NCBI GenBank assembly: GCA_963969365.1
Contig: OZ017751.1
Location: 2,480,001-2,544,000, forward strand
Source: Asterochloris sp. CNOR1
Lineage: Eukaryota; Chlorophyta; Trebouxiophyceae; Trebouxiales; Trebouxiaceae
Reading direction: 5' to 3'
DNA length: 64,000 nt
Position numbers and translations under genes: made by a program. The notes beneath the pieces were generated by a model that worked only from the letters and a program-made list of their open reading frames with translations, was not told the origin of the DNA and did no database searches. Shown here piece by piece: positions 1-64,000 of this stretch (positions are counted from its first letter, which is position 1; every line of letters begins with the position of its first letter).

Positions 1-140
1 GCTGCTGGTGGTGTCTCAGAGCCTGCAACTGGCTGGCCAGCAGCGCGAGCGGGAGTGTCAGGATGGGCATCCAGCCCAGCCAGCCAGCGCCCAGCTGCAG
101 CACCACAAGCAGGCAAATGCTGAGGCCCACCATGCTACAG
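1..140 (-). CDS. possible terminal exon of a membrane protein (partial)
   Basis: On the minus strand an acceptor-like GTGGCAG ends at position 141. It is followed by an open frame to the window edge that reads as two hydrophobic stretches (VGLSICLLVVLQLGAGWLGW, then MPILTLPLALLASQ) and a basic tail. This resembles the last helices of a polytopic membrane protein, but no family motif is visible and the gene continues outside the window. A chance open frame in GC-rich DNA cannot be excluded. Confidence 0.25.
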
Positions 141-800
141 CTGCCACGACTCTGGAGGACAGGAGCTCTGATGCTGTGCACAGTGCCCCAGACCAGGCAG
201 GGCAGCCTGAGGGAGGCACCCCAGGGAGCAGACTGCGGAAACGCAGCAAGCGGTCCCATCTGGGAGGCGGGCCACCACGGTGAGTGCCTCAAAAGGCGTG
301 CAGCCAGGCTGTCAGGTGTTTGCCAACACCTGTGTGGGTGAGAGCGGAGCCTCATAGCAGCGTATCACTCTGCCTTGCAACCGTAAGCACATGAGCATCG
401 TGCCTTGCCTGAAGGGGCATGCTGTTGCCAGCATTTGCCAGATGGCATCCTGAGCTAAGCGTTGGCCCTCAGAAGCCACGAAGGTGTGTCTAGGCCTGCC
501 TTTTCTGCCCTGCAGGGCCCAGGCAAGCATCAGTGTGGATGGGCCCATCGACCAGCTGAACCCTGGCTCCCATGTAGATCACGATGCAAAGTCGCCAGCC
601 GTGAACGAGGTTGAAGCTGCCACAGCCCCAGCAGGTCGGTGCTGGCTCGCAGCCAAGCGGTCTCTGTCAAGCACTGATCGACATGCTGCTTCTGGCAGAC
701 GCGCATGCCAAGCCCTTGCCATGTCAAGCCACCCGCTGCCTGCAGCCTTCCTGGCCCTCCACCTGTTCTGCCAGATTCAGATCTCTATCACAAGAAATTC
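141..800. other. non-coding or unresolved stretch upstream of the dehydrogenase
   Basis: Both strands carry open frames here but none has a recognisable motif. The stretch may hold upstream exons of the minus-strand membrane protein together with the promoter and 5' UTR of the dehydrogenase. A plus-strand segment at about 516-633, bounded by a CTGCAG acceptor and a CAG/GT donor, could be a 5' UTR exon. Confidence 0.3.
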
Positions 801-3800
801 ATGAGCACCCTTTTGGCCCCTGCAGCCTTCGTTTCTCCCCAGGCTCTGGTCTTCCCGCCACGGCAGCGCAGCCATATCCGTGACTCCTGGACCACATTGA
901 TGCGCTGGTCCAGGGGGTTCCGCCGCAGTATGGATGACTCTGGAGGGTGAGGCTGCACTGCGTTCATGCGCAGGCAGGCCTTGTCGCATCTTGATGCTGT
1001 CCTTGTGACCTTGTCGAGGGACACATGCTGTCTACAGCGTCTCTGAAGTATTGCTTCAGTGCCTGTAGACGAGTGCTGAGATCGCTTTCCATGTTGGGCT
1101 GCTCTTGCCTCCTACAACAATTTCTGACCACCACTGCAGCACCAATGGGGCCTTGGCCAGCAGCCCCAGTCACTGCAGGATGCCGCACCGCTGCTCTCTG
1201 AATGAGTATTCCGTGTCCTGCTGCAGCACGGTGCTGGAGCGCACAGACAAGGTGGTCGTCTTTGGGGGCGGGTCTTTCGGGACAGCCATGGCTGCTGCCC
1301 TGGCCCGCCAGAGGCGGGAGCTGTCTGTGACGATGGTGCTGCGGGATGCCGCCATCTGCCACGACATCAACCAGCAGCACAAAAACACTCGGTACCTCAC
1401 GGTGAGGGGTGTTACAGCTTTGCTGAGCATTGCCCTGGTGGAAGGCCACAGCAGGCCTGAGCACTTGGGGCGTTCAAGATGGGCTTCTCTGGGACAGATA
1501 CTCAGGTCACAGGTGCTGCAGTATGCTGGCATAGCCCTGCTGCTGCTCTGAAGCAGGGCATTCTGGAGATGATTGCAGCGTCAGGGGATGGCTGCCTGGC
1601 AAGCCAAGGCAGCCTCTCTGCTGCCACCACAAGCCAGTGCCACAGTACTGGGTCACGCTATAAACAGTCTTCAAGACTGCTCATGGTGCCTGACCCAGGT
1701 GCTGGGCTGCTGTGCAGGACTTCAAGCTGCCCACCAACATCACTGCCACCACCAGCCTGGCAGATGCCATCCGGGGAGCCAGTTACGCCGTGCACGCGGT
1801 GCCAGTGCAGCACAGCCGCGAGTTCTTGACGCATGTGAAGGCGAGTGCAGCATTCTGACACGGTCTGTCAGATCTTCAGTGAATGGCTGCCTGGGGCGGA
1901 CCTGAATCGCTGCCTGTGTGGCCGATGTACGTACAGTGCAGCCGCAGAAGTAGCCTGCGTGAAAGGATGCCGCCTGTCTGTCAGCCCCGGGGCGCAGGCG
2001 GCAATTGAGGCCTGCCCACGCTACCCATGGAGGAGGTTGTGACCCACAACCTGCACATCACCCTGTCTCAGGCCTCACAGGTGGCCACTGGGGGATGCCC
2101 ACACTGCCCCTGCAGGAGCTGCTGCCCCATGATGTGCCCATCCTGTCGGTTAGCAAGGGCCTCGAGGTGGGCACCGGCAAGATGATGTCAGAGATCATCC
2201 CAGATGTGCTGGGGCGCAAGCACCCCTGCGCCTTCCTGTCGGGGCCCTCATTTGCCAAAGAGGTCATGAGCCTGCGCCCCACTGGCATCGTGGCAGCCTC
2301 CAAGGTGTGTGCAGGCAGCAGCAACATGTCTTGCCGCATGCTGCTTGCCTGCAGCGAGGCTGATATAGACCCCTCTGCACACGCCTGTCATGCTTGCCTG
2401 GCTCTTGTGCGCGAGCGTGGACAGAGCTTGCAGGACTGCCTGCCCCCCCCCCCCCCCCCCCCAAAGTTGTACCTAGTCTGAGTGGCTCCTCTGCAGAACA
2501 GGTCTTGTCCAAGAGTCACCACCCTGATTCTGTGTGCAACCCTCGTCTTTCTGACTCCGCCCCTGTACCAGTGGTGCAGCACCTGTTCCCCATCATCTTT
2601 GGCGTTTGCCATGCATGCTGGGCCGCTACCCTGGCCCCAAATGTTCTCAGGCGCACCAATGTGCTGCCCCCTGCAGCCGGCCTTGCCCCTGACCCTGTCA
2701 TGGTCCCCCTTCAGCTGCTTCCTGCGGTGCATATAGCTGGCGCGGGAGGTGGCAGCAGCTATGTGCTAGCCCCCTATGCAGACTCTGGCAGGCATGGCTG
2801 CACAGACCTTATCAACAGTGGAAGTTTCCCTTTAGAAAATGCTTTCGCCAGCTCTGCTGCTGGCTGCCTACGCAGGCTGTGGCATGCATGGCAGTACAGC
2901 CCCGAGTCTGCCAGGGTCCATGTTGGCCCCCTGCAACACATGCAGCTGGCAGCAGCTGTTCTGCTAGCCACCTGTGCAGTCTCTGACAGGCTCGCCCTGC
3001 ACAGTCCTTGTCGTCCCAGTGCCTTCGCCGGAGTCGCGCTGCGAAGTCCCCATGCAGGGCATGCAGCCGGCATGCAAGGTGCAGCAGCTGTCTAACAGCA
3101 CATGTGCCTCGCCCACATCTGACCTGGTTTCCCTGCAGGACATACAGCTGGCACGGGAGGTGCAGCAGCTGTTTGCTAGCCGCTTCATGCGCGTCAACAC
3201 CACCACAGATGTGACCGGGGTGGAGATCTGTGGCGCACTGAAAAACGTGCTGGCCATTGCTGCGGGCATTGTTGAGGGGCTCGACCTGGGTCACAACGCC
3301 ATGGCAGCTCTAGTCGCCCAGGTGAGCCACAGTGCAGCGGGCCTCTGGTGTGCAGCTTGCACCCGCCAGCCATAGGAGTGGCCCCTCTGCAGGCGTGCAG
3401 CCAGGCTCTGCCTCGTCTCCAGAGATGCAGGGTCTGAGTATGCTGCATCAGAGTGCTCAATGGCAGGCCTGCTTTCAGCTGCATCTCAGGGCCCCACATT
3501 CTGGGTGCAGGGCTGTGCAGAGATTCGCTGGCTGGCTGACAAGATGGGCGCCAAACCATCCACTGTCGCAGGCCTCTCTGGCTTAGGAGACATCATGCTT
3601 ACCTGCTATGGCAGCTTGTCGCGCAACAGGTGAGATGGGGGCCACTGGCTGAGAGCATGCAGCAGCAGTCTTGCCCAAGTCCGAGTGTCCCAGCACACCT
3701 CTTGAGCCTGATGTCTTCTGGTGCATGTCAACAGCCGCCGTAAGGCAGCTCAGTGCAGCTCAGTTGGTCTGCGCGTGGTCACAGGCAACTAGCATGCTCG

Positions 3801-4112
3801 CTCCGTCATTCGCCTGACAGTTCTCACAGGTGGCTCCGCGCTTGGGTGGCAACTCAGTGTTGGATGCCTGTTCTGTTCTGCAGATCTGTGGGGGTGCGGC
3901 TGGGTGAGGGTGAGGCACTGAAGGACATCCTGGCCAGCAGCCAGCAGGTCGCAGAGGGTGTGCCCACTGCTGGCGTGGTGGTCAGCCTTGCCAGAAAATT
4001 CAAAGTGAACCTGCCCGTCCTGACAGCCACGGCACAAGTGCTGGATGGGCACTTGACAGCCAAGGAAGCTGTCTTTGAGATAATGAATCTGCCACAGATC
4101 AATGAGTCGTGA
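801..4112 (+). CDS. GPDH: NAD-dependent glycerol-3-phosphate dehydrogenase, probably plastidial
   Basis: This enzyme reduces dihydroxyacetone phosphate to glycerol-3-phosphate with NADH, supplying glycerolipid and osmotic glycerol synthesis. Seven exons join in phase: 801-946, 1227-1401, 1718-1840, 2116-2304, 3139-3321, 3511-3629 and 3884-4112, giving 387 residues. The start ATG at 801 opens a Ser/Ala/Arg-rich leader with no acidic residue in its first 25 residues, typical of a plastid transit peptide. The Rossmann motif GGGSFG is at about residues 62-67. The substrate-site sequence SVSKGLEVG contains Lys162, and CGALKN contains the catalytic Lys246. The C-terminal domain carries [12 protein letters not shown] and [14 protein letters not shown]. 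The second intron after the Rossmann region starts with GC (1841). The N-terminal SerB-like phosphatase domain that I recall from some Chlamydomonas homologues is absent. Transcription converges on the LSD1-like gene. Confidence 0.9.
2443..2462 (+). repeat. 20-nt poly-C tract in a dehydrogenase intron
   Basis: An uninterrupted run of twenty C lies in the long intron between the exons at 2116-2304 and 3139-3321. It is a mutation-prone homopolymer, and its exact length is uncertain on most sequencing platforms. Confidence 0.95.
2728..3137 (+). repeat. decayed copies of the 3139 exon edge inside the preceding intron
   Basis: The true exon at 3139 starts after CCCTGCAG with GACATACAGCTGGCACGG and runs on to GCAGCAGCTGTTTGCTAGCC. 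The intron before it holds degraded copies at about 2729-2770 (AGCTGGCGCGGGAGGTGGCA, then CTAGCC), about 2940-2975 (ending CTGCTAGCC) and about 3058-3100 (GCAAGGTGCAGCAGCTGTCT). Each is preceded by a pyrimidine-rich or TGCAG-like stretch, as if acceptor plus exon start had been duplicated in tandem and then decayed. Confidence 0.8.
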
Positions 4113-4672
4113 TGGTGTTGGTCCAGTTCCAACAATTTTGAAGTATCAGCCGATGTCCCACTTCCTGCTCAGCGTGGCCAAGCAATAGCGGCTGTGGTCC
4201 CATGTCACTCCAGTTTTGGCACTCATGCGGTGCCGCAACAATTTTGAAAGCTAGCAAAGGTGTTGTGGTAGTGATCTCTGCGTGTGTAGCTGTGTGTCCG
4301 CACTGAAAGTTTTAACTTAAGCATCATGAGTTCATACTGTTGATACAACAGCTGGGCGTGAGCAACAACGGTGGCAGGGCGTCTCTTATTGCCTGATGCC
4401 ATGCTGAGAGGCGGCTGGGGGACCATCGTTCGAAGCAACTCCAACAACAAAATCAGGCACCTGCAGCCATACACATCCCACTCAGATCTTGCTGCCCAGG
4501 CACCATTGTGTGCCTTTCTCAGCAAGCACTCCTGAGGAGACGATGCCAGTGAAGACGAGCTGGCAATGAAGCAGGCAGTTCTGCCGCGGCTCAGCAAGGC
4601 CACAAAATTGTAACTTGCCCAGAGAGAGAGGGCACCACAGAGCAACAAGCACCTGGCAAGAGCACCTGGCAG
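4113..4672. other. convergent 3' region between dehydrogenase and LSD1-like gene
   Basis: No coding exon is recognisable. The stretch probably holds the two facing 3' UTRs. A TGTAA motif, the usual chlorophyte polyadenylation signal, lies at 4609-4613 on the plus strand, but it is far from the dehydrogenase stop at 4112. Confidence 0.4.
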
Positions 4673-5798
4673 TCAGCCGTGGGCACTGCGCAACGACTGC
4701 GATAGACCAGACTGACGCAGCATGCACACCCGTGATGCAGTATCTGCTGTGTTTGCAGCCTTGCCGCACATGCAGCGGGCCAGCAGCAGGGCTGCAATGA
4801 GCTTCCAAGGTGCGCAGCCATGCAGCTCAGGCATGCGGCTGACCTCGTTGCCATCCTCATCCACAGCACTGGGGTTCACAATGACCACTGTCTTATTGGG
4901 CTTGTGCCCTGTGGTCTGCGGGCCGCCCTGTTGTCGGGACCCCTGCCCTCCGCCCTCCGCGCTGACGGGGGTGACGGTGTTGCAGACCGCACACTTGACG
5001 GAGGCCGCCCCGTGCGCGTACATCAGCGTGATGCGGCAGCAGCTGCAGACAAGGTGACCTACCTGGTTGGCCTGCATGCAGCGGGCAGGGGCGACGCTCA
5101 GTGGTGGCTAACAGCTGAGCAGACTAGTGCTTGGCGTGCAGTAGGCATAGTGAGCCAGCAGACACTTGCAGGCAGCAGGCCATTGCGCTCAGGCCAGAGT
5201 GCAGTGCAGAGCATCAAGTCTTAAGCCATCTGCAGCTGGCAAGCCATGCCGATGTCTAGTGAGTGGGGCTCACCGCCATGGCACAGTTGATGGTGCCGCA
5301 CAGCGAGCACTGAACCTGGCTGGCACCACGAGGATACATGAGGACCACCCGACAGGTGCTGTTGTTACAGACCAGTTGTGCAGCCTCATTGCCTGCAGCA
5401 GCACGACACCAGGCCTCGCGCCTCACAAGCTGCTGCCAACATGCCAGCAGATGCCATACAATGGAAGGCTTGCTGCTCACCTCCATGCAATGGCACTGCT
5501 GTGATGTCCCCGCAGCGGGCACATCTTACGTTGGAGGCTCCCTGCATTACAGCCTGCTTCATCTAGCTGTCTCGTGAGTCAAGTGCAGCATTCCAAAGCT
5601 TATAGGCCAGCTGACCTGGGGATAGAGGAGCAAGGTGGAGCAGTGCGCACAAACAATATTGCTCTGAGGACCTGCAGGCACTTTCAAATAAGCGAGCTGC
5701 AAATCAAGGAGGGGGTTCTGCTTCTGCATGCTACCTTGTTGAGGACCAAGAGGGCCAACAGGCCTGTGCTGATAGGGCCCCGCCATGTGGCCGTTCAT
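4673..5798 (-). CDS. LSD1-like (LOL) zinc-finger protein with three LSD1 fingers
   Basis: LSD1/LOL proteins are small plant-lineage regulators of cell death and stress responses that act in the nucleus and cytosol. Minus-strand exons run from the ATG at 5798. The first exon ends at a CCCCAG/GTCAGC donor; the next are 5481-5541, 5274-5392 and 4673-5071, and their phases fit. The three fingers are [18 protein letters not shown]...CARC (about residues 26-50), [20 protein letters not shown]...CSLC, and [18 protein letters not shown]...CAVC, the CxxCRxxLxYxxGAxxVxCxxC pattern. The tail carries [19 protein letters not shown], close to the conserved LOL C-terminus. A 63-nt in-frame segment of the first exon could be a short intron. 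The last 40 or so residues before the stop look unlike the family, so the true C-terminus may lie at an unrecognised splice near GAG/GTCAGC. Confidence 0.88.
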
Positions 5799-6555
5799 CA
5801 GGGCGCAGCTGAAGCAAGCAAGGCTTCAGGGCTCCCCAAAACTGTCAGAACAGCCTTGATCACGTCTTTGCTGAGGCAGCTTCCGTACTTGGAGGGCAAC
5901 CGCACAAATGCCTCAATCCTGGTTCCTTTGTTGACGCTTTGCTGAGAAGCAAACTGCCTTGACACTTAGCAAAGCTGAGAAAGAAAGAACGATAACCTGA
6001 GCTAGGGCTTAGGGGCTTTCCAGCCAGATAACAGCAACAGTGCTGCCAGCTGAGCTGTTGCAACTTGAGCCCAAAAGTCTCCAAGGGTGCTGTATTGGGA
6101 GGTTGGGCCAGGTCTGTAACCACCATTGTGACGACATCCCAGATGGCCTCCACTGCAGCATTTTGGCACAAAAGAAAGATGGTAATGAAAGCAGCAGTGC
6201 AGGCACACCTGATCAGTATCGCATGCCATCATGTGCATGTTGTGCCAACCATGCATGGAGCCAGATTGGCATGAATGTGGGATGGCAAATTTCACCATTG
6301 CAACAAGGTCAGCCAGGCATGGCCACACCACAGGCCTGGCAACTCCACAGCCAGATGGCGCATGACCCTTGAGCCTGGCTGGGGCTCATTGGCATGAATT
6401 AGGTGATTGGTCAAAAGGTTGTCCTGCTGCACCCTCAAGCAGTCAAGCTCAAACCAGCACTTCAAACCAGCTGTGCAATACTGCAGCCAGCTGTTGGGTG
6501 CAGACACCTCCCGTTTCATGACCTCAGCTGATTGGCAAAGGGTACTTTCTGCCCC
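5799..6555. other. divergent intergenic region, LSD1-like gene / amidase
   Basis: About 760 bases separate the LSD1-like start (5798, minus) from the amidase start (6556, plus). No motif-bearing frame was found. It presumably contains both promoters and 5' UTRs, but I could not identify a TATA box or initiator with confidence. Confidence 0.4.
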
Positions 6556-9500
6556 ATGAAAGGTATGAAAGGCGTTGCCAGCTTGTTTCCCACTGGGACG
6601 CTCAGCTTGACGCCAACTGTGCCCCTTTCATCACTGCAGGCTGTATCCTGCTCTGGCTGGTGGCACACTGCTGCGTCACATATGCCCAGGTGGTTCCAGT
6701 CTTCTTGCCTGCCGGCCTCAGCGCAGACAGCTCCCTGGCAGACCTGACAGCTACTGAGGCTGTGAAGCAGCTTTGCAGCAAGAATTGCACTGCTGTTCAG
6801 TATGCCACAGCGCTGCTCCAGAGGACATCGGAGTGGCAGTGCCTCAATGCAGTCTCTGCCGCCAATGTGACCCAGGCAAGTCCAGGAGCCGCTCTTCTGC
6901 ATCAAGCATCACGCCACCTCACGATATGATCTAGCTTGTCATGCGAGAGGAGGTACTGCAATCCTGTACAATCTAGACACCATCCGACACCAGCCTGTTG
7001 TGCGCGGGACATGCAGCTGCCCAGCAGTGGGGAGTGCTGATCATTGCGTGACAGAAAGTCGTCATGATGCTTGGATAGCTAAGTCCTGGCTCACCTCGTC
7101 TGAACAGCCGAGACGCTTCCAGCCATGGCCAAGCTGCTGTCTTTGATTAGAATTGTCTAAGCCCACACCCTGCGTGTATGTGCTGGCCTGGGCAGAGGCG
7201 CACACTGCACGAAATGCTGCATCCATGCCAGATTGCATGGCCCATGAGCTGCAGCATGATTGCCAGCCCCCCACAGCTTGCACGCATGTAGGTCCTGGAA
7301 GAGGCACAGGCCGTGGACGACAGGATGGCAGCTGGGGAGGACGTGGGCCCCCTCTGTGGGCTGGGCGTTGTGGTGAAGGACCTCTTTGATGTTGCAGGCT
7401 ACTCCACAGTAGCCGGCACCCCTGCTCTCATAGGTGCGAGAGGGGGGCTAGGACGCAATGTCTTTTCGTGCTAGGGGGCCATTCTGCTCTCAAAGGTTCT
7501 CATGCAGCAGGCAGGACATCTCCTGAACAGTAGATTTATGTGAAGCATGGGCTGCTTGTAGACAGCGGCTGGGAGTCATTCCTTTACAAGTCAGCAGCAC
7601 AGCATGCTGGGGCAGCGCTTGCGCCAGATTGCCAGGATGTGGCAATGTAGTTGCACGTAGACTACAGAGGCACAAAAGGCGACGGCTGACTTGGCCTCTG
7701 CTTGTTCTTCCCGTCCTCTTCCTTGGCCTCCTGTTTTTTTTTCCTTGCCTTTCATGTCCTGGGGCTCAGCTTACGCTCCATTGTGAATCCAGCAAAACAA
7801 CAAATCGAGCTGACAAATGCCACACTGATTGCGTTTGTGAATTCCCTGCAGACAACCGGCCTCAAAACAGCTCCATCATCATTGACCGCTTCAGGGCTGC
7901 TGGTGGCGTGATCCTTGTCAAGACCAGGATGCATGAGCTGGCTTATGGTGGGCCTGGTTGACTGGATGCCAATGCTCCTGGTCACCCTCATCGGCTGCTA
8001 CTGCTGCCAAATGTCTGCATAAGGTGTTACTGTTGGCCTCCCCGCCCCACGCCTGCACAAGACTGTCTGGGCGCAAAGGTGTTCAGTATCACAGTATGGC
8101 AACAGCTCTGCACCCCCAGTTTAGTGCTGCACCTTTGCACTTTGTATCCAGGCAACATTATATGTGCACCTTCACAGCTCCCCCTCAGCATCCCCCCTTC
8201 TGTACGGCAATACCTCAACACCAGCAGAGCACCTGCTCGTGTCAAAGGGTGCATGACTTTGGTACAAGTGTGCCCGCAACACAACAGCATGTTGCGGCTT
8301 TCATCACCCAGCAATGTCAGCCTGCAGGTATCACGTCCATCAACCCCTTCTTTGGTCCTGTCAGCAACCCTTACAACACCACCATGCACACTGGAGGTGG
8401 GGTGGTCTCTACTCTACTTCATTGCTGTCCAAACGCAGCTCTAGGCATGCCATTCTGCGTCCATCCATACCTTATATGGCTGTGAGCAGTTTCAACTCCT
8501 GCAGGCAGTAGTGGCGGCACTGCGGCCCTTGTGGCTGCGCGTGCTGCCCCAGCAGGCTTCTGCTCTGACACAGGCGGGAGCTGCCGCATCCCTGGCTCCA
8601 TGACGGGCACCGTTGGTGAGCGATTTGGCAGTGGCGGGCTGCTTGCAAAAGAGACTGCTACAGCACCAGTGGGCAGCACTGATGCAGCTGCCAGGTTCTG
8701 TTGACTTGGCAGCCCCAGGCTGAAAGGTGCTGCCCCTGGATGTGCAGGGTTTCGCCCAAGCAAGCCCAACACAGGAGCCTGCTGGGACGCAGGAGCAGGC
8801 ATCCTTCCTCTTTCGAGCACACGGGACACACCTGGTGAGCCTGCGTCAGGGCTTGTGAGAGCTTCCTGCTTCTTTTACAGACCCTGCTGCTGCCCAATCC
8901 CTCAGCCTCCCCAGGTCTTGCCCACCCCAAACTGTCAGGGAGCTCGTGTTTTCACGCCGTGTGGTGGCATCATTGCTTGCGAAGGGGGCAGGCATTGCTG
9001 TGCCAGTCTCATGGAGGCAGCCCAGAGCCCCAAGAGCTGTGCGTCTGTGCAGCAGATGTTCAACACTGGTTGCAAGCTCTGTGTCAGCTTCAAGTCTACA
9101 GGCTGAAGGAGGAAGACGGCAGGCTAGCTGTGCACCACTATGGCTGCAGTCTGGGGTTTCCAGCTCTGAGTTCACTGCAGGCATCATCACCCGCAGCGTG
9201 GCCGACGTGATACTGTTCAATGAGATTCTGAGCGCCTGCAACACCAGGGCAGCCCCGGTGGAGGTGGAGGGCCTCAGGCTGGGATACCCAACCAACTTCT
9301 GGAATGACACAGCGAGTGAGGTCAGCACACCTGAGCTGCTGGCTGCAATACGCCTGCTGCTGAACGGACAGACCCAGCCTCTCGGGCTCTCACCGGTTAG
9401 CAGACGATACTGCCCTTGAGGTCCCACCCTATGGCATGGGGAGCAATGAGCTTGCTGCCGCTGCTGCTGCTGCTCTGTGTTGATGTCTTGCACCAGGTGA

Positions 9501-11643
9501 CTGCTCTCAATGCTCAGCATGCAGAACATGGTGGCCAGTGAGCCTGCTGCTGAGCATGCTGCATAATGCTAAAAAAAGCGGATCCTCCCGTCAACTGATG
9601 CTTGGGCCATGCCACTTGATCCCCAGCGCTGTCTCCTGCAGCAAGTTGAGAGGGGCTCATCCCCTCAAGAGATGCACAGCAGCTCGCCAGCACCCAGAAG
9701 TGCTGGCCGTGTGGTGTACTGCAGACCATTGAAACGTTTGCAATGGCAATGGCAGCATTGGAGGAGGCTGGCGCTGAGCTTGTCCCCTTTGATGCCACCA
9801 TGCTGGTGACCGCAGTCAACACCTTGGCTCCAGACATTGCTCTGTACAGCATGGAGATGGGCAGGGAACTCAGCAGGTGAGCTTGCAGGAGCTTGCTGTA
9901 CAGGGCAGTGCAGGGAGGCATCATTCTGCACCCACCACCATTTTGTGGCTGGTGGCCAGTAAGGTGCCTAGCATCCTTTGAAATTGCCTTGAGGGTGCCA
10001 TCGTGAGCAGTCTGCTCTGGAAAACATTTGAAACATGGTTGCAGGTACTTTTGGAGCCACCAGCAAAATATAAGCTTCTACGAGGTGGCGCGCCAGATCG
10101 TCTCCCCAATCTTGCACAGCACGGTGCAGACAAACATCATTCAAAAGGACCTTGACGCCTACCCATCCCATCAGGACTACATCAATCTGTTTCAAACATG
10201 TGAGGCAGAGCACCCACAGGCCGGCGATGCACTGAGGTCTCGGCAGAGCATTTGCCAGCCGAAGGGCCCTCAACATGTGCAAAAAGGCTTCAGGGGGTAG
10301 ACGTTGGTGTTTATTTCGTGTCTAACAGCCTCGGGACTGAGGTCTTCATTTTGCATCATTGTCACACAGTGCTGCTGCCTCAGAACACTCCACAGCCAGC
10401 AAAGTGCAGGTGCAGGCAGCTTAGCCAAAACACCAGAGCTCTGTTCAAAGGCATTTGTGGGGTGTCATCTGTTTGCGCACAAGGCAGCCATCTGTAAGTG
10501 TACCTGCGTGCCACACCAATGCGCACAGCGCAGCTGACAGCCCTGCGCTGAATATGCAGATCGCCCTATGCTCCAGGAGTTGTACGATGCCATGTATGAC
10601 CAGAACGATGTGGACGTCATTGTGATTCCATCGACTGTGCTGCCCAGCCGCCCCATTGGCAGCACAGAGCCCTACACCCTGTACAACGGCAGGTTTCTCA
10701 ATGCCAGGGACTTGTACCGCAAAGCGGGCTATGTCGAGGCTATCGTAGGCAAGTCACCTGCCTAGCCTTCGGCCTTTGGCCCTCTAGTGTACGTGGCAGC
10801 TGGTCCTGCTCATGAAGGCATGTGCAGCCGCAAGAGATAGCTGTGAGAGCCTGTCAACCTCAGCTGTATGCCATGCTCCCAGGGCGGCCTGCTCGAGAAC
10901 AGCGGACCAGTTGCAACAGCCTCTTTGAGCGCCTGCATGAAGCCTCGCCATGCAAGCTGAAGCTCTAGCAGACTGGACTGGACAGGCACAGTAACCAGGC
11001 CTGCTGCTCAACCCTGGTGACAGCATGCAACAGAAGCAGCATGCACCAGGACCATGTCTGGCCATTGTGCACTGGTGCATCGCAGGTGGAAATGGATTGT
11101 CTGTGCCTGCTGGGATGACGTCAGGTCCCTCACCAATGCCCATTGGCATCCAGTTCCAGTCTCGCATAGGTAGGTGTATGTGCACTGCATGCAGTCAACC
11201 AGTCGAGACGTACTGGCACTCCTCTGCAAGCAGCCAGTCGGCCATAGTTGTTGCTCCGCCGCACTTACAAGTCTTTTGTGGGAATGAATTGCCGTTGCTG
11301 TGCAGCAGATGCCCTTGCCACACTATGCTGCCATCACCTTTTTCCTTATCCTGCAGGTGATGATGCACGCCTTCTTGCTGTGGCAGCCGCGCTGGAGCAA
11401 TATCTGCCAGAGACCCCTCCACCTCCACCTCCATCATGCACCGGCTGCAGCCCAGTTGCAACAGTCCAGCCTGTGACCTTCAATGGCACAGGCATGCCCA
11501 GCCCTGGGCAGACCACTAGCGTCTACACTTTCTCATTTGATGGCGAGTGTCCCATGAAGCAGCAGATGGCAAGCAACGCTGTTGCAGCCTCAGAGTTGCT
11601 GCTGAACACATGCTCAAGCCTCCCTAGCACGCTGCAGTCCTAA
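6556..11643 (+). CDS. amidase-signature family hydrolase with signal peptide
   Basis: Amidase-signature enzymes hydrolyse carboxamides with a Lys-Ser-Ser triad. Thirteen exons join in phase to 609 residues: 6556-6562, 6640-6875, 7292-7433, 7852-7947, 8328-8396, 8505-8615, 8748-8834, 9181-9395, 9725-9876, 10045-10199, 10560-10748, 11086-11169 and 11357-11643. The 7-nt first coding exon supplies Met-Lys, and the next exon adds GCILLWLVAHCCVTYAQ, together a good secretory signal. The triad is visible: Lys110 in GLGVVVKDLFDVAGY, Ser185 in GSSGGTAAL, and Ser209 in SDTGGSCRIPG, with the usual 24-residue Ser-Ser spacing. Later motifs are STRDTPGIITRSVADV and SVPAGMTSG...PIGIQF. The C-terminus adds a Pro-rich, Cys-containing segment (PETPPPPPPSCTGC) not typical of the core. 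Introns at 6876 and 10749 begin with GC. The substrate is unknown; a secretory or vacuolar location is inferred. Confidence 0.9.
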
Positions 11644-11721
11644 TGGCTGGTCAGTCGATCTCAATTCAGCATGTCAGTCTTGCAAACTTTGACTTCCTGG
11701 GCATGGGAAGAAGTAAAGTGA

Positions 11722-12108
11722 AACCACCCATGGACCCATAATCCAGCCTCCCCGGTGCTTGTGCAGGTTGGTGACGCCGCCCAGTGCATCAAGGTGCTGC
11801 GAGCTGCCAGTCAGCTGCGACACAGCACACGCTACAAAGGAGTGGGCCTCACGCCAGACCTCACAAAGCAGCAACGCGAGCACAAGCAGAAGCAGTGGGG
11901 GACGTACCTGTCTCTCAAAAAGCAGGGCTACACAGTGTGCTTCCACGGGGACGCCCTGGTGATGTGGAACAACAAGCAGTGGATGCCTATCCAGCCCCCC
12001 ACTGGCCCGCCGCCACCGCCGGCGGGGCCACCGGCGCAGCCTCCAACCCAGACATCACCTGTGCCACAAGCACAACTGCCTGGGCCACCCTCTGAGAGGG
12101 CGGCCTAG
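11722..12108 (+). CDS. C-terminal part of LINE ORF1-like protein (5'-truncated)
   Basis: This frame opens after a TGA at 11719-11721 and ends at a TAG at 12106. It reads IKVLRAASQLRHSTRYKGVG, then LTPDLTKQQREHKQKQWGTY and a short basic/aromatic segment, followed by a Pro-rich tail. That order resembles the C-terminal domain of L1-type ORF1 proteins, which bind nucleic acid. No N-terminal part is visible before the amidase stop at 11643, so the element looks 5'-truncated. The frame is the same as that of the endonuclease/reverse transcriptase downstream. Confidence 0.65.
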   Translation, partial: NHPWTHNPASPVLVQVGDAAQCIKVLRAASQLRHSTRYKGVGLTPDLTKQQREHKQKQWGTYLSLKKQGYTVCFHGDALVMWNNKQWMPIQPPTGPPPPPAGPPAQPPTQTSPVPQAQLPGPPSERAA

Positions 12109-15100
12109 GAAGAGGGGGGTCACTGCGTTGAGCTCTCATGTGTTCTCTGGAACATGCATGGCGGGCTCAACCATGCTTATAACAAGGCTGATGCTTTGAA
12201 TGACCTGCATACTTTGGACTGCACATTTATTTGTTTGACTGAGACCTGGACTGCACTTGGGGATGCTGTGTATGACTTGCCAGGCTATGTCTGTCATGAA
12301 GTGCACCGCCCCCAGCACCTGCAGAACCGCAATGGCCCCAGGGGTGGCATTGCTGTGTACATGAAGCAATGCGTTGCTGACCATGTTAAATTTTGGAAAG
12401 CTGCAGACGACGGGACATACATTTGGCTGCACATTGAGCCGCATGGCGGTTGTACAGAGCATATTGCCTTTGCCACTTGCTACATGCCTCCTTACTACGC
12501 TAACAAAACACTGGACACTTTCCGCAGATTGACTGCAGACATGGACAACTTTGCCAGCAGGGTGCCTGCCGGCAAGCAGCCGCACTACTGGGTGTGTGGG
12601 GACACCAATGCACACACTGGCACAGCACCAGACTTTATCAGACTCATTGGACATGGTATCTCTTCTGAAGTGCAGGCCCTTGACCAGCTTCCAGCTGACC
12701 TGAAGACGCGCGCAAACCTCTGCACCCACAAGGTTGATGTCCGTGGCAAGCAACAGCTGGACTTCTGCAAAGACAACGAGCTGCTCATTCTCAATGGCAG
12801 GGCACCTGGCGACCCATCTGGTAAGGTCTCGTTTGTGGGGAGGGGCGCAGGCACCCTCATTGACTACCACATGGCCTCTGCGTGGCTGGCCAGCTGCTGC
12901 ATGCAGCTGGCGGTGCTGGACATGGCCAGCGGGGCGTGCCGGGTGTGCTCAGATCACCTGCCGGTTCAGGTCTGCTTCCAGCTGCCCACCACAGATGGGG
13001 AACCACCAGCAGCATCAGCACAGCAGCAGCCAGCTGCAGTCCCGCGCGTACCAGACATCAGACTTGACCCAAGTCAAACAGAGGTCTGGCACCAGAACTT
13101 TGCAGCGGTTGCAGAGCGGTTGCGGTTACAAGTTGCGGTGACAGATCCAGAAGCAGGGGTCAGAGCCTTCACAGAGTGCATTTCAGAAGCGGCCGCAGAC
13201 ACCTTCCAGCTCAGACGACGGCAGCCTTTGAAAATTATGCAACGCCCACCCTGGTTTGATGAGGAGTGCCGGTATGCTTGGAGGGAATGGAAGGATGCTG
13301 AGCGCTCCCCCATTATTGTTCCTTTTGCTGCTTTGAAGCTTCGCAACATGTACAGGGCAGTGCGCCGCAGGAAGCAGCGACGGTTCATGCACCAAAGGAT
13401 GGCTGACATCGATAAGCTTGCATCGAAAAACATGGCACATTTATACCGCGTGTTTGGCTGGCGCAGGCACTCAGCTTGCCCCAGGGCGCTGCACAGTCAG
13501 CATGCACACTGGCAAAGCAAGCTGGGTGGCCGCCCAGAGCCACGAGGAATCCCTGAGCTGTTGACAGAGGACTGTCCCGGTGGGCCTGTTCCATCTGCTG
13601 CTGCCTTGAATGCACCTATCACCACCCGTGAGGTTTATGACAGCTTGCAGAAACTGAAGGGGGGCAAAGCAGCAGGGCTTGATGGCATGCCTGCAGAACT
13701 GCTCAAGAGTGGCCCCTTCAGCATGATGGAGTGCCTCGCGAGTCTCTTCACTGCAATCCTGCATGGAAGATATCCAGAGCAGCTGAGCACTGGCCTGATT
13801 ACTGCAGTTCACAAAAAGGGAGACAAGGCAGACCTCAACAACTACCGCCCCATCACAGTCATCCCGGTTCTGGCCAAGCTATTCGCCTCTGTGCTCACGC
13901 GCAGACTGGCAGACTGGACTGAGAGGAACAATCTCAGGGCGCCCACGCAAGCGGGCTTCCGGGCCAATCGCGGCACATCAGATCAACTGAGTATCTTGAA
14001 TTACATAGTCAAGAAATGCCTGTCACAGGGGAAGAAATTGTACTGCTGCTTTGTGGATTTTGAGAAAGCGTTTGACACAGTGGACAGGGAAGTGCTTTGG
14101 GCTGTCCTGGCCAACATTGGAGTGCGGGGGCAGTTCCTGAAGTGTCTGCAGAGCCTCTATGGTGTTGACTCTGCTGCAGTGAGAACTGCACAGGGCACCT
14201 CTGGGGCTTTCAGGTGCTTTCAGGGGGTACAGCAGGGGAGTCCCCTCAGCCCCCTGCTGTTCGGGCTGCTGCTTGACTGCTTGCACAAGGTCCTGAAAGC
14301 TGTGCCAGGCAATGGCGCTCCAAGCCTTGCCGATTACTGGTTCACAGCTGCGGGCCGCGAGTGGAAGATGCAAAAGCCTGTGCCGCTGCTGCTCTACGCA
14401 GACGACCTTGCCATACTAAGCACCAGAGCAGAGGGGCTACAGAACATGCTTGATGCATTGCAGGTCTTTAGCAAGAAGAGGCGCCTCACAGTGAACCTGG
14501 AAAAGACTGAGGTGCTGGTCTTTGAGCTGCGGCACACCCCCTGCCGGGATTTCACATACGGCGGGAGAGTGCTCACCCGCAAGGACAGCTTCAAATATCT
14601 GGGCCTGTGGTTCCATGCCACGCAACGGGACTTCCGCCTTGCTCTGGGGAGTCTTGCAGCTTCTGCATGCAAAGCCATGCATGCCATGCGCCGCAGATGC
14701 TTCCAGCTTGGCTATGTGCACCCCCAGCGCATGTGCAACTTGTTCAATGCATTGGTGCTGCCCATCCTCAGCTATGGCTGTGAGGTGTGGTTCTGGCACC
14801 ATGATGCCAGCAGCACAGTCACCAAAGTGCTGGAAGGCGTCCACCTCCAGTTCTTACGTGGCCTGCTGGGAGTGAAACGCACCACGCACCACTTGATTGC
14901 CCTGGCTGAGTTTGGCAGATACCCGCTTGCTGTGCATTGGCAAAAACAAGTTGACAAGTTCAGGCTGCGCATCTGCAATGTCACTCGCACTGCATCTGAC
15001 AACCCACTGTTCTGGGCGATGTTTGACGGCACACCCAATGTGGAAAACCTTAGGCTCCTGCGTACCCCTGCTGGATTTGCTGCCTTGCAGGCCCGCGGGA

Positions 15101-15555
15101 GGCCTGCCAGCGCCCCCAGCACAGAGCGCCATGAGCGGCTCTTTGCGGAGAACTCAGACAGCACCGTGGCAACGTACAAGCAGATGCGCGGCTTCAGCGC
15201 AGCGTACACCACGCAACCTTACATCCAGCAGATCAGAGGCTACAGACTGCGCAAATCAATGGCCCATATCCGCTGCAGCAGCCACAGGCTGAGAGTTGAG
15301 ACAGGCCGCTACACATCAGAAGCCAGACACGAGAGGACCTGCCGCCTCTGCATATCAGCAACCGCCATAGAAGACGAGCAACACATCTTGCTGCACTGTC
15401 CCCAGCTCGATGACCTGCGCAACGCCCACAGCCACCTATTCAAGACGCCAGGACAGACTCTGACAGACCTCTTTGATGACCATCCCCCAATTTTGCTTGC
15501 TAAGTATGTGCGTGCAGCGCTGCTTATGCATCAATCAGTGCTGCTTTTGCCATGA
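12109..15555 (+). CDS. LINE endonuclease / reverse transcriptase polyprotein
   Basis: The protein nicks target DNA and primes reverse transcription of the element RNA. The frame is unbroken for about 1,148 codons. The first ATG (12154) lies inside the endonuclease motif VLWNMHGGL, so translation probably begins further upstream or by another mechanism. APE-type endonuclease motifs in order are LWNMHGG, CLTETW, WVCGDTNAHTG and CSDHLPVQV. Reverse-transcriptase motifs are KKGDKADLNNYRPI, AGFRANRGTSDQ, FVDFEKAFDTVD, GVQQGSPLSPLLFG and the catalytic YADD in LLYADDLAILS. A C-terminal zinc-binding segment follows (CRLCISATAIEDEQH...LHC). The intact frame suggests a young insertion. Confidence 0.95.
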   Translation, partial: EEGGHCVELSCVLWNMHGGLNHAYNKADALNDLHTLDCTFICLTETWTALGDAVYDLPGYVCHEVHRPQHLQNRNGPRGGIAVYMKQCVADHVKFWKAADDGTYIWLHIEPHGGCTEHIAFATCYMPPYYANKTLDTFRRLTADMDNFASRVPAGKQPHYWVCGDTNAHTGTAPDFIRLIGHGISSEVQALDQLPADLKTRANLCTHKVDVRGKQQLDFCKDNELLILNGRAPGDPSGKVSFVGRGAGTLIDYHMASAWLASCCMQLAVLDMASGACRVCSDHLPVQVCFQLPTTDGEPPAASAQQQPAAVPRVPDIRLDPSQTEVWHQNFAAVAERLRLQVAVTDPEAGVRAFTECISEAAADTFQLRRRQPLKIMQRPPWFDEECRYAWREWKDAERSPIIVPFAALKLRNMYRAVRRRKQRRFMHQRMADIDKLASKNMAHLYRVFGWRRHSACPRALHSQHAHWQSKLGGRPEPRGIPELLTEDCPGGPVPSAAALNAPITTREVYDSLQKLKGGKAAGLDGMPAELLKSGPFSMMECLASLFTAILHGRYPEQLSTGLITAVHKKGDKADLNNYRPITVIPVLAKLFASVLTRRLADWTERNNLRAPTQAGFRANRGTSDQLSILNYIVKKCLSQGKKLYCCFVDFEKAFDTVDREVLWAVLANIGVRGQFLKCLQSLYGVDSAAVRTAQGTSGAFRCFQGVQQGSPLSPLLFGLLLDCLHKVLKAVPGNGAPSLADYWFTAAGREWKMQKPVPLLLYADDLAILSTRAEGLQNMLDALQVFSKKRRLTVNLEKTEVLVFELRHTPCRDFTYGGRVLTRKDSFKYLGLWFHATQRDFRLALGSLAASACKAMHAMRRRCFQLGYVHPQRMCNLFNALVLPILSYGCEVWFWHHDASSTVTKVLEGVHLQFLRGLLGVKRTTHHLIALAEFGRYPLAVHWQKQVDKFRLRICNVTRTASDNPLFWAMFDGTPNVENLRLLRTPAGFAALQARGRPASAPSTERHERLFAENSDSTVATYKQMRGFSAAYTTQPYIQQIRGYRLRKSMAHIRCSSHRLRVETGRYTSEARHERTCRLCISATAIEDEQHILLHCPQLDDLRNAHSHLFKTPGQTLTDLFDDHPPILLAKYVRAALLMHQSVLLLP

Positions 15556-15704
15556 TTACATGAATTGTCAGTCCCATGCCCGTTCATTGTGGCCCCCGGA
15601 CTTTAAATCCATCTCTCTCATGGACTGTCATTATAAGATCTCGTTGGCAGAAGACTGATGCGCTTGGCCCTTGGGAGCCTTGTTGAACTACTTATAAGTA
15701 TTGA

Positions 15705-18700
15705 ATGGCAGAGTCAGTCCAGGTTCAGCTACAACTCAGGCATCATGTCCCCATTGCTGGCATGTTCGGGGTGAATTTTGAGTGCCTTCGAACTGTGCAG
15801 TAGTTGCCAGCACCTGAGCCCTACTCTTTGTTGTTGCAGGTGGAAACAGCTAGGCTGGTGGGGGGGCTGTATGCTCGCTGCATGTGTCTGCACCCCAGGC
15901 AACCCATCATAGCAGTGGTGCGTTCTGAATGTGGCTCGCCCATCATTGAGCAGCTTTTTTCACCCAGCCAATCAGGTGCTGACACCGATCTTATGCCTGC
16001 AGTGCGTCACAGGCACAGTCGCAGAGTTTGATCTGGTGTCCGGCTGTAAGTTGAGCAGCGCAGAGAGTGGGGGCTCACCAGTATGCCTGCAGTACACCGC
16101 GGACGGCTCGCAGCTCATCGCAGTCCTTAAGGTAGTCCAGGAGCTTTCGTGGGCTGCAAGCAATCCGCCTTGCGGCAACCGTGATGATCATGCCAGCCTA
16201 GCAGGGCAAAGGACAGTGGCAGTGAATCACTCTTGTGTGCTCATGCTCAGACTTGCACATCTACAAGAAGGACCTCCAAACATCCTGCTGCTTGTTGTCC
16301 AGCTCATATCATGCACATTTAAAAGAGTGGCTCTTTTGCTGTCACTCTTGCCATATTGCATGAGACCACTGCAGTCACCCCCTGTCATGGGCGTCAATTG
16401 GATGCTACAGGAGCGCGCTGTCCTGTCCTGGAGCCAGCAGCTCTGGAAGCGGCGGGTGCTGCTGGAGCCTGGGAAGTCTTCAGAGAAGCCCATGTTCAAT
16501 GCTCACCTGGCCATCTCTGGGGCGAGTGCTCACCTGGCCCCGCTGCACAGGACCAGTTTTGAGCAGGGTCCATGGCCTTGCCAGTAGTCGTGTGCCTGCA
16601 CAGCTGACCTGCTCTACATGCAAGGATGAGTGTCGTCGTGTGGCTGGCTGTGACGCCTGGGAGCGATGGCCTTTGGGCTGAGTTGCGTCAAATCTCCTGA
16701 GGCTGCCTGATGCCCACAGCCTTATGCATTGCTGGCATGGGCAAACAGCATGCTGCATGCTGCATGGCAACAGGCCCGATGTCTGCTGCTGCCATGCCAG
16801 CAGCATGTCAGCCAGGTGTCTGTCATGCTGGCAGCATCAGTATCCACAATGCATGGGTGACATACCATATACATGGTGTCGAGACCATCCTCTGCTGCTG
16901 CCATGCTGGCAGCATCCCAAATGCCGGCTGATGTGCCACTCAGCACATGCTGCAGGGCGCCAAGCCCAACATTTACTACTGCCAGCACGGCAGCAGCAGT
17001 GTGAAAATTGTGTGGAGCGGGCCGCCGCCCATGGCAGCAAAAGGCGGCAAGCCTGAGAAGCAGGGGACTGCTCTGCGCAGCGACAACAAGAGGCCCATCG
17101 TGTCGCTGGCACACCACCCTTCAGGTGACTCAAGGCGCAAGCAGAAGCCTCTCAGCATTAAGAGTTGAACAGCAGCTCCCCAAGGGGCCCCTGACACGCC
17201 TATTGGCAGCCAGCACTTTGCCTGCCATCCCATGTCGGCATGTCGCCTGGGTGTCAGTCTAGGTCTGCTTTAACAGCTAATCTTTTCACCTTGCTGCCCA
17301 AGCCTGCTCCACCAGGGCTGCGACACTGCCTCCTGCTGCCCCGCAGAGCAGCTGCTGCTCATCATGTACGCTGACGGCACCATGGCGGGCTGTGGGACCT
17401 CTCAACGTCAGCTGTCCACTTTCTGGTCTGTCCCAGGTGGGCTGGCAGCCTGGTGGTGACCGCATTGCTGTGGCTTCCATGCACTGCACCTCCACTTGGA
17501 TCCCCTGGCAGCAGTACAGAAGTGCCCTGACAGGTGACAGCTGCAGGCATCTCCAGTTTGGCCAGATGTCTTGCAAACCCAACGCTGCTGAGCTAGTACC
17601 TTTGTATTGAGCCCAGCAGCAAAGCAATGCCTTGACAGACCTCATTCAGCAAAGCCCTGAAGGAGTAGGTTACGCTGCACGTCTGCACTCCTCAGTGTGC
17701 GGCATGTAAGATAGCAAGCTCATTGGGCACGGGCACTGTTGGTGCCCCCTGGCGTCAGCAGGGACCTGCTCAGCTTGCTCTTGCAGGCAGGCAGCACACC
17801 GCCTCTCTGTGTAGATGTTGCCAGCAGTGGCTGCAGAAGCGCTCAGGCCTCAGCACCTGTTTGTCCATGCAGTGGGTGTGGGCAAGTCAGGCATCACCCG
17901 GGGCATCATCAGTGTGGAACCCCACCCCCTCAACCCTTCACCAGGCAGCGTAGTCATTGCAGCCGGCTGCTCAACGGGCAGTCTGGCTGTTTTTGAGGCT
18001 GTCGGCAGGTGAGGCGCCGCCCTGTGCAGGTCCTGTTGGAGCTTCTGCAGGTGCACTGCTCTGGCTCAAATGCCCCACCTCATGCTGCCAGCGAGCAGTG
18101 TGCGCGGGCCACTCATCTGCAGTGCATCATGTCCTAGGTGCTGAGCTGTGCCACCAGCAAGCTATGGAGAGGGCTGGTGGCCACATGGGAAGTTGCTTGT
18201 CTTCTCTACTCTTCCTTTAATCTTTGTTCAACGCCACTATATTTGCTTACTCACATGGTAATTGCATTCTGCAGGCAGGAACTCAGAAAGGTTGACCAGC
18301 AGGTGCTGGGGGCAAATGAGCCTGTGGTCGGCTTGGGCATTCTGCAGGTAGGTGTTTCCAAAATTATCAGAGGCATCGCTGTTGCTCTCAGCCCGTGCTG
18401 GGGTCTAGCGTGGGTGACTGCTGCACACCTTTTGACGAGGCATCCCCCCTGCAGGCCACCAATCAGGTGCTGGCTTTTGTGAAGGACAGCGGGGGCCATG
18501 TGCACGCACATGGCTGGCAGCTGGTGGGCTCGGCCAGTGGCTGCACTCTGGTGGACCAGCAAGTCCAGGTGGATAGTGCTCAAATGATGATGTCCAGGCA
18601 GATGCCTGCAGCTTGCCATCCACCTCGCCTGCTAATACCCAATGTAGCACATGCCAGCTATCTGCTTCAAACCAAGCCCCTCCAGTGCCTGTCGCCCGTG

Positions 18701-21700
18701 CGTGTGTCTGCGCAGTGCAGCACTTGCCTGTATACTTGTTACCAGGAGCTGCTGCACATGCTGGCTGTCTGCATCTGAAAGCCCTCACTACGTTTGAGGG
18801 AGGCAGTGCAGATCTCACTGTCATTGACGCATGCGCCAGCTGTCTGACTGAGGCAGGCTGACTTATGTGCTTGCTCTGCAGCCACGCAGTGTGGACGATG
18901 CTGTCCAGAACTTGCTGGGGAGGGGGGATGCCCTGCAGGCTGGCAGCACGCCTGCCAATCCCACTGCAGTCAACACCTCCTGGGAGAGCTTGTGGGGGTC
19001 CACCCCCTCATGGGTGACCAGTGGAGGTGAGCTGGCACTGCAGCCTGCACATTTGAGGCGTTTGTTCCCAGCACTCATGTTGCCAGAGGTTCGACAACTC
19101 CTGGCGCTTCTTTGAGAGCTATCTGCCGAGCCGTGCTGAGCTCTCGGCTTGTCTTGTGCCGAGCTGCTGCCTCTGCGCTGCCTGCTGCTGCTTGCACTTC
19201 TCAGTCACCGGTGTCCTGCCCCAGCTGCCCCTGTTCCCCCTCCACTCCGTCAAAGGTGCACTGCAGGAGGCCCGATGCACACTGTGGGCAGGGTGCATGT
19301 GCACAGCATGACGGGCGATCTGGTCCTGCACTGGCTGCCAACGCCCAAGTGGGACGCAGTCACCGGCGTCCCCTTCAGCAAGCTGGCCCCACAGGACTCT
19401 GCGTCTGCTGAGCAGCTGCTCAGCGTGTCGGTTCTGAAGGCGGTGGAGACGGGCAGGCCAGCTCAGGGCTTGGGGACCACAGCCTGCTCGCAACTTCACA
19501 CCCCGCTGGAGTTCTGGTCAGGAGAGGGCACCAGGTGTGCACGGTGCTGCCTGCATGGGGCCTTGACACCGCACTTGCGCTGAGGCCTAGGCGACAAGAT
19601 ATCCACAGTGCTGCCTGCACAGGATGTTGTCCGCTTCATGCTGCACACCTTGCTGGAGTTGCTGGGCTGCAGACAACACTGCTTGTGCCCAAAGCTGCCT
19701 GGAAAGGGGTAGGGCCTCACCCTGCTCACACATGTACACTTGCCGGAGTCCTGGTCAGCCATGGGCACCAGGTGTGCTGCCAGAGAGCCCAGTACAGGAG
19801 CGCACTTCCAGGAGGCTCCAGCAGGCTGCAGAGCAGCTTGCCCTACACAATGTGCCCAGTCACAACAATACCTAGTCATGTTCACGCAGCCTGCTCCACA
19901 GGAGGGGCTGCCTGGCCCGGCTGCAGCTTGACTCGTCCTTGCAGATTCCAGACTGCCCCTCACATGGACACAAACCCCTGGCCTGCCTGCAGCTACAGCA
20001 GGCGCCTGACGTTTCCCAGGCAGGTCCACCTGCTGGACAATGGCAGCTTGTCAGCCTACAGCCTGCTGTCAGGCAGGACGGCACAGGTGGCGCCGCTGCC
20101 CGCCAGCAACGTAGCTGGGCAGGAGCAGATCCCTGTCGGCCTGGTACACAGCCCAAAACAGTCTGCGTGGCTGGTGTTCTACCAGGTGCAGGCCTCTGCT
20201 GCCGACAGGAAGGGGCAGCCTGCAGGGGCGGGGGGCTGGACCCTCGTCACGCAGGCCTCCCTGGCCAGTGCAGCTGCGCTCGCTTGGACGCTGCCAGGTC
20301 AGCAGTGCCTTGCACTGCAGCCCGGCCTGGGCCAGCACACTTGATCAGCCGTGGCTGCTGGGTTTGCGCACTGCATTCTGCTAGCCGCTTGCTTGACCGT
20401 GGCATGCGATGCAGCATTCCAGCTGGCAGGCAGGCCACATGCGGTCTGCCTCACGGCGCGCTCACCAGTGTCAGCTGGCTGTTACAGCATTTGCTTACCC
20501 CTTGTGGAGGGTAAGGCTCTGGCTCTGAATGTGCACAGCAGCTCAAGGTATGAGAACTCTGACTTCCACTGCGTCAGTCCCGTCTGCTATCATGTCACAC
20601 TGCACCAGATGTCCGTCGTTGCTCATGGGGGTTAAGCATACCCTTGCCCATGGTTGTGCTCATCGCCTCAATGACCAGTGGAACTTCTGGTGCACCAGGC
20701 CTTCTGCAATATCAGGGGCGCGCAGGACAGCAGCTGCTGGGCAAGTGCTGCAGCAGGGATGGCACATCTTTTTTCAGGAGTCTGCTGCAGCAAACACTGC
20801 AGCGCACCCAGCACGCTCTGCATGCTGCCAGAATCTGAGTCTCAAGGCATGTGTCTGGGCATGCAGGGCAGGCAGGGACGTTTGTGGGGCCACAAGAGCA
20901 GTACCTGTGTATCCTGAACAACGACAGCACCTCCCTGAGCCTCTACAACGCCTCTAAGACGGGTGCCAAGTCTTTGCCGATGTACAGCATTGACCTGCCG
21001 GGGACTGGGGCAGCCACAGTGCACCCGGGACCCTTCTTCCAGCTCCCGCCCAGGTCAGCGCAGGACATGCGCATCTGCAGAGGGGACTCTGGCAGGGCTG
21101 AAGCTGCTTAATGCACCCACTGCAGCAAGACAGAAGGTCATCTGCACAGTGGCCAGCGCTCTGGAGGCCTCCAAGGATCGTGCTGGGACCTCTGCCCTAC
21201 CGCTACTCCATCTATGCAACTACTGCCTGCAGCGGGAACTCTCTGGCAGATGGCAGCACCACCCCCTTGGAGGCCTACAATGCAGCCGTTGTCTGGGCCA
21301 CTCCTGGTGGCAGCCTGGCTCTGGCCGACATGCCTGGCACGGGAGGAGGCTACTATGGCGGCGGGGGCGGGGGCAAGCGCAAGGGATGGCTGGCCCCTAA
21401 GTACGTGCTGCAGCTCCTGCCAGGGGAGGCCGTGCTGCAGGTGCGAGTTGCTTTGGCACACAGAAGCATGTGCAGCAGCTTCCTGCCGGGGGAGGCCGGG
21501 CTGCACTCAGCTTTACTTTTGCAGGCTTAGTGGGGGAGGGGGGTTGGGTGTGCACACCAGAAATGAGCATATTGCACAAACAGGTGGCAGCAGCTGCAGG
21601 CACCTCACTGCTGTGCAACAGGCTCACACAGAGAATGCCATCCTGCCAATTTGCTGGTGTGATGCCAAGCGTCCACAACCGACATGCTCTGCACCTCCAA

Positions 21701-24700
21701 TCCAAGCTGCGCTTTTGTGCATAACATGCTAGGCCAAGCCGCAGCTGCCATCCCAACTGAGACTGGCGCGCAACTGCTATGCTCCCTGCCAATCAAAAAG
21801 GCGGTCGGCATGTGCCAGGCGGCCTCCACTGTTAGCATTTTGAAAGCCTCTGCAGGCTGACTGGCTGCAGTCGTGTCCCCTGCCAAATCTCCTCCGCAGA
21901 TGTGCTGGTGGAGCCCTGTGCAGGTGGTCTGGCAGAGCCTGCAGCAGCAGAGCAGCCTGGCTCCCCCCGAAAGCGGCACCCTGCCCTGTGCGGGGGCTGT
22001 GGTGACCTCTCAGCGGGTCCTGCTGGTGTCCCCAGAGCTGCGCCAGGTGGCAGCCACGCCGCTGGAGGACATGCGCAGCCCACCTACCTCAGCTGTCTGG
22101 GTCGGGCCGGCCCTCCTGTTTGCCAACGCTGCGCACCAGGTGGGCTGGCTCACCATGCACACCATGATCGAGCGTTTGTCAGACCAGCTGCGCCGTTGGA
22201 GGGGCCGGGGTCTGTGCGGCTTGCCAGGTACACTTGCTGGGTTGACTTGCTTGTTATTGCTGTCACCCTAGCACAGATGTCTTGCAAAGCCAGCAGGCTG
22301 GGATCAGGCACGCAGCGCACCAAGTGGGACTGATCCGCTGGGCGCTAGGTCTTTCTGATGCCCACCTCAGCTATCTGCGTCAGACCAGTCCCTTTATTTT
22401 GCTGGTGGGCGCACTTGGGGCCGGCAAGTCAGGCAGGGTGCTGACGCGATGAGTCAACAGACTGGCAGGCAGGAGAGCTGTTGCGCCCATGTCTCAGCTG
22501 CATCTTTGAGTGGCACCACTCAGACACAGATTGTGTGAGCAGGCAGGTGCTGCAGCAGTGCTGGGAAAGCACAGTGGCTGCAGTGCGTAGAAGGGACAGC
22601 AGAGTGTGACGTGCCTGCACAAATGACCAAGACACTGCTGCTGCCCCTGCTGCAGGTGCTGCAGCTGTGCTGGGACGGCACGGTCGCTGTGGTGTGCACG
22701 CTAGGGGGCGGGCCACCAGCGTTGCTGGTAGGGGTGCTGGCAGACAGGCTGCTGGTGGCTCGAGGCAGTGCCACAGGCGGCAGCAGGCCAGACATGGCAC
22801 AGCGCTTTGTTGGGCTGCTGCAGCCGCTGCTGATGGGGTGGGCCACGCTCGTGGCACAGGGCCTGCTGCCAGGTGAGGCGTCTGTGCTTGTTCTGCACTG
22901 AGCATGACAATGCGGGAGCAGGAGATTGTTGGTAGCATGTGCACCTTAACGGCAGCCTACTCTCAGGTGATGCACCCCGTGTTCGAAGGTGCTGCTGGAC
23001 AGGTTTGTGGCTTACGTGGCCCTGGCCTCAGTGGGGGGCTGATGTGTCCATCTGGTGCTGTGAGACTACTGTACTGTGTGGAAGGATCATGATGAATTGT
23101 TTCCGCAGGACAGGTCCCTGCTCTGCTGGCATGATGACCTCGGCTTAGCAGCCACACCTTTGTCTGGTCAGCGGCCGGTTTGCTCTGCCTGTGCACCATG
23201 AGCCCTTCATCTGCCTGCCTTGCTGAGCGCCAATGAAAGGCTGTGCTGATGTTTAATAGGTCAGGACCCGAAGGAGTGATGCCCTGCAGGCATCACAGCA
23301 TTTTTGGCATGTCTGGCCTGGCACCTGGGCTGTCGCGCTGGCTGATGAAGGCTGCAGACAGCTTCAGCTGCCTCATTGTGCTGACTTGAGAAAGTGAACA
23401 CCAGCAGTCGCAGCAGTCTTGGTCTCTTGAAACAGGCAGATGTGTGCAGAGGCTGCTGCCCAGCCAATAGGACTGCCACCTTGAGGGCAGGCCTTGAAGC
23501 TTTTTGTGATGGCGGTGCAGGTGGCTACTGGCGGGCTCGAAAGGATATGACATGCTTGATTCGGACCTATGACAGCTCTGGCATCGATGGCAGCCTGCTC
23601 AAGGCCCTACTGCGTGCGGGTTTTGCAGACCTGACCCTGCTACTGGCAGAGAATGACGCTGCCTCCCACTTGTCGCCCTCCGTGGCTGCCGCCGCCAAGG
23701 CTGCTGCAGGCAACTGGCGCCAGGCAGTGTCATTGGTAGTGGCAGAGCACAAGCGCTCCATGTACTATCCTGGGTGAGTGGCAATTCCGGCAGCTCAGGG
23801 GCAGGCGGGAATCTATCAGCTGCTGGCTGACTATGCATGCCACACAAGTGTGCATCAGCTGCTGCGTATTGGTGACACCAAATTGGCCTGTGCTCTTTCT
23901 GGAACAGGCTGCCTGAATCTCTGCTAGTCAGCAAACATGTGTGACAGCTGCTTGCCCTCAGCCTTTCTTGCAGGGTCACCCAGGTTCCCTGATGACAACA
24001 GAGGGGACGCATGGTATGGGGTGTTGCTCTTTTGCTGTGCAGGCTGCCTCTGGAGGACTCATCACATGCCAGACAGCCAGTCCTGGTGTGCATATCGCAG
24101 ACGGCAACCCAAGGTCTTCCAATGCGCAAAGCGCACAGTGTGAGTGTGCCCTGTGCTGTGCAGGCCGCCGCCCAAGGGCTCCCCGCTGCACCAGCGGCTG
24201 GTCAGCATGGGGCGGGCAGCTGCTGCCTATGGCAAGTTCAGCACAGCCAGGGAGTGCTGGGAGGCTGCAGGGGAGTGGGGCGAGCTCCTGCCCTTGTGCG
24301 CGCTGCAAGGGGACTTCGTTGCCCTGCGAGGCTACAGCAGCCAGCAGCCAGACACCAAGGTGGGCTGTGGATGTGTGGCCAGGCAGCAGCCAGTGCTGGC
24401 ACTCTTGCACCGAGTCAGGTTTTCACTGCCCTGCAGGGCTAATGCAGGCCACTAGCCAGAACACATAGTGGGTTGCAGACCTGTGGCCATGCGCAGGCCT
24501 GCTGACGGGCCTGCACTGTGCCGGCGGTGATCTTTGATATTGGCAACATGGTGCTGCTTGTGCAACAACCCCCCAGGCTGCAAACGGCATGGCCCAAGGG
24601 AGGTGTCCAAGGGACCACTGTCCTACACGTCTGGCATGTAGTGTTCATGCTGGCTGAGCTTTGCCTCATGTGACCCATCACTGTGGCATGTGCACGTCAG

Positions 24701-27700
24701 CAGCTTGAGACTCCATCAGGGCAGCCGGTGTCTGCACCTGCTGTGCCACAAGCGAAGTACGCGCCATGTGTTGAGGGTAAGAAACTCAAGGTGCTGGGCT
24801 CGCCCTAGACAATGCAAAGGTTCACACTCTGACACTCAACTCACAATGCCGGTGCTCAGCATTGTGTGCAACATGTGCAGGAGGGCAGGGAGATCAAGGT
24901 GCTGGCTGAGGAGCTGACAGCTCTGGAGAGCAAATTCCGCAGCGTCAACCCCATGGGAGGCACGCGCCTGCTGGGGGACTGGACTGTGCGCATAGATGGA
25001 GGCCCGGGCAGGTGGGCGCCTGCTCCTGCGTGCTGTCAGCAGCTGATCGCATGTCTGGCTCTGCTGAGCTGGCCCAGGGAGGGGCACAGCTGCTTTTGCG
25101 CAGTGTTGGCAACGGAGCGCTTTCATAGCTCAGCTGAGACGGCCCAGGCAGGGCAGCGGCATTTGCGTGCTGTCGGCAGCTGAGCGGGTGCCTAGCCCAG
25201 CTGAGTTGGCCCAGGCAGGTGGTCAGGCAGACAAGCCTGTCATTGGCTGCGTACCGTGGCTGAGCAGGCCTGAATGCCTCGGGCGCTGTGGGCAGCAGGA
25301 GTGAAGCAGTGTTCACCCTTGACGTTCTCATGTCACAGCTCTGCTGGTAGCGCACAAATGGATGGGTGCCATCGTGACAGTCCTTATGCAGTGGCATATA
25401 TGCTCCCAAACAGACAGGGTTTTGACTCTTCCTGGACACCATGCAGGGCAGACTACCCCGACGACGAGCCTCTGGAGCTGGCCCCGCCGGGGGCAGTCCC
25501 CCTGATGGAGACAGGTGCCCCCGCAGGGGCAGCGCCAGGCACCAGGGATGAGCTCACAGGCACCATCACACAGCTGGACGCTGCAGTGGTAGAGGTAAGA
25601 GTGATACTATCACCTGCTCTCGGCTGCCATGCTTGGTGACTGCCATAGCAGGCGAGGTGAGCATGACGAATGCCCTCTTATGGCAGCAACACGCTGCAGT
25701 ATTTGATGCCTCCCAGCCGGCAGCTGGGTGCATTAAGGCTCATCCCTTTCGTCCAAAATGTGAGATTGCCCCTCATTTGAAACCCCCTGGCGCCTCACTC
25801 AAACCTGCCAGCAAGACATGCTACACAACCTCAAGCAGCTCTGCTGCTTGCTCATGAACTGCTGAGACTACCGTATCTGGGGTCCAGCGCAGCCTGCTAC
25901 CCTGCTGCAGTCCTACATGGGACTGGGCACCGGCGGCCGCGGGGCAGTCATGCGTCGCACTGCAGATGAGGGGCAGGGAGATGATGATGAGGGCAGCTTC
26001 CATCTGGGGGGACCTGGGGCTCCAGGCAGGCTTTGCTCATGCGTCAATGCATCCTGTGGCCGTGGCCAGCTGGCATTGTGGCACTTTGCTGCAGTAGGCC
26101 TTTGCTCATGCGTCAATGCATCCTGTGGCCGTGGCCAGCTGGCATTGTGGCACTTTGCTGCAGTAGGCCTGGAGACCATGTGCAGCTGTGAGTGGTCAGC
26201 CCCTTTCGCAGGGTCCCCACTTTTCTAGCTTGATGCCACACCTTTCAAGGGCCAGGTGTGTGCCTGGTGGAGGAACACGCACATGTGTGCCACGACATGC
26301 GGGCCAAGCTAATCCCCTCACACTGTGCAAAACAGCTGAATGGGTGCCTGCCGTCGAGCAAGCAGATACATGGAGCGACAGCAGGGTGCCCACAGTCAGG
26401 ACAGCTGCACAAGCTGCTGCGCGGGCAGCCTCTTTCAAGCAGACACATGGTGCTGGCGGGCTCTGCATGCAGCGTGAGAAGGTGAAGGTGTGACCTGTCT
26501 CTGCAGGCGAGCAAGCAGATGCTTGGAGTGACGACGGGGGTGACGGTGGGGCGCCCACAACTGAGACAGCTGCACAGGCTGCTGCGCGGGCGGCCTTTGC
26601 AGAGGAGAAGGGTGGAGACGCCTTCTACAGCAGCGACGACGAGAGCGAGGGGCACAGCAGTGCCACCGGCAGCCTTGTAAGCGGCAGCGCTGCCTCCCTC
26701 ACAGAGCCCAACAAACGCTTCAAGGTCATCATCAAGGTGAGCTCGGAGAGGCAGCTGAACTGAAGCTGCAGTGACGCCTGCAGTGTGTGCTGCGAAAGAC
26801 TGACAGCTTGCCTGAAAGCTCGCCCCATGCGGAGCATGAATGGGGGCAGGACAGCCCCCACTCCTGGCCCCCATCTGCTTCAGCTGCTTTTAGCCTGCTT
26901 GAGGCCAGTGTATCATGATCACCAATCTCCATGCTGCAGCTGCTGCTTTGTGGGACTGTTGATGATTGTGCTGCCCAGCAGAGCAAGGAGGAGATGGCAG
27001 CGCCAGGTCCAGCATTGCAGTGGGCCCCCTGCACGCTGCAGCCACTGCCTGTTTCCAACCCTCCTGCCCTGCAGAGTCAGGAGGAGATGGTAGCATCAGG
27101 GTCCAACCCTGACTGCGCTGCAGCTATGCTCTGCATGCCTCCCCTCTCTCCTGCTATGCAGAGCAAGGCCAAAATGGCAGCAATCTAGGCTCTGTCAACC
27201 TCGGTCTAATGTCCAGGCCCAGTCCCATCCTGCTGTCCTGCAGAACATATAAGAAGATGGCCCCATCTGTCTTACACTGACCAGGGCACCCTTCTTGCCC
27301 TGCAGAGCAAGGAGGAGATGGCAGCATCAGGGGCCAACCCTGACCTGCGATCGGCCACCCGCGGGCTGCAGCTGCTGTCCCCGGGGGCACTCAGCCCGGC
27401 AGGCGGCTCCCTTCGCGGCTTCCAGCTCCCAGGGGCAGACGCCCGCCAGGCCAAGTTCCGCAGCAGTGACAGCTTCTCGGAGCGGGGGCCTACGCCGGTG
27501 AGAGCTCCTGTCCTGCCATCCTGCATGTCTGGGTGCCAGTGAGGGCACCTGCTGGATCTGTTGGTCATACGCAAGGCAGACCAAGCTGTCATAGCACCAG
27601 GCGTAGCTCGTCTGAGCTTAGTGTGGGGAGCAAGTACTGGCGCTTCTGCAGAAAGGGCCCTGCATCTGTGAGTCCTGCCAGCTGCCACAGCCCAGCAGTT

Positions 27701-30535
27701 TGCTCACTGCACCTGGCCCTCCCCTGCTCTGGGCCAGTGCAGGAAAACTTGCTTTGGGTTCTGGCCTGCGCCGTCTGGCTGAGCATGCCGGCAATCACGG
27801 TAGACACAAGCACACATTGGCAAGTTGAAGCCCATTTGATGCAAGCAGGCCACTAAGGTGGCAATACCGCTGCAGGACCGGTCTCCCTTGGCGTCCCCGC
27901 TGCAGTCCCCTTCCCCGAGCATGAAGGGGCTGCCCATGCGCGCATCAGGCTCTGTGCCCTCAGGGCTTGGCCCCAACAGCTCGGGCAGCTTGGGAGGCCC
28001 GCCACCCGCTGCGCCCACAGGTATGCTGCTGGCGCCTTTACTGCCTGAGTGCTTCAACCCTGCAAGTACGCAGCGTGTTGCGCTAGTGGCGCTACTGTAC
28101 ACAGAAGACGTAGGCGTGGCTGCACCACTTCTAGGAGCCTTGTCAGCCCTGTGAGGGTGCAGCATGTGGTACAAGGGCGCTGCTGGCCTCTTGCCATCTC
28201 TGTAGACCTCTGCAGACCTTCTTGCCTCAAACGCCTAATGCCTGACAGTCTGCCTGGGATCCGGCGCCTGGCTGACTGCAGGTGCCTGCCTGGCACCTGA
28301 GGCTGCTGAGCAGCGTGCCACTTTACACCACCACTCAAGTCATGCATGCTGCGCTGCAGGCGGAGCTGGCAGCTGGGCAGCCTTTCCACCACCGGCAGGG
28401 CCCTCCGCTCCAAGCTCCTCCCCAGGTGTGTGCCCTCACAGGCTGTGTTTGCGCTCTTGCAGGCACTGCCACCTGTAAACAAGCACTCCTGACATGCACC
28501 TTGCGCTGGGCTAAGCCGTTTGACTGCTCCACCCTTGGGGCGGCAGGGGTGGTTGAGGGGCAAGGCTGGTGCCCTTGCAGCTCATGTCTGCACTGTCAGG
28601 CACAAAGACTATGCACAGAGTGCGCAGAGGGCAACACCAGTGCAGGAGCTCTGCAGGGTCTCCTGGCGGCCTGCAAATTGTGGTGGGGCAGCACTGACCC
28701 TGTCCGGGCAGCACTGACCACGCCTGATGCCAGCACCAGCCTCAGGGGCCCAAGGCTGTCTGCCTCAAGTTGCCAACCCTGGCCTCCTGCTCTTTAGGTC
28801 AGCCTATGAGGCCGCCAACAGCCCCAGTTCTACAGCTTGGGGGCCAGCTGAGCCCGCCCATGGGGGCATCACACACCCGGGGGGTGGGCTTAATGGAGGC
28901 AGGCAACTGGGACGGCGCAGTCAAGGAGTTCAGCAAAGCCCTGGACAATGCACAGGGAGCCGCCTGCAAAAAGGAGGCGCAGTACCTGGCGGCTGTTAAG
29001 CTACTGAAGGTGGATGACCTGTCTTGCTTGCTGGTGCTGAGGCATGCTTTGCAGTGAGTGAAAGGGGGGCTAAAAAATGCAGTGGGCTGCACAAGGGGGC
29101 CTCAGTACGTGAGTGCTGGTCTCCTGGCGGCCCCTGCTGTGTGAGCACGTTGGCTGCAACAGCGGCGCTGTTGTTGGAAATCCTGCACCAAGGGTTACTG
29201 GCCACAGACCCAAGCGCTCAGACATTGGCTTCGGATCAGTGGGTTCAAAGGGGGTTTCGAAGTTCCAAGTTCATGTCACAGCCCCAATTTGTGGGCAGGC
29301 CTGCACGTCAATGCTGCATTGTCCCACCTGCTGGTTGCCAACACCCAGCCAGCATCTAAGCAGCTTGGCTGACTGTGGAGCTCCACTGCAGCTACCAAGC
29401 AAGCAGTTCCCTGCCCTGCAGGCTGCTGCCAGCACAGCTGCATGAAGCAGCCTGTGTGTGCTGATATGCACCTCTCTGCCTTGCAGGCTGCTGCCACCCA
29501 GTCAGCGCCCAGGGCAGCACGGCTGAAGCGCTACGCGGCAGCACTGAAGCTCGATCAGAAGCACCACACTGCACTGGTGCAGAGCGCGGTCGCTCACAAT
29601 ATGGAGGTCGGCAACTTTGGGTGAGTTCCCCACTGCTGGATCCGGTCTCCACAGCAAGGCAGGCAAGACCATGCAGCCTGCGCAATGGCTTCAGTGTGGG
29701 TCTTGCCACAATTGCTGCAAAGGTCTGGCAGAGGAGGTCCTGGGATACCTTCTACTCCCTGCCTTACGGTGCTAGGCCTAAGCATAGAGCCCCAGTCTGG
29801 CAGCCCTCAGGGGCAGCATCTCTAGCTCCGCTGATTTCGGCAGTTGCAACCCATCCCGTGTCCACTGCTGGGCAGGGTGCTGAGCAGAGGCTGCATAGTA
29901 TGTCCAAGTGTGTGCCCCGCCTGTAGCAGGCTGCATACTGATTCCTGCTTTGGGCCACGCTGCAGGGAGGCTGCTTGTGATCTCCCAATGTGTGCCCCTG
30001 GTGGAGCAGCTGACTCAGCTGGTGACTGCCCTCACACACAGCGTTGGCAAGCAGTGGCTCCATGGCATGTCAATGTGCGTGCCCGGCTGCAGGTATGCTG
30101 TGGAGCAGCTGACGTGGCTGGTGACCCAGCTGGCCAGCTCAGGCAACCCTGCCTTCCTGGCACAGCTGCAGAAGAACATCGAACTGTGCGACCAGAAGAG
30201 CGGCAGCAACAGCAGCGTGCCGCGCGACGAGGACGTCAAGGCCTTTGCAGACATCATCGACATTGCGCAGGTGCAGCTTGCTGCATGCTGTGCTGCACCT
30301 GCAACGAGAGGAATGCAGGGCAGGGTGCAAAGGCACATGGGGCGCAGGCAGGCCACCAGCACCTTCTCTGATAATGCCCTGTGTGCTGCCCTGGTGTGCA
30401 TGTGCCGCCACTAGTGCCCTGGACTGCAGCAGCTCTGCTGCTGTCACAAACTCATATCTTTGGGACCAATGCAACCCCTGGATGCAGGATGCCGATGATG
30501 TCGAGGGCAGTGTTGGGCCTGTTTTGCAAGGCTGA
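15705..30535 (+). CDS. TSET/TPLATE complex beta-propeller subunit (TTRAY / TWD40 type)
   Basis: TWD40/TTRAY proteins are coat-like subunits of the TSET complex, which acts at the plasma membrane in endocytosis. The match is to the plant TWD40 proteins along the whole length. The N-terminal propeller includes TVAEFDLVSGCKLSS, GCSTGSLAVFEAVGR and FVGPQEQYLCILNNDSTSLS. The second propeller includes VVTSQRVLLVSPELR, SAVWVGPALLFANAA and MAQRFVGLLQPLLMG. A helical solenoid follows, then an acidic linker (FYSSDDESEG) and a C-terminal helical domain (AVKEFSKALDNAQ, NMEVGNFGYAVEQLTWLV). Exons I could place include 15705-15722, 15840-15917, 16003-16131, 17347-about 17430, 17873-18008, 18275-18347, 18455-18568, 18882-19026, 20020-20297, 21924-22139, 22656-22872, 24164-24359, 24881-25011, 26507-26736, 27306-27497, 27876-28020, 28798-29009, 29487-29620, 30093-30270 and 30488-30535. 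The model is incomplete near 16140-17340 and 19030-20000. One exon appears to need a 1-nt frame correction near 17387. Confidence 0.85.
19498..19790 (+). repeat. direct repeats around 19498-19555 and 19735-19790
   Basis: Two segments share the order GGAGT, CTGGTCAG and GGGCACCAGGTGTGC with few mismatches. A third partial copy (CACACCTTGCTGGAGT) lies between them at about 19645. They sit in a part of the TSET gene where I could not settle the exons, so some may be coding. Confidence 0.65.
21462..21511 (+). repeat. copy of an exon 3' edge downstream of its donor
   Basis: The exon ending at 21440 closes with CTGCAGCTCCTGCCAGGGGA, then GGCCGTGCTGCAG and the donor GTGCGAG. About 25 bases into the intron, CAGCTTCCTGCCGGGGGAGG, then CCGGGCTGCAC, repeats it with several substitutions. 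This is a donor-side copy, mirroring the acceptor-side copies seen elsewhere. Confidence 0.7.
25011..25230 (+). repeat. three imperfect tandem repeats in a TSET-gene intron
   Basis: Segments of roughly 70-80 bases repeat the order 'GCTGAG, GGCCCAGG, GGGCA, TTTGCG, GT(T/G)GGCA'. Copies lie at about 25025-25070, 25065-25140 and 25135-25220, following the donor at 25011. They are diverged and contain no open exon. Confidence 0.6.
26031..26168 (+). repeat. exact 69-bp tandem duplication (two copies)
   Basis: Positions 26031-26099 and 26100-26168 appear identical, starting CTTTGCTCATGCGTCAATGC and ending CTGCAGTAGGC. The unit is a multiple of three, so the frame stays open through both copies. 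Each copy carries an acceptor-like TTTGCTGCAG/TA. Perfect identity means the duplication is recent. It lies between conserved TSET exons; whether it is translated is unclear. Confidence 0.95.
26353..26440 (+). repeat. decayed copy of the 26507 exon start
   Basis: GAGCAAGCAGATACATGGAG, followed by a run matching CAGCTGCACAAGCTGCTGCG, mirrors the start of the true exon (GAGCAAGCAGATGCTTGGAG, then CAGCTGCACAGGCTGCTGCG) about 155 bases upstream of it. The copy has indels that break the frame. Confidence 0.85.
26971..27266 (+). repeat. array of four decayed copies of the 27306 exon edge
   Basis: The true acceptor and exon start at 27301 reads TGCAGAGCAAGGAGGAGATG. Copies of acceptor plus exon start precede it with cag ending at about 26980 (CAGAGCAAGGAGGAGATGGC), 27074 (CAGAGTCAGGAGGAGATGGT, continuing with GCATCAGGGTCCAACCCTGA), 27162 (CAGAGCAAGGCCAAAATGGC) and 27246 (CAGAACATATAAGAAGATGG). 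Spacing is roughly 60-95 bases, and the copies differ in how far they have diverged. Confidence 0.9.
29960..30085 (+). repeat. decayed copies of the 30093 exon edge
   Basis: The true exon begins after GTGCCCGGCTGCAG with a run containing GTGGAGCAGCTGACGTGGCT. Upstream, at about 29985-30030, CAATGTGTGCCCCTGGTGGA continues as GCAGCTGACTCAGCTGGTGA. A weaker trace of the acceptor part is at about 29900 (AAGTGTGTGCCCCGCCTG). Confidence 0.75.
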
Positions 30536-31004
30536 CTGCGCCGCAGCCCGCATGACATCATGAGCATGCCAACTTCAGAGTGTGCCAACAATTTGAGCAC
30601 TAGGTCCCCCTGTTCTCTTCCTGATCAGACGGCAGCCATGGCTTCTGCAGTTGACCTCAGAATCCTTGCAACCTTTCTGCCACCAGTGCTCTTGACACGG
30701 ATAGCTGTCGCGAGCCTGATCGCCGGCACCCATTCCTCATTCCAGGATTTCAAAGGTTACCTATGATGAACAGGCTGCCGGCCGGGGACCGTCTGATGTT
30801 GTCGGGTAACGCATGCAACTCTGCAGCTCCTGCAGCTATACGCCCCTGTCCCGTGCAGCGGCGACAGTAAAGCCCGCCTTCGTCGTCTCGATGGTCGTCA
30901 TTGCAGGGCATTTCGCGGGTCAAGATGGAGCCAGCAGCTGCACATGGCCAACACGTCAGCTCCTGACACAACCGCAAAACAGCTGAGCAGGTGCCTCCAA
31001 AGGC
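30536..31004. other. intergenic region, TSET subunit / AUX1-like gene
   Basis: The two genes run in the same direction. No motif-bearing frame is visible. The stretch should hold the TSET 3' UTR and the promoter of the AUX1-like gene; I could not point to a specific signal. Confidence 0.4.
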
Positions 31005-34000
31005 ATGGACACAGAAGTCCCCTCAACATCGGAAGTGATGGCACTGAGCCAGAGCATGTCTAGGCACTGGGAAACTCAGAAGGTGGCCAGCGCATTTGTC
31101 CTGAGAGGTGGGCTTTGTCAGTCACAACATCCAGCGCTTGCTAATCATGCAGTTGCAAATGGTTCGTCATGGGCAGCCCCCCTTTCTGCAATCCCCTAGG
31201 TTGATCGCTCACTGCTTGGTCATGATCAGCCAGACGCTGCTGAGCGTTCGCACTCTGCCTCACCATGTCGCTCTCAGACTGCCAGCCCCTCTCAGCTAAG
31301 ACGACTTACACCATGAGCCTGCCAGCATCAACACATGACCACCAGCACCTCTTGCGCCAAGGTCAGGAACCATTGGAGTTGAGGCAGCCAGCGATCAGCT
31401 CACAGAGACAAAGCTGCCTGCAACATGCCATTTGCGTGCCTCCCTTTGCCTGCAGCACTGTTGTTGTGATGTGTCAACTGCCACAAGCTGCGCATGGCCC
31501 CTGGCTGACTGCAGCGCTGCCAAATCGCCTCCTGCGGCATGGGGCCAGGTCTGTAGACTTCGCACTCAAGCAGCAGACTGGCCTCACAGAGACATGTGCT
31601 CATCCCTGGCCCTGAAGGTGCACGAAAGTCAGAGGAGCTGTACTGTGAGGAGAGTCCAACACAGAAAGACAGCAGCGTGCTCAGTGTGTTCAAGTCTCTT
31701 TTCTGGCAAGTCCCTCGCCATGAGGCGGGGCCCGCATCTTGAGTCCCTGTTGCTGGCGACCTCGCAGCATCACATCTTGAGGCAGCACTCAGCACTCAGC
31801 AGTGCTTTGACCTGCGCCTGAGGCTGATGCCTGGAGCAAAGTTCCCAGCGCAGTACAATGCACTTGGCAGCACAAGCTAGAGCCCTGGTCAACTGACTCT
31901 GCATTTTCTCTCTCACTCAAGTCTGCTGCAGCAATCACACGTTCAGCAGGTGAGGCACCCCCTGTGGCGCCTGCAGGGAAGGAGGCAGCGGCGTGGATGC
32001 GTTTCTCACAGCTGCAGCTGCCCAGGCACGTCTGTGGGGCAGCAAGCACCTGCCTTGGTGCACACACGCTGCAGGGCTAGCCAGCAGGTTGCTGCAATCC
32101 TGGGTCCCCAAACAAGCACTAGCCGACCCCTTACTGCCTGCAAGCACCTGCATCATGTAGTCAAAGAGTTCCTGCCCTGCTTCATGCATGCTGCACAGCC
32201 AGCCACACGCTGCAAGAGGGCACAGCTGCCTGCACTGGTGAAGGCTTCTGCAGAAGCAGCCAGCCAGGTGTGAACAGCTGTTGCTGTTCAAGCCGAGGTG
32301 GGCACCTTCCAGCAGAGGCAGCCTGCTTCCAGAGGGTGAAGTGCAGCCATGTAGCTTTGAGCCTCAGCAGTGTCAGCAGGAAAGGGTTTTGCTGCCTTTG
32401 CTGCTCCTTTGATGTGCCAGCTAGAGTCAGATGTTCAAAATTCAAAGTGTACGGTTGCACTGCCACTCTGCAAGCAGGCACAGCTTTGTTGGCAGGCAGC
32501 GCTGGCCAGCCAGGTGGTCACAACCAGGTGGCTGAGCCTCCACAGCTGCACATCTGCACTCCTATCTCTTCCAGCAGGCAGCTTCTGCCTCAGCTGCAGG
32601 GCCTGGCCAATGGGGCTTGAGTCAGGTGGCTGAGCCCTCATCGATGTCATGCAGGTGGGCCAGATCATCCTGCTGCTGCCCAACACAATGGCACAGACAG
32701 GGCTGCTGGCGGGGGTGGTGCTACAGGTAGAGTCATACCTTCCTGCAGCTGATGAGAATGAAGTCATCCAGCCTCTCCTCTAAGCAGGAAGGCAGGCCTT
32801 TCCAGAATGCGCATCTTGCGTCAGTCAGCGCCAGACAGTGAAGACAGTGCTCACACTGGGCCCTTTTGCCTGCACCCCCTCAGAGCGTGCTGCACGCTGC
32901 ACATGAGGGGGTGTGTGCGTGTGCCGCAGGTGGTGTGCGCCTCCCTGGCCCTGCACACGCTGTACCTGCTGACGGTGCTGTACCTGGAGTTCCATCAGCG
33001 CAAGAAGCGCTGGCGCCAGAGCCTGCACCACGGCATGCTGATGGTGAGGCCAGGTCATTTTCTTTACGCGTGGGGCGCCTGGAGGCTCTCAGGGTCACCA
33101 GGCTGCACAACAGAGCTGTAGGCAGGCCGGTGGACAGGGGAGCGTCCAGCGTCGGGGCCTGCAGCATGGCATGCTCAGATGGGATGCATGCTGAATGCAG
33201 ACCCAGTGATGCTTGAGCCCAGGCCTCGCACAGAGGGCTGCTCTGGGGGGCAGCAGGGCCTGCATGAGCCAGCCACCTGCTCCAGGAGGCACTGTGGGCT
33301 GCGGGCTCTAGAGCCTCTACCTCAGCGCATGCTCATGTTCAGGGCCGCACTGGTCGTTTCCAAGGCAGCCATCTGCGTAGGCAGGCACTGCAGAGGCAGC
33401 TGTCGCCTGTGCACAAACCGCAATGGCGTCAGCAGCGGTGGGGCAAGAGCCTAAATCTTGGCATGCTCAAGGTGAGCGCCGGCAGTACAAGCACACCAAC
33501 TGCCTGAATGGCAGTGTGAGTTCTGGTACCATTGGACAGAGAGGCTGGCGCTGGAGCCTGCAGTACTGTATGCTTCTGGAGAGGCTGCATCACCCATGCA
33601 TCATATAGCAATCTGGCTGCCAGGGAACTGTTGCCGTCAGTAGGCTGGGCACGTTATAGCACGGTAGGAATGGGAGTTGCCAAATAGAGAGAGGGCATCT
33701 CAAACCACAGCTGCCCCCAATCTTGAAAAGCACTACACGTCACAACATCGTGCCTACCAGCAGCTGAGCCCTACCATACCCAGCTGTTTGTTATTGCTAG
33801 GCGTAAACAAGACAACAAAGGCAGGGCTAGCAGCTGCTCCTGATTGCCCCGCCACGTCAGCAGTGCAGCATGCTGCCAGCTGCAGATATCGTCCGGCTCA
33901 GCTGCACAGTGTCGCTCAGCTGCTTGTGCTGGGTGGCAGGGTTCGTCGGGTTCTTTCTGCTCTTCTGCAAGCTGTTTGCTTCCCTGAAGAGTCCGCCGGC

Positions 34001-37000
34001 TTGGTGATCTGAGCCTGGTGGCTGTATGTGTGCAAGAAATGAGCAGATCAGCCCCCGAGGGGCAGCCCCCATTCCCACCAAGCAAGCTGACAGTGCGGCA
34101 GCAGCTGCGCTCAGGCTGCTATTTGCCTGCTGCAGGTGGCCCTAGGGTCACACATGGGCATTGAGAGGACACGCCAAGCTTCAGCCAGCTGAGGCAGGTC
34201 AGGACAGAAAGGCTCAGGAATTGATCTCCCCTGCATTGCACCCCACTTGCAGGCGACTGTATGGCATGCACAGCACCAGTGGACCAAAATAGATCTGAAG
34301 CCTGCAGGCTCCCGCTGGCTCCCTCTTCCTGCAGGTGACCCTGGCTGACATGTACAGCACGAAGGTTCACGGCATGCTTGCTCACCTGCTCAAGGCGCCG
34401 CCTCATCTTCCTGCAGGTGACCCTGGATGACATGAACAGCACCGGGTGGACCGACAAAGTGTACTGCATCCAGTACCACGAGCTCATCATGGAGCTGTGT
34501 GGGTGCTGGGCTGGCAACATCTCGCGCATCGTCAACGTGATGGCGCTGGTGGGCCTGGGTGTGGCCCAGGTCATTGCCTCCTCCAGCAACCTGCATGCGC
34601 TCAACGCGCGATTCTCAAAACGGTGATCACTGCAATGGAACTTCAAATCAAAAAGTTCGGTGCAGCCTGGGGCCCCTTGAGCTTGACAAGGTGCACCTGA
34701 GCATGGCTCATGCAGAAGTGCCCCTGACCGACGCCTGGCATGCGCTCACCGCCCGCTGGTGCACGTGAGGCTTTGATGCTTGGGCCGTCAAGGTGCATTG
34801 AATGGTGTGCTTGGCTGCTGAGCTGTAGAACACTGCCTACATCAACTAGCCTGATTCACCCGTTCCTCTTGGCACACCGAGATGAATGGCTCAGCGGTTC
34901 TGGAAAGAGCCCCTCAGTCAAGCCAGGTCCAATCTCATGTGCCCTGCAGGGACTACTCCCTCATGTTTGGTGGTGGCGCCCTGCTGGTTTCCTTTGTGCC
35001 CTCCTTCCGCAACATGCGCATCCTGTCCATGGTTGCCATTCTGGGCACAACCTACACCAGCTGGTGAGCAGCCGCGCTGTGCAGGGCACTGCTGGCAGCA
35101 GTGCTCTGCACAGGAGCTGCAAGCACATTCACACCTGTCCTCGAAGTGCCCCAGAGCAGCTGAGCAGTAGGGGCATGCCTGACACTTTCCAAGGGCTCCA
35201 CCTGCGACTGCATGGCATAGGTCACACACAGCAAGCATGTGCTTGATGCCAGGCCCTAACTAGCAGCACCATGCTGCAGAGGGTGGGCACCTTCTGGCAT
35301 GATGCACCTGCAGTGCCACTGCTGCTCGCTCCCAGGAAGCCTGCAGCCCTGACAGGCTCTGCACGCGTCTGAGCGCAGCTTTTGGGTAGACAGAGCAGCC
35401 GCAGGGTTTGCATCTCGGCACCAGCCAGCCAAGTAGTCTTGCCAGGCAGCATGTCCTGAGAGCTCTTGCTGTGTCTGAATGGGTGGTGAATGTGCCACCT
35501 GCTGCCTACCAGGTACATGCTGGCCTTTGCCAAGGCCAACAAGGGCACTGGACAGGCCACCCTGGTGGCTGAGTTGTCCACAGTGCCCCAGCTGCGCCAG
35601 GCAGCTGCTGCCACAGCCACCATTCTCTTCACCTATGGTGGCCACGCCATGCTAGTGTGAGTGCTGCACTTTTCCCGCCAGAACAATGCACCTCTGCGCA
35701 TGTAAATGCTGTAGCGCTCCGCCCACAGCCTCCCTGGCAGCTGCTGGAAATGCAAGTGCTGCAGTGGCATGGTGATCCTCAACTAGAAGACGACCAACAA
35801 CAAGCTGCAGCTCAATGATCAGCTGCAATGCCAGTGCTGTACACCTCTGCCAGGTAGTTTGCAGGAGCTCCATGTGCAGATCATGGTTGAGATAGCACTG
35901 GATGTACATCCGCTGCGTCAAGGGGAACATTGACATGCTAAGGGACACCTTCCACTGGCTGCAGCGAAGTGATGGACACAACAACTCGGCCAGACAAGTT
36001 CCACTGGTTCTTTCTGTGCAGGTGCGTTGCCGTGCATGGAATGTTGTAACACGCCTTCTGCCCAAGCTGGGCTGCTTTCTGCTTCAAGGTTCAGACTGAC
36101 ATGTTCTCATGCTCCTTGGCCCCCTTCTGCAGCTACCTTTATACATTCACACTGACCCTCCCAGACTCTGTCAGCATTTACGCTTCGTTCCCAGATGCAG
36201 CAGCAGCAACTGGTGAGGGTCTTTGCAGCCAGCATGCCTTGCAGCTCAACGCCTTGTCCGCTCAGCTGAACACATGTAGCCAGTGTGCCTTGCGCACAGT
36301 AGCTCAGTGCAGCGTTCTCACAGCCAATTGCCATCAGCCTGTGATTGCGGCGGCCCTGCATGCCTATCAGGTGACTTCAAGAGCATGCTTACAATACGTG
36401 CACCCTCTTTGTGCCAGGGAACGTATATGGCATCCTACCGCCGTCACACGCGAGGTCTGCCTCCATCATTCTCATGCTACTGCACCAGTGTGTGGCGTAC
36501 GGCATGTTCATCATGCCTGGTGAGATCTGTGTGGCTCAGAGCTGCAGCTCATGACGCTGTACCTGTCCTTTGTTGCAAAGTACCCCTTGTACAGGTAATA
36601 AAGGAGAGGGAGTCTTGCCTCAGTGCATTGTGTACAGCCTGCCCATCATGCCTGGGGAGTTTCGGTGGGCTGGCTCCAGGGCATGGCTCATTGGCAGCAG
36701 CGTGGGCTGCCAGGGCTGCCAGGTGCTTCTCCTAGGAGGTGCATGGGCGCAGCTGTCAGCATGGCCACATCAGTTGATGGCCAGGGCACAGCTCATGCTC
36801 GTGCAGCTGAGGCCCACGTCTCTGGCTGCAGTGCACCACATGTTTGAGAAATTGATCCGAACGCATGACAAGCCGGTGAGTGCATGCTATGCAGCCATGC
36901 TTGCTATGCAGCCATGCTTGCTGTCATCTCCCTGCCAGCCTCAGCCCCGCCATGCTGCCCCTGCAGATGTGGATCCGTTTATTTTCCCGACTGCCAGTGG

Positions 37001-37777
37001 GGTTTGCAGTTGTGTTGTTAGCAGTTGCGTTCCCATTCTTCGGGACCATCAATGCTGTCTTGGTGAGCTGCAGCCTTGCTGTGGGCGGTCAAGCTTGAAG
37101 GCTCTCAAGTACGCAGGCCCAGCTGTCTGTAAGGCATGTCCATGCCTGACCCATACATGGTCTGCAGGGAGCCATCACAACAACGTTGGAAACTTTCATC
37201 ATTCCTGCATTGGCCTACAATTGGGTCTATGCCTCAGAAGCAGCCCGCGGGGGCTGTCCAAAGCCCCCTATCCTGGGTATGTGGACCCCAACCTTTATTT
37301 TCAACTATGTCATTGTGAGCCACCTGTTGCGCATTCCTGACGGTGGTGCTCCCAGGCTGCCTGGCAACGTTCCCGTTTTGCACCTCTGCTGAATGCAGCA
37401 TGCTTCAGCAAGCTTCTAAAATGTGCAATAGAGGCCAGGCTACGGCTGCACTGCCTGACAGCGCTCAGGACAGAACCTGCCAAGAGCTGCTTGCCTTTGC
37501 ATCTCCACCCTTGCCATCTTTGCTTGAGCACATACGTTGCACCTACTGCCCTGCATGGGCCGACTGCCACTACTGTTTCCGCAGGTGTTCGTGGTTGCAT
37601 TTGTAGGCATGGGCCTGGGCAGCTGGGCAGCCATTTGGGAGTTCATTCAGAATACCTCTGACTTTGGAGTCTTTGCAGAGTGCGCTCATAGGCAGCCTGC
37701 GCTTGCTGCTGCGCTGCAGTGCACGGGGCAGGTCGCAGGCAGCCTCTCTTGCGCTCTGCAGGTGTTATGACTGTTGA
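31005..37777 (+). CDS. AUX1/LAX-like auxin influx carrier (amino acid/auxin permease)
   Basis: AUX1/LAX proteins are plasma-membrane proton symporters of the AAAP family that import indole-3-acetic acid. Exons in phase: 31005-31107, 32254-32267 (14 nt), 32655-32726, 32930-33043, 34417-34622, 34950-35063, 35513-35656, 36133-36212, 36418-36519, 36832-36875, 36967-37062, 37168-37314, 37585-37679 and 37762-37777, about 448 residues. Family landmarks in order: AASQVGQIILLLPNTMAQTG, QYHELIMELCGCWAGNISR, LVSFVPSFRNMRILSMVA, TTYTSWYMLAFA, ILFTYGGHAMLV, LYTFTLTLP, ILMLLHQCVAYGMF, FEKLIRTHDKP, FSRLPVGFAVVLLAVAFPFF, and the C-terminal FGVFAECYDC, which parallels plant FGLFAKCYQC. About 20 residues expected after GGHAMLV were not found, so one exon between 35657 and 36132 is missing from this model. 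The substrate in an alga is inferred, not shown. Confidence 0.87.
33150..33581 (+). repeat. three decayed copies of the 32930-33043 exon 3' edge
   Basis: The exon ends CTGGCGCCAGAGCCTGCACC, then ACGGCATGCTGATG and the donor GTGAGG. Downstream in the intron are CGGGGCCTGCAGCATGGCAT, then GCTCAGATGG (33153-33182); GGGCAAGAGCCTAAATCTTG, then GCATGCTCAAGGTGAGC (33441-33477, even keeping a donor); and CTGGCGCTGGAGCCTGCAGT, then ACTGTATGCTTCTGG (33545-33579). Confidence 0.8.
34131..34365 (+). repeat. decayed copies of the 34417 exon edge
   Basis: The true exon start (CCTGCAG, then GTGACCCTGGATGACATGAA) is preceded by GCAGGTGACCCTGGCTGACA, then TGTACAGCAC at 34331-34360, matching nearly every base over about 30 positions including the acceptor. 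A weaker copy, CTGCAGGTGGCCCTAGGGTC, lies at about 34131. Confidence 0.88.
36885..36918 (+). repeat. 17-bp perfect tandem duplication
   Basis: TGCTATGCAGCCATGCT occurs twice in direct succession just after the donor at 36876 in the AUX1-like gene. A partial third unit follows. Confidence 0.95.
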
Positions 37778-38040
37778 TGCAGATCAAAGGCCCTCCCCTG
37801 AATCCCTGCATAACAGCTTGATGGCCTCCTACTGATGTCAAGGCCTTCAGCAGAGCATCAGGCAGCTGGTAGACATGGAGGCAGCCACGGCCGCACACAT
37901 CTTGTGCGAATTAGAAGCTTCCCTGCAGATGGACTCTTGCTTGGGTTCCGGAACTTTGAGTTGCTGCCTGGGCAGCCATGAATATGAGAATCCACAGAGC
38001 ATGCATTGAAATGAAATTTGACTAAACACGGTGCAAACAG

Positions 38041-40821
38041 CTACCACTCGTCCTCATCTGAATCTACTTGCTTCTGCTGTGAATATTTGGCTGTCTGGCC
38101 AAAGGTGGCCCGCCCTCTTCTGGAACGCCTGCCCCCAGCAATTATCAGACCAGGGTCCACTTCGTCGCCAGACAGCCCTGCCACAGTGTGGGGATCCTCA
38201 TCCTGCAGGCGGCCACATGAGCAGGTGAGCCCACTGGCGGCAAACGTGTCCCCTGAAGGGGTTTGTCTAAGCAGACACAGCAGAGCATGCACCTCAGCCC
38301 ACAGACAAGGTGAGCCCTGATGACAGCAATCTTGCGCTACTCCACATGGACAAGCCACTGGAACCCCCCAATCCACAGCGCTGCACAGTCCTCACCTCGT
38401 CGTCTGCATGTTTATGTTGCTTCTTCTTTGTGCCTTCCTTCACCTCCTTACCAGACGATGGGCCTGCCCCACTGTCCACCTGCAACCGTGCCAATCCACA
38501 CGTTGCATTCTGAGACTGCGAAAAGACGGCACATTGCAGCATAGCTTGCATGGAAGCCTGGACCACGCAGGGCATGGCGCTTGCAGGCAAATGCATGTGG
38601 GGCTGTATGGAAGCCCCAGGTTGAGCAATGCAGTAGGCACCAGCATATGCTGCATATCATGTCTTGAGGTCACAGCAAATTGAAAGCGAGAATACATGAG
38701 TAAGAGGCACTGGCAGTGCAGAAGCCTGCTCGACTAAGGGAGCAGTGAGCAGTGCACAGGCACAGCATGGTTGGCCCCAGCCACCTTACCGACAATGACA
38801 TTAGAGGGAGCCCACGGAAGTCTCTGGCCCTCACAAGCTGGTGCAGAGCAGCTTTGAGTTGATGGCCACTTCCCCTGCCATGGGCCCCTGCTTATGCAGC
38901 ATGTGAGACAGGGGAGGTTGAAAATGATGCTCACCTTGGCCTTCTTGGCTGGCCGAGCATCCTCTGCCTCCTCCTCCTCGTCGGAGCTGCCCTGCACAAC
39001 ATGCAGGACCACATGAGGCTGGGCAGGAACAACTCTGCTCCCTATGGAGCCAACAAAAACGAGGCTTGCAGAGATGCAGTACCACCCAGAGGGGCCATCG
39101 GAACACACAAGCTGATGCTGGCACCTGGGAGCTGCCAATGCAGAAGGCGCACCCCTGCATGGGACTGGATACTGTGTGGCAGGGCCACTCCTGGCATTGC
39201 TGGTAGGGAGGCCGAGCAAGGTACAGACCTCAGCATGACATGGGGTGCAAGTGTCTGCTGACCTGGGTTTGTGCAAAGGGCAAGATGCATGATGCACAAT
39301 GGCCGACTTAGTGTGGTGCCAAGACGACCAGCTGGTTACCTGAGAGTTGCCGCTAGAACCCTCTGCGGACTCATCATCTGATCCAGCCTGCAGGGTCCAT
39401 GCAAGTCCTCAGCTGCATGCGGCACAAGACGTGAGGCGCACAAAAGGGTTGGGAGGGAAGCTACACATGCGCTGCTGCTACAGACAATCAGCCATAGCGC
39501 CAGGACGAGCCAAAACAGCACTGAAACTCGGTCACCAAGCTGAAGGGATGTCCAGCATTTTGGGTGCCATGCCTGACTGCACCCTGTGCTGTCACAAATT
39601 GGTGCAGGGCTGACTGATGCGCCAATGTACAGACAGAGCCTGGCACAACACCCCAGCAGACTAGGAAGACACGAGCAGGGAGGGCCATCGGCCCCATCTG
39701 GGCTGCAGTACGGAATGGCTCAAAGGCCTCCCGATTATGCATGCAATGCGAGGTGCAGACAACTGACTGATGTGCCAGCTTGCTGGCAAGACCTGACAGC
39801 ATACCCAAGCAGACCAGCATACAGAAGCAGGGGAAGCCCAAGTCCCATCTAGGCTGCAGAGGGCACATCTGCATGTGCTTCCCAGCAGATGATGAGGTGC
39901 TGATGCCCCTGGGACATGTGGACCCCCAACAGAGCGCTGGGCACGGGCGGCTTGCGGGCAGCCAGACCTCATTCCGCCCCAGCAACAGGTGTGAAGGCTG
40001 CAGCACAGTCAATCTGTGCCTTACACCCCACTCTGCTCCTCTTCCTGGCAGGAGATGGCGCATGTGAGGAGTGCACCAGCAGCTGTCCTCAGGCCAGCCT
40101 GGAAGCCTGAGCTCTGCCAGCAAGAGGTGCAGATGATGCAATGCAGCCAGCCCCTGCCTTGCGGCCAAGTTTGTCTGTTGTTGTCTGGGGGCGGATAAGG
40201 CGTGTGTGGCCTACCACAGAGGCTGCTCATAGGCCCTTCAGGCCCAGGCTGACTTGCAGGCTGTCCCCACCACAGTTTGGTGCTGCCTTTTTTATGGCTG
40301 TGTCCGTGTTCACTCACCTCTCCGTCGAAGTCTACCTCCTCATCATCCTCGTCAGCATCCTGAGGCTTGGCAGGCTCCACGAACTTGCCCTTGCCCTTGC
40401 GATCCACTGGCTGCTCCTGCTGCTGCTTGGTCAGGCCAGCTCCGTTCGGGGCTGCAGCCAGGTTGAGGCAGCCTCAGCCGCCAGCCCAACAGGCACAAAA
40501 AGTGGCAGCCAGACAGGCTGCCAAGGGGCTGCAAAGAGTGATCCGTCACCACCCATTGCCTCAGGGTGCATGCACTTGTGCAGATCATGCATCAGGCCAA
40601 AGAGCTGCAGCTGGACATGGAAAAAGTGCGCACAGGAGGGCTGCTGAAGCTGCTTATAAAGGGCATAAGACAGCTGTGTTTCCAGGCAAATCTGCCTCTC
40701 TGCAAGCCCTCAGCCGCCCTGCATGCACCCTGAGCCAGGCACTGGCCGTCCCAGACAGCAGCATCGAGCCCCTACCTGCCTTTGAGAGGGAGTCTTTCTT
40801 CTGGCTTGCTGAATCTGCCAT
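38041..40821 (-). CDS. small acidic nuclear protein, CHZ1-like histone chaperone
   Basis: Six minus-strand exons join in phase to 176 residues: 40776-40821, 40318-40451, 39340-39387, 38935-38991, 38396-38479 and 38041-38202. The protein is strongly charged: a basic stretch (VDRKGKGKFVEPAK), acidic runs (DADEDDEEVDFDGE and GSSDEEEEAEDARPAKKAKV), a Lys-rich segment (KEGTKKKQHKHADDE) and a C-terminal EVDPGLIIAGGRRSRRGRAT followed by QVDSDEDEW. Acidic runs before a 'D-x-x-x-I-x-x-GRRxRG' motif resemble the CHZ domain of CHZ1, which escorts H2A.Z-H2B dimers. That reading is inference; any acidic nucleolar or chromatin protein remains possible. The exon structure itself is well supported. It is divergent from ATG18 and convergent with the AUX1-like gene. 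Confidence 0.72.
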
Positions 40822-41098
40822 GTCAGGTGCGAAGCCCTGATGAGGAGGCTCACGTGCTCCCGGGACACCGGAGGACTTGTGCTGGGCGTTCAGGCAAAGA
40901 CTTTGCAATATTTGACCAATGGTGTTTGCTTTCTATCGGCGTGCTTCATCACAGAGGAGTGTTTCACCCTTCTGTGAGCTGGCAGTGAAACCCTGAGACG
41001 CATTCATATAAGCCACGCAAATCTTGAGGACATCAAGTTTGAACCCAAGTCAGCACGAGGTTGCCCTGGCCCAGCCAGGAGATCAGCGTTGACAGGGC
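40822..41098. promoter_or_regulatory. bidirectional promoter region, CHZ1-like / ATG18
   Basis: Only 277 bases separate the two divergent start codons. A TATA-like CATATAAG lies at about 41005-41012, some 90 bases before the ATG18 start and properly oriented for it. No equivalent is evident for the minus-strand gene. Confidence 0.5.
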
Positions 41099-44000
41099 AT
41101 GCAGCACTCAGCCCTGCTGCACTACGGATTCAATCAGGACCATGGCTGCTTTGCCATAGGCACGTCCTCAGGTAAGCTCCCAGCCTGATACAGATGCATG
41201 CACGCTGTGCTTGCTGCACCTGACTCATGCTGCGCTCTGCAGGCTTTAGAGTGTACAATTGCGAGCCATTCAAAGAGACAGTGAGCTGCCCTCGCATGCA
41301 GTAATGGTGCTCAGCTTCCATTTGCCGGCAGGGATAGACTGCCCAGAACATGCTGCTGTGGCAGCGAGCTACCCTGGCACTTGCTGAGGCTGGCTCGCAT
41401 CCTGAGCCTGGCCCGTGCTGCAGTTTCGGCGGGAGTTCGAGAATGGAGGCATCGGCATTGTGGAGATGTTGTTTCGCTGCAATATCCTAGCCATTGTGGG
41501 GGGCGGCACGTCCCCCCAGTTCCCCATCAATAAGGCAAGGCACTAGATGCTTTGCTCCTCCACAAGGTGCTCTGCTCATTGTTCCCTGCACCTTCAGGGG
41601 AATCCCTGCTGCAAAAGCAGCGAGCTTGATGTTAGGGGCAGCAGCCAGTGACTGCATCAGGGTTGGGCAACATTGTCAGGGTTGGGCAACATTGTTAGGG
41701 TTGCAGCCGTGCCAATCGACTGCTCATTTGCAGCAGCAGTGTTGAGCAGGCTCTGCTGCCTGCAGGTCATGATTTGGGACGATCATCAGAAACGCTGCAT
41801 CGGGGAGCTTAGCTTCAGAAGTCAGGTGTGGCTGCCTGCTGCTGTGGTTCTGCTAGAGCAGCCCTGGACTCTAGCTGAACTCAGGCTCTGTGAAGACCAG
41901 CCCAAGGCCTGTGCACATGGTTGAAAACATCCAGCAGGCAGGCTGCAAGTGTACAGCACAGTGCAGTGGTGCTTGAGCCATCTGCTGAGCCAGCCCTTCG
42001 AGCAGGTACTGGCTGAGGCATCAGCTCGCCCTGCTGACCAGTTCTTGGCTGAGACTCCTTGCAGATCTCGGCTGCAGCTCCCTGCAGGGCGCTGGCTGCA
42101 CATCGTTGGGCGCATGCTGAGTGTTCATGGTGCAGCAGCTGCTGGCTGACCCAAGCTGGCATCACTGGCTTCCACTGCATTGCGATCTGCAGGATGCTGC
42201 GGCAGGTCAGGGACAAGCTGAAAGGCCAAATAGAGCCTGTCTGCCCACCAACTCTGGCTGCTGCCCATTGCAGTCAAGGTGCAGTGCAGGTCCACATCAA
42301 CCCTGTCAGTGTCAAGGCAAACTGCCCCCTGCAGCGCAGAGTATGTGATGGAGTTCCACAGCTGAGTCAGAGCACAAGGACGCTGTCACGATCAATACCA
42401 TACTCCTGCCTGGCTTCAGGTCAGAGCGGTGAAGCTGCGGCGTGACCGGATAGTGGTGGCGCTGGAGCACAAAGTGCTGATCTACAACTTTGCAGACCTG
42501 CGCCTGCTGCACTCCATTGAGACGCAGAGCAACCCTGCGGGGCTGCTCGCGCTGTCAGCAGCCGCAGAGCAGACGGTACTGGCCTGCCCAGGACTGCACA
42601 ACGGCCAGGTGGGTGTCACACAAGTGCAGGGCCCTCCCATCCAGCTCCTACGCAGCCCAAGCTATTAGAAGAGACTGGTGTTGGCCCGCCTGGGTTTCCA
42701 CAACTGCCAGGTGGGCTGCTAACGCAGGGCAACACAGCCCAGGGCACAGAGCAGGGGATGGGCACGCCAGGCTTCCTATAGAAGGGCGGCTTGTCACAAG
42801 CCACCTCCCAATATCTATCAATGAGCTCCTGTCCTTACTGCGCGAAGCATGTCCTGCTTCAAGAGCGCTGAGATGCAGCAGGCACTAAGAGGTGCCAGGC
42901 CAAGCATTCTGCCTGGACACTGCGGGCCTGGGCTCCCCAACCCCTGCCTGACCCAGCCTTGCCCTGCAGGGATTAAGCCACAACAGAGCATCAACATGAC
43001 TGCTGCAGGTGCAGGCTGCGGTTCCAACTTGAGTGCTGCATGCATCCTGCCCGCCAAGCCTCACCAAGCTAGCCCCCGTCCCGGCGGGAGACACCTGCAA
43101 CAACACACAGCCAGGAATGGTACAGGCACCGTGTACTATATGCAGCGCACTGACTTCGTCAGCTCACAGTTCTGCTCACTGCAAAATGTGCTGCAGGTGA
43201 CTGGCCCATGAAGGCACTGCGCACTCCCTGCCAGCCTCCTGCAAGCAGTACACAGACCGAAAGCTGCTGCAGGTGCGCGTTGAGCTGTATGATGTGCGGC
43301 GCACCAAGTTCATCCAGGCACACAGCTCCCCGCTGGTGTGCATGGCGCTATCATTGGATGGCAAGCTGCTTGCCACAGCCTCAGAGCGGGGCACGCTTGT
43401 GCGTATACACTCCACAGCAGACGCCTCCAAGCTGCAGGTGTGTGGCAATGCAAGCACAGGAACCCATGGCACTCTTCAGGTGCTCGTGCTGGGCTGACGT
43501 TGGGCAAATACATTACACGGCAGGGGCAGGTCTCGTGCCACCACTGGGCTCGCGCCTGGGTGGGCAACGGTCTGCTCTGCTGGGTGCTGCCTGGAGGGTT
43601 GCTGCCCGTTATATCACTGGCACAGCAGACGCCTCCCAGCAACAGCTGTGTGTCATCAGCTGTGCATATACTGCCCTGTGGGTGCTGGCTGTGCACAGAT
43701 GCTTTCGCTGAGCCACAGGCCCTGGGGTGGGGCATTCATGGCAGACGTCTTCAGGCACTGTTGCCAGGCTGCCAGCTTGCAATCCCCTCCTCCTGTTCTT
43801 CAGAACAGCACGGGCAGCATGACTGTCTTCCTGACAGCAGCAGGCCAGCACAGGCACCCGTTGCCTCTGTGCAGCACTCACTACCATCTACTGCGCTACA
43901 GGAGCTGCGGAGAGGGGCAGACCCTGCTCGGATCTTCAGCATCGCATTCTCACGTGGGGAGAGCCCCGACTTTGTGGCGGTCACCAGCGACAAGCACACA

Positions 44001-44955
44001 GTGCATGTCTTTAATCTGGACCGCAAACAGACCCAGGCCATCCCTGCTCTGGACCAGGGCGATGGGCAGGCCAATGGCGAGCAGTCCCCGAAGAACCCGA
44101 TCTCTGCATTGTCTTTTGTCAGCGTGAGTTCACTTGGGGTTTGCATGGCGTGTGGGAAGGGGCAGAGAAGAAATGCCCTGGCTTGAGTCTCGAAAAACCT
44201 GCCCACACCAGGAGCGAAGTTCCCATCTGTGTGTCGATCTTTGCCAGCATAACTTCTTGAGCTGCATGGGGGTTTACAAAGGGAGGGGGATAGCAGCCAC
44301 CTGCAGGCCTCCTAGACCCCGTAGCAGATTGTGAGCAGTCCCCCACATCCACGTATGCTGCCCCTTACTGCATGACTGTAGTCATATATGCACTGCATGG
44401 AATGGTGGGCAGGGGGACTCGATCTCCTCAGTGCAAGCCTCAGGAACCCTGCAGCAGCTTGGAAGCATGACCCCAACATTCGTATCTCAGCGCTGTCCAT
44501 GGTCAGCATTGTAGTTGCATGCTGGCATACCTGGCTACCAGCCCAGCGCTCTTGTCCTGCGCTTGATTGCTCAGGCCTGCCTCGTATTGCCCCATGCTTG
44601 CCTTTAATGCACGGTGGCTTGTTTCATGGATCTGTAGTTGTTGCTACCTGTATCATGCTCGTGACTACACCTGCCACCCTGGACTCATATGCAAAAATGG
44701 CTGCTGACACCACAGCCATTCCTGCTGCTGCAGTCCTTTCTGCCGGTGCCCTACTTTGCCTCGGAGCGCTCCTTTGCTCAATACAAGCCTCCTGAAGAGT
44801 GCAAGACCATTGTTGGCTTTGGCCAGGAACCCAACAGCTTAGTCGTTGTGGGGTCCAGTGGCAACTTTTGGACTGCCACCTTTGACCCAGATAAGGGTGG
44901 CCTCTGCCAGCAGAAAGTCATTGCCAAGTTTCTAGAGCAGGGATCCCTGGCCTGA
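41099..44955 (+). CDS. ATG18: PROPPIN autophagy protein ATG18 / WDR45-like
   Basis: ATG18/WIPI proteins bind PI3P and PI(3,5)P2 on autophagic membranes through a seven-bladed propeller. Eight exons join in phase to 359 residues, the usual length of the WDR45/WIPI4 group: 41099-41171, 41243-41280, 41424-41534, 41766-41825, 42420-42608, 43273-43437, 43902-44123 and 44734-44955. Signatures are [60 protein letters not shown], the phosphoinositide motif LRRG (residues 214-217, in [14 protein letters not shown]), [13 protein letters not shown], and ERSFAQYKP with [18 protein letters not shown] rather than FRRG fits the WDR45-type branch. The third intron starts with GC (41535). Regulation could involve the short divergent promoter with the CHZ1-like gene. 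Confidence 0.95.
41658..41695 (+). repeat. 19-bp perfect tandem duplication
   Basis: CAGGGTTGGGCAACATTGT occurs twice head to tail in the intron before the exon at 41766. A third copy truncated to TAGGGTTG follows. Confidence 0.95.
42676..42715 (+). repeat. copy of an ATG18 exon 3' edge downstream of its donor
   Basis: The exon ending at 42608 closes ACTGGCCTGCCCAGGACTGC, then ACAACGGCCAG and GTGGGTG. About 75 bases later the intron reads TTGGCCCGCCTGGGTTTCCA, then CAACTGCCAG and GTGGGCT, a decayed copy including the donor. Confidence 0.8.
43618..43655 (+). repeat. copy of the 43437 exon 3' edge
   Basis: CACAGCAGACGCCTCC, at the end of the exon closing at 43437, recurs at 43621-43636 in the following intron, followed by CAGCAACAGCTGTGTGTC against the true AAGCTGCAGGTGTGTGG. 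Confidence 0.75.
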
Positions 44956-45863
44956 AGGGCTGGTTTTGCAAACAAGTTAGGTTCCTGTTTGTGTTCCTTC
45001 ACTGAAATGATGCCTTTTCAAAAGATATGTCAGGACAGACTGGACCAAGTTCATGGAGGTCTTGAACAACATGCATGGCAGTCGTGGAAACAGGCAAGGC
45101 CAGGGGTTTGGAAAAGAGAAAGAAGCGTCAAAGGGCTAGGGAGCGCAGCATGCTGTGTGCTGGCAGGAAGCAAGGCAGCTGTGTATGGGGCTGGCAATGA
45201 CATGCGCTACACACCAGTTGCATGCTGTACATTGCCATTGGTCATGGTAGAGTCAGGCGCTCAGCAATGGGGTGGCCTCTAGACAACTCATCACAGGACG
45301 GCCCCTGTAGTCTTGTAAGTGTAGAGTTATCTGACAAATGCGATGACGTCCATGTCCAGGGAGCAGTGCGTGAAGCCGACTGCAAAGGCATGCAGTTGAA
45401 AGTGTGTAATTCTTGATGCCTGTTTCTTTCAAAATCTTGTTTGTGTCCTTGAATGACAAGCTGCACACAGCTGTTGGGCGACCGCAGGAACTCTGTGTCT
45501 TCACCATCAAACAAAGGGTTGCAGGCACCACACCCAGCTGCACGTCCTGCAGAACATTTGCAGGCCCACCTAGTGCAGCGTCCCTCATGAAGTCACTGGG
45601 CAATGTTGCCTTCAGTGTTGTTGGTTGCTGCGTATTGTTGTCCAGATGTCGTCCCAGGAATGAGGAGCCCTGCGCGTGTCTGGTTGATGTAGCTTGAGAG
45701 TGGGCAAGCGCGCTGGAAACCCCTGCAGCACAGATGCGTGTGCTGCTCAGCGCCGTCGCCTGAGCAAGGACATCAGCTGGTACAGCAGCAGGGAAGCATG
45801 AGACTTTTCAAGTCAGCAATCATGCATCCTGGCTGTGGCGGTGTGTGGCAGGGAAGGCCAGCC
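44956..45863. other. convergent 3' region, ATG18 / secreted glycoprotein
   Basis: No coding motif was found on either strand over about 900 bases. A TGTAA motif at 45314-45318 could be the ATG18 polyadenylation signal. The minus-strand open frames here have no family resemblance and are probably 3' UTR of the glycoprotein gene. Confidence 0.4.
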
Positions 45864-48800
45864 CTAACAGGATCCAGCACAAGCCCAGCTGGGGTGCATC
45901 TGTGGCTCTTGTTTGCGCTGCTGGACATTGACCTGCACAACAACTACATAGATGCAGCTGGCCTGCGGCAGAAGCTGTGGCTGTCCCAACTTGCACTGAT
46001 CTCCCATGAGAGCAGTCAGCTGCTCGCAGTCCGTCCCTGCCGGGGTAGCAAAATGTGACAGTGCTGCAGCGGCAGCTTGCCTGTAATTTTCCCAGCCTGA
46101 CACCCAGAAGTCCTCTGGCAGCCAGGCCACATTGTTTTCCTCGCAGGTGGCGGTAGCATTGGCAGGGACCGATGCAAAGTAAGAGTCTGGCTGCCAGGCG
46201 AGATTGTCAATGGGAGTCTGCACCGCACAGGTTTTAGTTGGCTGTATCTTGGGACTGTAACCACACCAGTCTGCGTGCAGGCACCTAACACAGCAGGCAG
46301 CCTTGGCGTATATGAGACAACACAAACAGCAAGCCCTGCTTGGCAGTTAGACCTGTTAGGCTAGGATGCTGGTGATCAGCATCCCACTTAGAACAGAGAA
46401 ATGCCTTGCCAATGGAACTCGATAGGCTATGAGGCCAGCGGAGCGTCACATCAGCCAAAAGAGGAACCAGCATCACGAAGACGGTGTGGCAAACGTGGTG
46501 GCTCACATCGTTGCTGGGATTAAAGCTGCAGTTGCCCTGCAGGCCACTGCTGGACTGGATGGAGGTGAAGTTGAGGCGGGGCACGGGGCTGACACGTGTG
46601 AGCAGTGCATCGTTGAAGGTGCAGGGGCGCCCCAGGTACAGCCCGCAGTTGCCGGGGTCAGTGGTCCTGCAGGCAGGGCATGCTGCGTCAACTCCCAATT
46701 GGTGATTGTTGGAGTCATTACTGCAACATGCAATTGAGGGGGCTGTCATGCTGCGAGCAGACGTGAATGGCTAGCAGGCCTCACCGGGCATTCTCCAGGT
46801 CCAGTACCACCTGTCCGATGTTAGGGAAGGTATTATTGCTCCAATTGACAATGAAGGAGAACGTGTTGCCAAAGTTGGCGCCGCTGATGCGCCGCCTGGT
46901 GGGGTAGGTTGTGAAGTTTGCTGAGCCTGACACGTTGAGGCAAGAGGGGTTCAGCGTAATTTCCTGGTTGCAGAAGACACTCACAGTGGCCCAGGGCTTG
47001 TCCGTCTGCAGGCCTGCAGGAGCACAGCCAGTCGGTCAGCGCGTCTCAGGGGCCCCTACAGCCTCACAGCCAGCTCAAAGACTGATGCAGGAGCACAACC
47101 ACATAGCCGGCGTGTCTCAATGGGGCTCAAGCCTCGCAGCCAGCGCATTGCCTGGTGCCAACTGATGCAGGCAGCAGCACAACCGCGCCCCCAGGTGCTC
47201 CGAGCGCAGGAACAACAGAGCAGAGGGCCTTCTACAGAGGAGTGCAGGAGATGCCTGAACTGGACTCAGCTGCACACGCTGCTGCGGGGTCTCGAAGTGA
47301 TGCACAGAGGCCATCATGAAAGCTGGGGCTTATTATGCTGCTTGCCTTGCACAACTTCCGTTGCTGGCGTGCCAAGACTTGTTGCCAGTAGAGTAGCGGT
47401 GGCAAGATAGAATCATCCCCGCTACGAGAGGATGAGCTGGCAGCTCACCTGAGGAAGAGCAGCAGGGCATGTCCTCGACGTACATGCGGCAGAAGGGCAG
47501 GCTCCCACACTGCGGCGGCGGCGCCGGCGTGGTTGGGGGAGGGGTGGGAGGGGGGGTCGTCTGACCGGGAGCAGCAGTTGCAGATGCGCTGGCTGAGGCT
47601 GAGGCGTTGGCAGACACAAAATTGACAATCGTGGGCCCACTGTTGGCCGTGGAGTTGGCCGAGGCTGCAGTGAAATGCAGAAGTGAGACTTAGCTTGACT
47701 GGCTGCAGTCAGTTGCAGGACCTCCCCTGCTGCGCTGGCACGCAGCTGCAGGCCACCACTGCCATGACCACATGTCAAAGGGTCTTGGCTTCGTGACTGC
47801 AAGCTGGCTGCAGCCTGCAGCTCTGCCTCAGGCTGCTTCAGCAAGGGTACACGTGCGGCTGCTGATTGTGCTCAGGAATAGACAGGCTGCAAGCAGGCCC
47901 ACCTGCGACAATGGCCTGGTTGGCAAGGGATGTCAACTGTGCATTAGCCGTTGCACTTGCGGTCGCTGTGGCTGTGCCTGGGGTTCCAGGCGTGCCCGGC
48001 GTGCCAGGTGTGCCTGCAAAGCGGCTGGCGTGTCAGCTTGCTCTGCCTCAGTAAAGCCTTGCATTGCACGTGGGCGGCTTGAAACTCGTAAGGGACCATG
48101 CTGCACAGTCACAATCACTTTGCAGCAGGCTCAGTTGAAAGTGCTGTGTGAGCAGCAGCTGCGAGCATGTTGCTGGCAGTCAGCAGTCTTTGCTGCCAGG
48201 CACATATTTGGCTTAATTGCTGACCTGGGGTGCCAGGAGCTCCTGGCTGGCCCACCGCTGTGGCAGTGGCTGTGGCATTGGCCTGAGCACGAGCAAGAGC
48301 CAGCAGCTCAGGAGGGACCTCGAGGTTGACAATGACGGGGGCTGCAGGTATAACAGCAATAGTTGAAGAGCTGCCAAGCTGCAGCAGCATGGGCACCAAA
48401 AGTGTTGGCCACCAGTAGGGCTGCGCAGCTGGGCACTGCCTGCCTAAGTGGCTTGAAGCTACATGCAACTGCACAGGCAGAGCCTCAATGAGCCTGTGAC
48501 TTTGCCAATTCATCAACAGAGGAGATGCATGCCATCATCAAGGCACAGCCCCACAACTCCCAACATCAAGGCACAGCCCCGCAACTCCCAGCTGAAGTGC
48601 ATCTTGCCTGGGTTCACGACGTTGACTGTGGTGGTCGCGTTTGCTGAAGCACTGGCAGCCGCTGTCGCACCTGCAGAAGCCCATAACACTCTCAAGATGC
48701 ATCGCAGCCAGCGTGCCTGCTTTACATGCTGCAGTGCATGCAGCGGTGCCTGTTGTCATGTCCCTTACCCCTGCCTTTGCTGTCTCAGTTAATGTGACGC

Positions 48801-50835
48801 CTTGCCTCAGTACACCAGTACCAACACAATGCATCCAGTAGCGGGACGTGTTGAGACGTGCTGAGATGGTGCTCTGCTACAGGTTGTGAGGTGCCAGCAG
48901 GTGCAAATGAGATGGTGGGAAGGAGACATGGTGCTCTGCTAGGGTGGGAGAGATGGTCAAACTGGAGATGATGCAAAGCTGCAATTCCATCTGGATGCTA
49001 TGGCCAAAGTCTGTTTTCAGAACAGGCGCAGGCTGTAGGCAACACGCTGCTCACCAGGAATGATGGCTGTGAGGCCTCCTGCAGGAGACAAGGCCACGAC
49101 TGCTCCTCCCTGTGCCCCAGGCGTGGCTGCAGCAGATGCAGCAGGCCAGTCGGGAGCAGTTTGAGGATGACATGGCTGGGTGCAGCACAGCATTGAAACG
49201 CTGCTGAGATGCAATATTGTGCAGTGTGGTCTGTCGGTGGGCTGCTGCAGCTTTTGGGTGGTTGCGAAGCAATGGAGGCAGGGGAGGGCGGCTTTGCAGA
49301 GCCGCTTGCGTGGAGATGAGACCACCACAGGTGCAGCAGGGACTTACAGGCAAGCTGTGCCAGGGAAGCCGCGCTGGCAGAGGCTGTGGCGTTGGCCACA
49401 ATGACTGTGGCGGCGCCCGGCACAGCTGCAGGTAGGAACACAACATGGTCAGCCAGCAGGCACGGTAGGGGCAGCAGCCCATCGAAACACTTGCATAGGA
49501 GCCACAGCTTCAGCGGTGAAATCAGGCTCACAGGACCATCATCATTTGCAAAGCATGCTGCAGTGCAGCAAGGACAGCGTGCCGTGGCTGGACATGTGCA
49601 GGGAGAGCTGCTCAGCAGCAGGTGTTGAGGTGGCTCACCCGAATTTGCCAGCAGTGCAGGGGCCGGGCCAGGAGCACTGGCAGCACCTGCAGAGCAGTTG
49701 ATTTGGGGTTCAGTGATGGTCTCAGATTGTGCAAGGCAAGCTTGAGGCATGTATGAAACCCATTCAAGGCCCCTCTCACGAAAGAGAACAGCAGGTGTCT
49801 GGGCTTGTTCAGCCAGATCTTTCCCGGGGGATAAAGCATTCCAGGCAGCCACGGGATCTTGACAGGCAGATGGCATGCAGCAGGGGGGCAGCACAAGGTG
49901 TGGTGCACTGGGGGCTTGAAAGGTGGTGGGCTGCTAGCGCAGTGCTGCCAGTAAAGCGGGTACAGAGGTGGCACGCGGCAGGGCGGTGGCTCAACGCTTG
50001 AAGCCAATGGCAACAGCTTTTGGGGACAGAAAAAAAGTGGGCGCCAATTCAGCCCAAAAAGGCATGGGCGAGGACTGAGCGGCTTGGCAGCAAGGAGGTG
50101 GCTGGCTCCGCGGCATGCTGCGCAAAGAGACGGCCATTGGCGTTAGCATACCTGCCAGCGGCGGAGCTCCACCTGAGAAGCTGACGCTTGGTGCCTGAGC
50201 AGCGACGACGCTGGGTGCCTGGGCAGCACCGCCGGCGCTTGGTCCCAGGGCAGCCAGAGCAGGGGCCTGTGCAGCAACTGTTGCAGGGTGCACAGCTGCA
50301 GGCAGCAGCGGCAAGACTCAATGGAGAGGCCTTGCATGGCAGCTTCGGCAGTTTGTGACAGACTGCCCACTGCAGGCCTCTACATGTAGGTGCTCCTCAT
50401 CATGCAAACCAGCGACTCGGAGGCAGCAGCTGGCTTGCAGCTGACTGCTGCCTCAATGACAGGCACGTCATGCAGGTTGTCCAGAGGAATGGTTAGATGT
50501 GCTGTCAAATGGTGCCAAAGACCCTACCTGTGGGGGCAGGGGCCGCAGCAGCTGGCGTCACAGGTGGCGCAGGGGTTCTAGGTGTCACTCCATTCGCTGT
50601 GCTGGCAGACGCCGACGCAGCAGCTTCTGCAGATGCTGAGGTGTTCTGCAGAAGAGTCCTGTGAGCAGCAGTGGGCCCTGCATGACACAGAGCTAGTCAG
50701 ATTTTGTCAAGGGGATGAAGCTGTTGGAGGGAAGCACTGGCAAGGGAAGTTTCTGAGTACCAGGGTCGAGGGCTGACCTGCGCTCAGGGTTAGCAGCACC
50801 ACACAGGCTGCAGCCATCCATTCTGAACCTGTCAT
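45864..50835 (-). CDS. secreted Ala/Ser/Thr/Pro-rich glycoprotein with Cys-rich C-terminus
   Basis: I do not recognise the family. Thirteen minus-strand exons join in phase to 582 residues: 50778-50835, 50528-50626, 50152-50295, 49639-49686, 49348-49425, 49055-49126, 48608-48670, 48225-48341, 47903-48013, 47449-47664, 46785-47013, 46507-46666 and 45864-46217. The start gives a signal peptide (WMAAACVVLLTLSAG). The N-terminal half is low complexity: Ala/Ser/Thr runs with Asn-Ala-Thr/Ser sequons (ANATASASAA, ANATATATA, ANASASASASATA), a GTPGTPGTPGTPG stretch, PGAPGTPG, and PPPTPPPTTPAPPP. The C-terminal 250 residues carry many Cys, for example CGSLPFCRMYVEDMPCC, TDPGNCGLYLGRPCTFND and ATCEENNVAWLPEDFWVSGW. 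This layout fits an algal cell-wall or matrix glycoprotein, perhaps pherophorin-like, but that is inference. The intron after the exon 48608-48670 begins with GC. Confidence 0.8.
48537..48592 (+). repeat. 28-bp near-perfect tandem duplication
   Basis: ATCAAGGCACAGCCCC(A/G)CAACTCCCA occurs twice, at 48537 and 48565, just downstream of an exon-side boundary in the glycoprotein gene (minus-strand intron). Confidence 0.9.
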
Positions 50836-52664
50836 CTTCATGTGGATAGAGCAGATCTGGCAGGATCAGCTTTGAATTAATAGCAGTTACGACTGCTTGG
50901 CTGCTACACAGTGGTGTGACGAGAGCTTCCTGACCACGAGCAGATGCTACACGTCAAAGCAGTGGGTGGCCTGTGTAGAAATGGCGTGGAGGGAGAATGG
51001 AGGTTCTCAAAAAGCCTGGTGGCCTGCCCTAAAGCTCCCAAAGAAGACAGCTGGCAGACCGCTCGAGTCCAGATGGCACTTTGGTGGCCATTCCACTTTG
51101 CCTTCCTGGCTGCCAGGTGGTGAGCTTCAGAGAGCTGTTTTGAATTTGGAGTCAAGCTTTAGCGATCTTTGTTCAGGGCATGAATCTAGGCAAGGTTACG
51201 AGACCAGGACTTCGCTCATGGGTTTTTGCCGAAGCATGCAGCTCAGGAGCAGCTTAGGCGGAGCAAGGCCCATTTACTGCTTGAAGGGATATTTGCTCCT
51301 TGAGTAAAGACTTGAACACCAGCATTTTGCTATGATGCAACACAGGGGTCCCTGGCAGGTAAGGATCAGCACAGCTGCTTCAGGCATTGATGCTTACCTC
51401 GTCCCAGTTGCTGAGGCAGCCTTGCGCTACAGAGGTTTGACAGTTAACATGAGGACTGCAGCATCTCAGACATCACCTGCCCTGTGTCAGAGGCTGTCAA
51501 CTTGAGGCTACATGAGCCTGCCCGCAGAATAGTCATGCACTCCTCTGAGTGCTTGGCCAAGGGCATTGGCCATTAAAAGAGGCAGCATTCAAATGGTCAG
51601 GATGTTGATTATAGTGCTGTGAGACTAAGTCACCAAGTTCCAATGTAGGTGGTTGCCAGGAACAAATGGTATGCAGAGCACCACTCAAGATCGTATACTA
51701 ACATATATAACGGCTGCACAAGCTCCACAGGCCATGTCCATGGCCGTCCTGTTCACCAGTTTGGGTTTGCACAGCATGGCAGCTGACATGGCAGCAGGGG
51801 TTGCAGGCACTCAAGGTAGCCATGCTTGTGTCCACTGGATGCCTGCCGTCAGACCCAGCCTTGGCTGCAGGTCTCATCCATGCTGCCTCTCTCCAGCCTA
51901 TCCAATCACCTCACGCTGCAGTGGGTGGAGGACCCTGCATTCCCCTCGTCGTGTCCACCTGCCAGTGGCCTGCCTGGGACCGAAAACGGCTCTGAGTACA
52001 TGCCAGCTGAAGCAGACTCTGTGCCCATTGTCGCCAGGCTCAGCCTGTCCCTGGGATGTCAAGAGACTACTGGACATCTGCATCAACATCACCCTACACG
52101 AGTTGGCATGCAGGTGGGGGTGAGCAGGGCGTCGAGGCATATGTCTGCCCTGCTGCTGCAGAAGACCTTGGCTCTCATGCTACTGCCATGCAGATGAACA
52201 TGTAGACCATAAGCAGACCTTGACATAACTTTAAATGCCACCTCTCAATGGCCTTTAGGATGGCGCAAAAAGCTTTTCTGAATGTGTACCACTGGCAAGC
52301 CAAGGCTGCTGTCAGGCCTGTGAAATCTGGGTAAAAGATTGCAAGGAGCTTCTTCACATGCAATTTAGCAGGCGCCGTTGCCTTCTCTGCCCCAGCATTT
52401 GACGCCATAGAACCCAGCGAGATACTGCATTGACCTGGCCCAGCAGAGCTTAAAGTGTGCCCAGAAGGGAGAAGTCTGAGAAAACCACTCCTGTCTGGAG
52501 TTCCACCTCCTTACCCTTGAGACATCAGTCATGTGGACGCATTTTCTGTCTTGCCCCGCTAGCTGTCTGCCACGCCCACAGGACTGCCTACACAAGCACT
52601 TCAACTATTACTGCAGCCAGCCACTGAGAACATACCCCCCTCTCTATCAACGAATACTCCAAAG
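50836..52664. other. long divergent intergenic region, glycoprotein / P450
   Basis: About 1.8 kb between two divergent start codons. Open frames exist (for example 51653-52123 plus) but have no motifs, no signal peptide and no convincing splice partners. Composition is somewhat more AT-rich than in the genes, for instance ACATATATAAC near 51702. I see no gene, RNA or element here. Confidence 0.4.
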
Positions 52665-55485
52665 ATGGTCCTCAGATGCATTGCTAGCAGACCCTGCAGG
52701 GCCATGCCACTCTTGACAGCCCAGGCAGAGCTCAGAAGGCCACGTAGACTTGCAAGAGTGGCAGGCCACAGACCTTGGCCAGTCATAGGCTTTCTTTTAG
52801 CCCTCAAGGCAGACCCTGTGGCTTTCTTCTTAAGCGCTCAGGATGAGGGGATGGCTGCACAGGAAGAAGTGAGCTTTCTAGAGCAGTGCAGGAACAGGTC
52901 GCATGTCTCCTGTGGCATAAAAATAGCTTGACAATGCTGCTGCCCTTGAATGCAGACCTTCACTCTAGACTTTGGCGTCCTGCCGCTCACTCTTATTTTT
53001 CTGCACTCCCAGAGACATGTGCAACATGTCAGTTTGAGCATAGTCGATATAACAACGTTGCTTTCAGCATGGAAGCATGCAATCATCATGGGACCTCACT
53101 CCCACTACAGGTGCTAGTGGATGGTGCACAGGCCTACCATAAGTCAGACGTGGACAAAAGTGGCCTGGGTATGCTCATAGGTATGAGCTGCCCAGTCTCT
53201 ACCTTGCTGGCCCTGCATGCTGCACAGCTGACCAGCATGAGCAACTAATTGCATGGCATCCTGTGCAGGAAATGGGCTGCTGCTGGCTGACAGCAGTGCA
53301 CATCAGATGAGGCGCAGGCTGCTCATGCCCTGCTTCACACAGGAGAGGATGGTACGAGACGTGCACCCTCACGCGCGCTGCCATCCTTACTGATTCCCGG
53401 CGCTCCCCTGCAGAATGCCTTTGTGCCTCAGATGTCCAGCATTGCAGAGGAACTTGGCAGGCAGCTGGTGTCTCATGCCAGCAGCAGTCAGGAGCCAGTC
53501 AACATCCTGGAGTGGACCACCACTGCAACACTCAGCATCATCAGCACCTGCGGATTTGGCATTGACATGGGCTCCAAGGCCTCAGCAATTGTGAGGGCTC
53601 CTCATTTCAGCGGGGTTCCTGGCAGGCATTGCCATCCTGCTCTGTACAGTGATGCCCAGCTTGCTGTGACAGCCTCTGTCGTGATGCAGGGCATGGCAAC
53701 TCATGCAGCCTTGGCACATACGGTCATGGTCATGAGAACACCCTGGCACCCCCCCTCGTCAGTCCCTGTTCCCTCAAATCTGGAGTTCAAGCGCAATCGA
53801 ACCCTTCTGGATGAAGCCATATATGGCCTCATTGCTGAGCGCAGGCATGCGAGGTCACAGGAACCAGGTGGACCGCAATGACACAGCTCAAACACCCGTT
53901 CAGTATCGCTGCAGCAGCTGCAGAATGCCTGGTGTCACTGCAGCAGCTGAGACTGTGCTGCCAGCCTGCTGAGCGCTCCTCCCCTGACCTGCAGGCATCA
54001 GCATGCCTGACAGCTCAGGCGAGGCACCTACTAGTTTGGTAGCTCAGTGTCCGCACAGCAATCTCATTGGGGTCCAAGAAGGCAGCGATGAAGTGGCACA
54101 TCAGCAAAATCAGGCCCAACATCTCAAGAAGAAGATGGACTTACTGGATCTGCTGCTGTCAGCCAGATACGATGACGGCAGTCAGCTCACAGACTTGGAG
54201 CTCAGGGATGAGTGCATGACCCTGATCTTGGCAGGTGAGATTGAAGTGGGCTCTTCGTTCCGCATGTCTCGTCATCTGCAAGCATGCTGCACCCTCGTCT
54301 CTGCCTATGGGATGGCTGTGGACTTGGGCTTTGTGTTTGCATGCAGGGCATGAGACGAGTGCCAACTTGTTGGCGTGGCTGTTCTACTACCTGGCTCAAC
54401 ACGCAGAGGTGGTGCAAAAGCTCAGGCAGGAGGTGGCTGCTGTGGTTGGCCTGGGTCCCGTGGAGCCACGGCATATTCAGCAGATGCCCTGGTGCCAAGC
54501 TGCAGTGAAGGAGACGCTGCGTCTGCGCCCACCTGCCTGGGCCTTCGACCGCCAGGCTGTAGAGGATGATGTGCTGCCGGGTGAGCTGCCTCCAGCTTGA
54601 GCTGATGGTGACTGGTGTTGCCAAGCATGGCTACGACATTTCAAAGAGATGTGAGGTTTGCTGGATGATGTCATTGTCTCAACATGATTGTAGACATCTT
54701 ACCCTGCCATGTCACAGTGCTGTCCACGCTTCGTGGAACCAGCATCTGTGGGGATTTTCTGGCTCATTGCATAGCATGTGCAGCCCCTCCAATGAGCAGA
54801 GGAGCGCTGGCTGAGGCCTGCGATCTCTGCTGCCAGCGAGCCCCTATGCCATGGCATATTATGCCGCTGCCCAGCTTCTGTGCCATCCTGCCTGTCATGG
54901 CTTGGTGCCAAGCCATCTGTGATGCCTCCTTGTGCTGCTGCAGGCGGCTTTGAGGTGCAGAAGGGAGACTTGCTGCTTCTCAGCCCGCTAACAATACAGC
55001 AAAAGCATGAGAACTTCAGCAACCCAGAGGCTTTCCAGCTGCACAGGTGAACACATGTTCGCTGCAGCGTAAAGACAGGACTCCTTCACTGCCATTGTCA
55101 TCCTGCAGGTGGCTTGATGGCAGCTGCGAACAGCTGGGAAAGATGTGTTACATTCCATTTGGGGCAGGGCCCAGGTGAGGACAGAGCTGCAAGTGTTGCC
55201 TTCCGTCCTCCTTGATTGCTGACAGTGGTGCTTGTGATGTTCAGGAAGTGCATTGGCGAAGCTTTTGGCCGGCTAGAGACAATGGTGGGATCCTACAGCT
55301 GTGAAAATTGGTGCCTGACTGCAAAGTGCCTTCCAGCTGTGCCTTCCCATGTGCAGGTGATCCTTGCATCTTGGATACGCCATCTAGACTTTGAGCTGCT
55401 GGACAGCAGCATCAATGTGCCCCTTGAAGGTGGTATCACCCTTCGACCAGGAAAGTCCATTCTCATGAAGTTGAAAGCTATTTGA
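52665..55485 (+). CDS. cytochrome P450 monooxygenase
   Basis: The product is a haem-thiolate monooxygenase. Twelve exons join in phase to 531 residues: 52665-52868, 52956-53027, 53111-53180, 53269-53351, 53414-53590, 53690-53867, 53995-54234, 54347-54580, 54944-55046, 55109-55174, 55245-55284 and 55357-55485. The N-terminus is Arg-rich with no acidic residue over the first 20 (MVLRCIASRPCRAMPLLTAQ), followed by RPWPVIGFLLALKADPVAFF. That suggests an organelle transit peptide rather than a classic ER anchor. Landmarks are the I-helix LAGHETSANLLAW (about 340-352), the ExxR motif KETLRLRP (Glu397, Arg400), NPEAFQLHRWL, and the haem loop FGAGPRKCIGEAF with Cys478. The sequence has a CYP4/CYP97-like look, but family and substrate cannot be fixed without a tree. 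It is convergent with APC5. Confidence 0.95.
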
Positions 55486-55846
55486 CCTTCATGCCCTTGG
55501 CCCTGCCACCTCAGGGTTTTTGTCGGGAATGAATTGTTTGCTTGTGGCCCAATTTTGTTTGCTGGCTGAATGTAGTAGATACATGCTGCTGAAGAGACTA
55601 GACTTGTTTGGATTATGTCATTGCCCAGCTGTGCTGCAACGCTGGCACCATGTCAGGCTGGCCTACGCAGGCCAGCTTGGTACTGCTTGTCATCACCCAA
55701 ACTGCAATGATGCCCAGTCTGAAAGTGAAGCAGCATTGGCAAGGGGGCCACAAGCTACAGCTGGCCCCACCAGCATAACATCTGCAGCATCATGAAAATC
55801 ATGAATTGGTATGGTCAGATGTGGTGCCCCAGTGCTCAAGCATGGG
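55486..55846. other. convergent 3' region, P450 / APC5
   Basis: About 360 bases between two facing stop codons, with no recognisable coding content or clear polyadenylation motif. Confidence 0.4.
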
Positions 55847-58800
55847 TCAAATGGCAGTATGCAGCTGTTCCTGTCGCTGGAGGCGACGGAAAGCGGCAGC
55901 AGCTGTGTTGCGAAGGCTAGCGTTCTGAAGACTATTGGCTGTCATTGCAAGGAGGTGCTGTGCCTCAGCGGCCTTGCTCCAGTTCTCCACAGCCTCAAAG
56001 GCGCGAGCAGCTCCCTGCAGGGGCCCTGTGTACCTGCATAGCAAGGCATCATGCCTGTCAATGCAGCTGCTGAGCCAATGCTGCTCAACTGACAGTCTGG
56101 GCATGCAGCTTTCGTCACGTGGTGGCGTCACCTCTCAGGAGCCATGGGGTTGCTTGCAGTGCCCCAGCTGCAGCTGTGCCAAGAAATGAAACCCATGCGC
56201 ACAGCCCATGCAGCTCGTACCATCACCTGCAGGGGTCAGCCCTCAGCTGTGCTACGTGAGCGCCCGCCAGCAGGCACTTCCCCAGCAGCAGCTGTGCAGC
56301 GCCCTGCGCAGCCATGCTGGCCTGTCCCAGCACCTGTGGCAGGACCCCCTGGAGCTCCGCTGCTGCCCGCGCTGCATGGCAGCCACCTAGAGCCAGCCAT
56401 GTCTCAGCCAGTGCCACAGTCGCGTCGCACCTCTGCACCAACAGCCAGAGTTAAGAGCATGCAGCACCCACCTCACAGCCATGCACAAGCAGGCAATGGA
56501 ACTTGCAGTCACAGCCAGCTGAAAGCAGCATGTACAACCAGCACTGAAACATGCAGCAACAGCGGCGTGAACCATATCTGACACTGAAGGCATATTTGCC
56601 AGCACCCATAGGCGACAAGGAGCTGCAGCTTGCCGGGCAGGCAGGCAGCACATCACAGCTACATATGAGACTGAGCCACCAGCCCACACCCACTGGGCAG
56701 AGGTGACAGGGCGGCCCATCAGACCCAGTGACAGACTGCATCAGTCAGCCAGCTGCCACAAGGAGCGCGGCAACACTGCGATGAAGAGGTAGGCAAGGCA
56801 GCCTACCAGGGCATCCAAGTGGAAGTCTCTGCAGTGCAGGAGGCAGCTGAGGATGTGAGGCAGGCCCGTGAGGGGGCTGCCAGCCTCCAGGTGGCTGCGC
56901 CCCAGCAGCAGTAGCATCTGTGCAGCCTCTATCTGCATGGGGGCAGCCGTAGCACTGAGGTGCCTACTGGATGCCTGCGATGCTGCTGAGTCCTTACAAA
57001 CACAGGGTGTTAAGCTCTTGCAGCCGCTGTGGTGCAGCGGCTTCACTGCGGGGGTGCACAGCGCTGCCGGTGGTGGACTCGAAGCAGGTTTGGCAGTCCT
57101 GCCCGCAGCACACCTGCAGTCCTGCCTGCCTGCACTCATTGAAGAGGCCGGCAGCTGCCTCCTGCGCATCTGCTTGCCTGCCAGCAGCCAGGAGGGTGCG
57201 CACTGAGGCCTGCTCCAACTGCATCCTACATGTCAGGGGCATTGTCAATGTCACACATGGCAGAGCATAGTGCTTGACAGCAGCAGGTCGGTGGGGAAGG
57301 GTATGCGCGGCAACCTCCCACACTCTGCCAGTGCTGGGAGTTAGCACCCACGGGACGATCAGATAGTGCTTGGGTCCACCCTGAGGGCTGCAGCAGCATT
57401 GTTCTTAATTAGTGGACAGTGTGAGCACAGAGCCTGCCAATGCAGTCTGGTGGCGAGAAGCTGCAGGTCAGTGCTCAAGGAAAATGGAGGACTGGCTGGT
57501 CTAGCAAAGATTATCAATACCAGCGCAGATATACACAGCTGAGCCACAGATCAGTGCACAAAGGAGTGCCACAGCAGACCACAAGACTTGAGATGCAGCT
57601 AAATGTGCCAATGCAGCGCAGGGATGACCGGGACAGGCCGCCAGACCTCAGCTGCAGCTCGGTGGCGCCTGTGGGGTCTGGCAGCCCGCACATCTCAGCC
57701 GCCAGGTGCATGGCGGCGGCGATGTCGCTGTGGTGCAGGGCGCGCTCATGGGCTAGGGCCAGGCGCGCAGCCTGCAGTGCCTTGCTGTTGCTGGCGGGGC
57801 AGGCCGCCTCCGCCATCTGCAGGACCTGCTCCGCGGCGCTGCAAGGGAGAACCCAGGTGTCAGCCTGTCAGTGATAGCCTGTCAGCAGCCCCCGCCACCA
57901 ACCTGTGTGCATGCTTTGCAAGGTGGCGAGATAGAGGGTACCAGCAGTGAGCAGCCTGCACAGGCACACCTGCCAGGTGTTCCATTTTGGGTGGTGCGAT
58001 ATGCGCCGCAGGGCTTACCCCATGCTCATCTGGACCCTCTTTTAGAGGCTGCAACCAGTGAAGTATGGCTATCAAGGCTGCGACCCACTCTCACCTGTAC
58101 CCCTTCTTAAAGGCTGCAATCTGCGCCAGCTGGGCATAGGCCAGGCACTGATCTGCAGTGCTGGCCGTCCCCTCGAAGTTGGCCAGCACCTGCAGGGCAC
58201 TCACCTCCGCCAGCTGGCGACTGCCGGCCAGCTGCCAGGCAGCCCCCTGCAGGAGGTGGGCGCTGGCATGTAGCTGGGCTACTGCTGCTGCTGAGGAGGC
58301 GTGACTGCCTGCAGGAAACAGAAACGCATCGCTTCTTGGGTGAGGTCTGCGGCAGTCAACGGCTGCTGCTGAGGAGGCATAGCTGCCTGTAGGAAGCTGT
58401 TGGCAGCTGCCGTGCGGGAGAGGGCCACACAGCTGTACTATTTTCTGCCTGCCAGCTGCCAGGTGGCATCTTGCAGCAGGTGAGCGCTGGCCTGCTGCCA
58501 GTGGCTTAAGCATGGCTGCCTGCAGGGAAGGCAGTGCTTGATGGACTTGGGGCTACAGCTGCTACACAGCACCTTGCAGTCAGCTCATGCACCCCCCTTG
58601 ACAGGCAGGCTGCTCACCAACACTGCATAGCCCAAAGACTGTGGGTGTCAGCAGGAACAGGTCAGCCAGAGTCCCCCGCCCCGTGGCCCCCACCAGGTTC
58701 TGAGGGGGCGTTGCCTGCCGTGGCGGGGGGCACGGGGACAGCTGCCAGCAGGCCCGAGGCCTGGTGCAGATGGGTCATGTGGCGGACTGCCACCGCGACG

Positions 58801-61800
58801 CCCAGCGTAGCCATGCTGCGCTCACCTGCAGACAGGGCAGCAGCCTCAGCTTGGCCCTTGGCACGCGAGCAGCCTCAGCTCAGCCTTGGCACTCAGCTTG
58901 GCCTTGGCATGCCATCAGCCCTGAATGAATGACCGCACCAGGACAGCGCAGCCGGGGTGACGCCATTGTCACAGGCCGTGCTGGAGCAGGAGATCGATGC
59001 CAGGTGCAGCAACTGAGGCTCAGCAGCAACGCGAGGGAGGGTGCTTGTCAGGTCGTGTCTGCAGCTCAGGAGGGGTCCTAGGCTCCCTGCAGTCCTAAGT
59101 CCAAGCAGTCAGGGCAGTCATGAACACCCACAGTCTGGCCGGGCAGCGCTGGGCGCACTGGTCTGGGGGGCAGTACCTCCAAACGAACCTTTGCATGACT
59201 TGTCAGGGGACAGCACTTCTGGGCTGCACGGTGTCCTGCCCAGCACTTCCAGGGCCCACATCAGCCATGCACAGCAAGGCAAGTGCAACACTAGCTGGCC
59301 TGCAGCTGTCACAGGCATTCACAGGCAACAAAGCGCAGGATGGGGTGGCCTAGCATGACGCAGGTCTGCTGCAGGAGGTCCAGGAACGCTGCACAGCTTG
59401 CTGTGCAGAGGCACCCAGCCACGGCAAAGCCTCTCACCTTCAGCGGTGGGCAGAGCTCTCTTGATGCCCTTGCCCGGCAGGTCGGTCAGGCAGTGCTGCA
59501 GGGAGAACTGGGCCAGCGCCAGGTGGGCGTACCCGGTCAGCTGCGGCATCTGCATCTCCTTGGAGCGCTGAAAGCACCTGCAGTGGGCACCACAGGGTTG
59601 CAGGGGGGGAGGGTCCTTCCTCTACCCCGGCAGCTCCTATAGCAGCCAGCACAGAAGTGCAGGGGGACAGCGGTGCCTGTTGCCTCATGGGGGGCGTTCC
59701 TCTGCCGTCAGCATGGTGTGTAATCGCCACCTGCCAGGACCAGTGGAGCGCAGATTGCAATGTGGACGTCACCTGGATGCAGATACGCCCGCCGACAGGC
59801 TAGCGATGGGCAAGGTCCCTCCCTCTCGCTCTCAAATAGCGGCACAGCAACTTGTGACTGATGCCTGACAGGCACAGCAGGAGAGTTCTCCCAGCCCGAT
59901 GCAGCGCGGCCTTGCCTTCTGAGTAGCTTGAGGAGCTGCAAGTGGTGCCTCGCTGCCACATCAGCGCCCTCTGGGCCCCCCATGCGTCCAGCTGCCTGGG
60001 GCGTGGTGGCTGCCAGCAGCTGGCACAGCGCTGCCAGAGACTCGGCAAGAACTCCATTGTCACTGTTCTGCTGGGCTACACGCACAGCCTCATTCAGCGC
60101 CAGCAGAGCCTCCTGCAAGGCAGAGCAGCTATCGGTGCAAGGCACAGCCTGGCTTCTACAAGGAGGGTGCAATACAACTAGCACGCACTCCCTGACCAAA
60201 TGGCACCTGCAGCACGTGCTGCCCATGCGCCAATGGTTGAGCGCTGGGTTTTGCGCAGGACACCATGATCTTCGCGCTGCTGGTAGGTGCCTTCCAAATG
60301 CTGATGCAGCAGTGCCGTATGCAGGGCACTGCACCTGGACATGCCCCAGCTTTGCCTGCATGGCTCCCACGCTGAGCAGAGCATTCTGCAGCTGCCCCCG
60401 TGCCGCCACAGCGTCCTGCCCCACGCTGTCGGGCTCACTGATGGCCCCCCCACCTGCAGCACACGATGCACGGCGTCCTAAGTTGCAGTCGCACCGCTCT
60501 GCCCTGCACTGCCTCATCACCAGGCATGCAAGGCATTGCAGCATGCAACCCAGAACAGAGAGAGCAGGGATGCAGTGAAAAGCGAGCCAACTGGTCTGCA
60601 CTGCACTGCGTCTGATGCAGCATCTTGCGACTTCTGCAGCATGTACCAGACGAGCGCCCGCATCTTCGGTGGCCTGACCTTGCCCCAGATGCTGCTGATG
60701 CAAGCTTCTGGGCTCACCTGCAGTGTCAAAGTGCTGGTGCAAGGCGTCCAGAGCTGCAAGGTAGTCGCCTGACTGCAAGGCATGGACATGGCGAGCCAGG
60801 TGAGCCTGACGGCCATCTGGCATCAGGTCCTTGAGCGTCCCCATTGGGCTGCTGCCCTCTGACTGCTGGCCGGCCTGCAGAGGTGTGCAAGCCGTGTCTG
60901 CGCAATGTCTGAGACTGCCAGTGGTGCCATCAGCGCCTTCAGCAGCAGCAGCAGCAACCGCAGCCCAAACCGGAGCAGTGGGACCACGACGTTTGCAGGT
61001 AGACTTGGCTGTTGACAAAAGTGAAGCACCATTGGTGAAGCCTCCTTCACCCCAACAGGCGGCATGTGGTAGCACACAAGCAACCCAGCAGGAAGCATCA
61101 GGCGACCCTGGCATGTCTGCAGGTTACCTTTAAGCAGCACAAGCCAGCGATGCTATGTGCAGACCACATGATCAGCGTGAGAGTGGAGCTGCGTGGCATC
61201 AGTGGGTGGAGGCGACAACTGCCAGATCGTCATCCTGACCTGGTACTGCTGGACCGCAGGGGCCTGCACAGAACCATGAGGTCGTGCCCGCTGGGAGGTG
61301 CCGGCTGAACGCAGCCGAGCCTGGGTTGCAACCTCCTGGTAGGCCCTCAAGTCCTCATACAGGCGCCCCACAGCCTGCAGGCAGCAGCATCTGACTGTGC
61401 ACTAGCTGTGGACTGAGAAGATGGCAGGCCCTGCTGCTGTGCTGCTCATGCAGGCGCTCTAATGCCTGCATGCAGCACCTGTCTGTTAGGGCCTGTCACA
61501 AAGGGAGAAAGGCTGGGGCTCAGGCAGAATGGGGAGGTGCCCTGCAGCTGGAACGTCGTGCCCCAGAAGGTGCTGCAGACTGCAAGCACAAGGGGAGGTC
61601 AACATACCAGAAAAGCGATTTCATTTAGTGATGTGCAAGTGGTGTAGGGTGACGTCACGTCTTGAGGCTCAAGGCCTTGCTTGGCCGAGGTCCAGCAGAG
61701 GCATGACCAAGCTCCTCTCCAAGCATCGGCATGCTCAGCACTGAAACCCCAGCAGGCGGGGTGCATGTGAGCATGTGGCATAGCTTCTGACAGAGGGCCT

Positions 61801-62878
61801 TGCTTCAGATGTGAGGAAGGTGGCTCACCCACCTAACAAGCATTACCTTTAAGATGAGAGTGATACTTGCAGGGACTCTGTACGGGTAAACACTCTGGCT
61901 GCACCATGGCTGCACCTACCTCAAAAGACATTGCCCAGAAGGTGAGACAGCACTTGCGGATGAACATGCCCAGTGCGCTGTGGAACTCAGGCCCTGTGCC
62001 TGGCTCTGCACGGCAGACAGCAGGCTTTCTGGCATGCCAGCGCGTCTGTGCCTGGCGTGCACAGGTGCACAAAGCACAAAGCAGAGCTTGGTGCTGCTTG
62101 CCAACACATTTGTGAGGTCCCATCGTTGGAAGCAGTAGTGCTGCATATCAGCGACAAGCAGTGGGTGTGCACGGTGGGATGCAGAGCCAGAGTCCTGCCG
62201 GGCTGTGCAACAGCAGCCCGGAGCTGTGATGCTGAGATGCGACCCTGCTGGGCTTCTCACGGATTTACGCTACATACCTGCATTGGGCAGGCTGCTGCTG
62301 TTCAGCAGCTCATTGAGCTCCGGGAAGAAGTTGACAATGTCATCTGGGCTGGTGAGGCCCCCCAGTTGCTCCATCAACATGGCTGGCACCGCCCTGATTG
62401 CCTCCGAGCCTGCCAAACAGTCCTGAGCGCAAGAGACACGATGGTTTTGACCAGACCTTTCAGCCGTCTCAGCATTAATGCGCACACCATTGCTCTCAGC
62501 AGCTGGGATTTGACGTATCTAGACTGCCCTGGCTGTGTGAGCCAGAGTTCAGGACCATAAGCTGGTGTTGGTTCAGTGGGGCCTTTCAGTGGCATGGCTC
62601 AGCAGCACAGCTCACCTGCAGCTTGGTGATTAGCTGCATCAGGGTGGGCGCGCCTGTCGTGTCTGCCGCCTTGATTTCGCATAGCAGCAGGCTGCCTAGC
62701 TTCTCAACATCTGTGGGAGTGGCGCACACCACCTGCAAGCAGGAGTATGCATGACTGATAAAAATGTCAGCAGGTTGCATCTGGTCACTGGCAGTAGGGT
62801 CACCTGCAGGTCTGCAGGATTGAGGTATGCCCTCAGCAGGATGCAAAGGGACAGCTGGTGGGCCTGCAAGCTCTCCAT
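55847..62878 (-). CDS. APC5: anaphase-promoting complex subunit 5 (APC5)
   Basis: APC5 is a TPR scaffold subunit of the APC/C ubiquitin ligase that controls mitotic exit. The minus-strand start at 62878 gives MESLQAHQLSLCILLRAYLN. Firm exons include 62804-62878, 62616-62732 and 62278-62422 (with LTSPDDIVNFFPELNELL). Further segments in family order are HSALGMFIRKCCLTFWAMSF (about 61920-61997), HVHALQSGDYLAALDALHQH (about 60720-60960), ALLSVGAMQAKLGHVQ (about 60344-60455), ALNEAVRVAQQ (about 60065), GYAHLALAQFSLQHCL (about 59500), GSRQLAEVSALQVLANFEG and AYAQLAQIAAFKKGY (58100-58308), LALAHERALHHSDIAAAM (about 57740), SVRTLLAAGRQADAQEAAAG (about 57180), LLLLGRSHLEAGSPL (about 56900), ATVALAETWLALGG (about 56390), and a C-terminal EAQHLLAMTANSLQNA ending at 55847. 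Not every exon boundary was resolved. It starts 152 bases from the divergent MGST3 gene. Confidence 0.88.
58275..58500 (-). repeat. decayed copies of an APC5 exon edge upstream of its acceptor
   Basis: Read on the minus strand, the true exon starts at 58308 after TTCCTGCAG with GCAGTCACGCCTCCTCAGCA. About 80 bases upstream, at 58361-58395, TTCCTACAGGCAGCTATGCC, then TCCTCAGCAGCAGC, repeats this edge. Further upstream (about 58449-58490), GCCAGCGCTCACCTGCTGCA mirrors exon sequence GCCAGCGCCCACCTCCTGCA. Confidence 0.8.
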
Positions 62879-63030
62879 GCTTCAGTCACAGGATCCCACT
62901 CGATGCCAGATTAGACAGCCCCCTGTAGCCTCTCCCCCCCGGGATCGATATATGTTGACTATAAATGTGACGAAGACCGCAAGTTCAACAAAGCCGTCGT
63001 GCATTGCAGCTGCAGCCGCCCTTCATCAGG
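62879..63030. promoter_or_regulatory. bidirectional promoter, APC5 / MGST3
   Basis: Only 152 bases separate the divergent start codons. TATAAAT at 62960-62966 lies about 65 bases upstream of the MGST3 ATG and in its orientation. An eight-C run with GGGATCGATATATG precedes it. Confidence 0.6.
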
Positions 63031-64000
63031 ATGGCGTTCGGGAATAAGCTACTGGGCCAGACCACTGATACCATTGTTCCCGCTGACTATGGACTCGTGC
63101 TCCTCACATTGTCAGCAGCAGTCATCCTGTGAGTGTCTGGCTGTTGCCCTGGCAGCTTCCTGCCTTTCCAGGGGCTGCCTCCCTGCCTGATGACAAGCCT
63201 GCATGCACCAGGTGGTGCAAGCTGATGACGGCACTCATGACCTCCCTTGGCTTGCAGGGCCAATGTCTGGATGAATTTGGTGATGGGTGGAGCTCGCAGG
63301 CGGTGCGTGGGCAGTTTTGATCTGGAACCTTCCTTGCTCTGGCATGCATTTGTCTCACCTGCTGTACAATGTTGCAGCTACAAGGTGCCTTATCCTAATG
63401 CCTACGCAGACCCTGCCAAGAATGAGCATGCTGACGCCTTCAACCGTGTCCAGGTGAGTCACCTGCATTGGTGCCGGCTGCTGCTGCTGCTGCTCATCTG
63501 CTAATGCACCCTGGCTCCCTGATGCTTGCTCATCGTGCTGCGAGGCTGTCAGAGCAAAGAATGTGCCTCGCTGCCAAGCTACTGAATGGAACCTGGCTTG
63601 CTGATGCTTGCTCTCAGGCTGTGTCTCACCTGCCGTTACGGCTCTTCTGTGTGCAGAGGGCCCACCAGAACACTCTGGAGGCTATGCCGGCTTTTGTAGG
63701 GCTGTTGATTACATCTGGGCTCAGGGTGAGCCCCCGTCCTGGTGGTGTGCCTGAGTCAAGTACACATGGAGCCGCAAGTGATCTCAGGCTGCATTCGAGG
63801 TCTGACCCGTACCAAAGGCACTTCCTGCCATGCTGCAGTGGCCTCGCCTGGCAGCTGGCATTGGCTTTGTGTGGATTGTGTGCAGAGTGGTGTACTTCCA
63901 GGCAAGTGATGGAGTGGAGCATGCTTGAGCTCAAAGGGGTCCCGTGCAAGCCTGGCTGCCACTGGTGCTGTGTTCTGCATTCTGCATGATGTGCTGCAAA
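63031..64000 (+). CDS. MGST3: microsomal glutathione S-transferase 3-like (MAPEG), 3' truncated by window
   Basis: MAPEG-family MGST3 is a four-helix membrane enzyme of the ER with glutathione transferase/peroxidase activity. Exons in phase: 63031-63128, 63258-63302, 63378-63453, 63657-63725 and 63839-63901, giving 117 residues before the window ends. Recognisable parts are ADYGLVLLTLSAAVILANVW (helix 1), RYKVPYPNAYADPAKNEHAD (loop), the family signature FNRVQRAHQNTLEAMPAFVG, and AAGIGFVWIVCRVVYF (helix 3). The last visible intron starts with GC (63902). Helix 4 and the C-terminus lie beyond the window. Confidence 0.93.

Follow-up and report, generated by a model that had tools for sequence, protein, structure and literature searches.

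Why would an intron carry sequence resembling the exon that it adjoins? In the window (the whole 64,000-nt stretch of DNA analysed), a sequence-only reading had picked out ten exon edges with such copies, and had proposed that tandem duplication across splice junctions drives intron growth. We followed up both the observation and the proposed process, using exons and splice sites predicted by a gene model with 304 kb of the 56.4-Mb genome as its training sequence. The model received no input from the earlier claim, and it found exon edges at 10 of the 10 claimed positions. Homologous proteins continue across the junctions at 3139 (GPDH) and at 42608 (WIPI3/PROPPIN), the latter with a one-residue gap beside the junction.

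Exon-edge copies in adjoining introns

Each of the ten edges was compared with its own intron and with 289-290 non-adjacent exon edges as controls (Table 1). Nine outscored every control: the acceptor loci 3139, 26507, 27306, 30093, 34417 and, narrowly, 58308 on the minus strand, together with the donor loci 21440, 33043 and 43437. At the tenth, 42608, the 50-nt test was weak (score 26, reached by 3 of 289 controls), but a longer alignment scores 36 at an offset of 101.

The excess extends across the 304 kb. For 290 introns of 100-1200 nt, with flanking exons scoring above 8 (a filter passed by 369 of 603 predicted exons) and at least 50 nt long, the 50 nt of exon abutting each junction were SW-scored against the intron on that side. 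At SW of at least 36, 12 of 290 acceptor edges and 9 of 290 donor edges matched, versus 0.01 expected in each case from the exon edges of other genes. At the same threshold, there were no matches for non-adjacent edges of the same gene (0 of 2684 and 0 of 2684) or for reverse-complement exon edges against the adjoining intron (0 of 290 acceptor, 0 of 290 donor). Exon sequence lying 51-100 nt inside the edge matches too, less frequently (3 of 272 and 1 of 270). In a scan of 10,082 windows, direct matches at SW of at least 36 outnumbered inverted ones by 116 to 3. Copies of exon edges in adjoining introns are thus confirmed as a real observation.

The copies lie mostly in the half of the intron that touches the source edge: among 594 tests in 297 introns, near-half and far-half matches numbered 38 and 7 at scores of at least 28, and 21 and 1 at SW of at least 36. 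The assertion that they always do so was overstated, because of the seven exceptions.

Table 1. Source exons and intron copies in the window
Feature	Position	Strand	Remarks
GPDH exon	3139..3321	+	head is source of three intron copies
Copy of 3139 junction region (3132-3190)	2721..2779	+	
Further copies of 3139 exon head	3050-3091, and one starting near 2949	+	
Exon	19534 (tail)	+	absent from earlier list
Copy of 19465-19540 (tail of exon 19534)	19705..19777	+	
Second copy for exon tail 19534	near 19641	+	
Exon	21167..21440	+	tail copied downstream
Copy of exon tail 21399-21439	21464..21505	+	
Copy of 22652-22689 (head of exon 22656)	22543..22580	+	absent from earlier list
Copy of 24320-24398 (exon tail 24359 and donor)	24427..24504	+	absent from earlier list
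Exon	26507..26736	+	head copied upstream
Copy of 26501-26608	26348..26443	+	86% identity over 94 columns, 16 gap positions
Exon	27306..27497	+	head is final unit of tandem acceptor array
Strongest copy of 27306 array, from 27288-27349	27058..27117	+	92% identity; own TGCAG
Another copy in 27306 array	starts near 26982	+	
Two more copies in 27306 array	near 27163 and 27243	+	by eye only
Exon	30093..30270	+	head copied upstream
Copy of exon bases 30100-30125	30001..30026	+	
Exon	32930..33043	+	tail copied downstream
Copy of exon tail 33043	33544..33574	+	SW 32
Stretches resembling exon tail 33043	near 33145 and 33435	+	by eye only
Amino-acid transporter exon	34417..34622	+	CTGCAG/GTGACC at junction; head copied upstream
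Copy of 34406-34442 (acceptor and exon head)	34324..34360	+	95% identity
Weaker copies for exon 34417	near 34133 and 34250	+	by eye only
PROPPIN/WIPI-like exon	42420..42608	+	tail copied downstream
Copy of 42571-42613	42672..42715	+	weakest of ten
PROPPIN/WIPI-like exon	43273..43437	+	tail copied downstream
Copy of 43404-43447 (exon tail and donor)	43610..43655	+	
ANAPC5-like gene exon	58095..58308	-	acceptor edge at 58308
Copy of exon head 58308	58359..58386	-	SW 36 vs best control 35
Copy of exon bases 58221-58270 (exon 58095..58308)	58445..58494	-	82% identity

Geometry and decay of the copies

Matching windows were grouped into clusters, from which 4 repeats out of 96 and then 10 of 92 with offsets below 45 were removed. 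The 43 exon-intron clusters (offset at least 45, scan reach 460 nt) have a median offset of 116 nt (IQR 90-157), a short spacing between copies, but one that does not in itself demonstrate head-to-tail abutment for most clusters; one of the 43 (34324) is nested inside another, and some have an exon edge in common. The alignment extends to the exon edge in 34 of the 43, and takes in at least 6 intron bases in 26 and at least 12 in 14. Homology past the junction was significant in 11 of 41 matches (about 2 expected, p 4e-6), one of these being a 29-nt-period repeat, and went undetected in 30 of 41 in the anchored test. Junction-spanning tandem duplication, as earlier proposed, is therefore supported as regards direct copies that reach the edge and cross it in a subset, but the crossing itself is seen in a minority. 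For acceptor matches (n=18), identity in an ungapped profile, which left out 4 of the 41 matches, has dropped to null level 12-20 nt ahead of the junction. A simulated spanning model predicts 36-68% detectable on the acceptor side at t 0.20-0.25 versus an observed 27%; a fraction of the copies may therefore consist of exon sequence alone. Exon-only copying was first raised since mean intron-side identity equals the null; the anchored test and the simulations weakened it, and it may account for a subset.

Taken together, the copies are probably the decayed remains of small tandem duplications across exon-intron junctions, which would have lengthened existing introns. Such duplications, with offsets typically of 70-160 nt, would arise within gene bodies; for a unit lying across a splice junction, the outer of the two sites (last acceptor, first donor) would stay in use, leaving the mRNA unaltered and turning the inner splice site and exon-edge copy into intron sequence. 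Existing introns would grow in this way and new ones would not be created. Three elements of this reading are our inference: which site RNA splicing uses, whether the molecular route was slippage or unequal exchange, and how old the events are. The stranded copy would drift neutrally while selection held the exon copy, so that exon edges would serve as a fossil record, with intron-only counterparts fading sooner.

Two or more copies at SW of at least 26 are present in 10 of 41 loci, and copy-bearing introns are longer than others (median 516 vs 431 nt; 35 vs 203 introns, p 0.007). The suggestion that this process is a general driver of intron growth is weakly supported: the offsets of the 79 visible clusters add up to 5.5% of intron bases.

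Near-neutral decay of the stranded copies is evident: mismatches by codon position are 0.115/0.116/0.196, the pattern expected when one copy is constrained and the other free, with frameshifting gaps in 19 of 41 copies and in-frame stops in 3 of 41. Repeat-induced point mutation is expected to leave a strong C>T/G>A excess in copies; the per-base rates for the first two codon positions (C>T 0.053, G>A 0.069, T>C 0.077, A>G 0.041) show none, which rules out RIP-like mutation of the duplicates.

Edge-match scores fit about 0.2-0.25 substitutions per site, whereas the ratio of exon-intron to intron-intron clusters fits a t of 0.18 or less, and the event ages are therefore probably mixed. At identities of.9-1.0 versus.8-.9 we counted 5 versus 32 junction clusters and 3 versus 24 intron clusters, a near-absence of young duplications that runs against a steady process. 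It is conceivable, if rather doubtful, that an old wave of intron-lengthening tandem duplication, confined to introns rather than intergenic DNA or gene ends and possibly tied to transcription or splicing, has now nearly stopped and left a datable record in exon edges.

Possible junction targeting and other explanations

Does the process seek out junctions? Intron-only and exon-intron duplications form 36 and 43 clusters, a ratio of 1.19. A model of uniform placement, in which the exon copy is constrained and the outer site is kept every time, gives 0.7-1.4 up to t=0.18 but 6-7.5 at t 0.22-0.26, so the two age readings disagree. If the outer site were kept only half the time, the expected ratio would halve and junctions would be in excess.

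We consider it unlikely that a junction-specific process, for example a splicing- or RNA-coupled one, copies exon edges into the touching intron and that generic duplication is insufficient. Edge windows do match more often than intron-internal ones at SW of at least 32 (26 of 476 vs 20 of 1854, p 6e-8, the internal pairs being counted from both sides and thus non-independent); this excess was dropped as proof of junction-specificity, since a simulated constrained exon copy alone yields a large edge excess for old events. Intron tail windows, where both copies are noncoding, likewise match more often than the interior at SW of at least 28 (11 of 199 vs 21 of 927), but intron head windows show no excess (4 of 199). 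Stop and start codon edges match less often than junction edges (1 of 86 vs 36 of 476, p 0.03) and intergenic clusters number 0 versus 5.8 expected (p 0.003), both in favour of junction-specific copying, as is the failure to detect homology past the junction in 30 of 41 matches. Against it, 11 of 41 matches do cross, and uniform placement is compatible with the cluster ratio at values of t up to 0.18. Because intron-only duplications are nearly as common and exon constraint prolongs visibility, uniform duplication, with the constrained copy visible for longer, makes a junction-seeking process unnecessary for these data, though a modest one may operate.

It is very improbable that the copies still code, as alternative or mutually exclusive exons: an AG or GT near the matching position is retained in 11 of 20 and 14 of 21 (background 34% and 25%), but the broken reading frames described above speak against it, as does unconstrained change at the first two codon positions of the copies.

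The Rogers model, in which new introns arise by tandem duplication of an AGGT-bearing exon, might be suggested by CAG/GT on both sides at some junctions. It would, however, leave copies of exon heads where the intron begins and copies of exon tails where it ends, the opposite of what is found (far-half 1 of 594, near-half 21 of 594 at SW of at least 36), and its probability here is slight in the extreme.

End-joining templated insertions copy flanking DNA in both orientations, and fit poorly with the lack of inverted exon-edge copies noted above. Chance matching through the strong TGC/GCA word bias of the genome (TGCA at 4.4 times expectation, CTGCAG 257 times in 64 kb) is ruled out by the same-genome non-adjacent and inverted controls and has practically no probability.

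Relation to known routes of intron change

Repetitive intron sequence is known from green algae as introner elements, whose near-identical copies are dispersed genome-wide. The loci here likewise hold repetitive sequence within introns, but a genome search with three arrays (skipping very common words) returned self matches only, which rules out a dispersed element for those three. Evidence for transposon-free intron growth is difficult to obtain, as copies under no selection erode. Should exon edges preserve one half of every event in readable form, duplication-driven intron growth would become countable and datable wherever a genome has been annotated, with the near-side signature distinguishing the lengthening of old introns from the gain of new ones.

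Intron gain through tandem genomic duplication goes back to Rogers 1989, Gao & Lynch 2009 and Hellsten et al. 2011, as cited in passages of PMC4974935 and PMC3443670. As those passages describe it, Rogers-type gain shares with the tandem duplication proposed here an intragenic event and a protein kept intact by splicing; there a new intron forms between duplicated AGGT sites, whereas here an existing intron would be lengthened, with the copy on the near side. Lehmann et al. 2010 (PMC2891723) treat intron sliding and tandem duplication in Drosophila at novel intron positions, a similar case in that exon sequence is duplicated and one copy then intronized; here the similarity persists without a demonstrated change of position. 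In the potato RdRp gene, the account by Ma, Lan, Niu 2016 (PMC4974935) has a new intron and extra exonic sequence, whereas here the inner copy would be skipped; that case concerns one gene, against 41 matches in 290 introns here.

Sample, composition and gene models

The window (C6:2480001-2544000) belongs to a 56.4 Mb genome in 21 contigs which is nearer in size, GC content and intron richness to Asterochloris glomerata (56 Mb, GC 56-62%, 9 introns per gene; PMC6652019) than to Trebouxia sp. A48 (69 Mb, GC 49.7%; PMC12712428). TGCA, GCAG and CTGC words are extremely abundant in the genome and therefore required a careful null; within the window, TGCA is over-represented 4.4-fold. Genes were predicted with a self-trained hidden Markov gene finder, trained without use of the exon-copy claim, on 304 kb, or some 0.5% of the genome, made up of the window, 100 kb adjoining, 100 kb of contig C1 and 40 kb of contig C2. 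This yielded 603 predicted exons, 369 of which passed the score filter, with predicted splice consensus CAG|GTGAG and CTGCAG|G. Junctions 3139 and 42608 are backed by homologues, and fusion is plain in some of the predicted genes. By Pfam name, the window holds GPDH, amidase, LSD1 zinc finger, amino-acid transporter, PROPPIN, P450 and ANAPC5 genes. Across the 304 kb (window and segments L002-L025), CpG is strongly depleted (0.33 in introns, 0.49 in exons, 0.32 in intergenic DNA) alongside a TG/CA excess, which suggests cytosine methylation and decay.

Positions of individual features in and near the window
Feature	Position	Strand	Description
20-C run	window 2443-2462		in an intron of the GPDH gene
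LINE-type element	window 12325-15507	+	RVT_1 reverse transcriptase domain in a long single open frame, after amidase exons
Diverged tandem array	window 25027-25219		units about 67 bp, intronic, just past predicted exon end 25011
Perfect 69-bp tandem copy	window 26031-26170	+	two units, in frame (23 residues), within a predicted exon
Successive copy units	exon edge at window 27306		each unit exon head plus TGCAG acceptor (by eye)
Six-match intron (L011)	C6:2475557-2476240		before exon edge 2476241; six matches (SW at least 26) to the downstream exon head, the maximum among 41 hits

Exon-edge copies in touching introns

The pattern of exon copies is real and statistically strong. At a match score (SW) of at least 36, introns matched their own adjacent edge in 12 of 290 cases on the acceptor side and 9 of 290 on the donor side, against 0.01 expected per side from other genes' edges, which bears out the excess proposed in the sequence-only reading. 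Inverted own edges gave no such match on either side in the 290 introns, nor did non-adjacent edges of either class from the same gene (0 of 2684 each). Exon sequence lying 51-100 nt inside the edge matched as well, though less often (3/272 and 1/270). Nine of the ten loci originally listed outscore all 289-290 control edges, that at 58308 by one point only, while 42608 is equalled or beaten by 3 of 289. The claim that copies always lie on the side touching their edge holds as a preference, with near and far intron halves carrying 38 vs 7 matches at SW of at least 28, and 21 vs 1 at 36 or more (297 introns). Of 41 matches at the lower threshold (20 acceptor, 21 donor), 10 loci contain at least two copies at SW of at least 26, a level reached by 0.7% of unrelated pairs.

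The copies decay like free sequence: mismatch between exon and intron copy was 0.115, 0.116 and 0.196 by codon position, with frameshifting gaps in 19 of 41 copies and in-frame stops in 3 of 41. A RIP-like mutation spectrum was looked for in the copies and not seen.

Probable junction-spanning duplication and its placement

A scan for local direct duplications within 460 nt found 43 exon-intron and 36 intron-intron clusters with an offset of at least 45 nt. In the exon-intron clusters (median offset 116 nt), the alignment reached the exon edge in 34 of 43 and took in at least 6 intron bases in 26 and at least 12 in 14. Homology past the junction was significant in 11 of 41 hits (6/20 and 5/21; p 4e-6 against 5%), as expected of the junction-spanning duplication first proposed, although this 27% lies between simulated acceptor-side spanning duplications (36-68% at divergence 0.20-0.25, varying with indel rate) and simulated exon-only copies (3-7%). 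Speaking against such homology, the ungapped acceptor profile (18 hits) reached the null level by 12-20 nt before the junction; the donor profile (19 hits) remained somewhat over null. Spanning duplication could account for most or all copies, and a subset may be exon-only.

Edge windows exceeded intron-internal ones at SW of at least 32 (26/476 vs 20/1854, p 6e-8, the windows being not fully independent), but old events stay visible longer at edges because the exon copy is constrained. Simulated edge-to-internal ratios stayed at 0.7-1.0 as long as t (substitutions per site) did not exceed 0.1 and climbed to 2.5-10 when it reached 0.2; the observed ratios are about 3-9. Under uniform placement with the outer splice site always kept, the exon-intron to intron-intron cluster ratio is predicted to be 0.7-0.9 for t no greater than 0.14, rising to 1.4 at 0.18 and to 6-7.5 at 0.22-0.26. 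The observed 1.19 falls within the range predicted for t up to 0.18, and there is no need to invoke a mechanism that seeks out junctions. This test is not sharp, since the expected ratio halves if the outer site is kept half the time, and since edge scores (t 0.2-0.25) and cluster ratio (t up to 0.18) give discordant ages. A pull towards something intron- or junction-specific comes, in small samples throughout, from intron tail windows, which exceeded the interior at SW of at least 28 (11/199 vs 21/927) whereas head windows did not (4/199), from stop/start codon edges (1/86, or 1/45 in confident exons, vs 36/476 junctions; p 0.03) and from intergenic DNA, with no cluster in the 304 kb against 5.8 expected (p 0.003 without edge correction).

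Known systems and age

The likely mechanism is plain and of a known kind, and the outcome is little described. Tandem duplication is an established intron source (Rogers model, reviewed in PMC3443670), and a potato gene has a duplicated intron-exon structure (PMC4974935); in the parts consulted, both concern gain of new introns, whereas the exon relics here would represent lengthening of existing ones. We found no account of such lengthening with near-side relics in searches of an open-licence library, which does not prove absence.

The interest of the pattern lies in its prevalence and age profile. Clusters with identity.9-1.0 vs.8-.9 numbered 5 vs 32 (exon-intron) and 3 vs 24 (intron-intron), where a constant rate should fill both bins about equally; an old wave, or copies diverged from birth, would account for the few young duplications. 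The perfect 69-bp tandem copy shows that the process has not ceased altogether; no other cluster longer than 30 nt in the 304 kb scan exceeds an identity of 0.95.
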